Virus record (IMG/VR): IMGVR_UViG_3300032265_001977
Span: 1-50,144 of that record
Origin: a virus
Reading direction: 5' to 3' (one strand)
DNA: 50,144 nucleotides
The position numbers were made by a program, and so were the translations under genes. The notes beneath the pieces were generated by a model. It did not search any database, had not been told where the DNA came from, and saw only the letters and a program-made list of their open reading frames with translations. Below, one piece after another: positions 1 to 50,144 of this stretch. Positions within the stretch are counted from its first letter, which is position 1. Every line of letters begins with the position of its first letter.

Positions 1-1419
1 CGTGTGTTCAGTAATTTTGTGGTCAAATATGGCGACGGAACACTACATCGCATACCAGTTATGTATGGAGACGCTGACAGACAAGCGGCTAGTATTATAA
101 GACAGAACAGTGAAAACGTTGTGAATAGCGTTCCACGTATCAGCGTATATGTGACTGAACTAAAATTAGATCGAGATCGTTTAGCTGATCAAACTTTTGT
201 AAGTAAAGTCAATGTTAGAGAAAGAGATATCAATGTAGACGGTACACAATATCTTAATACACAGGGCAAAAACTATACTATCGAAAGACTAATGCCTACT
301 CCCTTCCAATTAAAGATGAAAGTAGATGTATGGTCAAGTAGCATGGATCAAAAATTACAAATACTCGAACAAATACTGGTATTGTTTAATCCCAGTTTAG
401 AATTACAAACTACCGACAACTATATTGATTGGACCAGTTTAACAGTATTAAATTTAGATGATATTAATTGGGATAGTCGTACAGTTCCTGTAGGTAACGA
501 CACACCGATTGACATTGCTACAATTACTGTAAGCACTCCTGTATGGGTTAGCCCGCCTGTTAAGGTTAAACATCTTGGTGTTGTTACAAAAATCGTTGCC
601 AGCATGCACAACAGTAGTATCACTAGCGGAACATACATTGCTGGACTTGGGCAAGATCCTATTGCGGCTACTACAACATTACAAGAATCCTTGGGCGGTG
701 TTACTGCTACAGTAAGCGGATATAAAATACAAGTTTATAACAATCAGCAAGGTATCGGACAAGCATTATTACTAGGACCGCACGAAAGTGTTGTTCCCGC
801 AGAACCTAGTTTAGAACCAGGAGTTAGACAGGGTCCTGGAATAAATTGGCTAGATGTTTTTAGTCAGTATCCTGGAAAATATGTAGCAGGCTCAAGCCAA
901 CTGTTTTTACTACAACCCAATCAAACTTATATTGTGGGAACCATTGCTCTTAACCCATTAGATTATACTGTGCTTACTGTGAACTGGAATCCAGATACAC
1001 TGACTACTAACAGTGCCATAAGCAGTCCTGGCGCTACACAATATCGACCCAACAGTCCTGGAACATTTGATGCCATTATTAATCCGCAGACATTTAATCC
1101 GCATCGACCACATAACGAGGTTGGGCCGCCAAACGTAACTGTAGCGCCAGGTACTAGATATTTGTTAGTAGAAGATATAGGTGCTGAAATTAATGAGGAA
1201 CCTGCTCACGAGTGGGGCGCACTAGTAGCCAAGGCTAACGATATAATAGAGTGGACCGGATCGGAATGGCAGATAGTACATGATTCTACTCAGATCTCCG
1301 ACACCTTAGTGTGGATGACGAATATATACACTGGAATACAATACTTGTGGAACGGAGTTTCATGGGTTAAAAGTTTCGAAGGTGAATATGCGGCATCTCA
1401 ATGGAAAATAGTACTGTAA
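1..1419 (+). CDS. gp15-like tail sheath stabilizer/completion protein, 5' partial
   Basis: In T4-like phages gp15 caps the tail tube and sheath and joins the tail to the head. The first ~200 residues resemble T4 gp15 in order: an opening FSNFVVKYGDG like T4's FSNIQIKR, then HRIPVMYGD, PRISVYVTEL, and a PFQLKMKVDVWSSSMDQKLQ-ILEQIL stretch matching the T4 region around IVEQILPYFQP. T4 gp15 has more residues before the FSN segment and the frame is open to base 1, so the true start probably lies left of the window; the in-frame GTG at base 4 is not convincing. The protein is much longer than T4 gp15 (about 270 aa) because of a C-terminal extension with GTRYLLVEDIG, ANDIIEWTGSEW and WNGVSWVKSFEGEY. 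From memory, marine T4-like phages have a similar extension. The last 19 bases overlap the next gene. Confidence 0.65.
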   Translation, partial: RVFSNFVVKYGDGTLHRIPVMYGDADRQAASIIRQNSENVVNSVPRISVYVTELKLDRDRLADQTFVSKVNVRERDINVDGTQYLNTQGKNYTIERLMPTPFQLKMKVDVWSSSMDQKLQILEQILVLFNPSLELQTTDNYIDWTSLTVLNLDDINWDSRTVPVGNDTPIDIATITVSTPVWVSPPVKVKHLGVVTKIVASMHNSSITSGTYIAGLGQDPIAATTTLQESLGGVTATVSGYKIQVYNNQQGIGQALLLGPHESVVPAEPSLEPGVRQGPGINWLDVFSQYPGKYVAGSSQLFLLQPNQTYIVGTIALNPLDYTVLTVNWNPDTLTTNSAISSPGATQYRPNSPGTFDAIINPQTFNPHRPHNEVGPPNVTVAPGTRYLLVEDIGAEINEEPAHEWGALVAKANDIIEWTGSEWQIVHDSTQISDTLVWMTNIYTGIQYLWNGVSWVKSFEGEYAASQWKIVL

Positions 1420-2093
1420 AAAAATTCAATGTAATTCAGTTTGTAAGCGAGCCCCGACAAACATTTTTTGCTCCAGAGTGGCGCTATTTTCTCGGCGAAA
1501 CATTTGCTAGGGATATAGATTTTGCGAAAGTAGCCAATTTAATATTATCAAAAGAAAAACAAATTATATCAGATTTTTTACCTGTTAGCAAAGCAAATAG
1601 TGATGGTTATACTGGCCTCGGTAATGATAGTTTAACTTCTCGATATGAAAGTTTTAATGTACTGGCTTGGGACGACGAAGAAATAATTAAGATAAAAAAA
1701 GCTATACAAGAAGCATATTTAGATTTTTTAAGTTATTTTAACGCTCCCCGGAGAGTAGTATGGATACAATGCTGGGCAAATGTGTTAAGAGAAGGACAAG
1801 AGATTAAACCTCACTTGCATTCTACTGGTCCTTATTGTTATTTAGGCGGCCACGTTTGCGTTCAGTGTGAAAATACTTCTACAGTTTACATAAATCCAAT
1901 TAATCAACTTAACGATCCTGAAATTTTTTCTAGTGATAATCAAGTAGGTAAAATTACATTGTTTCAAAATAATATTCCACATTATACCACTAAACATAAT
2001 AGTACTAAGGAACGTATAACAATAGCCTTTGATATCATAGTAGACGAAGCCGCCAGTAATTTTAAAAATTTAATTTTACTTGATAATGTCTAA
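1401..2093 (+). CDS. Putative 2OG-Fe(II) oxygenase (HxH type)
   Basis: 230 aa, probably a cytoplasmic Fe(II)/2-oxoglutarate-dependent hydroxylase or oxygenase. The jelly-roll core reads WIQCWANVLREGQEIKPHLHS (first metal motif H138-x-H140), then a GKITLFQNNIPHYT strand with distal H194, and KERITIAFDI with R205 positioned to bind the 2OG carboxylate. This order matches the 2OG-FeII_Oxy_5 type found in marine phages, but the usual LSGVYY segment is replaced by CYLGGHVCV. The residue expected to be Asp or Glu in HxD is His, as in four other oxygenases of the window. The ATG lies inside the end of the gp15-like gene (19-base overlap), so the two are probably co-translated. It stands apart from the main oxygenase block. 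Substrate unknown. Confidence 0.7.
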   Translation: MENSTVKKFNVIQFVSEPRQTFFAPEWRYFLGETFARDIDFAKVANLILSKEKQIISDFLPVSKANSDGYTGLGNDSLTSRYESFNVLAWDDEEIIKIKKAIQEAYLDFLSYFNAPRRVVWIQCWANVLREGQEIKPHLHSTGPYCYLGGHVCVQCENTSTVYINPINQLNDPEIFSSDNQVGKITLFQNNIPHYTTKHNSTKERITIAFDIIVDEAASNFKNLILLDNV

Positions 2094-2532
2094 TACTAAT
2101 AAAGAACCAATAGTGTGTAGTGGAGCATTGTTCTATGCTAAGTCCACCCGACGTTTTTTACTTTTGCAAAAAGCACACGGAAAACATGAAGGCACATGGG
2201 GGCTTGTAGGCGGCACCAATATTAGCGGAGAAACTCCTTGGCAAGGTTTACAACGTGAAATTACTGAAGAAATTGGCATAATACCATCTATTTTAAAAAC
2301 AATTCCACTAGAAACATTCGTCAGTAATGACAAAATATTTAATTTCCATACTTATTTGTGTGTAATAGATAGAGAATTTGTTCCCGAACTTAGCGATGAA
2401 CATCAAGGCTGGGCATGGGCTACTATAGATCATGCTCCAAAACCTTTACATCAGGGACTCCGAAATAGTTTTAGTTCAAAAACTATTCGTACAAAACTAC
2501 AAACTGTGTTCGATTTAATGGACCTAATATGA
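2086..2532 (+). CDS. Nudix (MutT-like) hydrolase
   Basis: 148 aa from ATG 2086; a TTG six bases upstream is in frame but less likely. Residues 43-65 fit the full Nudix box GX5EX7REUXEEXGU (G43, E49, R57-E58, E61-E62, G64), which binds the divalent metal and pyrophosphate for hydrolysis of nucleoside diphosphate-X compounds. Preceding strands SGALFYAKSTRRFLLLQKA and GTWGLVGG are typical of the fold. The start overlaps the upstream oxygenase by 8 bases. Substrate cannot be assigned: oxidised nucleotides, NAD-type dinucleotides, sugar nucleotides or capped RNA are all possible. Nudix genes are frequent in T4-like phages. Confidence 0.9.
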   Translation: MSNTNKEPIVCSGALFYAKSTRRFLLLQKAHGKHEGTWGLVGGTNISGETPWQGLQREITEEIGIIPSILKTIPLETFVSNDKIFNFHTYLCVIDREFVPELSDEHQGWAWATIDHAPKPLHQGLRNSFSSKTIRTKLQTVFDLMDLI

Positions 2533-2543
2533 CATCAAATCTA

Positions 2544-2580
2544 AGTCAATATTGACTGGTCGAATGATAAATTATAAAGT
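2544..2580 (+). promoter_or_regulatory. Possible groESL regulatory region: palindrome plus late-promoter-like box
   Basis: The 70-base gap before groES contains a perfect 14-base palindrome (AGTCAATATTGACT, 2544-2557) followed by TATAAAGT at 2573-2580, which matches six of eight positions of the T4 late box TATAAATA. A strong Shine-Dalgarno (AGGAGAG, 2592-2598) precedes the groES ATG. The palindrome could be an operator or simply a weak hairpin behind the Nudix stop codon. Confidence 0.35.
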
Positions 2581-2602
2581 AAAAAACATTTAGGAGAGAC
2601 CC

Positions 2603-2893
2603 ATGACACAAATTGTACCTATTCGAGACAATATAGTCGTTCAAAAAATTGAAGACGAAGCTAAAACTAAATCCGGTTTAGTGCTTCCAGATGACGCTAA
2701 AGAGCGTCCAACTACAGGAACTGTAATCGCAGTTGGACCTGGAAAAATAAATGATGACGGTGTAACATTGCCTATGACCGTTAAGGAAGGCGATGTAATT
2801 TTGTTTCCAAAATACGCCGGCCATCCAGCAAAAATCGATGCCGAAGAGTTTCTAATTCTAGAAGAAAAAGAAGTTTTGGCTATTTTAAAATAA
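2603..2893 (+). CDS. groES: GroES-type co-chaperonin
   Basis: 96 aa, the normal length for bacterial GroES, much closer to the bacterial type than T4 gp31 is. It opens with IVPIRDNIVVQKIEDEAKTK, followed by a mobile-loop region (SGLVLPDDAKERPTTGTVIAVGPGK) and a closing EFLILEEKEVLAILK. GroES heptamers cap GroEL and enclose folding substrates. A strong Shine-Dalgarno lies upstream and groEL begins 10 bases after the stop, a conventional groESL operon. T4-like phages often encode a GroES analogue for capsid protein folding; a full phage-borne pair is less common. Confidence 0.95.
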   Translation: MTQIVPIRDNIVVQKIEDEAKTKSGLVLPDDAKERPTTGTVIAVGPGKINDDGVTLPMTVKEGDVILFPKYAGHPAKIDAEEFLILEEKEVLAILK

Positions 2894-2903
2894 GGAGTAA
2901 TAT

Positions 2904-4580
2904 ATGGCATTAACCCCAAGAGTAGTAGTATTAGGCCAGGAAAGTAGAGACAGAATTGTAGCAGGTGTTAATATCCTAGCTGATGCTGTTAGAGTAACAT
3001 TAGGTCCTAAAGGCCGTAATGTTGTTATTCAAAGAGAACACGGTGCTCCGCATATTACCAAAGACGGTGTAACAGTCGCTAGAGAAATCGTATTGGAAGA
3101 TAAACTAGCAGACAGTGGAGTTAGATTAATTAAGCAAGTTGCTAATCAAACAGCAGACGACATTGGCGATGGCACTACCACTGCTACAGTTTTAACACAA
3201 GCAATGGTGCGTGAGGGTATGAAATTTGTTACAGCAGGAATGAGTCCAGTTAACCTAAAACGTGGTATGGACTTGGCTGTTGACGCAGTTGTTGCCGAGT
3301 TAGTCGGCATGAGTAAAGATTGCGAAGATCCAATAGTTATTGCCCAAGTAGCATCTATCTCAGCTAATAACGACACACAAATGGGTCAACTTATTGCGGA
3401 TGCTATTACTAAAGTAGGTAAGGCTGGAACTGTTACTGTAGAAGAAGGCAATGGATTAAAAGACGAACTAGATTCAGTCAATGGATTATCATATGAGCAA
3501 GGCATGTTAAGTCCTTATTTTGTTAATGCTGATAAAGGTCGTTGTATCTTAGAAAACCCGTATATCTTAATTGCCGATCGTCCAATTCTAAATGTTAATG
3601 ATTTAGTTCCAGCCTTAGAAAAATTAGCACAAACGGGTCGCCCGTTTTTAATTATGGCCGAACAAGTCGAAAATGACGCATTAGCTACTTTAGTAGTTAA
3701 TACACATCGAGGTGCTATTAAAGCATGTGCAGTTCGTGGTCCGGATTGGAAGGGCCCGAGACGTACTCATTTGATAGAAGATATTGCTATTTTAACTGGC
3801 GGTAAAGTTTTAAGTGACATTACCGGCAAACAAGTTAAAAATGTTGAACTTACTGACCTTGGACAATGTAACAGGGTTGAAATTACTAGAACAACAACAT
3901 TAATTATTGGTGGTCACGGTGATAAAGAAGCTGTTCAGGCTCGAATTGATAGTATTAATCAAGCATTAGCAGAGGAGCCACATGGTGACACAAACTTTAC
4001 TAGAAACGATCAATTGGAACGTATTTCTAAACTATCAGGCGGTGTTAGTGTTATCCGTGTAGGTGCCGCTACTAGAACTGAAATGATGGAAAAGAAAGAT
4101 CGAATTGACGACTCGCTTCATGCCACTCGTGCTGCAATGGAGGAAGGTATTGTTCCCGGCGGTGGTGTTGCTTATATTCGTATTAAGAAGAAATTAAAAG
4201 ATCTTAAAGGTGCGAACGATGAGCAAAATGCTGGCATACAGATTATTCTACGTGCTTTAGAAGAACCGTTACGACAAATTGCTTTCAACGCCGGCGATAG
4301 TCCAGATGTTATTGTTAACACAGTAACAGAAGGTGACGAAGAATTTGGATATAATGCTAGCGATAGTACTTTTGGTAATATGTTTGAAACTGGCATCATC
4401 GATCCGACTAAAGTTGTAAAGGCTGCACTAATTAATTCTGCTAGCGTAGCAGGATTATTATTAACAACAGATTGTGCGATTTATGAAGTACCAGCAAAAC
4501 CACAGTTTGGACCAGGTCCAGGCCCTACAGAGCCGAATCCTCCAGCAGGGCATCCATTGCCATCGAAATATGATGTGTAA
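2904..4580 (+). CDS. groEL: GroEL-type chaperonin with atypical C-terminus
   Basis: 558 aa, essentially full-length GroEL: VTLGPKGRNVVI and KDGVTVAREI (equatorial ATP site), DIGDGTTTATVL (catalytic Asp loop), apical IEDIAILTGGKVLSDITG, IIGGHGDKEAVQARI, LSGGVSVIRVGAAT, and the LHATRAAMEEGIVPGGGVAYIR segment. It should form the 14-mer folding chamber with the adjacent GroES. The usual Gly-Gly-Met tail is absent; the end is a Pro/Gly-rich tail (PQFGPGPGPTEPNPPAGHPL, then PSKYDV). Shine-Dalgarno AAGGAG at 2892-2897 fixes the ATG. Likely role: folding large or aggregation-prone phage proteins, plausible given the giant virion proteins nearby. Host acquisition of the gene is likely but cannot be traced from the sequence alone. 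Confidence 0.97.
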   Translation: MALTPRVVVLGQESRDRIVAGVNILADAVRVTLGPKGRNVVIQREHGAPHITKDGVTVAREIVLEDKLADSGVRLIKQVANQTADDIGDGTTTATVLTQAMVREGMKFVTAGMSPVNLKRGMDLAVDAVVAELVGMSKDCEDPIVIAQVASISANNDTQMGQLIADAITKVGKAGTVTVEEGNGLKDELDSVNGLSYEQGMLSPYFVNADKGRCILENPYILIADRPILNVNDLVPALEKLAQTGRPFLIMAEQVENDALATLVVNTHRGAIKACAVRGPDWKGPRRTHLIEDIAILTGGKVLSDITGKQVKNVELTDLGQCNRVEITRTTTLIIGGHGDKEAVQARIDSINQALAEEPHGDTNFTRNDQLERISKLSGGVSVIRVGAATRTEMMEKKDRIDDSLHATRAAMEEGIVPGGGVAYIRIKKKLKDLKGANDEQNAGIQIILRALEEPLRQIAFNAGDSPDVIVNTVTEGDEEFGYNASDSTFGNMFETGIIDPTKVVKAALINSASVAGLLLTTDCAIYEVPAKPQFGPGPGPTEPNPPAGHPLPSKYDV

Positions 4581-4593
4581 TTAACACAGTCGT

Positions 4594-4623
4594 AAAAAAG
4601 GCAGATTTAATCTGCCTTTTTTA
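4594..4623 (+). terminator. Rho-independent terminator after groEL, probably bidirectional
   Basis: A 13-base-pair stem (AAAAAAGGCAGAT against ATCTGCCTTTTTT) with a three-base loop lies 13 bases past the groEL stop. The T-run serves the rightward transcript and the complementary A-run serves the leftward tail-chaperone transcript that ends just to the right. Confidence 0.9.
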
Positions 4624-4635
4624 TTGAGTTTAATA

Positions 4636-5076
4636 TTATTGTGGTGCTACTGGCCAAGTAGGATCCCATGGGAATTCAGCTTGCGTTGGTAGATCACGTA
4701 ATGATTGTCTATAAGTAGCCCATGCTGTTTTTTGAGCGTCGGACAAGCGAGATTGTCCAGAATTTGTATCAGTCCAATCACTATTTTGGAGCAATGTATT
4801 ACGTTGAGCAATAACTTTAGCTTCAAGTTCTTCTTGTTCCATAGGCAATGTTGAGTAGGCATTTGGCGGAAACAACGGTTCTCCCCATTGGCCGGCATCT
4901 AATCTAGCCCACATATCTTTAGTGAAATCGTTACGGCCTGCTTTGTTAGCATAAAAATCGACTTTATTTGTCGCGCCTTTAAACAAGATTTTACATAAAA
5001 TCTCAGTCTCTTGTCCTGTACCACGTTGTACAGTGTCTACCGATACTATGTCATCTACGGTGAATGCTTTTACCAT
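4636..5076 (-). CDS. Phage tail (fibre) assembly chaperone
   Basis: 146 aa. The C-terminal third carries the signature of the phage tail assembly chaperone family (Phage_tail_APC type): RNTLLQNSDW (residues 92-101), then WATYRQSLRDLP (119-130), FPWDPTWP and a final Pro-rich end. The N-terminal ~80 residues are β-rich and unrecognised. Proteins of this family are small helpers for fibre or tape-measure assembly and often sit beside fibre genes. Here it is the last gene of the leftward oxygenase run and about 16 kb from the fibre block. Shine-Dalgarno GGAGAG (5087-5082) and a late promoter box just upstream suggest late, partly independent expression. Confidence 0.75.
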   Translation of the reverse strand: MVKAFTVDDIVSVDTVQRGTGQETEILCKILFKGATNKVDFYANKAGRNDFTKDMWARLDAGQWGEPLFPPNAYSTLPMEQEELEAKVIAQRNTLLQNSDWTDTNSGQSRLSDAQKTAWATYRQSLRDLPTQAEFPWDPTWPVAPQ

Positions 5077-5097
5077 TATAACTCTCCAAATCCATTA

Positions 5098-5712
5098 TTA
5101 GTTATTTATGCCTACATTAATTTTGTAACCAAGGGCAGGGCGTTTATCATAGGCAAATTCTGGATAAAACGGTCCATCTTTATTTATATAATGAAAAAAT
5201 CCTTGTACTTGATAGCTGTGCGGACCAGCTTTAAACTCGTCTCTCCAGTGTTCTACATCGCATCCACGATAAACAACAATATCACCTGGCTGTTGCCTAC
5301 ACGCTATATCTGGGTCAAGATACAAACTCCAGTTATAATTTTCATCTGTATCTGTGTAATTTATTCCAAAACACACAGTTGTACTTACTTCACAGCTAGG
5401 TCGATCCAAATGACGTTCTAAAATCATTCCAGGATGATATACTCTATAATAGCTATATGTAGGACAAAGATTTAACCCTGTAGATTTTTCCATGTGGGGT
5501 AATAAAAAATATAACAAAGTTTCCATCAAGGTATCGCTATATTTTGAATGAGCATTGGCTACTTGGGCCATAGCACCTAATTCTGGGTCAAATTCTGTTG
5601 ATTCTTGCAACAACGCATATTTTGTTACAATTTTACAAAGGTCCTTGGGGATTATGCCTTTGAGATCTAGGTATTGCTTTTGTTTAAATTGTTCGGGTAA
5701 TGTTATTTCCAT
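5098..5712 (-). CDS. Putative 2OG-Fe(II) oxygenase (prolyl-hydroxylase-like)
   Basis: 204 aa from ATG 5712; an upstream TTG at 5730 is in frame but less likely. The ATG overlaps the preceding gene's stop, indicating translational coupling. Metal motif LERHLDRPSCE supplies H101 and D103; PGDIVVYRGCDVEHWRDEF supplies distal H155. The following strand SYQVQGFFHYI has Gln where the 2OG-binding Arg or Lys is expected; I recall the HWR...QVFxHY pattern from bacterial relatives, so this may be a subfamily feature. The protein closes the three-oxygenase run that follows the divergent halogenase. Product type (protein or small-molecule hydroxylation) is unknown. Confidence 0.75.
   Translation of the reverse strand: MEITLPEQFKQKQYLDLKGIIPKDLCKIVTKYALLQESTEFDPELGAMAQVANAHSKYSDTLMETLLYFLLPHMEKSTGLNLCPTYSYYRVYHPGMILERHLDRPSCEVSTTVCFGINYTDTDENYNWSLYLDPDIACRQQPGDIVVYRGCDVEHWRDEFKAGPHSYQVQGFFHYINKDGPFYPEFAYDKRPALGYKINVGINN
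5103..5110 (-). promoter_or_regulatory. T4-type late promoter box
   Basis: CATAAATA on the minus strand matches the NATAAATA late consensus of T4-like phages. It overlaps the last codons of the upstream oxygenase and lies 26 bases before the tail-chaperone ATG, with the Shine-Dalgarno between. Confidence 0.55.
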
Positions 5713-6506
5713 GGTTGTCCTAAGCTCCAAGATACTAAACTGTATCGTATACCTTTTGTTACGGGTGTAACTTGATGGTAGATATGAGAAGGAAATACTA
5801 TTACCGAACCTTGTGGTCTAATTTCAGTACAAGTATGGTATCTCTCTTCTTGCCTATGCGGGCCTAAATCAAAACGAAGATTTCCACCTTTATATTCGGA
5901 CGGATCATTTAGACTTAAAGTCGTACTTATTTTACGTATTTTTCCTGCTTGATTAGGATTATCAGTATATTCCATCTTAGCTGGCATAGGGTTGCCGCCG
6001 GGATCTAGCTTATTAGTTCCGTCAGGATTTTTGACATATTCGGTATTTTCGTCGATTAATTTATAAGGAAACAATCCTGTATCGGCGTGCCACCCGTAAA
6101 ATTGATCTGGTCCGTATTTTGTAAATTGAAAATGTTCGGTGAAATCCCAGTCAAAGTTCCAACCAGCTTGTTTATTTGCTTCTCTAATAAACGGCCACAT
6201 TAATTCATACAGCCAACTATTGTCTAAAAATACAACCTTGGAATCCCTAATATAAGTTTCTTCGAAATTAATACCTTTTTTCTTTAATCCGTCTAATGTG
6301 TATTTAGAACCCGATATAGATGTCGGTGTGCCGCCAAGAGATTCGCCACCTTTTTGTTTCATGTCGCCGGTAATTGCGTCAGTAGAGGCTTTACCAAACT
6401 TTACTTCTTGGTCATGCATCTTAGTTAAACCGTATTCGATTATTTGATCACAAATTTGCGGCTTAATTGCTGATATAAAATACCAATAATTATAACCCAA
6501 TATCAT
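5703..6506 (-). CDS. PKHD-type 2OG-Fe(II) hydroxylase
   Basis: 267 aa with a complete facial triad: FYGWHADTG gives H140 and D142, PSHIYHQVTPV gives H244, and KGIRYSLVSW gives R254 for 2OG. The segment RKISTTLSLNDPSEYKGGNL is the typical PKHD/prolyl-4-hydroxylase strand-turn (LSLxDPxxYxGGxL). An insertion of about 40 residues (roughly 146-187, rich in Asn, Pro and Gly) lies between the first metal motif and this strand. It overlaps the upstream gene by four bases (ATGA) and the downstream one by ten, so the three oxygenases form one translational unit. Likely an active hydroxylase; substrate unknown. Confidence 0.85.
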   Translation of the reverse strand: MILGYNYWYFISAIKPQICDQIIEYGLTKMHDQEVKFGKASTDAITGDMKQKGGESLGGTPTSISGSKYTLDGLKKKGINFEETYIRDSKVVFLDNSWLYELMWPFIREANKQAGWNFDWDFTEHFQFTKYGPDQFYGWHADTGLFPYKLIDENTEYVKNPDGTNKLDPGGNPMPAKMEYTDNPNQAGKIRKISTTLSLNDPSEYKGGNLRFDLGPHRQEERYHTCTEIRPQGSVIVFPSHIYHQVTPVTKGIRYSLVSWSLGQPWK

Positions 6507-7132
6507 CTAAATAATGCCCCGTGAACGTGTCCAATGATAACGTGTTTACTGCCACTAGTTACAGATTTAATTCTATAAGCCATAAATGATGGAAATATAA
6601 TACAACTTCCTTGTGATTTCATTGCGGCCGGATCGGTTTCTGTATTTAAAAATTCAAGTTCGCCACCTTCATATGTGTTAGGGTCTGTTAAATTAATAAT
6701 GAAAGTAAGTTTTCTAGAAGGAGCAACTGGATTCAACTCCATATGCCAATCGTAGTGATCTTTAACATCATATTTAAAGACTTGTGGAAAATCTTGATCA
6801 ATTATTCCTAATAATTTAAAATCGTATATTTGATCGTTGGCTGCTTTTGTAACCACCCTAATAGGATCAAATGGAAATCCTTCAACTTCGCCCCTTAACT
6901 TTTGTCTCTTAGAAGAATGTAATTTTTTATCTCCGATCACTTTAGACGATAGCCATAATTCTTCAATACAGCTTTTTATAATCTTATCACACTCTTCCGG
7001 AGTAAAAACATCTGCTTTGTTTACTGATAAAATTTCTAAACTAGCAAGTTTAGCAAGTTTAATGTTTGATAAATCTGAGGATTCTGTAAAATTTTCAGTT
7101 GTATCCAGAGATAATTCGTTGTCATTTGCCAT
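6503..7132 (-). CDS. PKHD-like 2OG oxygenase homologue with degenerate metal site
   Basis: 209 aa from ATG 7132, placed five bases after AGGAG; a GTG at 7138 is in frame but would bury the Shine-Dalgarno. It is a paralogue of the next gene downstream: FIINLTDPNTYEGGELEF and GSCIIFPSFMAYRIKSVTSG align with its strands. The first metal motif is WHMEL (H130-x-E132). The distal iron His is replaced by Tyr (Y186 in PSFMAYR, against PSHIYHQV in the paralogue), and the 2OG Arg aligns with Lys (K196). Unless another His substitutes, iron binding is impaired. It may be a regulatory or partner subunit, or a decaying copy. The first ~85 residues are unrecognised. Confidence 0.75.
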   Translation of the reverse strand: MANDNELSLDTTENFTESSDLSNIKLAKLASLEILSVNKADVFTPEECDKIIKSCIEELWLSSKVIGDKKLHSSKRQKLRGEVEGFPFDPIRVVTKAANDQIYDFKLLGIIDQDFPQVFKYDVKDHYDWHMELNPVAPSRKLTFIINLTDPNTYEGGELEFLNTETDPAAMKSQGSCIIFPSFMAYRIKSVTSGSKHVIIGHVHGALFR

Positions 7133-7168
7133 AGGCACTCCTAAAATATATGTTTACTTATCCAAATA

Positions 7169-8377
7169 TTAATTGGATGAAAAATAATTGTAACCCATGC
7201 CTTTATCAAAGTGACTCCATACTACAAATGGAAAAGGATATATTGCCATAGGGCTAGCATAGTGTTCAGGTTTAACCTGTTTTAATATTTCTAAATTATA
7301 TTTCCATCGCTCACTAGTAGCTAACTTTTTACTACATTTTGCTACAGTAGTTTTCCAAAATTCTGAATCGTATGTGGATCCGCCATGATAGATATAACAT
7401 ATTGCTAGCTCATGATCTTCGGCAAAATCGTGTAACTTAATATTAGCCTGGTCTTCTGTAAGTTGTTGGGTGACGGCATAATCGAACCAGGTTCTTAACA
7501 CTTGATCGTAAAACCACCCAGCTAACGCTTCAATCGGTTCAAAAAATAATGCTTTATTTCCGTTTTTAACGATGCGATTATCGATAAATTTTTTAGCTTT
7601 ATAGTTTTTAAAAGAAAATTCGTTAGTAATAATTTTATCTTTGGGTATACCCCGTATTTCACTAAAATTTTCGATTGCTTCTTCCTTAGATGTAATTTTA
7701 TCGTTATATAAGTACCCCCAACCCTGACGTGTTTTTAACGGAATGCCAAACATCCAACCGTTGGGGTGTGCTCGATGGTGTGTATAATTCCAATCTCCAG
7801 GTGTAGGTACCATGTTTATTAACGCATGATTAACTGGAATAGTATCTACAATAGTATAGTCTTCATCATAGCTAGCCGGATATCCGCTACAATCGATAAT
7901 ATAGTCAAATTCATAATCAACATCGTTTACTTTACAAGTAACTTTATCTGGTAAATTTTGTATATCTGTAATTTTTCCTTCTAATGTTTTAAATTTGTCA
8001 GGCCATTTTTTCTTAAAACGTGGAAAGCATACCTGTTTCAATTTAAAATTATTAAAATGTATTCCATAGTTAGGTACCGGGAACACCGCCATGTGTTCAG
8101 TATCTCGCCAATTGGTATACTTTGTACCCCATTTTATAGTGACATCCAATTCATCGGCGTCTGTAAAAAAGTTTAAATCTGCTCCATAGAACAATACCTG
8201 TGGTGTAGATGAAGTGGCTGTTTCACCTATACCTAACATGGGAATATTAGGGTCATAAATTGAAACTACTTCCCATTCTTTTGGTGGCAACCAAGCAAGT
8301 AGATGGGCTAACGAAGTGATTCCATTAGTACCCGTTCCGATTACAGCAACTTTTTTCATATTATTTTCCGTGGTCAT
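7169..8377 (-). CDS. Divergent flavin-dependent (tryptophan-halogenase-family) protein
   Basis: 402 aa, shorter than the ~500-residue family norm and the most divergent of five homologues here. A Rossmann FAD motif (VIGTGTNG, residues 12-19), GIGET (49-53), and an ELDVTIKWGTKYTNW segment whose K82 aligns with the catalytic halogenase Lys (PrnA K79 region) are present. DYIIDCSG marks the second FAD-binding segment. WMFGIP (208-213) replaces the WxWxIP signature, and FFEPIEA carries E280 at the conserved Glu. The N-terminal glycine pattern lacks the usual GGGxAGW. A second ATG at 8359 (codon 7), behind GGAAA, may be the true start. Halogenation is plausible; another flavin oxidation cannot be excluded. 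It is transcribed divergently from the next halogenase. Confidence 0.8.
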   Translation of the reverse strand: MTTENNMKKVAVIGTGTNGITSLAHLLAWLPPKEWEVVSIYDPNIPMLGIGETATSSTPQVLFYGADLNFFTDADELDVTIKWGTKYTNWRDTEHMAVFPVPNYGIHFNNFKLKQVCFPRFKKKWPDKFKTLEGKITDIQNLPDKVTCKVNDVDYEFDYIIDCSGYPASYDEDYTIVDTIPVNHALINMVPTPGDWNYTHHRAHPNGWMFGIPLKTRQGWGYLYNDKITSKEEAIENFSEIRGIPKDKIITNEFSFKNYKAKKFIDNRIVKNGNKALFFEPIEALAGWFYDQVLRTWFDYAVTQQLTEDQANIKLHDFAEDHELAICYIYHGGSTYDSEFWKTTVAKCSKKLATSERWKYNLEILKQVKPEHYASPMAIYPFPFVVWSHFDKGMGYNYFSSN

Positions 8378-8385
8378 TATTTTTA

Positions 8386-8399
8386 GTTAAATATTTAAC
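8386..8399. promoter_or_regulatory. Palindromic AT box in a divergent halogenase promoter region
   Basis: The 48 bases between two divergent halogenase genes contain the perfect 14-base palindrome GTTAAATATTTAAC, which presents TTAAATA on both strands and is one base off the last seven positions of the late box TATAAATA. It could act as a bidirectional promoter element or an operator. The rightward gene has GAGAG as Shine-Dalgarno. Confidence 0.35.
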
Positions 8400-8425
8400 A
8401 TTTGCAACAGACTGAGAGATAATAA

Positions 8426-9973
8426 ATGAAAATAGACAAAATCGTTATAGTAGGTGGAGGAAGCGCAGGTTGGATGACCGCTGCAACACTAGTACGCTTA
8501 TTCCCACATAAAAAAATTACATTAATCGAAAGTCCTAACGTGCCGACTGTGGGCGTAGGAGAAAGTACTATCGGTGGCATACAAGATTGGCTTACTTTAC
8601 TAGGTATAAAAGACACTGATTTTATGAAAGATTGCGACTCTACATACAAATTAAGTATTAGATTTGAAAATTTTTATAAAAAAGGAGATGGAGGATTTCA
8701 TTATCCTTTCGGAACAGCCTATTTGAAGAATACTAGAGTAGGGCTAAATGACTGGCATGTTAAAAAAGCATTGGTTCCTGAAACACCGAATAGCGAATTT
8801 GCCGAGGAATATTTTCCTCTGATGTCATTAGTTAATGGTAACAAGTTTTGTAAAGAAACTATTAAACAACTGCCCGATACTAGTATGTTTAATGTTGCGT
8901 TTCATTTTGATGCAGCGAAATTTGCGATCTGGCTTAGAAATTTTTGTGCAGAAGACAACTTTAATTTTATACAGTCGGATGTTGTAGAGATTAATGCTGA
9001 TGATGACGGCGTAACTGATTTATTATTAGATAATGGAGATATCATTACTGGAGATTTTTATATCGATTGTACTGGTTTTAAAAGTCTATTACTAGATAAA
9101 ACTATCAAAGAACCGTTTAACAGTTTTTCTGACATGCTACCCAATAACAGAGCGTGGGCAACTCGAGTACAATATATTGATAAACCTAATCAGATAGAGC
9201 CATTTACTAATTGTACAGCATTGGGTAATGGGTGGGTTTGGAATATTCCCTTATGGAGTCGAATCGGAACTGGTTATGTATATAGTGACAAGTATGTTAG
9301 TCCCGAAGATGCTAAACAAGAGTTTATCGATCATTTAAATAGCAAAGGATTTGACACTTCTAACTTAGAATTTAGAGATATACAAATGCGAGTAGGAATG
9401 CACGAACGTATCTGGGTCAAGAATGTTTGTGCTATAGGCCTTAGTGCGGGGTTCATTGAACCTTTAGAATCTAATGGTTTGTATACTGTACATAGATTTT
9501 TAACACATCTAGCAAGAGCATTACTTAGAGAGCGTGTTGGCCGATTTGAAATAGATTCATTTAATCTGGCTTGTAAAAAGAATTTCAGAGAATTTTCAGA
9601 ATTTGTTGCTATGCACTATGCATTAAGTGTAAGAGACGACACTGAATACTGGCGAGATAATTTAAAACGAAATTACTCAGACTCGTTACCTACATTTGAA
9701 GTAAGTTTAGTTAATGAATTTAAGAAAAACGCATTAATGCGGTATATGGATTACAATAATTCAGATACGTCTGGCGGAATAAACTGTATTGGAGCAGGTA
9801 TGGGGTACAATCCGTGTGATATTGTAACTCTTAGAGCATACAATCCTGGAGCCAGAGATTATAAAGAATTTTTAATTCCAAATATGAATAAAGAAGTATG
9901 GAAAGAGATGGCTAAAAATGCTCCCACTATGTATGAATTTTTAGCTAAAAACATTTATAAGGAAATCGAATGA
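8426..9973 (+). CDS. Flavin-dependent tryptophan-halogenase-family protein
   Basis: 515 aa, full length, with all family hallmarks: FAD-binding GGGSAGW (10-16), GVGES (43-47), catalytic-Lys segment STYKLSIRFENF (K75), DFYIDCTGF, the WVWNIP signature (270-275, WxWxIP) and SAGFIEPLESNG with conserved Glu E345. These enzymes use FADH2 and O2 to make hypohalous acid, which travels to the Lys to halogenate an activated aromatic ring. The SAGFIEPLES variant is shared with the homologue at 19.1 kb, so these two form one subgroup. The last four bases overlap the next halogenase (ATGA). No flavin reductase is adjacent. Confidence 0.92.
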   Translation: MKIDKIVIVGGGSAGWMTAATLVRLFPHKKITLIESPNVPTVGVGESTIGGIQDWLTLLGIKDTDFMKDCDSTYKLSIRFENFYKKGDGGFHYPFGTAYLKNTRVGLNDWHVKKALVPETPNSEFAEEYFPLMSLVNGNKFCKETIKQLPDTSMFNVAFHFDAAKFAIWLRNFCAEDNFNFIQSDVVEINADDDGVTDLLLDNGDIITGDFYIDCTGFKSLLLDKTIKEPFNSFSDMLPNNRAWATRVQYIDKPNQIEPFTNCTALGNGWVWNIPLWSRIGTGYVYSDKYVSPEDAKQEFIDHLNSKGFDTSNLEFRDIQMRVGMHERIWVKNVCAIGLSAGFIEPLESNGLYTVHRFLTHLARALLRERVGRFEIDSFNLACKKNFREFSEFVAMHYALSVRDDTEYWRDNLKRNYSDSLPTFEVSLVNEFKKNALMRYMDYNNSDTSGGINCIGAGMGYNPCDIVTLRAYNPGARDYKEFLIPNMNKEVWKEMAKNAPTMYEFLAKNIYKEIE

Positions 9974-11529
9974 ATATAGTTGTTGTTGGTGGCGGAACGG
10001 CTGGCTGGTTAGCGGCGTTATTTCTTAGTAAATATCGACCTGGCGAACATAATGTAACAGTTATCGAGACCTCTACTATCCCAGTTGTAGGTGTAGGCGA
10101 AAGTACAACCGGTGTTTTTACTGATATTCTAACCAATCATCTTTGGGACTTTGGATGCGATCACGATGAATTTATAGTTGAGACAGGCGCCACGTTAAAA
10201 TATGCCATTAAACATTCAGGATGGACAAAAGACATAACGCAATCGTATATTGCTCCATTAGACGGCACAGCTACAACATCTAGTACTCCAGATGCCATGC
10301 TTGCATGGGGACTGAATAATTTATCAAAAGATGAATTTATTAAACTTTCTAGATTAGGCTATTGGATTAATAATGGTCTATCTAACTTTGATATAGATAA
10401 TCAAAAATTTGAAGATATCTCACATGCCATGCACGTAGATGCGCATTTAGTTGGTAAGTATTTTAAAAAGATTTGCCTTAAAAGCGATTTTGTTCAACAC
10501 ATAGATAGTAAAATTACAAATGTAAATTTCAACGATAATGGTTTCATTAGAAGTGTAGGACTAGTAGATGGATCCACGGTAGAGGGAGATTTCTTTATCG
10601 ATTGTACAGGATTTTCCAGACTATTAATGAGCAAAATGGAAGGTAGTAGCTGGGTTAGTTTTAAAAAGCATCTGCCTATTAACACCGGAATGCCATTTTT
10701 GTTAAAGTATAAAGAAGGAGAAATGCCTAAGCCTTATACTCACGCATGGGCACAAAAAGCCGGCTGGATGTGGCAAATTCCATTGATGGATCGTATAGGA
10801 TGCGGTTATGTTTTTTGCGATAGCTTTAGTACTCCAGAACAAGCACAAGCAGATATCGAAGAATCGCTAGGACAAGAAATTGACCCTATTAAGATTATTA
10901 AATTTGATTCTGGCAGACAAGAAAATGCGTGGGTTAAAAATTGTGTCACCATAGGATTAGCCGCTTCTTTCTTAGAACCGTTAGAAGCAACAAGTATACA
11001 TGGTACTATTGTAACACTTAAGAATTTTGTGTTTGAATATTTAAAACCTACATTAGAACAAACAATAAACACAGGTAGTATGAATGTATACAATGCACGA
11101 TGTGCTAAATTACATGATGAATTTAAAGATTTTGTAAACGCCCATTATATGGGTGGAAGGAATGATACAGAATTTTGGAAATATATTAGCACAGGTGTTA
11201 CAAAAACTGATTACGTGGCAGATAGACTCGAAATGCTTAAATCGAGATTACCTACTATTAGAGATTTTCCTGATTACTGGGGTGCCGCCGGCTGGCCGTT
11301 GTGGGCATGGGTGTTGGATGGCATTGGGCATATAGATCCAAAGATAGCACTCAATGAAATTAATATGCAAATTCCTGGACAATATAATTCGTTGAATAAT
11401 ATATCTGCAGAATTTTATTACAATTCTCAAGATCAGTTTAGGCAAAGTAGTAGTCGTCTTGCTTCATATGACGAATTTATTGAATATTTTAGAAAAATTA
11501 GGGAACAGAATGGCATACACCGTAACTAA
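9970..11529 (+). CDS. Flavin-dependent tryptophan-halogenase-family protein
   Basis: 519 aa. GGGTAGW (7-13), GVGES (41-45), ATLKYAIKHSGW with catalytic-type K77, DFFIDCTGF, WMWQIP (266-271) and AASFLEPLEATSIHG with E336. It shares the SF-x-EPLEATSI variant with the homologue at 13.8 kb, forming a second subgroup distinct from the SAGFIEPLES pair. Shine-Dalgarno AAGGAAA sits inside the end of the preceding halogenase, and the 3' end overlaps an oxygenase gene by 20 bases, so halogenase-halogenase-oxygenase-oxygenase is one tightly packed operon. The C-terminal region (DYWGAAGWPLWAW) is Trp-rich, as often in this family. Substrate unknown. Confidence 0.9.
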   Translation: MNIVVVGGGTAGWLAALFLSKYRPGEHNVTVIETSTIPVVGVGESTTGVFTDILTNHLWDFGCDHDEFIVETGATLKYAIKHSGWTKDITQSYIAPLDGTATTSSTPDAMLAWGLNNLSKDEFIKLSRLGYWINNGLSNFDIDNQKFEDISHAMHVDAHLVGKYFKKICLKSDFVQHIDSKITNVNFNDNGFIRSVGLVDGSTVEGDFFIDCTGFSRLLMSKMEGSSWVSFKKHLPINTGMPFLLKYKEGEMPKPYTHAWAQKAGWMWQIPLMDRIGCGYVFCDSFSTPEQAQADIEESLGQEIDPIKIIKFDSGRQENAWVKNCVTIGLAASFLEPLEATSIHGTIVTLKNFVFEYLKPTLEQTINTGSMNVYNARCAKLHDEFKDFVNAHYMGGRNDTEFWKYISTGVTKTDYVADRLEMLKSRLPTIRDFPDYWGAAGWPLWAWVLDGIGHIDPKIALNEINMQIPGQYNSLNNISAEFYYNSQDQFRQSSSRLASYDEFIEYFRKIREQNGIHRN

Positions 11530-12160
11530 TTTATCCGACGAAGTGCTCATAATTGAAAATGTTGTTCCATTAAGTTTTCAAGATGCTATAATTTCTAGAT
11601 TGCAAGGAGAAAATTATTTTCCATGGTACACTCTACACAGGATAGGCCACCCTCAAGCGTTCCCGCTTGGGACAACTCCTAATTATCCAGATAAAAACAT
11701 TACCGACGACGTAGGTCTGTATCACATGGTGTTTGATCATGAACCTAAGTCGTCGCATTTTGATTTTTTTAGAATGATATTAGAATTCTTTTCTGAAAAA
11801 ACAGATATCAAAATTGGAAAATTATTAAGAATAAGATTAAGATACACCCATCCTAGTAAATCCCACGATGAAACAAAGTATGCGGCACCCCATGTAGATT
11901 TTAGTATGGCCAGTCCGTATTCTACATTAGTGTACTATGTTGACAATAGTGATGGTGATACTATTTTATTTGATAAATTATACTCTCAAACAGATGGTCC
12001 GTATAATCCGTTGTTTGAAGATCAGCTACCAGAACTATTAAGGGTAACTCCACGAAAAGGTGTAGGAGTATTTTTTAATGGGCATAGGTATCATGCTGGC
12101 AATTTTCCTATAAATTATAGTACGCGGATAGTAATTAATTTTGATTTTGAGACATTATGA
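11510..12160 (+). CDS. Putative 2OG-Fe(II) oxygenase (HxD type)
   Basis: 216 aa from ATG 11510; a longer in-frame start at 11459 would overlap the halogenase by 71 bases. Core motifs: YAAPHVDFSM (H128, D130), STLVYYVDNSDGDTILFD, VTPRKGVGVFFNGHRYHAG (distal H195) and STRIVINFDF (R206). All four 2OG-oxygenase positions are intact. It is a close paralogue of the leftward gene at 17.1-17.7 kb, sharing LPHVDY/APHVDF, the SDGDT turn, FNGxxYH and the NPIN/FPIN-R end. Its operon position directly behind two halogenases suggests a shared substrate or pathway, which is inference. Confidence 0.8.
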   Translation: MAYTVTNLSDEVLIIENVVPLSFQDAIISRLQGENYFPWYTLHRIGHPQAFPLGTTPNYPDKNITDDVGLYHMVFDHEPKSSHFDFFRMILEFFSEKTDIKIGKLLRIRLRYTHPSKSHDETKYAAPHVDFSMASPYSTLVYYVDNSDGDTILFDKLYSQTDGPYNPLFEDQLPELLRVTPRKGVGVFFNGHRYHAGNFPINYSTRIVINFDFETL

Positions 12161-13209
12161 AATATAAAAATATTAATGTAGATGACAATAAATTTATTAA
12201 AATTTATGACGATGTCTTTACCTATGCCGAAATGAGTCAGTTGTTTGATGTAGCTAAAAAATCAAAATATGGATTGGAAAGAACTGCGTCTAGTACTGTT
12301 CCAGTTAATGAACAGTTTAAATCTCTTAAAAGTGAATATACAGTATACGATTTGTTATGGTCAAATTTCTTCCAAGGGTCTTCGACTGATTTTTTAAAGG
12401 AAGAAATAAAAGAAAAAAATCTTCGACTTCACAGAGTGTATATTAACTTGTCTACGGCACAAGACATTTACCATTTTCATACAGATAGCGGTGTTGACCA
12501 GGATATAACTTTATTATATTATTTTAATTGCAAGTGGGAATCACATTGGGAAGGTGAAACTCATTTTGGAGATCCATCCGCCCGTGAAATTATCTATAGC
12601 ACGTCGTTTCTGCCAGGTAGGTTAATATTATTCACGGCTACAATTCCGCATAAAAGTTCACAGCCTTCGTTCCTTGCTCCAGAGTTTAGATATGTATTAA
12701 CTATGAAATTTTCTTCTAAATATCATTCTGATTATAAACGAGATTTTCCAATAGGTGATTTATTTCTCACAGACGATATCGAAATATCAGATTTTGAAAA
12801 AGAAGCTATTGCGTTTTTATCAAAACATACACAAGGCATGAAACATAGTGGTACTACATTCTTTTTACATTGTTTTAACACTTATAAAATATTAAAGAAT
12901 CAAGGAAAACCTTTATATGTGTGTCTTGCTGGTTTATTTCATTCAGCATACGGTACTGAATTCAGAACTGGCTTTTTTAAAGACAGAGAAGTATTACAAA
13001 ATGTAATTGGGGAAGCTGCCGAAGAATTAGTTTTTAGATTTTGTAATTTAGCTGATCGAGATAAAGAACTTTTAGATCCTAATTGTATGGATATAGAATT
13101 AATTACGATTGCTTACGCAAATGTACTAGAAGAAAAATTCAGAGATCAGTCAACTGAGGAAGAAATTATCGATTATAAAAACAAATTAGAAGAAATTAAA
13201 GGACAGTGA
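12157..13209 (+). CDS. 2OG-Fe(II) oxygenase fused to HD-like DUF6817-type domain
   Basis: 350 aa with two parts. Residues ~1-190 form a 2OG-Fe(II) oxygenase: IYHFHTDSGVDQ (H108, D110), LLYYFNCKWESHWEGETHFGD, LPGRLILFTATIPHKS (H165) and APEFRYVLTMKF (R178). Residues ~205-350 resemble the DUF6817 HD-like helical domain: H230 and H238 in an MKHSGTTFFLHCFNTYKIL helix, CLAGLFHSAYGTEF (258-269), IGEAAEELVFRFC and ADRDKELL. In HD-like folds such His/Asp sets bind metals for oxidative or hydrolytic chemistry, so this may be two consecutive reactions in one chain. It overlaps the upstream oxygenase by four bases and the convergent oxygenase at its 3' end by 24 bases. Confidence 0.75.
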   Translation: MKYKNINVDDNKFIKIYDDVFTYAEMSQLFDVAKKSKYGLERTASSTVPVNEQFKSLKSEYTVYDLLWSNFFQGSSTDFLKEEIKEKNLRLHRVYINLSTAQDIYHFHTDSGVDQDITLLYYFNCKWESHWEGETHFGDPSAREIIYSTSFLPGRLILFTATIPHKSSQPSFLAPEFRYVLTMKFSSKYHSDYKRDFPIGDLFLTDDIEISDFEKEAIAFLSKHTQGMKHSGTTFFLHCFNTYKILKNQGKPLYVCLAGLFHSAYGTEFRTGFFKDREVLQNVIGEAAEELVFRFCNLADRDKELLDPNCMDIELITIAYANVLEEKFRDQSTEEEIIDYKNKLEEIKGQ

Positions 13210-13803
13210 TATTCTTCTAGAATCGTTTTCTTCTGTTAGGTTTTGTTCTACATAATGATTTACGTGCCCTGGAAAAATAATTAGTTTACTTTCTTCAGGA
13301 ATTATCCAATGCTCTGTATTAATTCTAATATTATCTGGAGCAAGTGCTTGCTTAACACATTTTTCTAATATAAAAGACATCCTATCTATTTCATTTTCGG
13401 CTCTGTTAAATATAAGATTACCACTATTTGCTGGAACTTTCATATAGTATACTCCTGATAGGTATGCTTTTGGGTGTGTATGAGGAGTGTTATAGTTATA
13501 TTTGTAATTTACGTTATACCAATAACGCATATTATCCATAGCATCTGGATAATTTATGTCTTTTGAAATTTGTTTTACCGTAGGAATTATCAATGTCTCA
13601 AACAATTTGGCAACTTCGTCGTTGTCGTAACTATCTCTTGGTATTGTAAAAGATTGGAATCCGCCAGCATTGCTACGTTTATTAGACGGCTGGGTATTTT
13701 GCATCTTTTCGATAGCGTTGATAATTTTTTTGTTGTCAATGTCCTTAGCATAAGTAATAAAACAAGATGATAAGAACATTGGGATTTCAGCAATTTCATT
13801 CAT
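13186..13803 (-). CDS. Putative 2OG-Fe(II) oxygenase (HxH type)
   Basis: 205 aa from ATG 13803; a GTG at 13821 is in frame, but a late promoter box lies between the two starts. Family pattern of 2OG-FeII_Oxy_5: NTPHTHPKAYLSGVYYM (H108-x-H110), NSGNLIFNR, then after a spacer IPEESKLIIFPGHVNHYV (H183) and SRRISLSFNFF (R197). The usual acidic ligand is His. The 3' end overlaps the convergent fused oxygenase by 24 bases, encoding protein on both strands. The gene diverges from the halogenase at 13.8 kb. Confidence 0.8.
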   Translation of the reverse strand: MNEIAEIPMFLSSCFITYAKDIDNKKIINAIEKMQNTQPSNKRSNAGGFQSFTIPRDSYDNDEVAKLFETLIIPTVKQISKDINYPDAMDNMRYWYNVNYKYNYNTPHTHPKAYLSGVYYMKVPANSGNLIFNRAENEIDRMSFILEKCVKQALAPDNIRINTEHWIIPEESKLIIFPGHVNHYVEQNLTEENDSRRISLSFNFF

Positions 13804-13808
13804 GACAA

Positions 13809-13816
13809 TATTTATA
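13809..13816 (-). promoter_or_regulatory. T4-type late promoter box immediately at a start codon
   Basis: A perfect TATAAATA on the minus strand ends six bases before the oxygenase ATG at 13803. With the T4 spacing of about six bases from box to transcription start, the mRNA would be nearly leaderless; no Shine-Dalgarno is visible. Confidence 0.5.
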
Positions 13817-13832
13817 AGCACACATAATTACA

Positions 13833-15299
13833 ATGAATAAACTAGAAAATATATCAATAATCGGTGGAGGCACGGCAGGATTTGTGTCGGCGCTTATATT
13901 AAAAGTTAGATATCCCCAATTAAATGTTAAGATAGTTCGATCTAAAAAGATCGGAATTATCGGTGTGGGTGAAGGTAGTACAGAACACTGGGATAGTTTT
14001 CTGAAATATATAGGTGTTAGTTGGCAAGATTGTATACGTGCGTGTGACGCAACATTTAAATGCGGTATTTTATTCAAAGGATGGGGCAACGAAGATTATA
14101 TGCACAGTACGGGCCCTGATTTAGAAAAGCTAAACGGTGAATCGCTATTCATATATAACAAAATTATTGGAAATAATCTTCCTAAAAAAATTATGAATCC
14201 AGCAGGCAACTGGGAAAGTAGAATTTTTGTTTCAGATTTAGAAAAACCCGAAGCGCCATTTAATCAATATCATTTTAATACAAACAAACTGAATGATTTC
14301 CTCACTAGTATTGCTCACGTACACGGAATTGAAATTGTCGATGATGAAATTGTCGATGTGATCTTTAACGAGGATGGCGAAATCGTCAATCTTATCGGAG
14401 AAACAGGTAGATATCCTTCAGATTTTTATATAGATTGTACAGGTATGCGTCGTATACTAATATCTAAGATGGGTGCTAAGTGGCAAAGCTATAGTAAATG
14501 GCTTAAAATGAAATCTGCCATTGTTTTTCCATTGCCTCAAGAAGAAAAATTAAACATGTATACAACAGCAACCGCCATGGATTACGGTTGGATGTTTAAT
14601 ATTCCTGTATGGGGTCGAAGCGGGAACGGTTATATATTCGATAGCGATTATATTACAGCAGAGCAGGCTCAGCAAGAAGTTGAAAAATTGCTAGGGAAAG
14701 ATATAGATGTTGGTAAACACATTAATTTTGATCCTGGAGCATTAGATCGTGTTTGGATTAAAAATTGTTGTGCTGTAGGACTTAGTGCTAGTTTTGTAGA
14801 ACCACTAGAAGCAACTAGTATTGGAAGTAGTATAAGACAAGTATTTTTGTTAATGCACCGATTACCAAATTACGATGAAAACACTATTGAAACTTATAAT
14901 AATGCCGCTACTGAAATATTAACTAATGTGAGAGATTTTGTTTTAATACACTATTTAACTAATAAAACTAATACACAATTTTGGAAGGATATTTCTAAAA
15001 TAGAAATGCCCGACAGTCTACAAACGTTATTACAGCGATGGAAGAAAAATTTACCAATTGCCGATGATTTTACAGGTCAAACTATGTATACCATGTTTAA
15101 AGCGGGAAACTTCGCTCAAGTATTACATGGTTTAGATTTTTTTGATACAGAAGCAATTAGAAGAGAATACAATATGATGAATCCGATGACTAAAAAATGG
15201 GGTGATGAAATCCTATCATTTATTCATCCGGCAGTTGATAATCGCCCTTATGTAGAACACAGAGAAGTTATAGAATCGATCCGTAATGCTAATTATTGA
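13833..15299 (+). CDS. Flavin-dependent tryptophan-halogenase-family protein
   Basis: 488 aa. FAD motif GGGTAGF (11-17), GVGEGS (44-49), ATFKCGILFKGW with catalytic-type K76, DFYIDCTGM, WMFNIP (253-258, Phe replacing the second Trp of WxWxIP) and SASFVEPLEATSIG with E323. It belongs with the 9.97 kb homologue by its SF-x-EPLEATSI variant. It is a single-gene rightward unit between a divergent oxygenase on its left and a convergent oxygenase operon on its right, whose stop it overlaps by 7 bases. The Trp-to-Phe change could alter whether halogenation or another flavin oxidation is performed; this is unresolved. Confidence 0.88.
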   Translation: MNKLENISIIGGGTAGFVSALILKVRYPQLNVKIVRSKKIGIIGVGEGSTEHWDSFLKYIGVSWQDCIRACDATFKCGILFKGWGNEDYMHSTGPDLEKLNGESLFIYNKIIGNNLPKKIMNPAGNWESRIFVSDLEKPEAPFNQYHFNTNKLNDFLTSIAHVHGIEIVDDEIVDVIFNEDGEIVNLIGETGRYPSDFYIDCTGMRRILISKMGAKWQSYSKWLKMKSAIVFPLPQEEKLNMYTTATAMDYGWMFNIPVWGRSGNGYIFDSDYITAEQAQQEVEKLLGKDIDVGKHINFDPGALDRVWIKNCCAVGLSASFVEPLEATSIGSSIRQVFLLMHRLPNYDENTIETYNNAATEILTNVRDFVLIHYLTNKTNTQFWKDISKIEMPDSLQTLLQRWKKNLPIADDFTGQTMYTMFKAGNFAQVLHGLDFFDTEAIRREYNMMNPMTKKWGDEILSFIHPAVDNRPYVEHREVIESIRNANY

Positions 15300-15922
15300 T
15301 CAAAAAAGAAAACTTGATTTATTCTTTTTAAATTAAAAAAAGTATCATCTTCGATACTCATACCGTGTAAAAACTTTGCTCCATCAAAAAGTACAAGCCG
15401 ATTAAATTTTGCTTCTAATGTTTTAATTATTTTATATCGGTAGCGTGGCCGCCAAGGAGCAAAATGTTCAGGGGTTGAATACAAATCTTCTTCTAAAGAA
15501 TCATAAAAATTTGTACCCAAACTATCAAATGTATTTAAGTATACTAGCGCATTATAACCAAGATCCTTGTGCGGACCCCAATAATTATTTTTATAATCGT
15601 TAAATTCTCTATTAAAAAACTGTATACAATTTGTAAGTATACGCCCTGGATGCGATATTGGTTGACCGCACAAATTAGATAATAATTGTTCGGCTGGAGT
15701 TATTGCTAAATTTAAAAAATTGTGTCGTCGATCAGCAAAATGTATATCATTGAATGACGGGTTATCCTCGGCCTTCCATAGTTTTGCCGGAACTTGTGTA
15801 AACAAATACGATGAAATTTCATCAGGATATTTATAAAAATCATCTATAATATATATTTTTGAATCTTCAAATATTTCTGTTTTAATATCGAGCTGTTCGT
15901 TAAGTTCGAAAATATTAATCAT
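15293..15922 (-). CDS. DUF6445-like putative 2OG-Fe(II) oxygenase
   Basis: 209 aa from ATG 15922, one base after the upstream stop; an in-frame TTG at 15931 is less likely. The IYIIDDFYKYPDEIS opening followed by HPGRILTNCIQFF resembles the DUF6445 family. Metal residues: NYWGPHKDLGYNALVYLN (H118, D120), FNRLVLFDGAKFLHGM (H186) and LKRINQVFFF (R200). From memory, DUF6445 proteins occur near tryptophan-halogenase genes in bacterial loci, which fits this setting. Last gene of a four-oxygenase leftward operon, convergent with and overlapping the halogenase end by 7 bases. No terminator is visible. Confidence 0.75.
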   Translation of the reverse strand: MINIFELNEQLDIKTEIFEDSKIYIIDDFYKYPDEISSYLFTQVPAKLWKAEDNPSFNDIHFADRRHNFLNLAITPAEQLLSNLCGQPISHPGRILTNCIQFFNREFNDYKNNYWGPHKDLGYNALVYLNTFDSLGTNFYDSLEEDLYSTPEHFAPWRPRYRYKIIKTLEAKFNRLVLFDGAKFLHGMSIEDDTFFNLKRINQVFFFDQ

Positions 15923-15923
15923 A

Positions 15924-16511
15924 CTAGCCAAAATTCATTGATATAGATATCCTGGGATCAGTATTTGTACCAGGCTCAACCATGTGTCTAAGATAAGACC
16001 TAAAAATTATTAAAGCACCCGGGGATGCTGTATAATGAATTCTATGATAGCTTAGTGCGCTATCGCGTTTAATACTTTTTAATGGCATCATATCGGGTTC
16101 TTTAGGATCCTCGAATATAATACGACCCGATCCTGGTGGGGCAGAAATATAATAGACCAGGCTAAAAATACTACCATTATGTGTATGAAATTCTTGAAAA
16201 TTATTAGTGTCGGCTATATTTAACCACGCATGTTGGCACTCGTATGTGCTATCGCACCCGTGTTTTTTAGCAAAATCATTTACACACTCGGTAATCTTTT
16301 TAACAAGATCAGCGAAAACTGGATCTGTTTTAACCTGATAATCTCGAGATTCGTGTGTAGTATATGTACCGCCTTGCCAATTATTGTGTGCGCTGGCTAT
16401 TTTTTCTTTTACATTTAACGAATGATTAGTCCATAGTTGATTTTGCTCGACTGAAAATAATTCATTTTCGGTATAGATACTGACAGGAAACCACATTTCA
16501 ATGTTTGGCAT
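15924..16511 (-). CDS. Putative 2OG-Fe(II) oxygenase (HxH type)
   Basis: 195 aa of the 2OG-FeII_Oxy_5 pattern: FPVSIYTENE opening, HAWLNIADTNNFQEFHTHNG (H109-x-H111), FSLVYYISAPPGSGRIIFED, SPGALIIFRSYLRHMVEPG (H176) and DPRISISMNFG (R187). His stands where Asp is usual. It overlaps the preceding gene by 14 bases. The two HxH paralogues in this operon are about 200 residues each and clearly distinct in sequence, arguing for old divergence rather than recent duplication. Confidence 0.8.
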   Translation of the reverse strand: MPNIEMWFPVSIYTENELFSVEQNQLWTNHSLNVKEKIASAHNNWQGGTYTTHESRDYQVKTDPVFADLVKKITECVNDFAKKHGCDSTYECQHAWLNIADTNNFQEFHTHNGSIFSLVYYISAPPGSGRIIFEDPKEPDMMPLKSIKRDSALSYHRIHYTASPGALIIFRSYLRHMVEPGTNTDPRISISMNFG

Positions 16512-17127
16512 AATCTACATGTATATTAAAAGATATTGCATATCTATCGGTATCGGATAAATTAACACCAACACCGTGCTGAAGGTATGATTCAAATATA
16601 ATCATTTTACCTTTTTGAGGAGTAAATTTAACTGTTTCAAAATTATACATATTGCTATCACGTTTTATTCGACGATCAATATATTCTAACATTTGAGTAC
16701 GCACTGCAACAGGATTAAAAAATGTTAAATCTCCACAATTATCGTCTACTTGTAAATAAATTACTCCACTTAGTGTTGCTCCAAAATGTTCGTGTCTATT
16801 AAATAAAGACTTTGGAGGGTTTAATTGCATCCATGTGGTAATTTCAACATAGCAATCTGGATCAAGTCCTAACAACTTTAAAAATTTTCTAGCCTCTTCG
16901 TTAATTACTAGCAACAACGTTTTATCATTCATCTTGCCAAGTAAATTATATTCTGGATCGTTATAATATGTTGTAACGAGATTACCTTCGTCTGGGCGGC
17001 CACTTAGATATTTTTTGTTCTCTTCTTTAGATATAAATTCTTTTAAGGTAGTCAGTGTATTATCTATGATGTTTTCGTCAATCATTACGGTTGCTATTGG
17101 TACTGGAAATAAATTATCTATTATCAT
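16498..17127 (-). CDS. Putative 2OG-Fe(II) oxygenase (HxH type)
   Basis: 209 aa, same family as its downstream neighbour: LFPVPIATVMID opening, TTWMQLNPPKSLFNRHEHFG (H112-x-H114), ATLSGVIYLQVDDNCGDLTF, TPQKGKMIIFESYLQHGVGVN (H184) and DRYAISFNI (R195). ATG 17127 overlaps the stop of the first operon gene (ATGA), so translation is coupled. The LSGVIY strand and distal-His segment are textbook for the family; substrate not predictable. Confidence 0.82.
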   Translation of the reverse strand: MIIDNLFPVPIATVMIDENIIDNTLTTLKEFISKEENKKYLSGRPDEGNLVTTYYNDPEYNLLGKMNDKTLLLVINEEARKFLKLLGLDPDCYVEITTWMQLNPPKSLFNRHEHFGATLSGVIYLQVDDNCGDLTFFNPVAVRTQMLEYIDRRIKRDSNMYNFETVKFTPQKGKMIIFESYLQHGVGVNLSDTDRYAISFNIHVDYAKH

Positions 17128-17705
17128 ACTGGGTCTAAATTAATATTTAAAATAACACGTCGAGTACTGTTAATAGGATTCGTAGCAGTATGATATTGCA
17201 ACCCATTAAATAACACTAGTCTATTAGCTACAGGAGTTATACGATGTACTGTAGGAAATATTTCCGGTTCTGGAAACCCGTTAAATACAGGTTCAAACAT
17301 TCTTGTGTCGCCATCAGAATCATTAAAATAATAAATTATAGTGTCGTGCGGATAAAAGTAATCAACGTGAGGCAGATTATAATTTTCTTCCTTCCATCCA
17401 ATTTTAGGATTTTTCATACTTGCCCGAGCTCTAATAAGATTATCTCGAGTATATCCGTAGTCTTTTTCTAATTTTTCAAAAAATACAGAGCAGTGGCGAA
17501 AGAAAAAACTAATATTTGAATCTTCCCGATCAAATATCATATGATTGAATCCGTCAGTTTCTCGTGCAAACTGATCTTTGAAGTTATAATCTCCCGGCGG
17601 CAAAGATACGTATGGTGTATAATACCACGGAAAGTCTCCAGAAAGTACTTTTTCTTGAAACTTTTTAAAATCATTTTCTGGTAAGAAGTTATCTTTGATT
17701 ATCAT
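17124..17705 (-). CDS. Putative 2OG-Fe(II) oxygenase (HxD type)
   Basis: 193 aa, first gene of the four-oxygenase leftward operon. NYNLPHVDYFYP (H113, D115), DTIIYYFNDSDGDTRMFEP, ITPVANRLVLFNGLQYHTAT (H172) and STRRVILNINLDP (R182 or R183). Complete triad and 2OG Arg. It is a paralogue of the oxygenase at 11.5-12.2 kb, which follows a halogenase pair directly; finding the same type heading a separate operon suggests duplication within the cluster. A late promoter box lies seven bases upstream of the ATG. Confidence 0.83.
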   Translation of the reverse strand: MIIKDNFLPENDFKKFQEKVLSGDFPWYYTPYVSLPPGDYNFKDQFARETDGFNHMIFDREDSNISFFFRHCSVFFEKLEKDYGYTRDNLIRARASMKNPKIGWKEENYNLPHVDYFYPHDTIIYYFNDSDGDTRMFEPVFNGFPEPEIFPTVHRITPVANRLVLFNGLQYHTATNPINSTRRVILNINLDPV

Positions 17706-17712
17706 CGTCGAA

Positions 17713-17720
17713 TATTTATA
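17713..17720 (-). promoter_or_regulatory. T4-type late promoter box for the four-oxygenase operon
   Basis: A perfect TATAAATA on the minus strand, ending seven bases before the ATG at 17705. As at 13.8 kb, the inferred transcript would have almost no 5' leader, and no Shine-Dalgarno precedes the ATG. Confidence 0.55.
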
Positions 17721-17760
17721 GAATATTTTGTACCCCTTGAAAAAAACATAAGTAGTTAAT

Positions 17761-18348
17761 ATGAACTATGCAACAATACCATTATTTTCTACCCCTGTTT
17801 ATTCTACAAAAATAAATGTGTCAGATTGCCCAAATTTTGAAAGTATTGAATGGGTCACAGCACATGGGCACGGAATGAGTCAGGATAGCCGATTGTTAGA
17901 TCAGCCAGTGTGGGAATCGTTGCGTAGTCAAATACTAGATCATATAGAACAGTTTTTTTATAAAGAATTAAGAGCAAATACCAATTGTAAAATTCATATT
18001 ACAACTAGTGTAGCTAATAAAAATGAACCAACTCAAATTCATCCTCGGCATTCTCATGTAAATAGCATCTTAAGTGGATGTGTTTATTTTGATTTTCATC
18101 CTTCAAAAATTAAATTTATACGAAGGTCTTATAATCAAATTAAATATGACATAACTGATTATAATTTATATAATTCAGAAGAGTGGGTGATTGCTCCTGA
18201 ACCCGGATTATTATTAATATGGCCTAGTGAACTAGAGCATGAAGTAGAAATTTCCAAGATTGGTGATCCTGTACGATATAGTATTGCTTTTAACACCTGG
18301 TTGAGTGGTGATGTTAATACTGCTGAACTTGCCTTATTGAGATTATGA
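17761..18348 (+). CDS. Putative 2OG-Fe(II) oxygenase (HxH type)
   Basis: 195 aa. Opening IPLFSTPVYSTKINV matches the FPxPI-type start of 2OG-FeII_Oxy_5 proteins; core TQIHPRHSHVNSILSGCVYF (H97-x-H99), PEPGLLLIWPSELEHEVEI (H160), VRYSIAFNTW (R172). Another HxH member, this time rightward and divergent from the leftward four-oxygenase operon. It starts a rightward unit with an unknown protein (one-base gap), a halogenase and a second unknown protein. No clear Shine-Dalgarno is visible before the ATG. Confidence 0.8.
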   Translation: MNYATIPLFSTPVYSTKINVSDCPNFESIEWVTAHGHGMSQDSRLLDQPVWESLRSQILDHIEQFFYKELRANTNCKIHITTSVANKNEPTQIHPRHSHVNSILSGCVYFDFHPSKIKFIRRSYNQIKYDITDYNLYNSEEWVIAPEPGLLLIWPSELEHEVEISKIGDPVRYSIAFNTWLSGDVNTAELALLRL

Positions 18349-18349
18349 C

Positions 18350-19078
18350 ATGTTTGATATATTTTTTAAAAAACGTAAAATTGTAGTAGATTGCTTTACA
18401 TCACACACCGGATCTTATGAACTATTTCCTATTAAAGAAGCTTCTAGATTCATGCCCGACTGGTGGAAATTGCTACCAAATTCTTATATGGTTACCAATG
18501 AACACAAGTTATCTACCCCGAGAGCTACTATGAAACGTTGTGAAGGATTTATAGGGCTCTATCAACATGGATTCATAATACCTCTCTGGACTGATTTAAT
18601 TATGGAAACAACTAGTACTGGTTTTAACTATCAGTTTGCCGATGGCAGCAGTTCTATTGGATACCATGATGATAATCAAAAAGGTGCTGAATTTAAAAAA
18701 TACAATCATGTTAAAATACATACACCTTGGCGTATACAAGAAAAAACAGGTGTTAAGTTTTTATTTTTACAACCTTCGTGGAACGCTCCTGAAGAAATGC
18801 ATATAGTCAACACGCCCCCAGGCATTATTGATTTTAAATATCAACATTCGAGTCATGTTAATTCATTTTTGTTACCAGACAAAAGATACGACTGGCCGGC
18901 TGGTAAACCCATGGCACATTTAGTTCCACTGTCGGATGCCGAAATAGAGATAAAATTACATTTTGTAGGCGGAGACATTAATGTAGCAAAGGTAATGGAG
19001 CCTGGCATGCCAGCGTATCTATCTTCTTATCAAAAGATAAAAAAAATAAAAGAAGGCAAGTGCCCTTTTAAAGGTTAA
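18350..19078 (+). CDS. Unknown phage protein, paralogue of the 20.6 kb gene
   Basis: 242 aa, family not recognised. It is homologous to the protein encoded at 20580-21320, which lies on the other side of the halogenase. Matching pieces are a Cys-led segment ending in DLIMETTST (DLIMEIHST in the partner), a central β-rich stretch (FLFLQPSWN, PPGIIDFKYQHSSHVNSFLL) followed by AGKPMAHLVPLSD, and a C-terminal KEGKCPF tail (KSDKCPY in the partner). MPDWWKLLP near residue 35 is a Trp-rich helix. No signal peptide or membrane segment is apparent. Flanking a halogenase in one operon suggests a substrate-binding or partner role, but this is inference only. Confidence 0.7.
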   Translation: MFDIFFKKRKIVVDCFTSHTGSYELFPIKEASRFMPDWWKLLPNSYMVTNEHKLSTPRATMKRCEGFIGLYQHGFIIPLWTDLIMETTSTGFNYQFADGSSSIGYHDDNQKGAEFKKYNHVKIHTPWRIQEKTGVKFLFLQPSWNAPEEMHIVNTPPGIIDFKYQHSSHVNSFLLPDKRYDWPAGKPMAHLVPLSDAEIEIKLHFVGGDINVAKVMEPGMPAYLSSYQKIKKIKEGKCPFKG

Positions 19079-19080
19079 TT

Positions 19081-20583
19081 ATGAAAGTAGAAAAAATAGT
19101 CATTGTCGGAGGAGGTACTAGCGGGTGGATGACCGCCGCATACCTTAGTAAAAATAATCCTGAGGTTACTATTACTATAATAGACAAAGAAGTTGGAACT
19201 CCGATTGGGGTAGGAGAAGCCACACTAATTAATTTTAAAGATTTTTTAGACGAATGCGGATTTCATATCGATGATTGGTTTTCAAAAATTGACACTGGCT
19301 ACAAAGCTGGTATCTTATTTGCTAATTGGACTAAACCTGGAAATGAATTATGGCATCCTTTTTATAAAGGTAATAAGGTGCTACCTAATGAAGAATTTCC
19401 GTTAGATGTATATGTACACGATCTATGGACACTAAATCAAGATTTAGATTTTAAAACATATACTATGGGTAATTATGATGCATCTGTATATGAAAATAAA
19501 ATAGATAGTCATTTATTGAATATAGGGTACTACGGATATCATGTTGATTGCGGTAAATTAGTTCAGTTTATTCAAGAAAAATTATTATCTGATCCGTTAA
19601 GAAAGATTCAAATTATCAGATCTGATGTTGTTAATATATCTCGCAAAGTCGATGACGATATTGAATATCTAGAACTTAAAGATGGACAAAATATTTCAGC
19701 TGATTTGTATATAGATTGTACCGGATTTAAAAGTTTATTAAGTCCAGGAAGAGATCGTGTTAATTTAATGGGTCGCTTATTTTGTAATACCGCAGTAGTT
19801 TCTCCAGTGCCGTACAAAGATAGAAATACTGAATTTAAGCCATACGCAATATCAGAGGCGGTAGATCACGGATGGGTATGGAAAATTGGTGTAGCAAGTC
19901 GAATCGGCAGTGGTATGGTATTTAATCGAGATATAACAGATATCGAAGAAGCAAAAGATTATTTTGTTAATTACTGGGATAATCGCATTAGTAAAGAAAA
20001 AGTGCGTGTTATAGACTGGACTCCTTTTTATAATAATAATCAATGGAAGGGTAATGTTGTGCAAATTGGTTTGAGTGCCGGATTTATTGAGCCTTTAGAA
20101 AGTACAGGTATTGCGTTAATTACTGCTGGAGCAACGCAAGTACACAATGTAATCAGAGAGCAATTTTATGATCAAAATAGCATAGATTACTTTAATCAAA
20201 CTATGAAAATGTACTTTGAAGATTGCATAGATTTTGTGGCGGCACACTACGACAGAAATGAACGCACTACTCCTTTTTGGAATTATGTAAAAGAAAAATT
20301 TGTACCTAGTGATCGGATGAAACATCATATGGCATTGGTAGAAAAATCAACTAATGTACTGTCTTATAGAGGAAGATTTAACACAATATTCAACGGAGTA
20401 AACTGGAGTTCAATACTAATACAAATGGGATTTCCAGTTGCTCCTAGAGATTTACCTATTAATCCAGAATATGCCAGAGAAATTCTAGTAAAAAATTATA
20501 TTCGAAATGACAAACATCGTAGCATTTCAGGATTACATCACAGTAGTGAAATAGACAGAATAGCAGAACTTAATAGATTATGA
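19081..20583 (+). CDS. Flavin-dependent tryptophan-halogenase-family protein
   Basis: 500 aa. GGGTSGW (10-16), GVGEA (43-47), TGYKAGILFANW with catalytic-type K75, DLYIDCTGF, and SAGFIEPLESTGI with E337. The WxWxIP signature is WVWKIG (265-270), so the Pro is replaced by Gly. It groups with the 8.4 kb homologue by SAGFIEPLES. It starts two bases after the upstream unknown gene and overlaps the downstream one by four bases (ATGA), so the three are co-expressed. Likely a halogenase, though family members without reported halogenation exist and the changed motif urges caution. Confidence 0.9.
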   Translation: MKVEKIVIVGGGTSGWMTAAYLSKNNPEVTITIIDKEVGTPIGVGEATLINFKDFLDECGFHIDDWFSKIDTGYKAGILFANWTKPGNELWHPFYKGNKVLPNEEFPLDVYVHDLWTLNQDLDFKTYTMGNYDASVYENKIDSHLLNIGYYGYHVDCGKLVQFIQEKLLSDPLRKIQIIRSDVVNISRKVDDDIEYLELKDGQNISADLYIDCTGFKSLLSPGRDRVNLMGRLFCNTAVVSPVPYKDRNTEFKPYAISEAVDHGWVWKIGVASRIGSGMVFNRDITDIEEAKDYFVNYWDNRISKEKVRVIDWTPFYNNNQWKGNVVQIGLSAGFIEPLESTGIALITAGATQVHNVIREQFYDQNSIDYFNQTMKMYFEDCIDFVAAHYDRNERTTPFWNYVKEKFVPSDRMKHHMALVEKSTNVLSYRGRFNTIFNGVNWSSILIQMGFPVAPRDLPINPEYAREILVKNYIRNDKHRSISGLHHSSEIDRIAELNRL

Positions 20584-21320
20584 AAACAGTTAAATGGTCG
20601 TTTGGAACAGAATCTATAGAGCCTGATACTACACATTCTGCTTGTATGATTCCATTGATTGATAAAGATTATTATCCGTTTGTAAGTCTAACGAAAGAAG
20701 TTAAGGCATTAAGGCGCGGTGAGACATTTTTAAAATGCCCTGCTAATACCGATTTTTTAAAAAATACATTTGGATTAGTTGCACCTCACGATTTAATCAT
20801 GGAAATACATTCAACAACTGACGATCAATTTAGTGTGCGTTGTGAAAATCTTACACAAGATCAATTTAACAAATTAATTGATACTAGGTTTTTAGAGGGT
20901 ACTGAAAAAGGTACAAGTCCCCATCCGTTAGTAGGATTAGATTGGTTATGTACATTTACTAGTGAAGAATCTATGTTAATTCAATTGCTTCCAGCATTTT
21001 TACATCATAACGATTTCACCCTACGAACTGTTATGATACCTGGACAATACGATATCGGCAAATGGGTACGTCCAGTTGAATTAGTTTTTGAATTTAAACG
21101 TCCTAACGAACGTGTTACTATTAAGAAGGGCGATGTGATTGCCTACTTTAAATTTTATACAGACGATTCAGTAAAATTAGTTGAGCAGTCGGTGCCATGG
21201 GATGATACTATGACTTGTATGGATATCAGAAATAAAGATAGATGGCGGCCGTTAAAAGCTAGATACGAGGCATTTGCTAAAGTTAAATCTGACAAATGCC
21301 CGTATAGTCCTAAAGATTAA
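20580..21320 (+). CDS. Unknown phage protein, paralogue of the 18.4 kb gene
   Basis: 246 aa, family not recognised. Shared layout with the 18350-19078 protein: FLKCPANTDFLKNTFGL then APHDLIMEIHSTTDDQF; SMLIQLLPAFLHHNDFTLRT; an IPGQYDIGKWVRPVELVFEF strand pair; KKGDVIAYFKFYTDD; and a C-terminal KVKSDKCPYSP tail with a single Cys. The KKGDVIAYFKF segment resembles a β-barrel or jelly-roll edge but no active site is obvious. Ends convergently with the glycine-rich fibre gene, overlapping it by four bases with no terminator seen. Confidence 0.7.
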   Translation: MKTVKWSFGTESIEPDTTHSACMIPLIDKDYYPFVSLTKEVKALRRGETFLKCPANTDFLKNTFGLVAPHDLIMEIHSTTDDQFSVRCENLTQDQFNKLIDTRFLEGTEKGTSPHPLVGLDWLCTFTSEESMLIQLLPAFLHHNDFTLRTVMIPGQYDIGKWVRPVELVFEFKRPNERVTIKKGDVIAYFKFYTDDSVKLVEQSVPWDDTMTCMDIRNKDRWRPLKARYEAFAKVKSDKCPYSPKD

Positions 21321-22441
21321 TATCTAATAATAACAATCCCAGATCCACCGCTGCCAGTTGATCCGTGCTGTGCTCCGCCACCGCCACCGCCAGTATTAGC
21401 ACCTGCGGCACCACCATGATGATGTCCACTACCTGGGTTACCAGCGTTAATTGCCTGGCCGCCACCTGTGCCTTGATTATTACTGCCGGTTTGTGGAGAA
21501 TGATATAGAGCTCCGCCACCACCCCCACCAACACCACCGCTACCAAATCCGCCATGGTGTGCTCCACTACCACCGCCGCCGCCCCAGTAGTATGTAGTGC
21601 CTAAAATGTCACTGGCTGCTCCTGGGCCACCGTTTTGGTTAAATTGCGAAGCACCTTGACGTTCGTCAGTTCCAGAGCCGCCAGGTCCGCCAGCTCCGCC
21701 GCCAGCTCCTGAACTATGTTGATTATCACTACTTGTGTTATAACGAACACCAGATCCACCTGGAAATCCTTGTCCAGTAATTCCGTATCCAGCGACCACA
21801 CGTTGACGGCTGTCTGCTCCGCTATCACCTGTATTGCCACCGCCGCCGCCAGAACCACCGTTAGCACCTGCAGCTCCACCGCCGTATGGATTACTATATC
21901 CTTGAGGAGGAGTTGCCCAGCCACCACCTGCTCCACCACCTGTTGCTGTGATAGAAGAAAATACACTGTTACTGCCGTTATTACCAACACTGTTACCGCC
22001 TCCGCGGCCTGGTCCAGGGCCGCCTGCGCCTACGGTAATTGGATATGAAGTACCTGATGACACCGGAAATGTCTTATTAAAAATAAATCCGCCACCACCA
22101 CCGCCACCTGACCAATCATAACCGGCACTACCACCACCGCCGACAACTAACACTTGAACGGTGCCAGTAAATGTTGGAGTAAATGAAGAATTACCAACAC
22201 TAGTAAACAAATGAACTACGTTATTGTCAATAATTTTAATATTGTCTCCGCCAGTACCGATAGCACCTTGACTAATACCGCTAACTGGTCGCCAATTTGT
22301 ACCATCATAAAATTCTAGCATGTTCATACTAGTATTAAAACGAGTCATTCCTGATGTAGGAGATGGACGATTACCGGTAGTACTAGATGGTAATGAAAGA
22401 TAGCCGTCTTGCGAAAAGTTTGTTGTTTGTAACTGTGCCAT
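21317..22441 (-). CDS. Glycine-rich tail fibre/adhesin protein, copy 1 of 3
   Basis: 374 aa. The N-terminal ~60 residues carry a fibre module (NRPSPTSGMTRFNTSMNMLE, then FYDGTNWRPVSG). A β segment follows (SFTPTFTGTVQVLVVGGGG), and then ~250 residues of Gly-rich sequence with runs of up to seven Gly, ending GSGIVIIRY. Gly-rich tips of this kind can fold as polyglycine-II bundles, as in gp38-type phage adhesins, so host receptor binding at the fibre tip is the likely role. Conserved islands among the three copies are YPITVG, SSITATGGG, GITGQGFPGGSGVRY and YYWGGGGG. Last gene of the leftward virion operon. Confidence 0.75.
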   Translation of the reverse strand: MAQLQTTNFSQDGYLSLPSSTTGNRPSPTSGMTRFNTSMNMLEFYDGTNWRPVSGISQGAIGTGGDNIKIIDNNVVHLFTSVGNSSFTPTFTGTVQVLVVGGGGSAGYDWSGGGGGGGFIFNKTFPVSSGTSYPITVGAGGPGPGRGGGNSVGNNGSNSVFSSITATGGGAGGGWATPPQGYSNPYGGGAAGANGGSGGGGGNTGDSGADSRQRVVAGYGITGQGFPGGSGVRYNTSSDNQHSSGAGGGAGGPGGSGTDERQGASQFNQNGGPGAASDILGTTYYWGGGGGSGAHHGGFGSGGVGGGGGGALYHSPQTGSNNQGTGGGQAINAGNPGSGHHHGGAAGANTGGGGGGAQHGSTGSGGSGIVIIRY

Positions 22442-22454
22442 TTATTATCTCTTA

Positions 22455-23564
22455 TTAGTATCTAATTATAACCATTCCAGATCCGCCGTTGCCGCCTGGA
22501 GCATTTCCACCGCCACCACCACCACCAGTATTGGCGCCAGCATTTCCGCCAACTGTTTGCCCTTGTGAATCTTGTCCTTGATTAACTGCTACTCCGCCAC
22601 CAAAGCCGGTGTATGTCGGGTAGCCAGTTCCTGGTAATTGCGGACCGCCATGGTGAGCGGCTCCACCACCACCACCACCGATACCACCAGGGCCGCCGCC
22701 GCCAGGATTGTAATGAGAACCTTGTCCACCACCACCACCCCAGTATAAAATATTACCTAAAATATCACTTGCCGCGCCTGCTCCGCCCCATGCTGAAAAA
22801 CGGTCATAACTTTGATCTGGACTTTCGCGACCTGGAGCGCCTGCTCCGCCGCCTGAACCTGAGTTGTGTGCATTATCACCTTGACGTGTGTATCTTACAC
22901 CAGATCCACCTGGAAATCCTTGTCCGTACGTACCATTACCGCCCATTACTCGAGCACGACTATCAGTAATGCCGTCACCTGTATTACCTCCTCCACCGCC
23001 AGATCCGCCAGGAATGCCAGTTTGAGCAAACCAGCCACCACCACCACCACCGCCTGTTGCTGTAATAGTTGAGAATACGCTACTGCCACCATTTCCGCCG
23101 GTTGAACCATATGGGCCTGCTCCACCACCACCGCCTACGGTAATTGGATATGGAGTACCCGATGAAACTGGGAATGATGAATTATATATAAATCCACCGC
23201 CACCACCGCCACCACCGTGACCTCCAGCACCTCCTCCTCCACCTGCCACTACCAATACTTGTACCGTACCAGTAAATGCTGGGGTAAATGATTGGCCGCC
23301 TCCAACGCTGGTAAATTGATGAACAACGCCGCCGCTATTACCTAGATATGTAATACTACTGCCGCCAGTGCCAATAGTACCTACACTATAACCTGTTACA
23401 GAACGCCAATTTGTGCCATCCCAGAATTCTAATAAACCTTGACTATTAGTTGTATTATATCTAAAATTACCTGTGCCATTTGGAGTACTTCTAGCGGCAT
23501 TGTTACCGCTAGGTAAAGTAATAGCACCAGTAGAATTAATTGTTGTATTTTGTAGTGTTGACAT
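22455..23564 (-). CDS. Glycine-rich tail fibre/adhesin protein, copy 2 of 3
   Basis: 369 aa, colinear paralogue of both neighbours. N-terminal module ARSTPNGTGNFRYNTTNSQG then LLEFWDGTNWRSVTG; SFTPAFTGTVQVLVVAGGGG; Gly-rich body with YPITVGGGGG, STITATGGGGGGGWF, GTYGQGFPGGSGVRYTRQGD, ASDILGNILYWGGGGG; C-terminus GSGMVIIRY. Relative to copies 1 and 3, the loops between the islands differ most (for example TRQGDNAHNSG here), which would diversify a binding surface. The 13-base spacer and Shine-Dalgarno-like AAGAGATAATAA before copy 1 are repeated before this gene, indicating tandem duplication of a gene plus its leader. Confidence 0.75.
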   Translation of the reverse strand: MSTLQNTTINSTGAITLPSGNNAARSTPNGTGNFRYNTTNSQGLLEFWDGTNWRSVTGYSVGTIGTGGSSITYLGNSGGVVHQFTSVGGGQSFTPAFTGTVQVLVVAGGGGGAGGHGGGGGGGGFIYNSSFPVSSGTPYPITVGGGGGAGPYGSTGGNGGSSVFSTITATGGGGGGGWFAQTGIPGGSGGGGGNTGDGITDSRARVMGGNGTYGQGFPGGSGVRYTRQGDNAHNSGSGGGAGAPGRESPDQSYDRFSAWGGAGAASDILGNILYWGGGGGQGSHYNPGGGGPGGIGGGGGGAAHHGGPQLPGTGYPTYTGFGGGVAVNQGQDSQGQTVGGNAGANTGGGGGGGNAPGGNGGSGMVIIRY

Positions 23565-23577
23565 TTATTATCTCTTA

Positions 23578-24705
23578 TTAATATCTAACAACAACAATAC
23601 CAGAACCGCCACGAGTTCCGTTATTTGTAGTGTTGTAGTTGGCGCCACCACCGCCACCGCCAGTATTGGCGCCAGCATTTCCGGCATAATTTGTATCTAT
23701 TCCTGGTTGTCCAGGGTTGTATGCTTGACCGCCGCCCATACCGTTACTGAACGGACCACCGGGAAAACGTGGGCCACCGTGGTACTTACCACTTCCGCCT
23801 CCACCGCCAATTCCGCCTGATTCTGCAGTTGTATTATTTCCTTGATAGCAACAACCGGCACCACCGCCGCCCCAATATAAGATACTACCTAAAATATCAT
23901 TTGCGGCTCCAGGACCACCATCTGCTACACGGCCGTCCCAGCAATGATCGGGGCCTGGTTTTCCAACACCGCCTGCGCCTCCGCCGCCACCTGCCATATG
24001 ACAGTTGTCGCCTTGTTGATTATAACGAACTGAAGTTCCACTTGGGAATCCTTGACCAGCAATACCATATGTTGGTAAAACACGATAGCGATTATCTGGA
24101 CTATCAGTCATTGATGGAGCACCACCAGATCCACCTGGTTGGCTACCGTAACTTGTTGGAGATCCAGCATTAAACCAAGCTCCACCACCACCGCCACCAG
24201 TAGCAGTTGTTGAACCAAATACACTATTACCGCCCGGTGGGCCTGCGTTAGGATATGGTGCTGGCCCACCGCCTCCGCCCACAGTAACTGAAATAGGACT
24301 ACCACTAGATACTGGATATGTACGGTTGTAAATAACTCCGCCACCACCGCCACCACCGCCCCAGTGTGCTCCGCCTGCCCCACCGCCAGCTACTACTAGA
24401 ATTTCTACAGTACCAGTAAATGCTGGCGTAAATGTTGCGGAGCCTGCGGTTGTAAATATATGTGTAATGCCACCACTGGTTCTACTTCCACTATTACCAA
24501 CATATTGAATTAGGTCGCCGCCTGACCCAATAGATCCGTTACTAATACCAGTAATTGGTCGCCATCCTGATCCATCGTAATGTTCGATAGTATTCATAGT
24601 ACTGTTATAACGAGTCATACCTGCTGTCGGGCTACCTGGTCTGTCTCCGGTAGGGCCAGAAGGTAATGTTAAATTAGTAAACGATGTGGATTGTAGGTTT
24701 GCCAT
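23578..24705 (-). CDS. Glycine-rich tail fibre/adhesin protein, copy 3 of 3
   Basis: 375 aa, first of the tandem trio in transcription order. N-terminal module GDRPGSPTAGMTRYNSTMNT then IEHYDGSGWRPITG; SATFTPAFTGTVEILVVAGG; Gly-rich body with ISVTVGGGGGPAPY, STTATGGGGGGAWF, GIAGQGFPSGTSVRYNQQGD, ANDILGSILYWGGGGAG; C-terminus GSGIVVVRY. It uniquely contains a CC pair (GAGCCYQG) and a DNCHM segment. Shine-Dalgarno AAGGTAG comes from the end of the upstream S74 fibre gene (two-base gap), so it is co-transcribed with it. Confidence 0.75.
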   Translation of the reverse strand: MANLQSTSFTNLTLPSGPTGDRPGSPTAGMTRYNSTMNTIEHYDGSGWRPITGISNGSIGSGGDLIQYVGNSGSRTSGGITHIFTTAGSATFTPAFTGTVEILVVAGGGAGGAHWGGGGGGGGVIYNRTYPVSSGSPISVTVGGGGGPAPYPNAGPPGGNSVFGSTTATGGGGGGAWFNAGSPTSYGSQPGGSGGAPSMTDSPDNRYRVLPTYGIAGQGFPSGTSVRYNQQGDNCHMAGGGGGAGGVGKPGPDHCWDGRVADGGPGAANDILGSILYWGGGGAGCCYQGNNTTAESGGIGGGGGSGKYHGGPRFPGGPFSNGMGGGQAYNPGQPGIDTNYAGNAGANTGGGGGGANYNTTNNGTRGGSGIVVVRY

Positions 24706-24707
24706 TT

Positions 24708-25820
24708 TTACTTGCTACCTTTAGTTTTTTTCTTACCCTTTAATTGATCGATTTCTGATTGAAGTGTTTTAATACACTCAATTAAATAAGCACTGATCTT
24801 AGTATAATGAATACCGTAAGGTTTACCTTTTTCATCTAGTGCTACCAAGTCTGGAGCAAATTTATAAACTTCTTCAGCAATTAAACCAGCTTCGTGTTTT
24901 TTATTATCTTTACGATCGTATGTTACACCAGTTAGTTTTAGAATAGCTTCTAATGCGCCATTAATAGGATTAATGTTTTCTTTAAATGCTATACTAGAAG
25001 TTTCAACTAGACCAACTGTATATAATGTACCAGCAATACCAACGCCACCGCCAAATAATGCGCCTTGACCAGCTGTAGCAGTAGATCCTTGTGTTGAATT
25101 ACTTGCTGTAAATATACCGTTAGCTTGTAATGTTGTAAAATAACCGGCAGCTCTTGTAGTGCCGCCAATTGTCATATTATCTAAAGTACCTAATGTGGCA
25201 GGAGCCATGGTAACTACACCAGAACCACTTGGGCTAATTGTTACGTTAGCACTAGCTGGACTTAGTGTAACAGTACTGTTGGCACCAAGTGTTGTAAACA
25301 AACCAGTACCACGAGTAGTAGCACCAATGCTACTAAAATTACCTGCCGCTGCAGTTGTAACTCCAATTGCCACATTATCTATAGTGCCAGCAACACTGGT
25401 TGGAGCGATAGTCAAACCACCGGTTGGACTAATTGTAACTAAAGCCGCTGGGCTTAGTGTAACTGTTGAGCTTGCTGTTAGCGTAGTTGCGGCTACGCCA
25501 CCGCCGTTGGCCGCTGTAATAACATAACTAGCACCATCTGATGCTAGTGTTAATGCTCCGCCAGCAATAATAGTTTGTGTTGATGCTCCACTAGCTCCTT
25601 TGCCAAGGAATGTTCCAGCTGGCGTAGTTAATGTAATTGATCCAGCTGTATTATTAAAGAATGTTTGTGTCGCACCGTAATATACTGTTGGATCCGGAAT
25701 AGTCACAGCAGATGTTGTACCGGTAAATTCTGTGAACTGGCCGGCGCCTGGAACAGTAATCGGTGAACCTGAGTTACTGCTAATTGACGTTGTCGGTAAG
25801 ACGGTATTATAACGTGCCAT
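24708..25820 (-). CDS. Tail fibre with C-terminal S74 intramolecular chaperone
   Basis: 370 aa. Residues ~1-270 are low-complexity β repeats (VTISPTGGLTI, VTISPSGSGVVTM and similar), typical of a trimeric fibre shaft. Residues 275-370 match the peptidase S74 endosialidase chaperone: SSIAFKENINPING, LTGVTYDRKDNKKHEAGLIA, EEVYKFAPDLVALDEKGKPY, GIHYTKISAYLIECIKTL, then a Lys-rich coiled-coil tail. S74 domains drive trimer folding and then cut themselves off; S275 and K280 keep the Ser-x4-Lys spacing of the catalytic dyad, so cleavage just before S275 is expected. AGAGAGA upstream is the Shine-Dalgarno. Confidence 0.9.
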   Translation of the reverse strand: MARYNTVLPTTSISSNSGSPITVPGAGQFTEFTGTTSAVTIPDPTVYYGATQTFFNNTAGSITLTTPAGTFLGKGASGASTQTIIAGGALTLASDGASYVITAANGGGVAATTLTASSTVTLSPAALVTISPTGGLTIAPTSVAGTIDNVAIGVTTAAAGNFSSIGATTRGTGLFTTLGANSTVTLSPASANVTISPSGSGVVTMAPATLGTLDNMTIGGTTRAAGYFTTLQANGIFTASNSTQGSTATAGQGALFGGGVGIAGTLYTVGLVETSSIAFKENINPINGALEAILKLTGVTYDRKDNKKHEAGLIAEEVYKFAPDLVALDEKGKPYGIHYTKISAYLIECIKTLQSEIDQLKGKKKTKGSK

Positions 25821-25844
25821 ATTTTATCTCTCTTATATTTCTAA

Positions 25845-26177
25845 TTATGATGTTGATGTTTCAATGCCGTATACACAAGCGTTAACTGTAGTAGCTGCAC
25901 TGCACAGACCTACTACACTATAACCTGCTTGTAGCACAAGACCAGTACGTTCAAATACACCATAACCTACGATTGTAGTTTGCTGTTCAATCCATTCGTT
26001 TGCGTTTGGCGAAGTACTACTTGCCAACGCTAATTTAATTGTAACCGCACTTGCACTTGTGTTTGTTAACGAAACGTTAAAAACGCCATAGTAACCGTTT
26101 GGTACGGTGTATAGTGTTGTGTTACCAGTTCCTAACTGTATACCAACACTGCCTGTATTTAATCTACCTGTTGCCAT
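25845..26177 (-). CDS. Small β-rich putative virion protein
   Basis: 110 aa, not a named family. β-strand pattern with TTLYTVPNGYYGVFNVSLTN, SAVTIKLALAS and FERTGLVLQAGYSVVGL. Its plan (a T-V-P-x-G start, a strand of NTSA-type residues, and a final GLxLxAGxxV-type hairpin) resembles the small protein at 46.6-47.0 kb, suggesting the same sandwich fold. Small proteins like this often decorate or cap virion fibres. Good Shine-Dalgarno GGAGAAA (26192-26186). It lies between the 3621-residue giant and the S74 fibre in the leftward virion operon. Confidence 0.6.
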   Translation of the reverse strand: MATGRLNTGSVGIQLGTGNTTLYTVPNGYYGVFNVSLTNTSASAVTIKLALASSTSPNANEWIEQQTTIVGYGVFERTGLVLQAGYSVVGLCSAATTVNACVYGIETSTS

Positions 26178-26197
26178 TTGTTATTTCTCCAAAAATG

Positions 26198-29100
26198 TTA
26201 TCGTTGGCTAAAGAATGCTAGAGCAACAGGTGCTCCGTCAATTCCGCCTGTAAACAGCATCTTACTGCTTACGTATATTTGATTGCCTGACGTATTACTT
26301 ATCGTATTATTGGCAATATATATCTGTCCCGAAGTAATAGTATTTACGTTCAAACTACTTGAACCTCCACCAATTTGGGCTGTAATATACGCTTTAATCG
26401 CTTTCTGCGTAGGTAATACGTTATCGCTGTTAGCTGTAAAATATGGATCTGTACTAAATTGTGTAATAGTAGCAGAACCAACTCCTAAACTAACCGCACC
26501 AAGTGTCAAACTCTGTAGACCAGCTAGATTAAACGCACTAGCGTTCAATGTAGCAGTACCAGTTGACTGTTGAACTCCGAACAAATTACCAACGTTAAAG
26601 TTACCGTCTTGGTCAGTACTTGTAAAGAATGTTCGTCCTCCGCCTGTGTTCAACTCTTGGTTTGCTTGAATAGCATTAGCCGCAATCACATATGGATAGT
26701 TAGTCTGAGTTTGATTACCTGTACCAATGTACAAGAAGTCATGACCAGTTAAACGTACTTGGCTATACTTCAATCTTGTAGTAATTAATGTACCGTTTGT
26801 AGGTGCTAACAATGTTGTCATTGTTGGATTAATTTGGAATGTCGCAGTATAATTGCCTGGATTTCCCAATTGATTAGAAATAGATACTAGTTTATACCAC
26901 TGTGCTGTACCAGTAATGCTAGCAAACTGCACGTTAGCACCCGCACTTGGCATACTATATAGATTGGCTACGTTGACAAAGCTGGCATTTTGATACAGAT
27001 CACCATAGCCATCGCCTGTTGTTGTAGACGTAGCAGTAGCATTATTTGTACCACGGTTTGTAAATGTTGGGTTAGCTAGTGCGCCATCTCCCATACGTAC
27101 ACGTATACCTGCTGTGGTAACACGATTTGGATCAAATTGTGTTAGAACAGGACCAGCACGATATGTGCCAGCTAGTCCTGAACCAGCTGTTAAAGTAACT
27201 GCTATAGTACTTCCAATCGATGCCGCAACACTAAACTGTGTAGTAGTAACTGTTGAACCAATTACATAATATGTTACGTTGGATGTTAAACCATATGCGT
27301 CCATGCCTGTAAATTCGACGGGCTGATTATTAGCTAAACTTGTTGACAAGTTGGTTGTATCATCTACTGTAATCAACGCAGTACCAGTTGTTGTAACATT
27401 GCCTTTTGGATATCCGCTACCTGGCTCAGTTAAACGGGTTTCAATTAAAATACCGCCAAACGCTTTCAAACGTCCACGAGTTTGTACACCAGTTCGCATA
27501 CTTGCTGCAGCAGTACCGCTCGAACTACTTACTGCCGCCCAAATTGGTTGTGCTCCAAGCGTATTGCTAATTGGATTGCCTAGTGCGGCACCGCTCCAGT
27601 TTGTACTGCTACCTGGCATTACCTGTACAGTCCAATTTATACCGTCGGGGCTAGTAGCGCAAGTTGTACCTTGTCCAGTTGCCACAAACAATCCTTGACC
27701 ATAACTAATATTTGTCCAAGTTGTACTGCTTGAAAGGATGCTTGTTGTTGTACCAACACAGTTTGGAACCGATGTCCATGCTGTACTTGATGTAGAATTT
27801 AAGCCTGTAATAAATTGTAAAGCAATATAACCATTTGTGGCTAACGCAACAAATCTATTGTTACCAAACGCAACGCTTGTCCAATTAGTAGAACTTGGCA
27901 GCGCACCCGCATTGTACCAGTTAGCACTACTGTTAGCAGTGTAACTGCTTACGTTACTTGAACCAGTACTTACTGCTACAAATACACCGGCACCGTAAGC
28001 TACTGACGAATAGTATGCGCTTCCTGACAAACTTGTAATATTACCTTTGAGTGATAAATTATTTGGTGTGCTTGATGCTAGAGCAACACCTGTACCAGCC
28101 GCACCCCCAACTGCTACGAATGTACCGCCACCATACGCAATCCAACGTAAGCTCTGATTAGAAGCATAACTTGTAGAAGTTAGCCATGATCCAGAAATTC
28201 CTGTAGGCGACGCATACGCTACTGCGGTAGTTGAACTAGATACAGTAGCGAAGAATGCTCCTGAGTCTGCTATAGTGATGCTTGGCACACTAGTATATCC
28301 ATAACCTGCTACAGTCAACGTAATAGCACTTATACCATAGTTGGTTAATACAGCGGTTCCTTGAGCTTGCGTAGCAACATAATTTAATGTACATGTACCA
28401 TTAGCTACACCGTTATAAGTTGCGCTAGTATAGTCAAATGTTGGAGTTACACTAGGACTTGTAATACCACTGCTTGCTACATAATAAATCTTACCAGTGC
28501 CAGTTTGGATATAACTACCTAATGTTACACTTGTATTTAAAGCAAACGCTGTTGGATTTAAACCTTGTGGTTGACTAAATGTTGTTGTGATATTTCCAAG
28601 AACATAATAGTTTTTACCCCAACTATTCATAGTTACACTTGATACAATACCAGTATTAGCTGTTACTGTTGGCTGACTTGAATATCCAGAACCGTTAATG
28701 GTCATAGTTACAGTTTGGATCGCTCCGTTCAATACTGTACAAGTAGCAGTAGCGCCGCTACCATTACCGCCTGTAATTACAATATTTGGGGGAGTGGTAT
28801 AGTTATACCCACCGTTAATTACTGTAATGCTAACAATTTGAGTTGCTGTTGTTCCAGTACCGATAACCGCTTGTAATACAGCGCCAGATCCACCAAAACC
28901 ACCAATAACTACAGTTGCTTTGGCTCCTTGACCGCCACCGTATACTACGTTAGTCCATGTAGTTGAACTGCCTAGACCTCCGCCTGCTGTCCATGTGGTA
29001 CCATTGGTACTATATGCTGTTGTTGCTCCGCCTGTCGGAACAGCAACAAATGATCCGGCACCGTAGGCAACACCAGAGTATGCCGCACTTGGAACTGTTC

Positions 29101-32100
29101 TAGCCGAAGCTGTATACCCCGGACCACTATAACTAATGCGTGGTTCAATAATGTAACCACTTGTTAAATCTAGTGTATTTTGAATTGTTGTTCCAGGAAC
29201 AACGTGATCCCAACCTGCAGCAAACACTACACAGCCTGTTGTGCCTGTACTACTTGCTGAACCAGTAGCTGTAATAGTTACAGCAGGACCATTTGGATAT
29301 GTGCTTACAGAAAAACTAGAACTAGATAAGTTTAACGCTAATACATAGTAAAGTGTTCCAGCATCAATTCCGTTAAAACTGCTGTTGAATGTAATACCCT
29401 GTCCGGCTGCTAATGAGTTTGTAGCTGTGATTAAGTTATTAGTTGTGGCTGTTGCTGTAACGGTAACTGTTGCTCCGCCTACTGCTGACAAGCTAGTTAC
29501 TCCACCCGATGATGAAGTATACACACTAAATTGTGTAGCAGTAAAGTTTGTACTTTGTACATAATACAATGTAGCTGCACTTGTTACACCGCTTGTTACA
29601 GCACCAGTTAACCCAGCATAAGTTGAATTTAAGTAAATTGGCATGCCAGCATATAAACTTGCCGTGCTTGCTACGTTGAATACTGTAGTCGAGCTAGATG
29701 TGATTAAAATTGGTGTAAAGCTGTTTTTAACCACTTGCGCAACCTTATTACCGTTAGTATATGTAAAAATGTCGGCAGTTTGCCCAACACCTGTACCAGC
29801 AAGTAATTGAATACGCATTTGATTATATGCGTTACTTAGTGCGGTATCAGTAGCCGCGATAGTAATATAACCAGTTGCGCCACCTTGACTAGTGTTAGTT
29901 GCTGTAACATAACTTGTACCGCCTACGCTTGACTGACTAGTTGTTCCTGTATCAATTAAACGGCCTTCAAAAACTGCTGAATCGCGGAATTCGTCTGCTA
30001 TTACTGCTGTATTATAGCCTGAACCTGCAACAGTAGTTGTGGTATTTGTATAATTGCTACCTGCGTTAGAATATTCTAAACGTAAAACAGCATTTGTAGC
30101 ATCAGTTACTGTGTTAGTAATCTGAGCTGGATTATATCTATTGTTCAATACACCGTATATTGGAGTTTCTGTAGTATCCACTCCTTCTGCTACAACTCCA
30201 TATGTACCATATGAGCTGTTACCGTTAGTAGCACGGATACGAGCACCTAAATCTGCCATATAACCAGCATAGCTATAATAGTTAAACACTGACACAAGTT
30301 CTGACAACGAATTAGCGCCAGTTGTGTGCCAGCCTAATCCATCACCAATAATACAAGTATAGTCATTGGCAACCATAGAACGATTTCCGCCAGCGTGTAA
30401 TGCCCCATCAACACGGGCACCGACTACAGCATAACCGAACATTGTACAGTTTTGTACATAACAGCTTCTTGAGTATACCCATGCATTGCTGTCGTTTGGT
30501 CCAAATCCTGGATCTAAACTTGTGTATGCGCCGCCTGTCGGACGTTTTGTACCAAAACTATTTACAGTACTTGGTAAAATACCAGTCAAACCATTCATAG
30601 TCATGTTGCGTACACCGCAAGCGTTACGGACTAACCACATGTTAGAACCAGCAGAACCGTTAACAGCATTTAATAATACTTGAGCGGCTCTTAAAGTTCT
30701 GTAGTTACCAGTGTACTGTAAGTCGTATATAATGGCATTCAAGTAATATGTAATATCACTGGTTGTACTGTTAGAACCAGTAGCTACATGGTAATATGCT
30801 ACAGTCATTGTTGGACTTGGAACTGCCGTTAGTGTAACTGCTGTGCCAACTGCGCCAGTATTAGAGTTTGTATAACCTTCAGCTGTTGTAATTGTAAATG
30901 ATGTTGTGCTTGGCGTTGTTAATACATAATATACTGTATTTGTAGTAATGCCGCCAGCACTTGTTCCTGAGAACATAACTGGATCGTTTACATTTAAGTT
31001 ATGGTTGGCACTAGTATTGATAACACTTGTAGTAATACTGCTTACTGTTCCGCCAAAATTAGCCGCATAGTAGGCAATAACTTCTGCCGCCAAGAAAGGA
31101 ATATTAGCACGTAATATTTCAGCACCTTGGATAATACTCTGATTATTGTTATAAGTTGTAGTACCGTTTACTTGCGGTGTTGCATACTGACCTTGATTTA
31201 AGTAATTGATAATCAACTGTACACTACCACCTGCTGATGTAGCTTGTGTGCTATAACTTGCTAGTGTTGTGGCTACTAAACTACTTAGATAGTACATACT
31301 AGCTGTTGTGGCTACAAGTTCATAACCTTGTACTTGGTAATCTTGTGTACGATTGTAAGCGCGGCCTGCTTGTATACTAGCATAATTACTACCTAATACA
31401 GCATCTAACATAGTAGCTAATACAACATTGTTCACATCTCGCTGTGCGTATGTTGTATTATATGCTAATGCCGGATAGTTAGTATTAATATAACTTACAA
31501 CACTTGATTGATAAGTTGGAATTGCAGCACTTGCTGTAGCATAAGCCGCTAATGATTGACTACTTGCCCAGCCAACATATGGCATGTTAATTGTTTGAAC
31601 AGCAATTGATAATCCTGTACCAGCAGTAAAGGTTGAATTACCTAATGCTGTACCGTTATAACTTGTAGACAATGTAAATGTAGTTGTTAAAGGAGTACTT
31701 ACAACATAATAAGGAGTACCTGAACCAATAATGGTGGAAGTCAACCCGTTACTTGAAGTTTGTGGAATAATAATATCGCCAACAACTAATCCGTGTGCGC
31801 TACTAGTTGTAAATGTAGTTGTAGTAGTTCCAGCAATAGTTGTAATTGTTGCTGTTGGAGCACCGCTTGTTAAACCGTTTGATACAAAGTTAGTAATCAA
31901 AGTCATCAATGAGCCGATTTGTGTAGCATCAAGGCTTGAGCCAACATATCCACTGGTTGTTGGTAGTACTTGTGTAACTGTACCTTGTAATGGACTTCCT
32001 ACTGCGGTTCCTGTTACAACTGATTGTACTAGTGTACTGACATAACCGATAGTTGCGGCAAATGCTGCCGTGAATCCTGCACTAATTTGTGTTCCATACA

Positions 32101-35100
32101 ATGATGAATAGTATGCCATACCAGCATTTTGACTCGCCCAGTTGCCACCGTACATCATATCATAGTGAATAGCATCTAAGATATAGTTAGTGTCGCGTTG
32201 AGTTTTTGCTAAACTGTAATAAGGGCTTAGAGTTAAAGATGTATAGTTGTTGGTAAAATATTTAACGCCTTCAGCAATTAAAAATGCTCTGTTTGATGTT
32301 AATAAACTAATTGTACCAGAAATATCAGAGTAAGTTACAACAACAACACCACCAGAACTAACTTGGGTTACGTTAAGGGTAATATCGTTTGTACCACGGC
32401 GGCCACCAATGCTGTCGCCGCCAATACGAATTTTACTATTTGTAGTATAACTAGCACCTGCTGTTGTTACAGTAATTTGATAGTTGTAATATCCATTACC
32501 ATTACTTGCTCTAGTGATAGTAAATGCAGCCGAACCGTTTCCGCCGCCAGTTACACTTAAACCAGTTACACCAGTGTATGTAGCTAACGGTAACCCTGGT
32601 TGTGACCAAGTAATACCTAAAGGTGCAGCACCGCCTTGTACATAATTATTTAGGTCGTCAATAGTAGTTTGTATCTGTGCTACTGCGCCGCTTGCGGCAA
32701 TTTGTTTCATCTTGTAATACATGAAATTAATTGCGCCAAGTGTTGGGGTTAATTCTCCACTGCTTGCGGCACGTAAGTTTGTAGCACTAGTGTTAGCACG
32801 ATTAAATGCACGAGCGGCTTGGATAGCGTTGAAGTTTGTACCAAATACCATGTCGTATGCTAAGGCGTTGACAATCAAACCAGCATCACGATTAATTAAA
32901 GCACTATTAACGAATGTAACTGATTGATAATATTTGCTTACCCATACTGTAGCATCGCTAGCAATGTTGCTTGATAATGCTGAAACTGCTGAATATGCTG
33001 TTTGTAGATCGCTACTGGCTCCTCCTGTATATGGAGCTACTGTAGAGTCTGCGGCAGCATTAAGAATCCAGTTAACAACGTTTTGAATACGATCCTGAGC
33101 AAATCCTCCAGCGGCAGGTGTGCCTGCCGATCCGCTTGTAAGTTGGGTTATATTGTTACCTGATGTAACACCACCGTTGCTAGCTACTGATAAGCCCTGT
33201 GCTACTAAGTTAATAATAGATTTTAAACGTAACAGACCTTGAGTAAATCCAGTAACTTGACCAGATGTAATTTGTAATTGATACAATGAATAATAAGCAG
33301 AACCTGCTACTAGACTTTGTGTATTGCCGCCATATGTTAAATCATATAATAAGCTGTCTAAAATATAACGAATATCTCTTTCACCCAATGCTGGAAGAGT
33401 AATACTATAATTGTTAGTAATATACTGTAGAGTATCCTTAATCAAGAAAGCATAGTTTTGTTGAATTTGAGCCAACGCACTACCATACCCAGTTGTGACA
33501 CCCGTTGCGTTGCTACCAGTTGTAGTAGCATAAGCAGTATTTGTCAAACTACTAGTATTATAACCAGTTGGTTGAGGCATTACAATCACTGGCTCATTGA
33601 CTAATCCGCTGGCTACTGATTTATATAGTATAGTAAAACTAGATTGTAAATTAGTAATAGCTGTTGCACTACCGGTAGACCCTGCTGGTAATGTTTTAAC
33701 TTGTGTTGCTGTATTTCCGCTAGTAGGAGTAATAGTTGTATTACTCATTAAGTTAGGAATTAACCCTTTAATCCATGTCATTGCCGATACAGTTTTTGGA
33801 ACAACCGTAGCCAATTGTGGATCAGCTGCATATGGTTGTACTACTGTGCTACGTAGTTCATCTCCAACTAGTGCTGTATAACTTGGCACATTGATTGGAA
33901 GAATTTCGTTGTATGTACCAGTCTTGATACTAATAGTAGTATTAGGAGTGATTGCTGTTGGACTGCCGACGTTAGTGCCATTGGTCAACGCTGTAGTAAT
34001 ATATCCAACTAGTGTTGATACTTTAGTAGTAACTCCAGATTCAGCAGTATAGTTAGTATTAATTTGTTGTATTGCTCTTGAACCAGATGAAATACCATTC
34101 AATGCTTGATAATTATTAGTAGGAGCTACGTTGCCCAACACTGCTGGTACTAGCACATTAGCCAAATAATTTTCACTAGCTACAAATGGTTTAATGTCGT
34201 ATGCGTTAACTCCTGATATCAAAGTTCCACCACTAAAGAAACTATTTAAATTAGTGATAGTTTGATATGTTCCACCACGCGAAACGTCAAATATCAAACC
34301 CTGAATAATTAAACCAGCATCGCGCTCTGTTTTACTTGCGCTATAAACATAAGTTCCAACGTTTGCGCCACCAGTACCTACTGTAAATAATGTAGGACTG
34401 CCTTGCGTAGCAAGAGCATAACTTGTAGCAACGGTAAATGTTGTTGAGCTTGGGATAGTTGCTACCCAGTATGTTGTACCCGCATAGATTGAGCCAGTAC
34501 TATTAGCAAAACTAATTGGCATACCTTGATATAAGTTGGTAGTAGTAGTTTGCGCAGAAGTGCTTGAACCGCCAACAGTAATAACAGTAGTTGCCGTGCC
34601 TGTTACGTTAACACTATATTGATTTTGAACATAGTTGTTTGTTTCTTTCATCATGAACTGCTTGTTCATGGTCATTAACATTTTAGCGTTTGTATTTAAA
34701 TAGCCATCTTCAACTTGTTGGCAAGCATAACGAATACTTGCCCAAGGTTTGTCAATAGTAGTGCCTTGGCCGTTTGTAATTACATCAGCACCGGTTGATG
34801 CTACGAATACGATATTATTAATTTGTCCATAATACTGCCAAGCTGGAACATTATTATTAACACGTAGTATTTGGCCGTCTGTACCAATTGGCAAACGTGT
34901 TGGACCGTTAGATCCATAATAGAACATGTCGCCCTGTGTGGTTAACACGGCTTGCTCAGTTCCTGATGCTAATAAATTCCAATATGTAGCAGTTGTATCG
35001 TTGTCTGGTCTGTTACCGGTTACTGCAACGTGCGCAAGTGTACAGATATAACTACTTACGCCCCATAATACAACGTCACCGATAACATACGTGACACCAG

Positions 35101-37063
35101 TTCCCCATGTGCTACTGATACCATTAGTAGTTACTGCGGTAACTCCACCTGAGTTTACACTACTAACTGTTAATATTAAATCATTAGCTGGGCTTAATCC
35201 GCCTAATGCTGAGCCTAAAATCTTAATAGTATCATTGAGACTGTATCCAGAACCAGCTGTAGTCCTTGTTGCGGTATAAACTGTATTTTTTGCCACAATG
35301 GTAAATGCGGCGTTAATACCTGTTCCTACAATATTTGTACCTGTTACACCGGTGTATGTTCCTTGCGTAGGATTCCATTTTATACCAGAGTTTAATTGAC
35401 TCCAGTATGTTGTGTATGGAGGTTTTGGACTAGCTGTTAAAGTCAAACTTAGGCCTGTAGTTGTTCCTACAGTATACTGACTGCCACCAATAGCTGTACT
35501 TAATACAATAGTTGTTGAATTTAATACTAATGAAACATAGTATGTTGCTGTAGTTGAAAGTAAACTAGCACCAACGCTACCCGCAAAAGATACTGGAATA
35601 TTTACTGGTAAATTAGTTGTAGAACTTACTGTAACTGTATTTGATACAGCGGTTAAATTTATATTTGCGTATCCGCCAAAAGGTGCGCCGGTAACGGTTT
35701 GACTAAGAATAAAGTTTGGACTTGTTCCAGAAACAATATATGTTCCTGTTGGCATATTGCTACCAGAAAGTACAGATCCTACTGTAGGTACTGTTCCGCT
35801 TATATAAGTTAATGAGGTATTTTGAAAAGTACCTACAAAGCTAACTGTTGTATTTGTTGTTGCTGTAGCAGATACAGATACTGGTCCATTATCGGCTATT
35901 GCTAGATATGTGTAACCGTCATTACGTACTACGCTTCCAATTTTATAACTAGTTGCGCTTGTCCAGTCGCCTTGGAAACTAAATCCGGTTGTAAATGGTT
36001 GCCAGTATCCTGTTGCTGTACTTGGAACTTGATTAATACCATTTTGAATAGCAGTATAAGTATAGCCGCCATAAGTTACTGTATCGCCAACAATATAGTT
36101 AGATGCCGAACTCCATGAATTTTGGAATTCAAAACCGTTTACAAAAACACTAAATTTTGAAGCATCTAATGTTGTTCCAGAACTAGTATGTTGTGTTGTA
36201 CAAATCCACAAGTCGGCACCATAAGTAACCACATCGTTTACGCGATAGCGTGTAGCAGTTGCCCAAGTATTTTGATAAATGATACCAGCATTAAAAGTAT
36301 CCCAATTGCCTTGATTGTTTTCAAGACCTAAGGCAGTTGTTGATGCCGACACATGAGCGGCATTACACAAATATGTATAGCCGCCATATGTAACTAAATC
36401 ACGAGCTTTATATCGGGTATTAGCGGTCCAGCCACCAGATATCCAATTAATATTCTGAGCAAATGCTACCCAGTTGCTTTGATCTTTTTCAAGACCTAGC
36501 TGGCTTGTACCAGAAACTGTGCCTAATGTTCCAGCAGTATATGTTCCAGTTAACGCAAATGTTACTTGTGTTGTAGAACAACTTACAACTGTAAATGTTG
36601 TATTAACAGTATTAACTGTACCACTAGTACTAGTTGGACTAAACCCAGCTAGTGTGATTGTTGATCCGACCAAAAATGGTTGAACTACTTGTGTGTTATA
36701 AGTTAGGGTAGCTGTGCCTGTTGATACAGTAAACGCTGTGGCTGTTAATGTAGCGGTAGAACTAGCACTAGTATGAGGTGTTGTACATTGATAAACAATG
36801 CCTCCATATTGTACTTGATCGCCTAGTTGATAATAAGTTGCGTTTGCCCAAGCTCCAGTCCAACGACTACCGTCTGCCACCAAATTCCAATAAGGAGTTA
36901 TATTGTTTAAATCTGTAGCAAATAAACTTGAACTAGTATTGCTTATTACACAAATATAAGTTTTACCGCCTACTGTTACTACGTCGTCAACTACATACGA
37001 TGTGCTTGGTGCCCATGTACCTTGATACACAAACTTAATTCTACCTAGTTTAAATTCAGCCAT
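26198..37063 (-). CDS. Giant (3621 aa) fibre/baseplate-type virion protein A
   Basis: An exceptionally long virion protein. Residues ~11-390 plus one unit near 650-690 hold seven W-x-x-x-Y-x-x-x-D-x-V-x-Y-G-G-x-x-Y repeats resembling chitin-binding CBM5/12 modules, for example YVVDDVVTVGGKTYICV. A pectin-lyase-like entry follows (VFVASTGADVITNGQG, ~750). Six copies of an RD-x-Y-I-L-D-A-x-x-Y-D-x-x-Y-G-G-N helix motif lie at ~912-2121. The β-helix core is at ~2141-2288 (GVRNMTMNGLTGIL, RATNGNSSYGTYGVV). Propeller-like YGAGxFVAV and STNGTTWT repeats occupy ~2650-3165. The C-terminal virion motif is STDQDGNFNVGNLFGVQQ with PTQKAIKAYITAQI (~3430-3560). It is a colinear paralogue of the next giant gene. 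Probable role: long fibre or tail-side spike binding host polysaccharide. Confidence 0.8.
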   Translation of the reverse strand: MAEFKLGRIKFVYQGTWAPSTSYVVDDVVTVGGKTYICVISNTSSSLFATDLNNITPYWNLVADGSRWTGAWANATYYQLGDQVQYGGIVYQCTTPHTSASSTATLTATAFTVSTGTATLTYNTQVVQPFLVGSTITLAGFSPTSTSGTVNTVNTTFTVVSCSTTQVTFALTGTYTAGTLGTVSGTSQLGLEKDQSNWVAFAQNINWISGGWTANTRYKARDLVTYGGYTYLCNAAHVSASTTALGLENNQGNWDTFNAGIIYQNTWATATRYRVNDVVTYGADLWICTTQHTSSGTTLDASKFSVFVNGFEFQNSWSSASNYIVGDTVTYGGYTYTAIQNGINQVPSTATGYWQPFTTGFSFQGDWTSATSYKIGSVVRNDGYTYLAIADNGPVSVSATATTNTTVSFVGTFQNTSLTYISGTVPTVGSVLSGSNMPTGTYIVSGTSPNFILSQTVTGAPFGGYANINLTAVSNTVTVSSTTNLPVNIPVSFAGSVGASLLSTTATYYVSLVLNSTTIVLSTAIGGSQYTVGTTTGLSLTLTASPKPPYTTYWSQLNSGIKWNPTQGTYTGVTGTNIVGTGINAAFTIVAKNTVYTATRTTAGSGYSLNDTIKILGSALGGLSPANDLILTVSSVNSGGVTAVTTNGISSTWGTGVTYVIGDVVLWGVSSYICTLAHVAVTGNRPDNDTTATYWNLLASGTEQAVLTTQGDMFYYGSNGPTRLPIGTDGQILRVNNNVPAWQYYGQINNIVFVASTGADVITNGQGTTIDKPWASIRYACQQVEDGYLNTNAKMLMTMNKQFMMKETNNYVQNQYSVNVTGTATTVITVGGSSTSAQTTTTNLYQGMPISFANSTGSIYAGTTYWVATIPSSTTFTVATSYALATQGSPTLFTVGTGGANVGTYVYSASKTERDAGLIIQGLIFDVSRGGTYQTITNLNSFFSGGTLISGVNAYDIKPFVASENYLANVLVPAVLGNVAPTNNYQALNGISSGSRAIQQINTNYTAESGVTTKVSTLVGYITTALTNGTNVGSPTAITPNTTISIKTGTYNEILPINVPSYTALVGDELRSTVVQPYAADPQLATVVPKTVSAMTWIKGLIPNLMSNTTITPTSGNTATQVKTLPAGSTGSATAITNLQSSFTILYKSVASGLVNEPVIVMPQPTGYNTSSLTNTAYATTTGSNATGVTTGYGSALAQIQQNYAFLIKDTLQYITNNYSITLPALGERDIRYILDSLLYDLTYGGNTQSLVAGSAYYSLYQLQITSGQVTGFTQGLLRLKSIINLVAQGLSVASNGGVTSGNNITQLTSGSAGTPAAGGFAQDRIQNVVNWILNAAADSTVAPYTGGASSDLQTAYSAVSALSSNIASDATVWVSKYYQSVTFVNSALINRDAGLIVNALAYDMVFGTNFNAIQAARAFNRANTSATNLRAASSGELTPTLGAINFMYYKMKQIAASGAVAQIQTTIDDLNNYVQGGAAPLGITWSQPGLPLATYTGVTGLSVTGGGNGSAAFTITRASNGNGYYNYQITVTTAGASYTTNSKIRIGGDSIGGRRGTNDITLNVTQVSSGGVVVVTYSDISGTISLLTSNRAFLIAEGVKYFTNNYTSLTLSPYYSLAKTQRDTNYILDAIHYDMMYGGNWASQNAGMAYYSSLYGTQISAGFTAAFAATIGYVSTLVQSVVTGTAVGSPLQGTVTQVLPTTSGYVGSSLDATQIGSLMTLITNFVSNGLTSGAPTATITTIAGTTTTTFTTSSAHGLVVGDIIIPQTSSNGLTSTIIGSGTPYYVVSTPLTTTFTLSTSYNGTALGNSTFTAGTGLSIAVQTINMPYVGWASSQSLAAYATASAAIPTYQSSVVSYINTNYPALAYNTTYAQRDVNNVVLATMLDAVLGSNYASIQAGRAYNRTQDYQVQGYELVATTASMYYLSSLVATTLASYSTQATSAGGSVQLIINYLNQGQYATPQVNGTTTYNNNQSIIQGAEILRANIPFLAAEVIAYYAANFGGTVSSITTSVINTSANHNLNVNDPVMFSGTSAGGITTNTVYYVLTTPSTTSFTITTAEGYTNSNTGAVGTAVTLTAVPSPTMTVAYYHVATGSNSTTSDITYYLNAIIYDLQYTGNYRTLRAAQVLLNAVNGSAGSNMWLVRNACGVRNMTMNGLTGILPSTVNSFGTKRPTGGAYTSLDPGFGPNDSNAWVYSRSCYVQNCTMFGYAVVGARVDGALHAGGNRSMVANDYTCIIGDGLGWHTTGANSLSELVSVFNYYSYAGYMADLGARIRATNGNSSYGTYGVVAEGVDTTETPIYGVLNNRYNPAQITNTVTDATNAVLRLEYSNAGSNYTNTTTTVAGSGYNTAVIADEFRDSAVFEGRLIDTGTTSQSSVGGTSYVTATNTSQGGATGYITIAATDTALSNAYNQMRIQLLAGTGVGQTADIFTYTNGNKVAQVVKNSFTPILITSSSTTVFNVASTASLYAGMPIYLNSTYAGLTGAVTSGVTSAATLYYVQSTNFTATQFSVYTSSSGGVTSLSAVGGATVTVTATATTNNLITATNSLAAGQGITFNSSFNGIDAGTLYYVLALNLSSSSFSVSTYPNGPAVTITATGSASSTGTTGCVVFAAGWDHVVPGTTIQNTLDLTSGYIIEPRISYSGPGYTASARTVPSAAYSGVAYGAGSFVAVPTGGATTAYSTNGTTWTAGGGLGSSTTWTNVVYGGGQGAKATVVIGGFGGSGAVLQAVIGTGTTATQIVSITVINGGYNYTTPPNIVITGGNGSGATATCTVLNGAIQTVTMTINGSGYSSQPTVTANTGIVSSVTMNSWGKNYYVLGNITTTFSQPQGLNPTAFALNTSVTLGSYIQTGTGKIYYVASSGITSPSVTPTFDYTSATYNGVANGTCTLNYVATQAQGTAVLTNYGISAITLTVAGYGYTSVPSITIADSGAFFATVSSSTTAVAYASPTGISGSWLTSTSYASNQSLRWIAYGGGTFVAVGGAAGTGVALASSTPNNLSLKGNITSLSGSAYYSSVAYGAGVFVAVSTGSSNVSSYTANSSANWYNAGALPSSTNWTSVAFGNNRFVALATNGYIALQFITGLNSTSSTAWTSVPNCVGTTTSILSSSTTWTNISYGQGLFVATGQGTTCATSPDGINWTVQVMPGSSTNWSGAALGNPISNTLGAQPIWAAVSSSSGTAAASMRTGVQTRGRLKAFGGILIETRLTEPGSGYPKGNVTTTGTALITVDDTTNLSTSLANNQPVEFTGMDAYGLTSNVTYYVIGSTVTTTQFSVAASIGSTIAVTLTAGSGLAGTYRAGPVLTQFDPNRVTTAGIRVRMGDGALANPTFTNRGTNNATATSTTTGDGYGDLYQNASFVNVANLYSMPSAGANVQFASITGTAQWYKLVSISNQLGNPGNYTATFQINPTMTTLLAPTNGTLITTRLKYSQVRLTGHDFLYIGTGNQTQTNYPYVIAANAIQANQELNTGGGRTFFTSTDQDGNFNVGNLFGVQQSTGTATLNASAFNLAGLQSLTLGAVSLGVGSATITQFSTDPYFTANSDNVLPTQKAIKAYITAQIGGGSSSLNVNTITSGQIYIANNTISNTSGNQIYVSSKMLFTGGIDGAPVALAFFSQR

Positions 37064-37084
37064 TTTATTTTATTCCTCTGATAA

Positions 37085-37092
37085 TATTTATC
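37085..37092 (-). promoter_or_regulatory. T4-type late promoter box for giant protein A
   Basis: GATAAATA on the minus strand lies in the 48-base gap between the two giant genes, 21 bases before the ATG at 37063, with AGAGGAA as Shine-Dalgarno in between. It fits NATAAATA and the spacing is conventional. Confidence 0.6.
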
Positions 37093-37111
37093 TCAATTAC
37101 ATATTTAGGTT

Positions 37112-40100
37112 TTAGTTAGTACCAAAACCTGTTCGACCGGTTCTATGAGTTGAACCTCTCATAAAGAAATCTAAAGCTGCCATATTTCCGTCGACACCTG
37201 CTCCAGTTATATAGACTTTATTAACCATTTTTACCACTGATCCGCTAGTTCCGTTAGCTATTGTAGATCTTATAAAATTGGCGCCGCCCACTACAATAGT
37301 ACCCGCAGTTAATTGTCCAGTGAATGTATTAGAACCGCCCTGACTTAAACGGCTTGTCAGGTATGATTTAATAGCTTTTTGTGTTGGCAATACCGCATCG
37401 CTGTTAGCGGTGAATGTAGTATCAGTACTAAACAGTGTAACTACTACACTACTACCACCAACGCTAATACCACCCAAACTCAAACTGTTTAATCCACTTA
37501 GTCCAAATTGGCTAGCACTTAGCGTAACAATACCAGTAGCCTGTTGAACTCCAAATAATCCACCAACTTTGAAGTTACCGTCTTGGTCTGTACTTGTATA
37601 AAATACGCGGCCAAAGTTAGTTTCAACAGTTTGGTTACTTGGGACACTAGAGTATCCGGCATCTGGGTAACCTGGATAATTGCTAGTATCCTGGTCTCCA
37701 TAACCAATGTTTAAGAAGTCATGATTGGTTAATCGTGCTTGACTATACTTACTACGAATACTTACTACTGTACCGTTTGCTGTAGAATTAGCAACACTTA
37801 CACTAGGACTAACACTTACATTAGCTTCTAACAACGGAACTGCTGTGTTGAATACGCTGTAAGCACTTGTTACTTTATATACTTGACTTACTCCAGCAAT
37901 AGTCAAGTTATCTCCAGGACTTGGTAATCTAGTCAAGTTGTTTAATACAATAGTTAAACCTGTTTGATATGTGTCAGCAAATCCGTTACCAGTAATAACA
38001 ACCTGTGTACTTGCTGTAGTATATCCCACACCTCTATTATAGAAAGTCGGACTACTTAACACACCGTTGCTTGTTCTTGGATTTACTAAAGCTAATGTTG
38101 TAACGTTTGGGTCAACAAAACTAGCAGTAGGAACTACTGGGGTTCCGTTTGTGATATATCCTGATCCGGATTCCCATTGATTAATATAGTTAATAACTCC
38201 AGAATTTACAGTTGCTCGTCCTTTTGTTATACAGCCTGCGTTAATTGTGCTACCAGTTGATTGACCTGCTAGTGTCACAAACAAACCATTATATAACACA
38301 CCGGTATAGCCAAAACAAACAGCACTATATCCATCATTTGTTACTGCTTGTTGTATCCATTGTATACCGTCTTCGCTTGTATATGCGGTTGTTGATGTAT
38401 TGTTCAACGCTAAGAACACACCTTGACCGTATGTAACTGAAGTTGCAGCAATAGCAATGGTACTACTATACCAAGTTTTACCATCAAAAGTATAACAAGT
38501 TAACCCAGATAAACTAGACACAGCCACAAATATACCTTGACCGTATGCTATGCTTGTCCAGCGACCTGCTGGCATAGTACTTGCGGTCCACGTAGTTCCG
38601 TTTGTACTGTATGCAGCAGTTGTACTTGTAGCGGCATAAAAATTATAATTTTGAGAACCTTGTACAGTAAAATTATTACTTACAGTAATAGTGCTAGTTC
38701 CTGAATTTACATTAGTTACAGTAGTTCCGCTAGCTAACCCAGATCCAGTTATTATTTGTCCGGTAACAATTCCAGTTGTACTAGCTACCGTAAATGTATT
38801 AGTAGTACTGCTGCCGCCGCCAGTTAGGGCTTGTGTAACTAAAATTGGGCCCGTGCTAGATACGGCAACAAATAAGTTATTACCATATGTTATACTTGAC
38901 CAATTATTAGAACCGTCTGAATTTGTTATTGTAGTGCTTAAATTTGTACCTTCAAAATGTAACAATGCTAATGTATACGAATCACTTAATAGAGGTATCG
39001 TAGTTGGTGTAAATGTTGAAACATATTTTCCAACACCTTTTACAATTCTCACTTCATCCATGTATCCAGTAAAGTAAGAAGATCCTGCTGGGTTAGCCCC
39101 TAATGTTATTGGGCCTTGTATATAATTATTATTATCAGTATATGCGCTACCAGATGAAGCACCATTAACCCACATTGTTGTTGAACCACTAGTTCTCGAC
39201 ACCGCAATATGTGTCCATGTATTCAATGCTACTGCGGCAGAACCGGTAATAACAGTAGAACCGTTAACTTGTAATATTGGAACATACGTTGTATTTAGAT
39301 ATAATGTAGGAACAACTGCGGCTGAACCAGTAGTTCTAAAGTCTATAAGTATTTGGTTAACTCCTGCATTACCAGATCTATAAAACCATCCTTCTAATGT
39401 AAAATCGCCAGTACCAAGTACATAGTCTGTGTTTGACGCAGATTGAATATAAGTGTTAGCAGTACCGTCTAGGTATAACGAACTTGAACCAATCTTATAC
39501 TGTGTGGTACTTATTTTAGCATTACCAAATGCGGTAAATGTATGAGTACTTGGGAAATAAGATGACGACCATGTAACCCCGTAGTCATTACTATAAGCTA
39601 CACTATTTCCAGAATTTGCTATAGCAACAAATGTTCCGTTACCGTAAACTAAATTGCTCCAAGTAGTAGCACTTGGTAATGTATAACTTCTCCATCCTAA
39701 TCCGTTTGATTTACTGACCGCCACCGTACTATTTCCGCTGCCGCCAGAACTAATAATTACCCAATAGCCATTGCCGTAAGCAACACCTGACCAGGATTTG
39801 CTAGAAGGTAACGATAATGATGACCAATTTGTACCGTCTGTAGAATAAGCACCAAGAGTATTAGAACTTGGAATTGCCACAAATATACCGTTACCCCATG
39901 TAACAGCCGACCAACTAGTTCCAGCTCCTAAACTTATTGTTGTTTGTGCTACATTTTGTCCAAATGGTGGAGATGAGTAAATTGTTCGAGGTTCGATATA
40001 GTAAACGCTGGTGTTGTCTAGTACTGAAACAATAGGAGTTCCAGGGTTGATGTGATCCCAACCAACAGCTGCAACGTTCATAGATCCTGTTTTAGTCACT

Positions 40101-43100
40101 AGACTGATTGGGCTAGCACTTGTAGATGTTCCGGATACAGTCCCAGTACTTAACGATACTGCAAATGTTGATGTGCTAGGTATAGACTGAACGTAATAAG
40201 TTTGACCTAATATAACTCCAGTACCACCAAACAATGAAGTTGAGAAAGTACCATTCATTGCTCCAATACCTAAAGATAGCGAAGTCTTAGTTTGTGTACT
40301 AGTACCAATCATTGTACCGCTGCCATCGGCATTTAATGCCAAGGCCGCTGGGCAAGTTTTTAATATCATAGAACCAGTAGCACCATTTAAGTTAACGTTA
40401 GGACCGCCCGGTGATTGGCTAATTGTAAATGTTGTACTACTTTGAACTGTTGAAATATAATAAAATGTTTCTGTCTTTATATATTGGTCAAAACTTGTTC
40501 CAACAAATTTAATTGGTTGATTAATTTGAAACAAACTAGTATCCGAACAAGTAATTAGGTTACTAATAGCAGTTGTTTGTGTAACTGTTTGCGTGATTAA
40601 ACTTGATGCGATAGTAAAAGTACTTGAATTAATAATATTACTAATATAGTATTTTTGACTATCGGTGATAGCACTATCGATTACACTGGTAAACAATATT
40701 GGTGCTAATAATACCAAGGAACTAGTATTTGTTGATACCGTTAATGTTGGCACATTAGCCAAATATTGAGGAGCACTAGTCCCCCAATAGTTGTTAGCAA
40801 GTCCTGAACTAGTTCCTGCAGCAGTCGATGTGACACTAACTGATACTAAATTATTAGAAATAGTAAAATTAGTGCTATCAATAACATCCAGAATATAATA
40901 AACTGTACCAACACTTAGTCCTCCTAATGCAGTTCCAGTAAATTGTATTGGATAGTTTACCACCATGTTAGTAGTACTTCCTTGTAAGTAACTATTATTT
41001 GATGGAAAATTAATAGTCATACTCTGACCAGGTCCAGCAGTTACATTGGACAGTTGCCAAATATTTCCGTATAATTGATTAGTGATTTGAATAGTTGTAC
41101 TATCAATAATAGCATAGATATAATAGTAATATCCCGTTGTGACAGTACTAAAAACTCCTGAACCAGCCGACGAAAATGTTAATGGCATATTAACATACAT
41201 ACCTAATGTACTACCTACTGTTAATGTATTAACAGTTCCGCCAATAGTAGCAGTACACGTAGTTTGTGCCAAACCTGTAGATGTTATACTTGTAGTATAA
41301 TATGTAGGAATAAACTGCACTGCTTGATTTAAATATAATGTATTGGTATTAGCAGTGCCTAAAGTAAAATATCCTGTACCTGAATTTGTACTAGTTATTC
41401 GAAGGCTACTAAAAGATTCTTTTAATACATAAGCAAACTTACTAGTGCCGCCAGTAGTTCGACTATCAAAATAACTAATATATCCATACTGGCCAGCACC
41501 AGTTCCACTATTTATAAACAGTCGCATACCAGTATAGTTACCGTTGGTGTTGGTGTCTGATTGCGACAATTGAATATATTGATTACTGCCAGATTGTGCG
41601 TTATTACTAGCTGTTAGATAGCCAGCGCCGCCAGTAACTCCATTTGAATCTGTAGCGATACGTGTGTTAAACACACTATTACTTCTGATTTCGTCAGCGA
41701 TAGTTACAACGCCAACTCCAGCTCCTGAAATATTAAAGTTAGCATAGGCAGAATATTTTGAATTTCCTGTAACTTCTTGATAAAAACTAGGACTCCAAGA
41801 ACCTTGGTATGATAGACTTAAACCATAAATTGAGCTATTTCCAAACCCTGATGTAAATGCTGGAGGAACTGCAGTAGATGTACCGGTACTAGTAACTCGA
41901 TAAACATTATTACCGTTATACAAATATTGACCTATAATCGAATACGCAGTTGAAGCTGACCACTGTGACATAGACGACACTACAGGAACTCCTGATAGTT
42001 CTACTTGAGAAGCGTACACATAGGTATATTGACTTGCTAGGCCAGTATAGCCTCTTGGATAGAATCTAAATTGAAGTTGAGTATTTAAACCCGTGGTATC
42101 ATTTACAGCAAACCATAATCTATACCATCCAGCATTTGCAGCTGTTGTAGAGGTTTGTAAATTTATAGCGCCATATCTTACTGGAGTATAACCACCACTA
42201 GCACTACTTGGTGTAACAACTCCCGTTAAGAAATTATAATTTATACTACTAGTTACTGTTCCGCTAGCGCCACCTGAAAAAATTGCGTACAAATCAACAC
42301 TTGGGCTAGTTCCTTGTTTAATTTCTATGCTACAAGTATAGCTAAGATTACTACCTGCTGGAACCACGTTTCCAGATGTGCCAGGCGTTGGTACACTAAT
42401 GGACTGAATACCATTACCAGTCAACCCAGTTACATTAATAACACAATTATTAACATTATCAACTCCGCCTAATTGGCTGCCTGGAATATATAACTGGCTT
42501 CCTGAACCGGCAGAATAAACCGCATAACCACTGCCCGGATTTAGAACTGTTACAGCATATCCTGTACTAGTTACTGTAACGTTAAATGTTGCGTTAAGAC
42601 CAGTACCGCTAATATTTAAAGCACTTAGCCCTGTATAAGTTGTGCCAGCAGATGGTATACTAATATTCTGATATAAATAACTTCCATCAGTTCCGCTAGT
42701 GCCACCAGTTAACGTCCAACCTTCGGTTAAACCAGTTGGTGCTACTGTTACTTTTCTAAACGACACATTGCCATCGCTAGACCAACTTGCTCCAAGAAAG
42801 TTATTGCTAAAATTCAACATATTTGTTGTGCTAGTAAAATAATTACTGCCAGCATTAGTATAATCTAATCTTAACAACTGACTATTTGTGCCGTATGCTT
42901 GTTGTACAGTAGCTTGAACTTGACTAGACTGGTTGAAAATAATACCAGTAGCAGGTGTCTCAGTTGCATCGTATCCTGTGGCAATAACACCATATGTACC
43001 GTATGAGCTGTTACCGTTTGTTGCACGAATACGGCCACCAGCATCTGCCATATATCCACTATAGCCGTAGTACGAGAATACCGATACCGCTTCAGTTAAT

Positions 43101-46100
43101 GCGCTAGGGCCGGTACACCAGATACCAATTCCGTCATTGACGATGTGAGTAAAGTCATTACATACAATAGATTTATTACCACCATTGTGCAATGTACCAT
43201 CAATTTTCAATGCCGTGCATCCATTACCAAATGCGGTAACGTTTTGTACATAAGGACTGCGTCGGAAAATCCATGCAGTAGTATCGTTTGGTCCGTTACC
43301 TGGATCTAAACAAGCAAAACTGCCACCTGATGGACGCTGGATTGTATAAAGATCTGGAGCGCCTAACGTTCCTAATAAGCCAGTTAAGGTCATATTTCTT
43401 AAACCAGTGCCATTTCGTAAACGGAACATATCTTTTAAACAATCGCCCGCATAAAAATTCATTGAAACTGTTGTATTAGGTGTAGTTAATGTAATTGGTA
43501 TACCAGTTTGTGTTAGTTGTATATTAGATGCGTTAGCTGTAGCAGGCGCACTTATTGTTATACTATATGTACTAGTTAAAGCAGTAGCAGTAATAGTAAG
43601 AATAGTAGCACCACTTGGGATTCCAGAACCCGATATACCGGCACCTACTACTAAATTTGAATAGTTACTAACAAAATTAATAGTAGTACTATTAGAAGTA
43701 GTAGTACCTATGAATGAAAATGTTGGAGCATTTACTATTCCAAAACTTGTACTAGTTATAGTAGATCCAGCAACATAATATGTTTGACCAGCAGTTACTC
43801 CGCCCATTGCCGAATATATAAAAGTTGTAGATATAGTAGGATCAACAAACTGTACCGGCATTTGATCAGTTAATCCAACTGTTGACGATACAGTAAATGT
43901 ATTAGTTGGGGAAGGATTAATTGCTGTAACTGTGCCAGTAATACTTACTGCCGGTTGAACTACAACTCCGCGCAATTCGTCTCCAACTATAGCACAATTT
44001 TCTGGAACATATATAGGTAAAGATTCAGAATACGTTCCTGTTTTAACAAAAATATTAGCTGTGGTTCCGTTATTTGACTGTGGAACTTGGCTGGTACTTT
44101 GTGTACTTAATGCTGTAGTAAGTATGTTTAATAATACTGCCGCAGAAGCTGCAGCACCTGTTTCGGATGCTAATACATTACTAGTTTGATTAATTACTAC
44201 AGAATTTCCATTTAAAGTTTGATAACTTTGTGTTGTTGGTTGATTTGGAATAACATTTGTTGTTATTAGAGTTGACAAAAATTGTAAACTAGATACAAAA
44301 TAACTTATTTCGGTAAGTATTGCGCTATCAAAAAGAGTACCATTGCTACCAAAGGCAAAATAAGCCAACGTTGCAGCTACAGTTTGACTATTGCCGCCGC
44401 GAGATAAATCGTATACCACTGCATCGATTACGTACCCTGCATCTCTAAATGTTTTAGTTTCGTCGAATATAGAAGCTGGAGTATAACCGTTGGTGCTTTG
44501 TGACATATTGTATGTCATCCAGTTCCACATTTCGGTAATTAACCACATTTTATTTTGTTTTAATGAGGCAACTGCATTAGGATAGTTAGTACCTGCTCCT
44601 ACAATTTGTGTAGCATACTGGATTGATTTCCAAGGCTGATCCCATGTTTTTCCGTATGTTAAAATATCTTGTCCCGTAGAGCTACAAACATAGTATACAG
44701 CAGGCACAATGTTCATAGTGCTCCATGTTGGATTCTTACTAACAGCTTTTAACATATAGCTCTGTGTGCCAATTGGAATTGCTGCATATCCAGGACCTGT
44801 TGTATATGTTTCAATATCTCCTAAGGCATTTAACGCATTTTTCCTAGCGTGAGGAACATAAAAAATCCAATAGGTATTATTTGTATCTAAGTCAGGTCTG
44901 TTGCCAGATGTTGCTACATGATTTTGTACACAAACGTATGTTCCGTTTTGCCACACAGCAATATCACCAATTACATAATTTGTACTGTTGACCCACTTGC
45001 TAGTCCAAGAAGTTCCTGGAATTAACAAGGTCCAAAATGTGTAATTTACACCGACAAATGATAAAGATGCTCCGTCAGAGATAGCACCATCTGGGCCGAC
45101 ACTAACAACTAATGTATGATTGTTAGTAACACTTACTACTGCTTGGCCTGCAGTGAACGCAGGATTAATAATATTCATGCCAACACTAATACCATTAGTA
45201 CTATTAACTATTAACGTTGTTCCTGAACTGCCGCTAGCAGTATAAGTTGTTGACACAGAATAAGCTGCAGGATCTTGATTGCTGTTGTCTGCTATTGCTT
45301 CATAAAGCTGTCCGTGGCGTCGAACTACAGATCCTACTTTATACGTTCCAGATACACTCCAGTCATTTGAAAAATTATAACCTTGTGCTAGTAATGTCCA
45401 ATCGGTACTATCGGTACTAGGAACATTAGTAGTATTGTTAACAGTATTGCTAATATAAGTATACCCACCATATACTACAACATCTCCAGGTTGATAAATT
45501 GTAACATTGGTCCATGTGCCTTGATATTCTTTACCAGGAAACCATAATGTCCAGTTGGTTGGAATGAATGTAATATCAGAATTATAAGCTGAACAAATAT
45601 ATAAATCAGCGTTTAATTTAACAACATCACGAACTTTGTAACGTGTACTAGATGCCCATATGCCTTTGTATTCAATACCTTGATCAACAATAGTCCAACT
45701 TGACTGATTGTTTTCTAAACCTAATAAGGTTGTTGCAGCACTTGTATGGTTGGCAATACATTTATAAATGATGCCTCCATATTTGACTACATCATTTTTT
45801 CCGTAGGCAGTGCTAGTAGTCCAACCGGTATGCCATGCTGTAAATTCTGTATACTCAGTCCACTTGACCGCATCCGAGGCAAAGGTTGTGCTAGTATGTG
45901 CTGTGTTGCAATAATAAACAATACCGCCAAATATAACTATATGATTTAAACCATATGAGTGTCCAGTAGTCCAGTTGCCGGCCCAAGTTTTTCCGTCTGT
46001 TACTTTTTGCCAAACTGGATATGGAACAGCATACAAATCAGTATAAAAGTTTGAGTTAGCCACACTTGGTACTAAACAAGCGTATGCTGTTCCATCGTTA

Positions 46101-46192
46101 AGAACTACGTCGTCGCGAGCGTAAGTTGTGCCAGATACCCATGTACCTTTCCAGTTAAAACGCAATCTGCCAATTTTAAATTCTGCTGCCAT
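37112..46192 (-). CDS. Giant (3026 aa) fibre/baseplate-type virion protein B
   Basis: Colinear paralogue of giant A. Seven CBM5/12-like repeats occupy residues ~11-445 (for example YQPGDVVVYGGYTYIS and YVIGDIAVWQNGTYVC). A lyase-like YYVCSSTGQDILTYGKTW segment follows, with only one RD-x-Y-V-I-D-A-V-V-Y-D motif (~580-600). The β-helix core is at ~916-1067 (GLRNMTLTGLLGTLG, RATNGNSSYGTYGVI). Propeller-like WSGVAYGNGYWVII and AYSTDGTNWSSL units come next, interrupted at ~2217-2414 by a LamG/concanavalin-like domain (DFTLEGWFYRSG, LNTWTHIAVSRTSGSTTMWV, YMDEVRIVKGVGKY). The C-terminal module is YTSTDQDGNFKVGGLFGVQQ and PTQKAIKSYLTSRL. Carbohydrate binding at the host surface is likely. Shine-Dalgarno AAGGAA precedes the ATG. 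Confidence 0.8.
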   Translation of the reverse strand: MAAEFKIGRLRFNWKGTWVSGTTYARDDVVLNDGTAYACLVPSVANSNFYTDLYAVPYPVWQKVTDGKTWAGNWTTGHSYGLNHIVIFGGIVYYCNTAHTSTTFASDAVKWTEYTEFTAWHTGWTTSTAYGKNDVVKYGGIIYKCIANHTSAATTLLGLENNQSSWTIVDQGIEYKGIWASSTRYKVRDVVKLNADLYICSAYNSDITFIPTNWTLWFPGKEYQGTWTNVTIYQPGDVVVYGGYTYISNTVNNTTNVPSTDSTDWTLLAQGYNFSNDWSVSGTYKVGSVVRRHGQLYEAIADNSNQDPAAYSVSTTYTASGSSGTTLIVNSTNGISVGMNIINPAFTAGQAVVSVTNNHTLVVSVGPDGAISDGASLSFVGVNYTFWTLLIPGTSWTSKWVNSTNYVIGDIAVWQNGTYVCVQNHVATSGNRPDLDTNNTYWIFYVPHARKNALNALGDIETYTTGPGYAAIPIGTQSYMLKAVSKNPTWSTMNIVPAVYYVCSSTGQDILTYGKTWDQPWKSIQYATQIVGAGTNYPNAVASLKQNKMWLITEMWNWMTYNMSQSTNGYTPASIFDETKTFRDAGYVIDAVVYDLSRGGNSQTVAATLAYFAFGSNGTLFDSAILTEISYFVSSLQFLSTLITTNVIPNQPTTQSYQTLNGNSVVINQTSNVLASETGAAASAAVLLNILTTALSTQSTSQVPQSNNGTTANIFVKTGTYSESLPIYVPENCAIVGDELRGVVVQPAVSITGTVTAINPSPTNTFTVSSTVGLTDQMPVQFVDPTISTTFIYSAMGGVTAGQTYYVAGSTITSTSFGIVNAPTFSFIGTTTSNSTTINFVSNYSNLVVGAGISGSGIPSGATILTITATALTSTYSITISAPATANASNIQLTQTGIPITLTTPNTTVSMNFYAGDCLKDMFRLRNGTGLRNMTLTGLLGTLGAPDLYTIQRPSGGSFACLDPGNGPNDTTAWIFRRSPYVQNVTAFGNGCTALKIDGTLHNGGNKSIVCNDFTHIVNDGIGIWCTGPSALTEAVSVFSYYGYSGYMADAGGRIRATNGNSSYGTYGVIATGYDATETPATGIIFNQSSQVQATVQQAYGTNSQLLRLDYTNAGSNYFTSTTNMLNFSNNFLGASWSSDGNVSFRKVTVAPTGLTEGWTLTGGTSGTDGSYLYQNISIPSAGTTYTGLSALNISGTGLNATFNVTVTSTGYAVTVLNPGSGYAVYSAGSGSQLYIPGSQLGGVDNVNNCVINVTGLTGNGIQSISVPTPGTSGNVVPAGSNLSYTCSIEIKQGTSPSVDLYAIFSGGASGTVTSSINYNFLTGVVTPSSASGGYTPVRYGAINLQTSTTAANAGWYRLWFAVNDTTGLNTQLQFRFYPRGYTGLASQYTYVYASQVELSGVPVVSSMSQWSASTAYSIIGQYLYNGNNVYRVTSTGTSTAVPPAFTSGFGNSSIYGLSLSYQGSWSPSFYQEVTGNSKYSAYANFNISGAGVGVVTIADEIRSNSVFNTRIATDSNGVTGGAGYLTASNNAQSGSNQYIQLSQSDTNTNGNYTGMRLFINSGTGAGQYGYISYFDSRTTGGTSKFAYVLKESFSSLRITSTNSGTGYFTLGTANTNTLYLNQAVQFIPTYYTTSITSTGLAQTTCTATIGGTVNTLTVGSTLGMYVNMPLTFSSAGSGVFSTVTTGYYYYIYAIIDSTTIQITNQLYGNIWQLSNVTAGPGQSMTINFPSNNSYLQGSTTNMVVNYPIQFTGTALGGLSVGTVYYILDVIDSTNFTISNNLVSVSVTSTAAGTSSGLANNYWGTSAPQYLANVPTLTVSTNTSSLVLLAPILFTSVIDSAITDSQKYYISNIINSSTFTIASSLITQTVTQTTAISNLITCSDTSLFQINQPIKFVGTSFDQYIKTETFYYISTVQSSTTFTISQSPGGPNVNLNGATGSMILKTCPAALALNADGSGTMIGTSTQTKTSLSLGIGAMNGTFSTSLFGGTGVILGQTYYVQSIPSTSTFAVSLSTGTVSGTSTSASPISLVTKTGSMNVAAVGWDHINPGTPIVSVLDNTSVYYIEPRTIYSSPPFGQNVAQTTISLGAGTSWSAVTWGNGIFVAIPSSNTLGAYSTDGTNWSSLSLPSSKSWSGVAYGNGYWVIISSGGSGNSTVAVSKSNGLGWRSYTLPSATTWSNLVYGNGTFVAIANSGNSVAYSNDYGVTWSSSYFPSTHTFTAFGNAKISTTQYKIGSSSLYLDGTANTYIQSASNTDYVLGTGDFTLEGWFYRSGNAGVNQILIDFRTTGSAAVVPTLYLNTTYVPILQVNGSTVITGSAAVALNTWTHIAVSRTSGSTTMWVNGASSGSAYTDNNNYIQGPITLGANPAGSSYFTGYMDEVRIVKGVGKYVSTFTPTTIPLLSDSYTLALLHFEGTNLSTTITNSDGSNNWSSITYGNNLFVAVSSTGPILVTQALTGGGSSTTNTFTVASTTGIVTGQIITGSGLASGTTVTNVNSGTSTITVSNNFTVQGSQNYNFYAATSTTAAYSTNGTTWTASTMPAGRWTSIAYGQGIFVAVSSLSGLTCYTFDGKTWYSSTIAIAATSVTYGQGVFLALNNTSTTAYTSEDGIQWIQQAVTNDGYSAVCFGYTGVLYNGLFVTLAGQSTGSTINAGCITKGRATVNSGVINYINQWESGSGYITNGTPVVPTASFVDPNVTTLALVNPRTSNGVLSSPTFYNRGVGYTTASTQVVITGNGFADTYQTGLTIVLNNLTRLPSPGDNLTIAGVSQVYKVTSAYSVFNTAVPLLEANVSVSPSVSVANSTANGTVVSIRSKYSQARLTNHDFLNIGYGDQDTSNYPGYPDAGYSSVPSNQTVETNFGRVFYTSTDQDGNFKVGGLFGVQQATGIVTLSASQFGLSGLNSLSLGGISVGGSSVVVTLFSTDTTFTANSDAVLPTQKAIKSYLTSRLSQGGSNTFTGQLTAGTIVVGGANFIRSTIANGTSGSVVKMVNKVYITGAGVDGNMAALDFFMRGSTHRTGRTGFGTN

Positions 46193-46225
46193 GTCTAAAT
46201 TCCTTGTATTCTATTACTTATCTTA

Positions 46226-46609
46226 TTATATTGCGCTAACTATTTGAGCCTGCGAATAGTTATAAACTTGATTAATTCTAACAACTAGTTGTCCAGTAGC
46301 ACTATCAAGGTAATAATAACAATTTTTATTATCCCAACGATATTGGTCAAATACTAGATTAGGATAAGGACGACTATGATCTGTTGCTAGTCTTCCGTCA
46401 AAAAAGTCCACACCGTATTCAAAATTTTCAAAATTTCCAGCATTTGGTCCTGGAACATTAATTGATATACTAGCTGAGGAACTTAATTGGTCAACTTTAT
46501 AAAAATAAAGTGTGCCATCATCGGCACGTTGTAATCCGTAGAAATATCTAGGGTTACCATCGCCTAATAAATCATTTAAACTGTATTCATTACCAACATA
46601 ATATGTCAT
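46226..46609 (-). CDS. Small putative virion structural protein
   Basis: 127 aa, no named family recognised. It contains YFYGLQRADDGTLYFYKVDQ, then an INVPGPNAGNFENFEYGVDF stretch, RWDNKNCYYYLDSATGQLVV and a Tyr-rich end. From memory, this YGLxRxDDGxLxxxKxDQ layout occurs in small structural proteins of marine T4-like phages, next to fibre genes. Shine-Dalgarno GGATAAC before the ATG; packed between the giant protein B gene and another small virion gene in the leftward operon. Confidence 0.6.
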   Translation of the reverse strand: MTYYVGNEYSLNDLLGDGNPRYFYGLQRADDGTLYFYKVDQLSSSASISINVPGPNAGNFENFEYGVDFFDGRLATDHSRPYPNLVFDQYRWDNKNCYYYLDSATGQLVVRINQVYNYSQAQIVSAI

Positions 46610-46620
46610 GATTGTTATCC

Positions 46621-46953
46621 TTAACTAATTTCAACGTAGCTCATTACCAAATCTAAACTACTAGATTGATTGGAGGTAATAATAACATTTGTACTAGGTC
46701 CTAATACTAACCGCTCGCCTCCATTAATAACTCTAGCACTAGTATTAGGCGGTATTACAATATTTTGAATATAATAGGCACTAGTACTAGCTATAGTATC
46801 TTGAATTTGTATACTACCCAACAACACATTTGCTGTTGTATTTGTCAAACTAAGTCCAATGACTGTAGTTTTTGCGCTGGCATTTGTGGTTAGAACAGTG
46901 GTAGGGCTTGATCCTATCCCTGAACTTAAAACATTTTTAAAAGCGGTTGTCAT
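46621..46953 (-). CDS. Small β-rich putative virion protein
   Basis: 110 aa. Strand-rich sequence with SSPTTVLTTNASAKTTVIGL, SLTNTTANVLLGSIQIQD, AYYIQNIVIPPNTSARVING, GERLVLGPSTNVIITSNQSS. The I-P-P-N-T-S and G-E-R-L-V-L-G-P-x-x-x-V motifs are typical of small phage β-sandwich proteins placed among tail fibre genes. Same length and general plan as the protein at 25.8-26.2 kb. Shine-Dalgarno GGATAATA. Follows the fibre gene at 46.96 kb after only five bases. Confidence 0.6.
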   Translation of the reverse strand: MTTAFKNVLSSGIGSSPTTVLTTNASAKTTVIGLSLTNTTANVLLGSIQIQDTIASTSAYYIQNIVIPPNTSARVINGGERLVLGPSTNVIITSNQSSSLDLVMSYVEIS

Positions 46954-46958
46954 TTCTA

Positions 46959-48014
46959 TTATCCTATCATTAGTGCGGCTTCAATTCCAATATCAGTAGC
47001 ATCGCTAAAAGTTACACCAATACTTGTTCCTGCTACGCTAGTCCAATTTACTCCATTAAATACTTCCATTTCTTGTAATTCAGTATTATATCTCATCATT
47101 CCAGTTTCGGTATAAGACAATACTGGTCGATTTTCGCTAGTTCCTACCGGTACAACAATACCATATGTGCCTGGAAATTTGGCATATCCGGTGCCAGTTT
47201 CTACAAAAGTAGTTACAGCGTTGGGTACAATATTGGTAATACTATTACCAACAAAGCGTAAATTTCCTACTACTACACCGCCTGTGCCTGAAGTTGAGAG
47301 ATTTATATCCGTATTTGACGAAATTGTACTAATTGTATTATTACTTATCTCTAATTGGCTGGAATAAAAATTACTAGTGTTTACTGTGGTAGCATTTACT
47401 GTGGTAGCGTTTACTGTGTTAGTGTATACATTATTCCATTGTAAAATACTCGATCCTAAATCATATTGATTTGTAACATTTGGAATAATATTACTGTTAA
47501 TTTCCCCGTCAAATGCAACGGTGTCAGTAGGGGCGTTTCCTAAGGTAATATTTCCGTCTGCTGTAATATTTCCGGTAGCGTGTAAATTACCATTCACTAG
47601 TGTGTTAGCGTTTAAATTTACTGTTCCGCTGCCGCTTGGGCTGATATTAATGTTAGTATTTGTACCAACTGAGCTAATATTATTGGTGTTAATTTGTAGC
47701 TGACCAACACTAATAGTACCTTGATAAACAACGCCATTAGCACCATTTGGTATCAAAGTAATCGTTGAATTTGAGCTGGAAATCGTGCTGTTGCTGATTG
47801 TTATTTCAGCAATAGTTGTTGAATTTGTTACTTGAAGATTGGTAGTACGGGTAGTGCTGTTAACATCTAGGTCGTATTGTGGCGTTGCTGTATTGACACC
47901 GATCCGGCTGTTTACAACATCCAAGTAAAGTAAGCTCGTCTCAAAGGATAAATTAACCCCATTGCGAAGGAGGTTGTCCTTTAAGAGCGGACCCGAAATT
48001 CGACCAACAGCCAT
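46959..48014 (-). CDS. Tail fibre-like protein, paralogue of the 48.2 kb gene
   Basis: 351 aa. The N-terminus GRISGPLLKDNLLRNGVNLS followed by FETSLLYLDVVNSRIGVNT is a conserved fibre-head module shared with the next gene. The shaft is made of short Asn/Thr/Ser β repeats (ISNSTISSSNSTITLIPNG, INISPSGSGTVNLNANTL, GNLHATGNITADGNITLGN). The C-terminus has GMMRYNTELQEMEVFNGVNW, the same module that opens the glycine-rich fibres, then DIGIEAALMIG. A (TVNAT) repeat lies near residues 198-212. ATG 48014 is preceded by GGGAG and a structured leader. Probable role: attachment or side fibre subunit. Confidence 0.75.
   Translation of the reverse strand: MAVGRISGPLLKDNLLRNGVNLSFETSLLYLDVVNSRIGVNTATPQYDLDVNSTTRTTNLQVTNSTTIAEITISNSTISSSNSTITLIPNGANGVVYQGTISVGQLQINTNNISSVGTNTNINISPSGSGTVNLNANTLVNGNLHATGNITADGNITLGNAPTDTVAFDGEINSNIIPNVTNQYDLGSSILQWNNVYTNTVNATTVNATTVNTSNFYSSQLEISNNTISTISSNTDINLSTSGTGGVVVGNLRFVGNSITNIVPNAVTTFVETGTGYAKFPGTYGIVVPVGTSENRPVLSYTETGMMRYNTELQEMEVFNGVNWTSVAGTSIGVTFSDATDIGIEAALMIG
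47379..47423 (-). repeat. Three tandem 15-base repeats inside a fibre gene
   Basis: Three near-identical 15-base units (plus-strand unit GTTTACTGTGGTAGC, with one to three changes) encode a TVNAT-type pentapeptide repeat in the shaft of the 46.96-48.01 kb fibre. The high nucleotide identity indicates recent slippage and a length-variable site. Confidence 0.85.
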
Positions 48015-48136
48015 TTACGCTCCCGTATACCCCGTGTTTCACGGTTAACCTAGTTTGGGATCGCTCCCGCATCCTTTCGGCTCTTTGTCGGTTTACCACA
48101 GTTGAATATCGTAGAACTTTGGTCAAGCTCTACAGT
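48015..48136 (-). ncRNA. Structured 5' leader of fibre gene (candidate cis-regulatory RNA)
   Basis: The ~120-base leader between the inferred late transcription start and ATG 48014 is the only sizeable non-coding stretch in the virion operon and is unusually rich in stems. In RNA order: a nine-pair hairpin GTAGAGCTT/AAGTTCTAC (one G-U) with loop GACCA, whose ACCA can pair with a downstream TGGT (possible pseudoknot); CC-GAAA-GG; GGGA-GCGA-TCCC, with GNRA-type loops in both; and CCGTG-AAA-CACGG. GCGGGAGCG is partly repeated at the Shine-Dalgarno (ACGGGAGCG). No T-run follows, so it is not a terminator. I cannot match it to a named riboswitch. Confidence 0.5.
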
Positions 48137-48141
48137 AATAG

Positions 48142-48149
48142 TATTTATC
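48142..48149 (-). promoter_or_regulatory. T4-type late promoter (extended match)
   Basis: GATAAATACTATTA on the minus strand matches NATAAATA plus the CTATT extension of T4 late promoters. It lies nine bases past the end of the upstream fibre gene and drives the structured leader and the leftward virion genes. Confidence 0.7.
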
Positions 48150-48157
48150 GGTTCGGG

Positions 48158-49552
48158 TTATAAACCTAGTACAAGGGCCCAAATTCCGGTTATATCGTTT
48201 ACCTCACTATTAGATATAACCGAATTTGTTCCTCTAATCGGGATCCACCCAAGGGTAGCATCGTATACTTCGGGATAACCAGTATCGCTATTAAATCTAG
48301 TTGTACCAACTTCGGGTGTATTAGGTCTGTCACCGGTATTTCCTGTAGGAATTACAACACCATTTACTCCGGAAAATTTAACATACCCATTGCCCGTTGT
48401 CGATAGTATCAAAGGCGAGTCGCTTAAATTTTCTATATCAGATCCTACCAATTGTGTAGTACTATTATTGAATTTTATTAATCCTGTCCCTGAAGCAATT
48501 AGTATAAAATCAGAAGAACTAACACTATTAAAGATATTGTTTTGCGTAACACTAACTCCGCCTGCTGTTAAAGTTGTAGAATTTATAATAGGTACATCTA
48601 GAGTTGATACGTTAATATTGTTAGTGTAAACAGTTTTCCATTGTAGGGATACAGACCCTAAATCATCTGTTATATTAGCACTAGGTATGATATTACTATC
48701 GACTTCAGCCGCAAAAGTTATAATATCTGTTGGGGCATTTCCTAGGGTGATATTTCCATCCCAAGTAATATTGCCAGTAGCGTGTAAATTTCCTGTAACT
48801 AAAACATTCCCATTTATTTGATTAGACCCACCTGATGTTGGTACATAATCCACACTAGTAATAATTAACGGCCATATATTGTTAGATGTTTTTGACAATA
48901 CATTGTTAATAATAGGAATTATAATATATCCGTATCCGGCATCAATTCCAGCATTAGCGATTGGAAAAATACTCCCGTCATTAAATTTTATAGTAGCTGA
49001 ATTGTTTAACCAAGATTCATTTATTAGTAAATCCGACGATGTAAACATCTGCGAAAAGATTACATAATTGTTTCCTGGACCAGCATAAAACGGTATAGAT
49101 TTATTTCCGGCGGCATCTTGCTGTAGCACTATTTGATGGCCAGTTAACGGTATAATAACTGGATTAATATTAACATCTGTATTGGATGTTGTGGCGCCGA
49201 TAGTATTAGAACTGAAATTCAAATTGTCAGTTGCCAGTACATTTTGAATACCAATAACAGGATTATTAGACTGATCAGGGACAATGTTAATTACATCAAC
49301 AAAGTTTTGAATCTGACTGTTTGTAATTTCAAAATTAGATCCAAGATCTGCTGTAGTAGTAACTAGTAAATTTGTAGTATTTGTAGTGCCGTTTACTAGC
49401 AAATCTCTAGTAGGAGCACTGGTATTAATGCCTATGCGATTATTAACAACATCAAAATATAATAGTTGTGTTTCAAAAGCGAGATTAACACCGTTACGCT
49501 TTAAATTATCTGCTAGTAACGGGCCGCTTATTCTACCTAGTTCTCGCCCCAT
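48158..49552 (-). CDS. Tail fibre-like protein, paralogue of the 46.96 kb gene
   Basis: 464 aa. The head module LGRISGPLLADNLKRNGVNL followed by AFETQLLYFDVVNNRIGINT is nearly the same as its paralogue's. Shaft repeats include GNLHATGNITWDGNITLGNA, shared almost word for word. A ~100-residue insertion (roughly 130-245: GHQIVLQQDAAGNKSIPFYA, YVIFSQMFTSSDLLINES, NAGIDAGYGYIIIPIINN) is absent from the shorter copy and may be an added globular domain. The C-terminus has GDRPNTPEVGTTRFNSDTGY, then PEVYDATLGWIPIRG and DITGIWALVLGL. ATG 49552 has only a weak Shine-Dalgarno-like AAAGGTAA. Likely an attachment fibre subunit. Confidence 0.75.
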   Translation of the reverse strand: MGRELGRISGPLLADNLKRNGVNLAFETQLLYFDVVNNRIGINTSAPTRDLLVNGTTNTTNLLVTTTADLGSNFEITNSQIQNFVDVINIVPDQSNNPVIGIQNVLATDNLNFSSNTIGATTSNTDVNINPVIIPLTGHQIVLQQDAAGNKSIPFYAGPGNNYVIFSQMFTSSDLLINESWLNNSATIKFNDGSIFPIANAGIDAGYGYIIIPIINNVLSKTSNNIWPLIITSVDYVPTSGGSNQINGNVLVTGNLHATGNITWDGNITLGNAPTDIITFAAEVDSNIIPSANITDDLGSVSLQWKTVYTNNINVSTLDVPIINSTTLTAGGVSVTQNNIFNSVSSSDFILIASGTGLIKFNNSTTQLVGSDIENLSDSPLILSTTGNGYVKFSGVNGVVIPTGNTGDRPNTPEVGTTRFNSDTGYPEVYDATLGWIPIRGTNSVISNSEVNDITGIWALVLGL

Positions 49553-49567
49553 AGTAGTAGCTTACCT

Positions 49568-50144
49568 TTATTGGTCAAAGCCAATTAGTGCTGTGACTGT
49601 TTTTCCGTATGGAACTGGACTACTAAAGTACAAATAGTATCCCGATCCACTTCTGCTACCTTCTGTAATTGTCAACGTTGTGCCGTTTGGAATAGTACCA
49701 GTAATGGTTGGTTTGCTGATTACAATACTTGTCAAAGCATCTGTATTAGGATCTGTTGTGTAAGAAATAATAGTTGTTGAACTTTGTAAATATACGCTTC
49801 CAGTCACGGTAGCACCAGTTATATTAACTGCTGGATAGATAGTGATTCCGCTTGTGCCAGTTGTGGCATCAAAGTTAATAGTAGTCGAGCCGCTAGTTAC
49901 AGCACCGTTAGTATGCCCTGTGTATGTTTCGTTGGCAATCGTTGGATTTTGTACAATAGTATAGTTTGTACCACTAATTTGTATAACATTCTCGACAATT
50001 ACTAGAATATTCTGGCCGCCCCATGTTGCTCCGCTTTGTACTGTAGTAGGAGGCGCAGGGTTTAATGGTCCAAAATAAACTGTACTAGCATCACCGGCGC
50101 CAAGATTTTGTTGCGTAATACCTGTGGATTCTTTGAAACGTAAA
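49568..50144 (-). CDS. Putative virion protein, 5' end beyond window
   Basis: The leftward frame is open from the window edge to the stop at 49568 (about 191 codons visible), so the N-terminus lies outside; the in-frame GTG at 49807 is internal, not a start. Visible sequence from the edge includes FKESTGITQQNLGAGDASTV, YFGPLNPAPPTTVQSGATWG, INFDATTGTSGITIYPAVNI, TGSVYLQSSTTIISY, TPNGT-type turns and a C-terminal GKTVTALIGFDQ. The Ser/Thr/Gly-rich β character and operon position suggest another tail or fibre protein. No family assigned. Confidence 0.65.
   Translation of the reverse strand, partial: LRFKESTGITQQNLGAGDASTVYFGPLNPAPPTTVQSGATWGGQNILVIVENVIQISGTNYTIVQNPTIANETYTGHTNGAVTSGSTTINFDATTGTSGITIYPAVNITGATVTGSVYLQSSTTIISYTTDPNTDALTSIVISKPTITGTIPNGTTLTITEGSRSGSGYYLYFSSPVPYGKTVTALIGFDQ

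Follow-up and report, generated by a model that had tools for sequence, protein, structure and literature searches.

The 50,144-nt stretch of DNA analysed here (the window; IMG/VR record IMGVR_UViG_3300032265_001977) comes from an uncultured large phage and carries, at positions 5098-21320, a halogenase/oxygenase array that recurs in many viruses, including the source of the halogenase VirX1. This recurrence suggests that the enzymes decorate the virus's own outer proteins, and we tentatively interpret the array as a conserved late protein-tailoring cassette acting on virion tail and adhesin proteins, a reading that we place a little short of an even chance.

Organization of the array

All five flavin-dependent halogenase (FDH) homologues of the window lie inside the array, as do 11 of its 12 2OG-Fe(II)-oxygenase-like genes, and the catalytic motifs are intact in every halogenase and in ten or more of the oxygenases. 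An earlier sequence-only reading had reported five tryptophan-halogenase-family proteins, eleven 2OG oxygenase homologues and a twelfth at 1.4 kb in a phage, and each of these points was borne out, with five PF04820 matches (E 8e-28 to 4e-109), eleven oxygenase-like genes in the interval, the twelfth at 1401-2093 and support for a phage origin. Its overlapping operons hold in part: the start/stop overlaps between neighbouring genes are real, but the array is not a single operon because its genes switch strand across at least six blocks. The features are as follows.

1401-2093, +: 2OG-Fe(II) oxygenase of HxH type (PF13759, Pfam E 5e-9), lying apart from the main array
5098-5730, -: 2OG-oxygenase-like, phrog_2954 ('ferrochelatase'); H107xD109...H161, R163
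5703-6506, -: 2OG oxygenase, PKHD/P4H-like (PF13640 E 3e-12); H140xD142...H244, R254
6503-7138, -: 2OG-fold protein with altered iron site (PF13640 E 1e-8)
7169-8377, -: short divergent FDH homologue, 402 aa (PF04820 E 8e-28; phrog_2928)
8426-9973, +: FDH, VirX1 clade by tree (PF04820 E 4e-109)
9970-11529, +: FDH, array-specific clade by tree (PF04820 E 3e-94)
11459-12160, +: 2OG-oxygenase-like (phrog_274, mislabelled as endonuclease V); H145xD147...H212, R223
12157-13209, +: 2OG oxygenase-DUF6817 fusion (PF13640 E 1.6e-5; PF20680 E 1e-18); triad retained
13186-13821, -: 2OG oxygenase, PF13759 (E 5e-18); HxH...H, R
13833-15299, +: FDH, placed by tree (PF04820 E 3e-94)
15293-15931, -: DUF6445 2OG-like protein (PF20043 at cut-off; phrog_1644); H121xD123...H189, R203
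15924-16511, -: 2OG oxygenase, PF13759 (E 3.5e-19); HxH...H
16498-17127, -: 2OG oxygenase, PF13759 (E 2e-19), kin to PDB 3bvc/2rg4; HxH...H, R
17124-17705, -: 2OG oxygenase, phrog_274/PF13640; H113xD115...H172, R183
17761-18348, +: 2OG oxygenase, PF13759 (E 2.7e-14); HxH...H, R
18350-19078, +: UA, probable beta-clip (dUTPase-fold) protein and halogenase partner, distant relative of DUF6065
19081-20583, +: FDH, S-SSM7 FDH clade by tree (PF04820 E 5e-91)
20580-21320, +: UB, second probable beta-clip (dUTPase-fold) protein (AF2 pLDDT 90; Foldseek; phrog_17480)
21317-25820, -: three Gly_rich_2 proteins (28-34% Gly) plus one S74-chaperone protein; possible substrates (tail adhesins)
26198-46192, -: a pair of giant structural/tail-fibre ORFs of 3621 and 3026 aa; also possible substrates

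The two flanks named in the sequence-only reading, a groESL/tail-chaperone region and a virion module, are both present. One holds gp15, a NUDIX gene (2080-2532), GroES/EL and the tail assembly chaperone; the other holds the Gly_rich_2, S74-chaperone and giant tail-fibre genes listed last above. Collagen-type GXY repeats were rejected as a prolyl-hydroxylase substrate in the neighbouring proteins, where no run exceeds six triplets.

Halogenases, oxygenases and beta-clip proteins

Against a curated PF04820 cut-off of 21 bits, the five halogenases score 98-366 bits. Their alignment displays the GxGxxG FAD motif and the catalytic residues, with G10, G12, G15, K75 and E348 invariant in all five; the K75 and E348 columns are presumably equivalent to PrnA Lys79 and Glu346, and both are retained in the short homologue at 7169-8377. 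The WxWxIP motif is exact in two proteins (WVWNIP, WMWQIP) and variant in the others (WMFNIP, WMFGIP, WVWKIG), its last residue being Gly in the halogenase at 19081-20583. VirX1 (6qgm) is the top PDB match of the 8426-9973 product (E 8.5e-99). Every related array has an orthologue of the 13833-15299 halogenase, to which the P-SSM2 FDH is sister in the tree. The flavin reductase family PF01613 was absent from the 11 records searched, so FADH2 presumably comes from the host or from another reductase family.

Eight of the eleven array oxygenases have Pfam 2OG matches (those starting at 5703, 6503, 12157, 13186, 15924, 16498, 17124 and 17761), with 12157 and 17124 slightly below the gathering cut-off; those at 5098, 11459 and 15293 are 2OG-like through PHROG, DUF6445 and a conserved HxD...H. 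The full triad and its Arg are conserved at 5098, 5703, 11459, 12157, 15293 and 17124, and the PF13759-type enzymes carry the HxH...H arrangement of PDB 3bvc/2rg4. The 5703-6506 product has a PiuC-like match in the PDB. The 6503-7138 protein lacks an intact triad, its distal iron His being replaced by Tyr (Y, W or F in most relatives); judged from these residues, it is likely a pseudo-enzyme or has an altered metal site. Translation of the 11459-12160 ORF probably begins near 11510, and the 1401-2093 oxygenase has no match in the sister contig. These assignments correct the annotations 'ferrochelatase', 'DNA endonuclease V' and 'minor coat protein', all of which are 2OG-like.

The putative beta-clip proteins UA and UB had been overlooked in the sequence-only reading. 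Their top Foldseek matches are all dUTPases (probability 1.00; E 2.8e-4 to 3e-3; query TM about 0.3-0.4). No window protein, UA and UB included, matches the dUTPase sequence family in Pfam, and one UA relative does so at E 0.022 only.

Recurrence, selection and phage lineage

About 29 further IMG/VR contigs hold at least two halogenases and at least three oxygenases, which rules out a chimera or single-contig artefact, the outcomes that would have counted against the sequence-only reading. Gene order is conserved within a jumbo-phage clade, though partly shuffled among relatives, and gene content varies; non-sister arrays share 4-13 oriented adjacencies, against a shuffled mean of 0.3-0.5. The array genes that the window shares with a sister contig (about 80% identical) are under purifying selection, with pN/pS of 0.11-0.30 for each; raw pN/pS was used because saturated synonymous sites defeat standard dN/dS. 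At least one 2OG gene is present in 66 of 80 halogenase-centred viral loci and 0 of 80 capsid-centred controls, a comparison whose search control was partly trained on FDH loci and covers capsid neighbourhoods only. Scans for GroEL and Gly_rich_2 returned few loci and yielded no control set.

By gp15 and by a clade member's capsid, both of which match the jumbo phages Phosso, PA5oct and GAP32, the phage belongs with the jumbo T4-related phages; cyanophages were rejected as its closest lineage. FDHs are absent from Phosso and Atu_ph07, and PF13759 from the jumbo relatives searched, Vibrio 2.275.O included.

A putative virion-protein tailoring cassette

The array recurs between the gp13-15/GroESL/tail-chaperone region and genes for tail fibres or glycine-rich adhesins. 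It adjoins tail genes in the jumbo clade, lies between a giant structural gene and gp13-15 in S-RIM44 and Sf-CH11, follows structural genes in Syn10 and P-RSM6, and in a MAG-binned phage contig has a Gly_rich_2 protein on one side and a putative tail protein on the other. Bacterial kin join FDH, Cupin_8 (JmjC-type), SapC and DUF6445 genes with a TonB receptor, a large surface protein. Protein or peptide substrates are known for oxygenases of the PKHD/P4H and JmjC types and for some halogenases. Against this stand FDHs located away from tail fibres in P-SSM2, in HTVC008M (by the terminase) and in S-RIM44 (a third FDH at 172 kb), as well as the many cyanophage and pelagiphage 2OG genes spread over the genome.

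If the array does tailor virion proteins, its genes would be switched on late, alongside those of the virion. Halogenases supplied with host FADH2 would halogenate or otherwise oxidize Trp/Tyr-type aromatics in tail fibres or adhesins, while the 2OG oxygenases would hydroxylate side chains, each paralogue having its own protein site. Modification would precede or accompany chaperone-assisted assembly, the beta-clip proteins may serve as recognition or scaffold subunits, and the benefit could be stability or altered receptor-binding chemistry.

A different substrate is conceivable. The array might tailor a small molecule, modifying a host or phage metabolite or peptide as auxiliary metabolism or toward an antibiotic-like or protective product, which we consider unlikely: the best-known work of PF04820 enzymes is on free Trp and natural products, VirX1 can use numerous small aromatics (PMC8407142) and antibiotic protection has been published as speculation (PMC2984593), but no RiPP precursor and no NRPS, PKS or other scaffold enzyme was seen among the annotated array genes, and the parallel paralogues, variable among relatives, outnumber plausible pathway steps. 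A set of many parallel paralogues is explained no less well by multiple sites or substrates than by steps in sequence. The coordinated multi-step pathway that the sequence-only reading drew from the overlaps is not implied by an array that occupies both strands and differs in content, with no flavin reductase in the records searched. Host proteins or surface structures, for instance translation factors or, to exclude superinfection, receptors, are quite unlikely targets; ribosomal proteins or factors are often hydroxylated by 2OG enzymes and the bacterial FDH, Cupin_8 and DUF6445 loci adjoin TonB receptors, yet the array's recurrent neighbours are late virion genes, not the early genes of host takeover.

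Proximity to late genes could also mean an insertion hot spot, where unrelated selfish or moron genes with separate roles accumulate neutrally by tail fibres. The partly shuffled order, the use of both strands and the sugar genes at this type of site in S-SSM7 would fit, but the same families recur, often in the same order, across divergent contigs and under selection, making this very unlikely. DNA or nucleotide chemistry (AlkB-like repair or base modification) recalls the beta-clip match to dUTPases, the NUDIX gene and the DNA-repair role proposed for Syn9 2OG genes; no array protein has a TET/JBP or AlkB Pfam match, no dUTPase domain was matched by the window proteins and no replication genes adjoin the array, and we regard such a role as highly improbable. 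A mass-action effect of numerous oxygenases on 2-oxoglutarate, and so on nitrogen or energy state, has been suggested for cyanophages (PMC3037559), but leaves unexplained five conserved halogenase clades and purifying selection on each distinct paralogue, and seems barely plausible.

Virion-protein tailoring remains our preferred reading. A wider and more doubtful proposal is that marine jumbo phages and cyanophages share an oxidative/halogenating modification system for tail adhesins, with one enzyme per site, in which VirX1-type enzymes would be virion-protein halogenases and bacteria would use a related set on TonB receptors.

Comparison with known systems

VirX1 is handled as a lone enzyme in the reviews consulted, and the sequence-only reading likewise took it for a single halogenase. 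The Syn10 genome (HQ634191) contradicts this: behind the tail genes, VirX1 shares its locus with a second halogenase, an adjacent UA-type beta-clip protein and about nine genes of the oxygenase, JmjC or DUF6445 kind. The combined array therefore belongs to a recurring type, and S-RIM44 and P-RSM6 carry similar blocks. FDH-2OG loci of this type are apparently undescribed in the literature searched, the VirX1 primary paper lying outside that search. Like Syn10, the window has at least two FDHs, UA and at least three 2OG genes packed by tail genes; in Syn10 the two PF04820 enzymes and the UA-type protein are followed by PF13759, PF13640, JmjC_2 and DUF6445 genes, all downstream of structural genes. 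The Syn10 block, from a member of the Kyanoviridae, has two FDHs on one strand and no UB gene was found there, whereas the jumbo-phage window has five FDHs on an array using both strands, and UB. With its five halogenases, where the isolates searched have no more than three, the window represents an expanded variant.

Other marine Kyanoviridae (P-SSM2, HTVC008M, P-RSM6, S-SSM7) also have many PF13759 genes, 11-14 per genome, some of them clustered near gp13-15 in HTVC008M. Their 2OG genes are mostly scattered and accompany 1-3 halogenases, whereas the jumbo clade concentrates most in one locus. That VirX1 lies by tail genes, in a conserved block shared with a beta-clip protein and oxygenase-type genes, yields a testable prediction for its native substrate, namely modified virion proteins, and both Syn10 and S-RIM44 can be grown on Synechococcus. 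The array also exposes a parallel with unstudied bacterial TonB-receptor/SapC/Cupin_8/tryptophan-halogenase/DUF6445 loci (in Colwellia, Caulobacter, Teredinibacter and others). These bacterial loci resemble it in their tandem FDHs (up to five), JmjC-type oxygenase and DUF6445 gene adjoining a large surface protein; they differ in that their FDHs occupy a separate, bacterial portion of the tree, the HMMs used found no PF13759 array, and a TonB receptor stands in place of the tail fibre.

Gene content and enzyme motifs

The window is a viral contig from IMG/VR, 50,144 bp long. ORF calling with Pfam and PHROGs bears out the sequence-only reading's claim of five halogenases and eleven oxygenases within 5098-21320: five PF04820 flavin-dependent halogenase homologues (FDHs) and eleven 2OG-Fe(II) oxygenase or 2OG-like genes (2OG genes) are encoded there. 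The genes overlap, but their orientation alternates between the strands, giving at least six blocks. A twelfth 2OG gene lies outside this array at 1401-2093, between gp15 and a NUDIX gene; it is absent from the sister contig IMGVR_UViG_3300032241_001390, and other 2OG genes occupy that place in other relatives. At 12157-13209, a 2OG oxygenase is joined to DUF6817, whose sequence looks HD-domain-like and possibly forms a second metal site. The PHROG labels 'ferrochelatase' (phrog_2954), 'DNA endonuclease V' (phrog_274) and 'minor coat protein' (phrog_1644) are probable misannotations of 2OG-like members with conserved HxD...H.

The FAD glycines and the presumed catalytic Lys and Glu are invariant across the halogenase alignment. 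Of the eleven oxygenases in the main array, ten show complete conservation of the presumed iron ligands: six have HxD...H, and the four that belong to PF13759 have HxH...H. Solved structures of PF13759-like proteins (3bvc and 2rg4) share this HxH arrangement, and gene 1401-2093 carries an HxH too. The sole exception, 6503-7138, may be a pseudo-enzyme, since its distal His position is mostly Tyr, Trp or Phe across the family.

Array proteins of the window and the sister contig are 71-86% identical, and pN/pS is 0.11-0.30 for every array gene common to both. Two small virion-region genes at 46226-46953 are 97-99% identical between these contigs and their neighbours 71-87%, which argues for recent recombination there.

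Two array genes had no match in a Pfam search:

18350-19078 (+), UA
20580-21320 (+), UB

Their profiles match each other, and their AlphaFold models (pLDDT 78 and 90, respectively) retrieve dUTPase beta-clip folds in Foldseek. Because the E-values and TM-scores are modest, a beta-clip fold is likely rather than proved.

Recurrence and lineage

The sequence-only reading had proposed searching viral contigs for at least two PF04820 and at least three 2OG genes in conserved order. The fetched loci include 28 other IMG/VR contigs with this gene content (tallied by hand, some near-identical to one another), and locus L234 is one more. Arrays other than the sister's have 4-13 oriented gene adjacencies in common with the window, compared with 0.3-0.5 in shuffles. 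At least one 2OG gene occurs in 66 of 80 halogenase-centred viral loci and 0 of 80 capsid-centred loci; part of the HMM training came from the halogenase-centred set, and the control is the capsid neighbourhood only. All 2OG matches but one of the clade-member contig G001 (152.8 kb) fall in its array locus. Loci L009 and L092 carry an additional ORF of ~197 aa, not in the window, between FDH.7169 and FDH.8426 or FDH.9970. In a contig of a Dehalococcoidia MAG that looks like phage DNA (L152:3831-9029), one halogenase and six 2OG genes are flanked by a glycine-rich protein on one side and a putative tail protein on the other.

In a FastTree analysis, the array FDHs fall into five orthologous groups, cyanophage enzymes lie inside or adjoin groups 19081, 13833 and 8426, and the FDHs of bacteria group almost entirely apart; given weak deep branches and long branches in some rows, only the ortholog groups are reliable. 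The window's gp15 is nearest to that of jumbo phages (Phosso, PA5oct, Atu_ph07), and the G001 gp23 capsid shares 67-71% identity with its counterparts in Phosso, Vibrio 2.275.O, PA5oct and GAP32. Neither the gp15 surroundings in Phosso and Atu_ph07 nor the GroEL surroundings in Vibrio 2.275.O contain the array.

Proposed function

Tandem FDHs, up to five, are frequent in bacterial FDH loci:

L209:257-5932, bacterial tandem-halogenase locus
L224:3394-18857, bacterial tandem-halogenase locus
L173, bacterial tandem-halogenase locus
L215, bacterial tandem-halogenase locus

Bacterial loci examined in detail contain SapC, Cupin_8 (JmjC-type), DUF6445 and a TonB-dependent receptor, a combination for which our literature search found no paper. 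Array gene 15293-15931 also belongs to DUF6445; thus FDH, oxygenase and DUF6445 adjoin a large surface protein in bacteria and phages alike, a parallel that is suggestive but does not amount to proof.

Late tailoring of virion proteins is the leading mechanism, albeit one we hold tentatively, in view of the kinds of enzyme, the number of paralogues, the neighbouring genes and the bacterial parallel. Not all phage FDHs lie near tail genes, and many 2OG genes do not either, which counts against it. The interpretation given in the sequence-only reading is partly supported. The genes, motifs, selection and synteny are observed; we infer the reaction types and the role of UA and UB, array genes would be expressed late, and the substrates would be proteins. 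As a search of 11 records for a PF01613 flavin reductase found none, FADH2 would be supplied by the host or by another reductase family.

Comparison with cyanophages

A large 2OG repertoire was already remarked in 2010 (PMC3037559), and PF13759 matches number 4-14 in each genome of the isolated Kyanoviridae and are often dispersed. In S-RIM44 and Sf-CH11, FDH/2OG blocks lie between a giant structural gene and gp13-15. The rarity implied in the sequence-only reading is overstated: VirX1 of Syn10 is no lone gene but sits within a block (L240:6488-16667) of two halogenases followed by a beta-clip protein of the UA type and roughly nine genes of oxygenase type, with PF13759, PF13640, JmjC_2 and DUF6445 represented, and P-RSM6 has a similar block. 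The novelty lies in recognising the locus as a cluster, together with its beta-clip partners and its version with five halogenases; the window array is a novel, larger form of a locus type that recurs but had apparently gone unrecognised.
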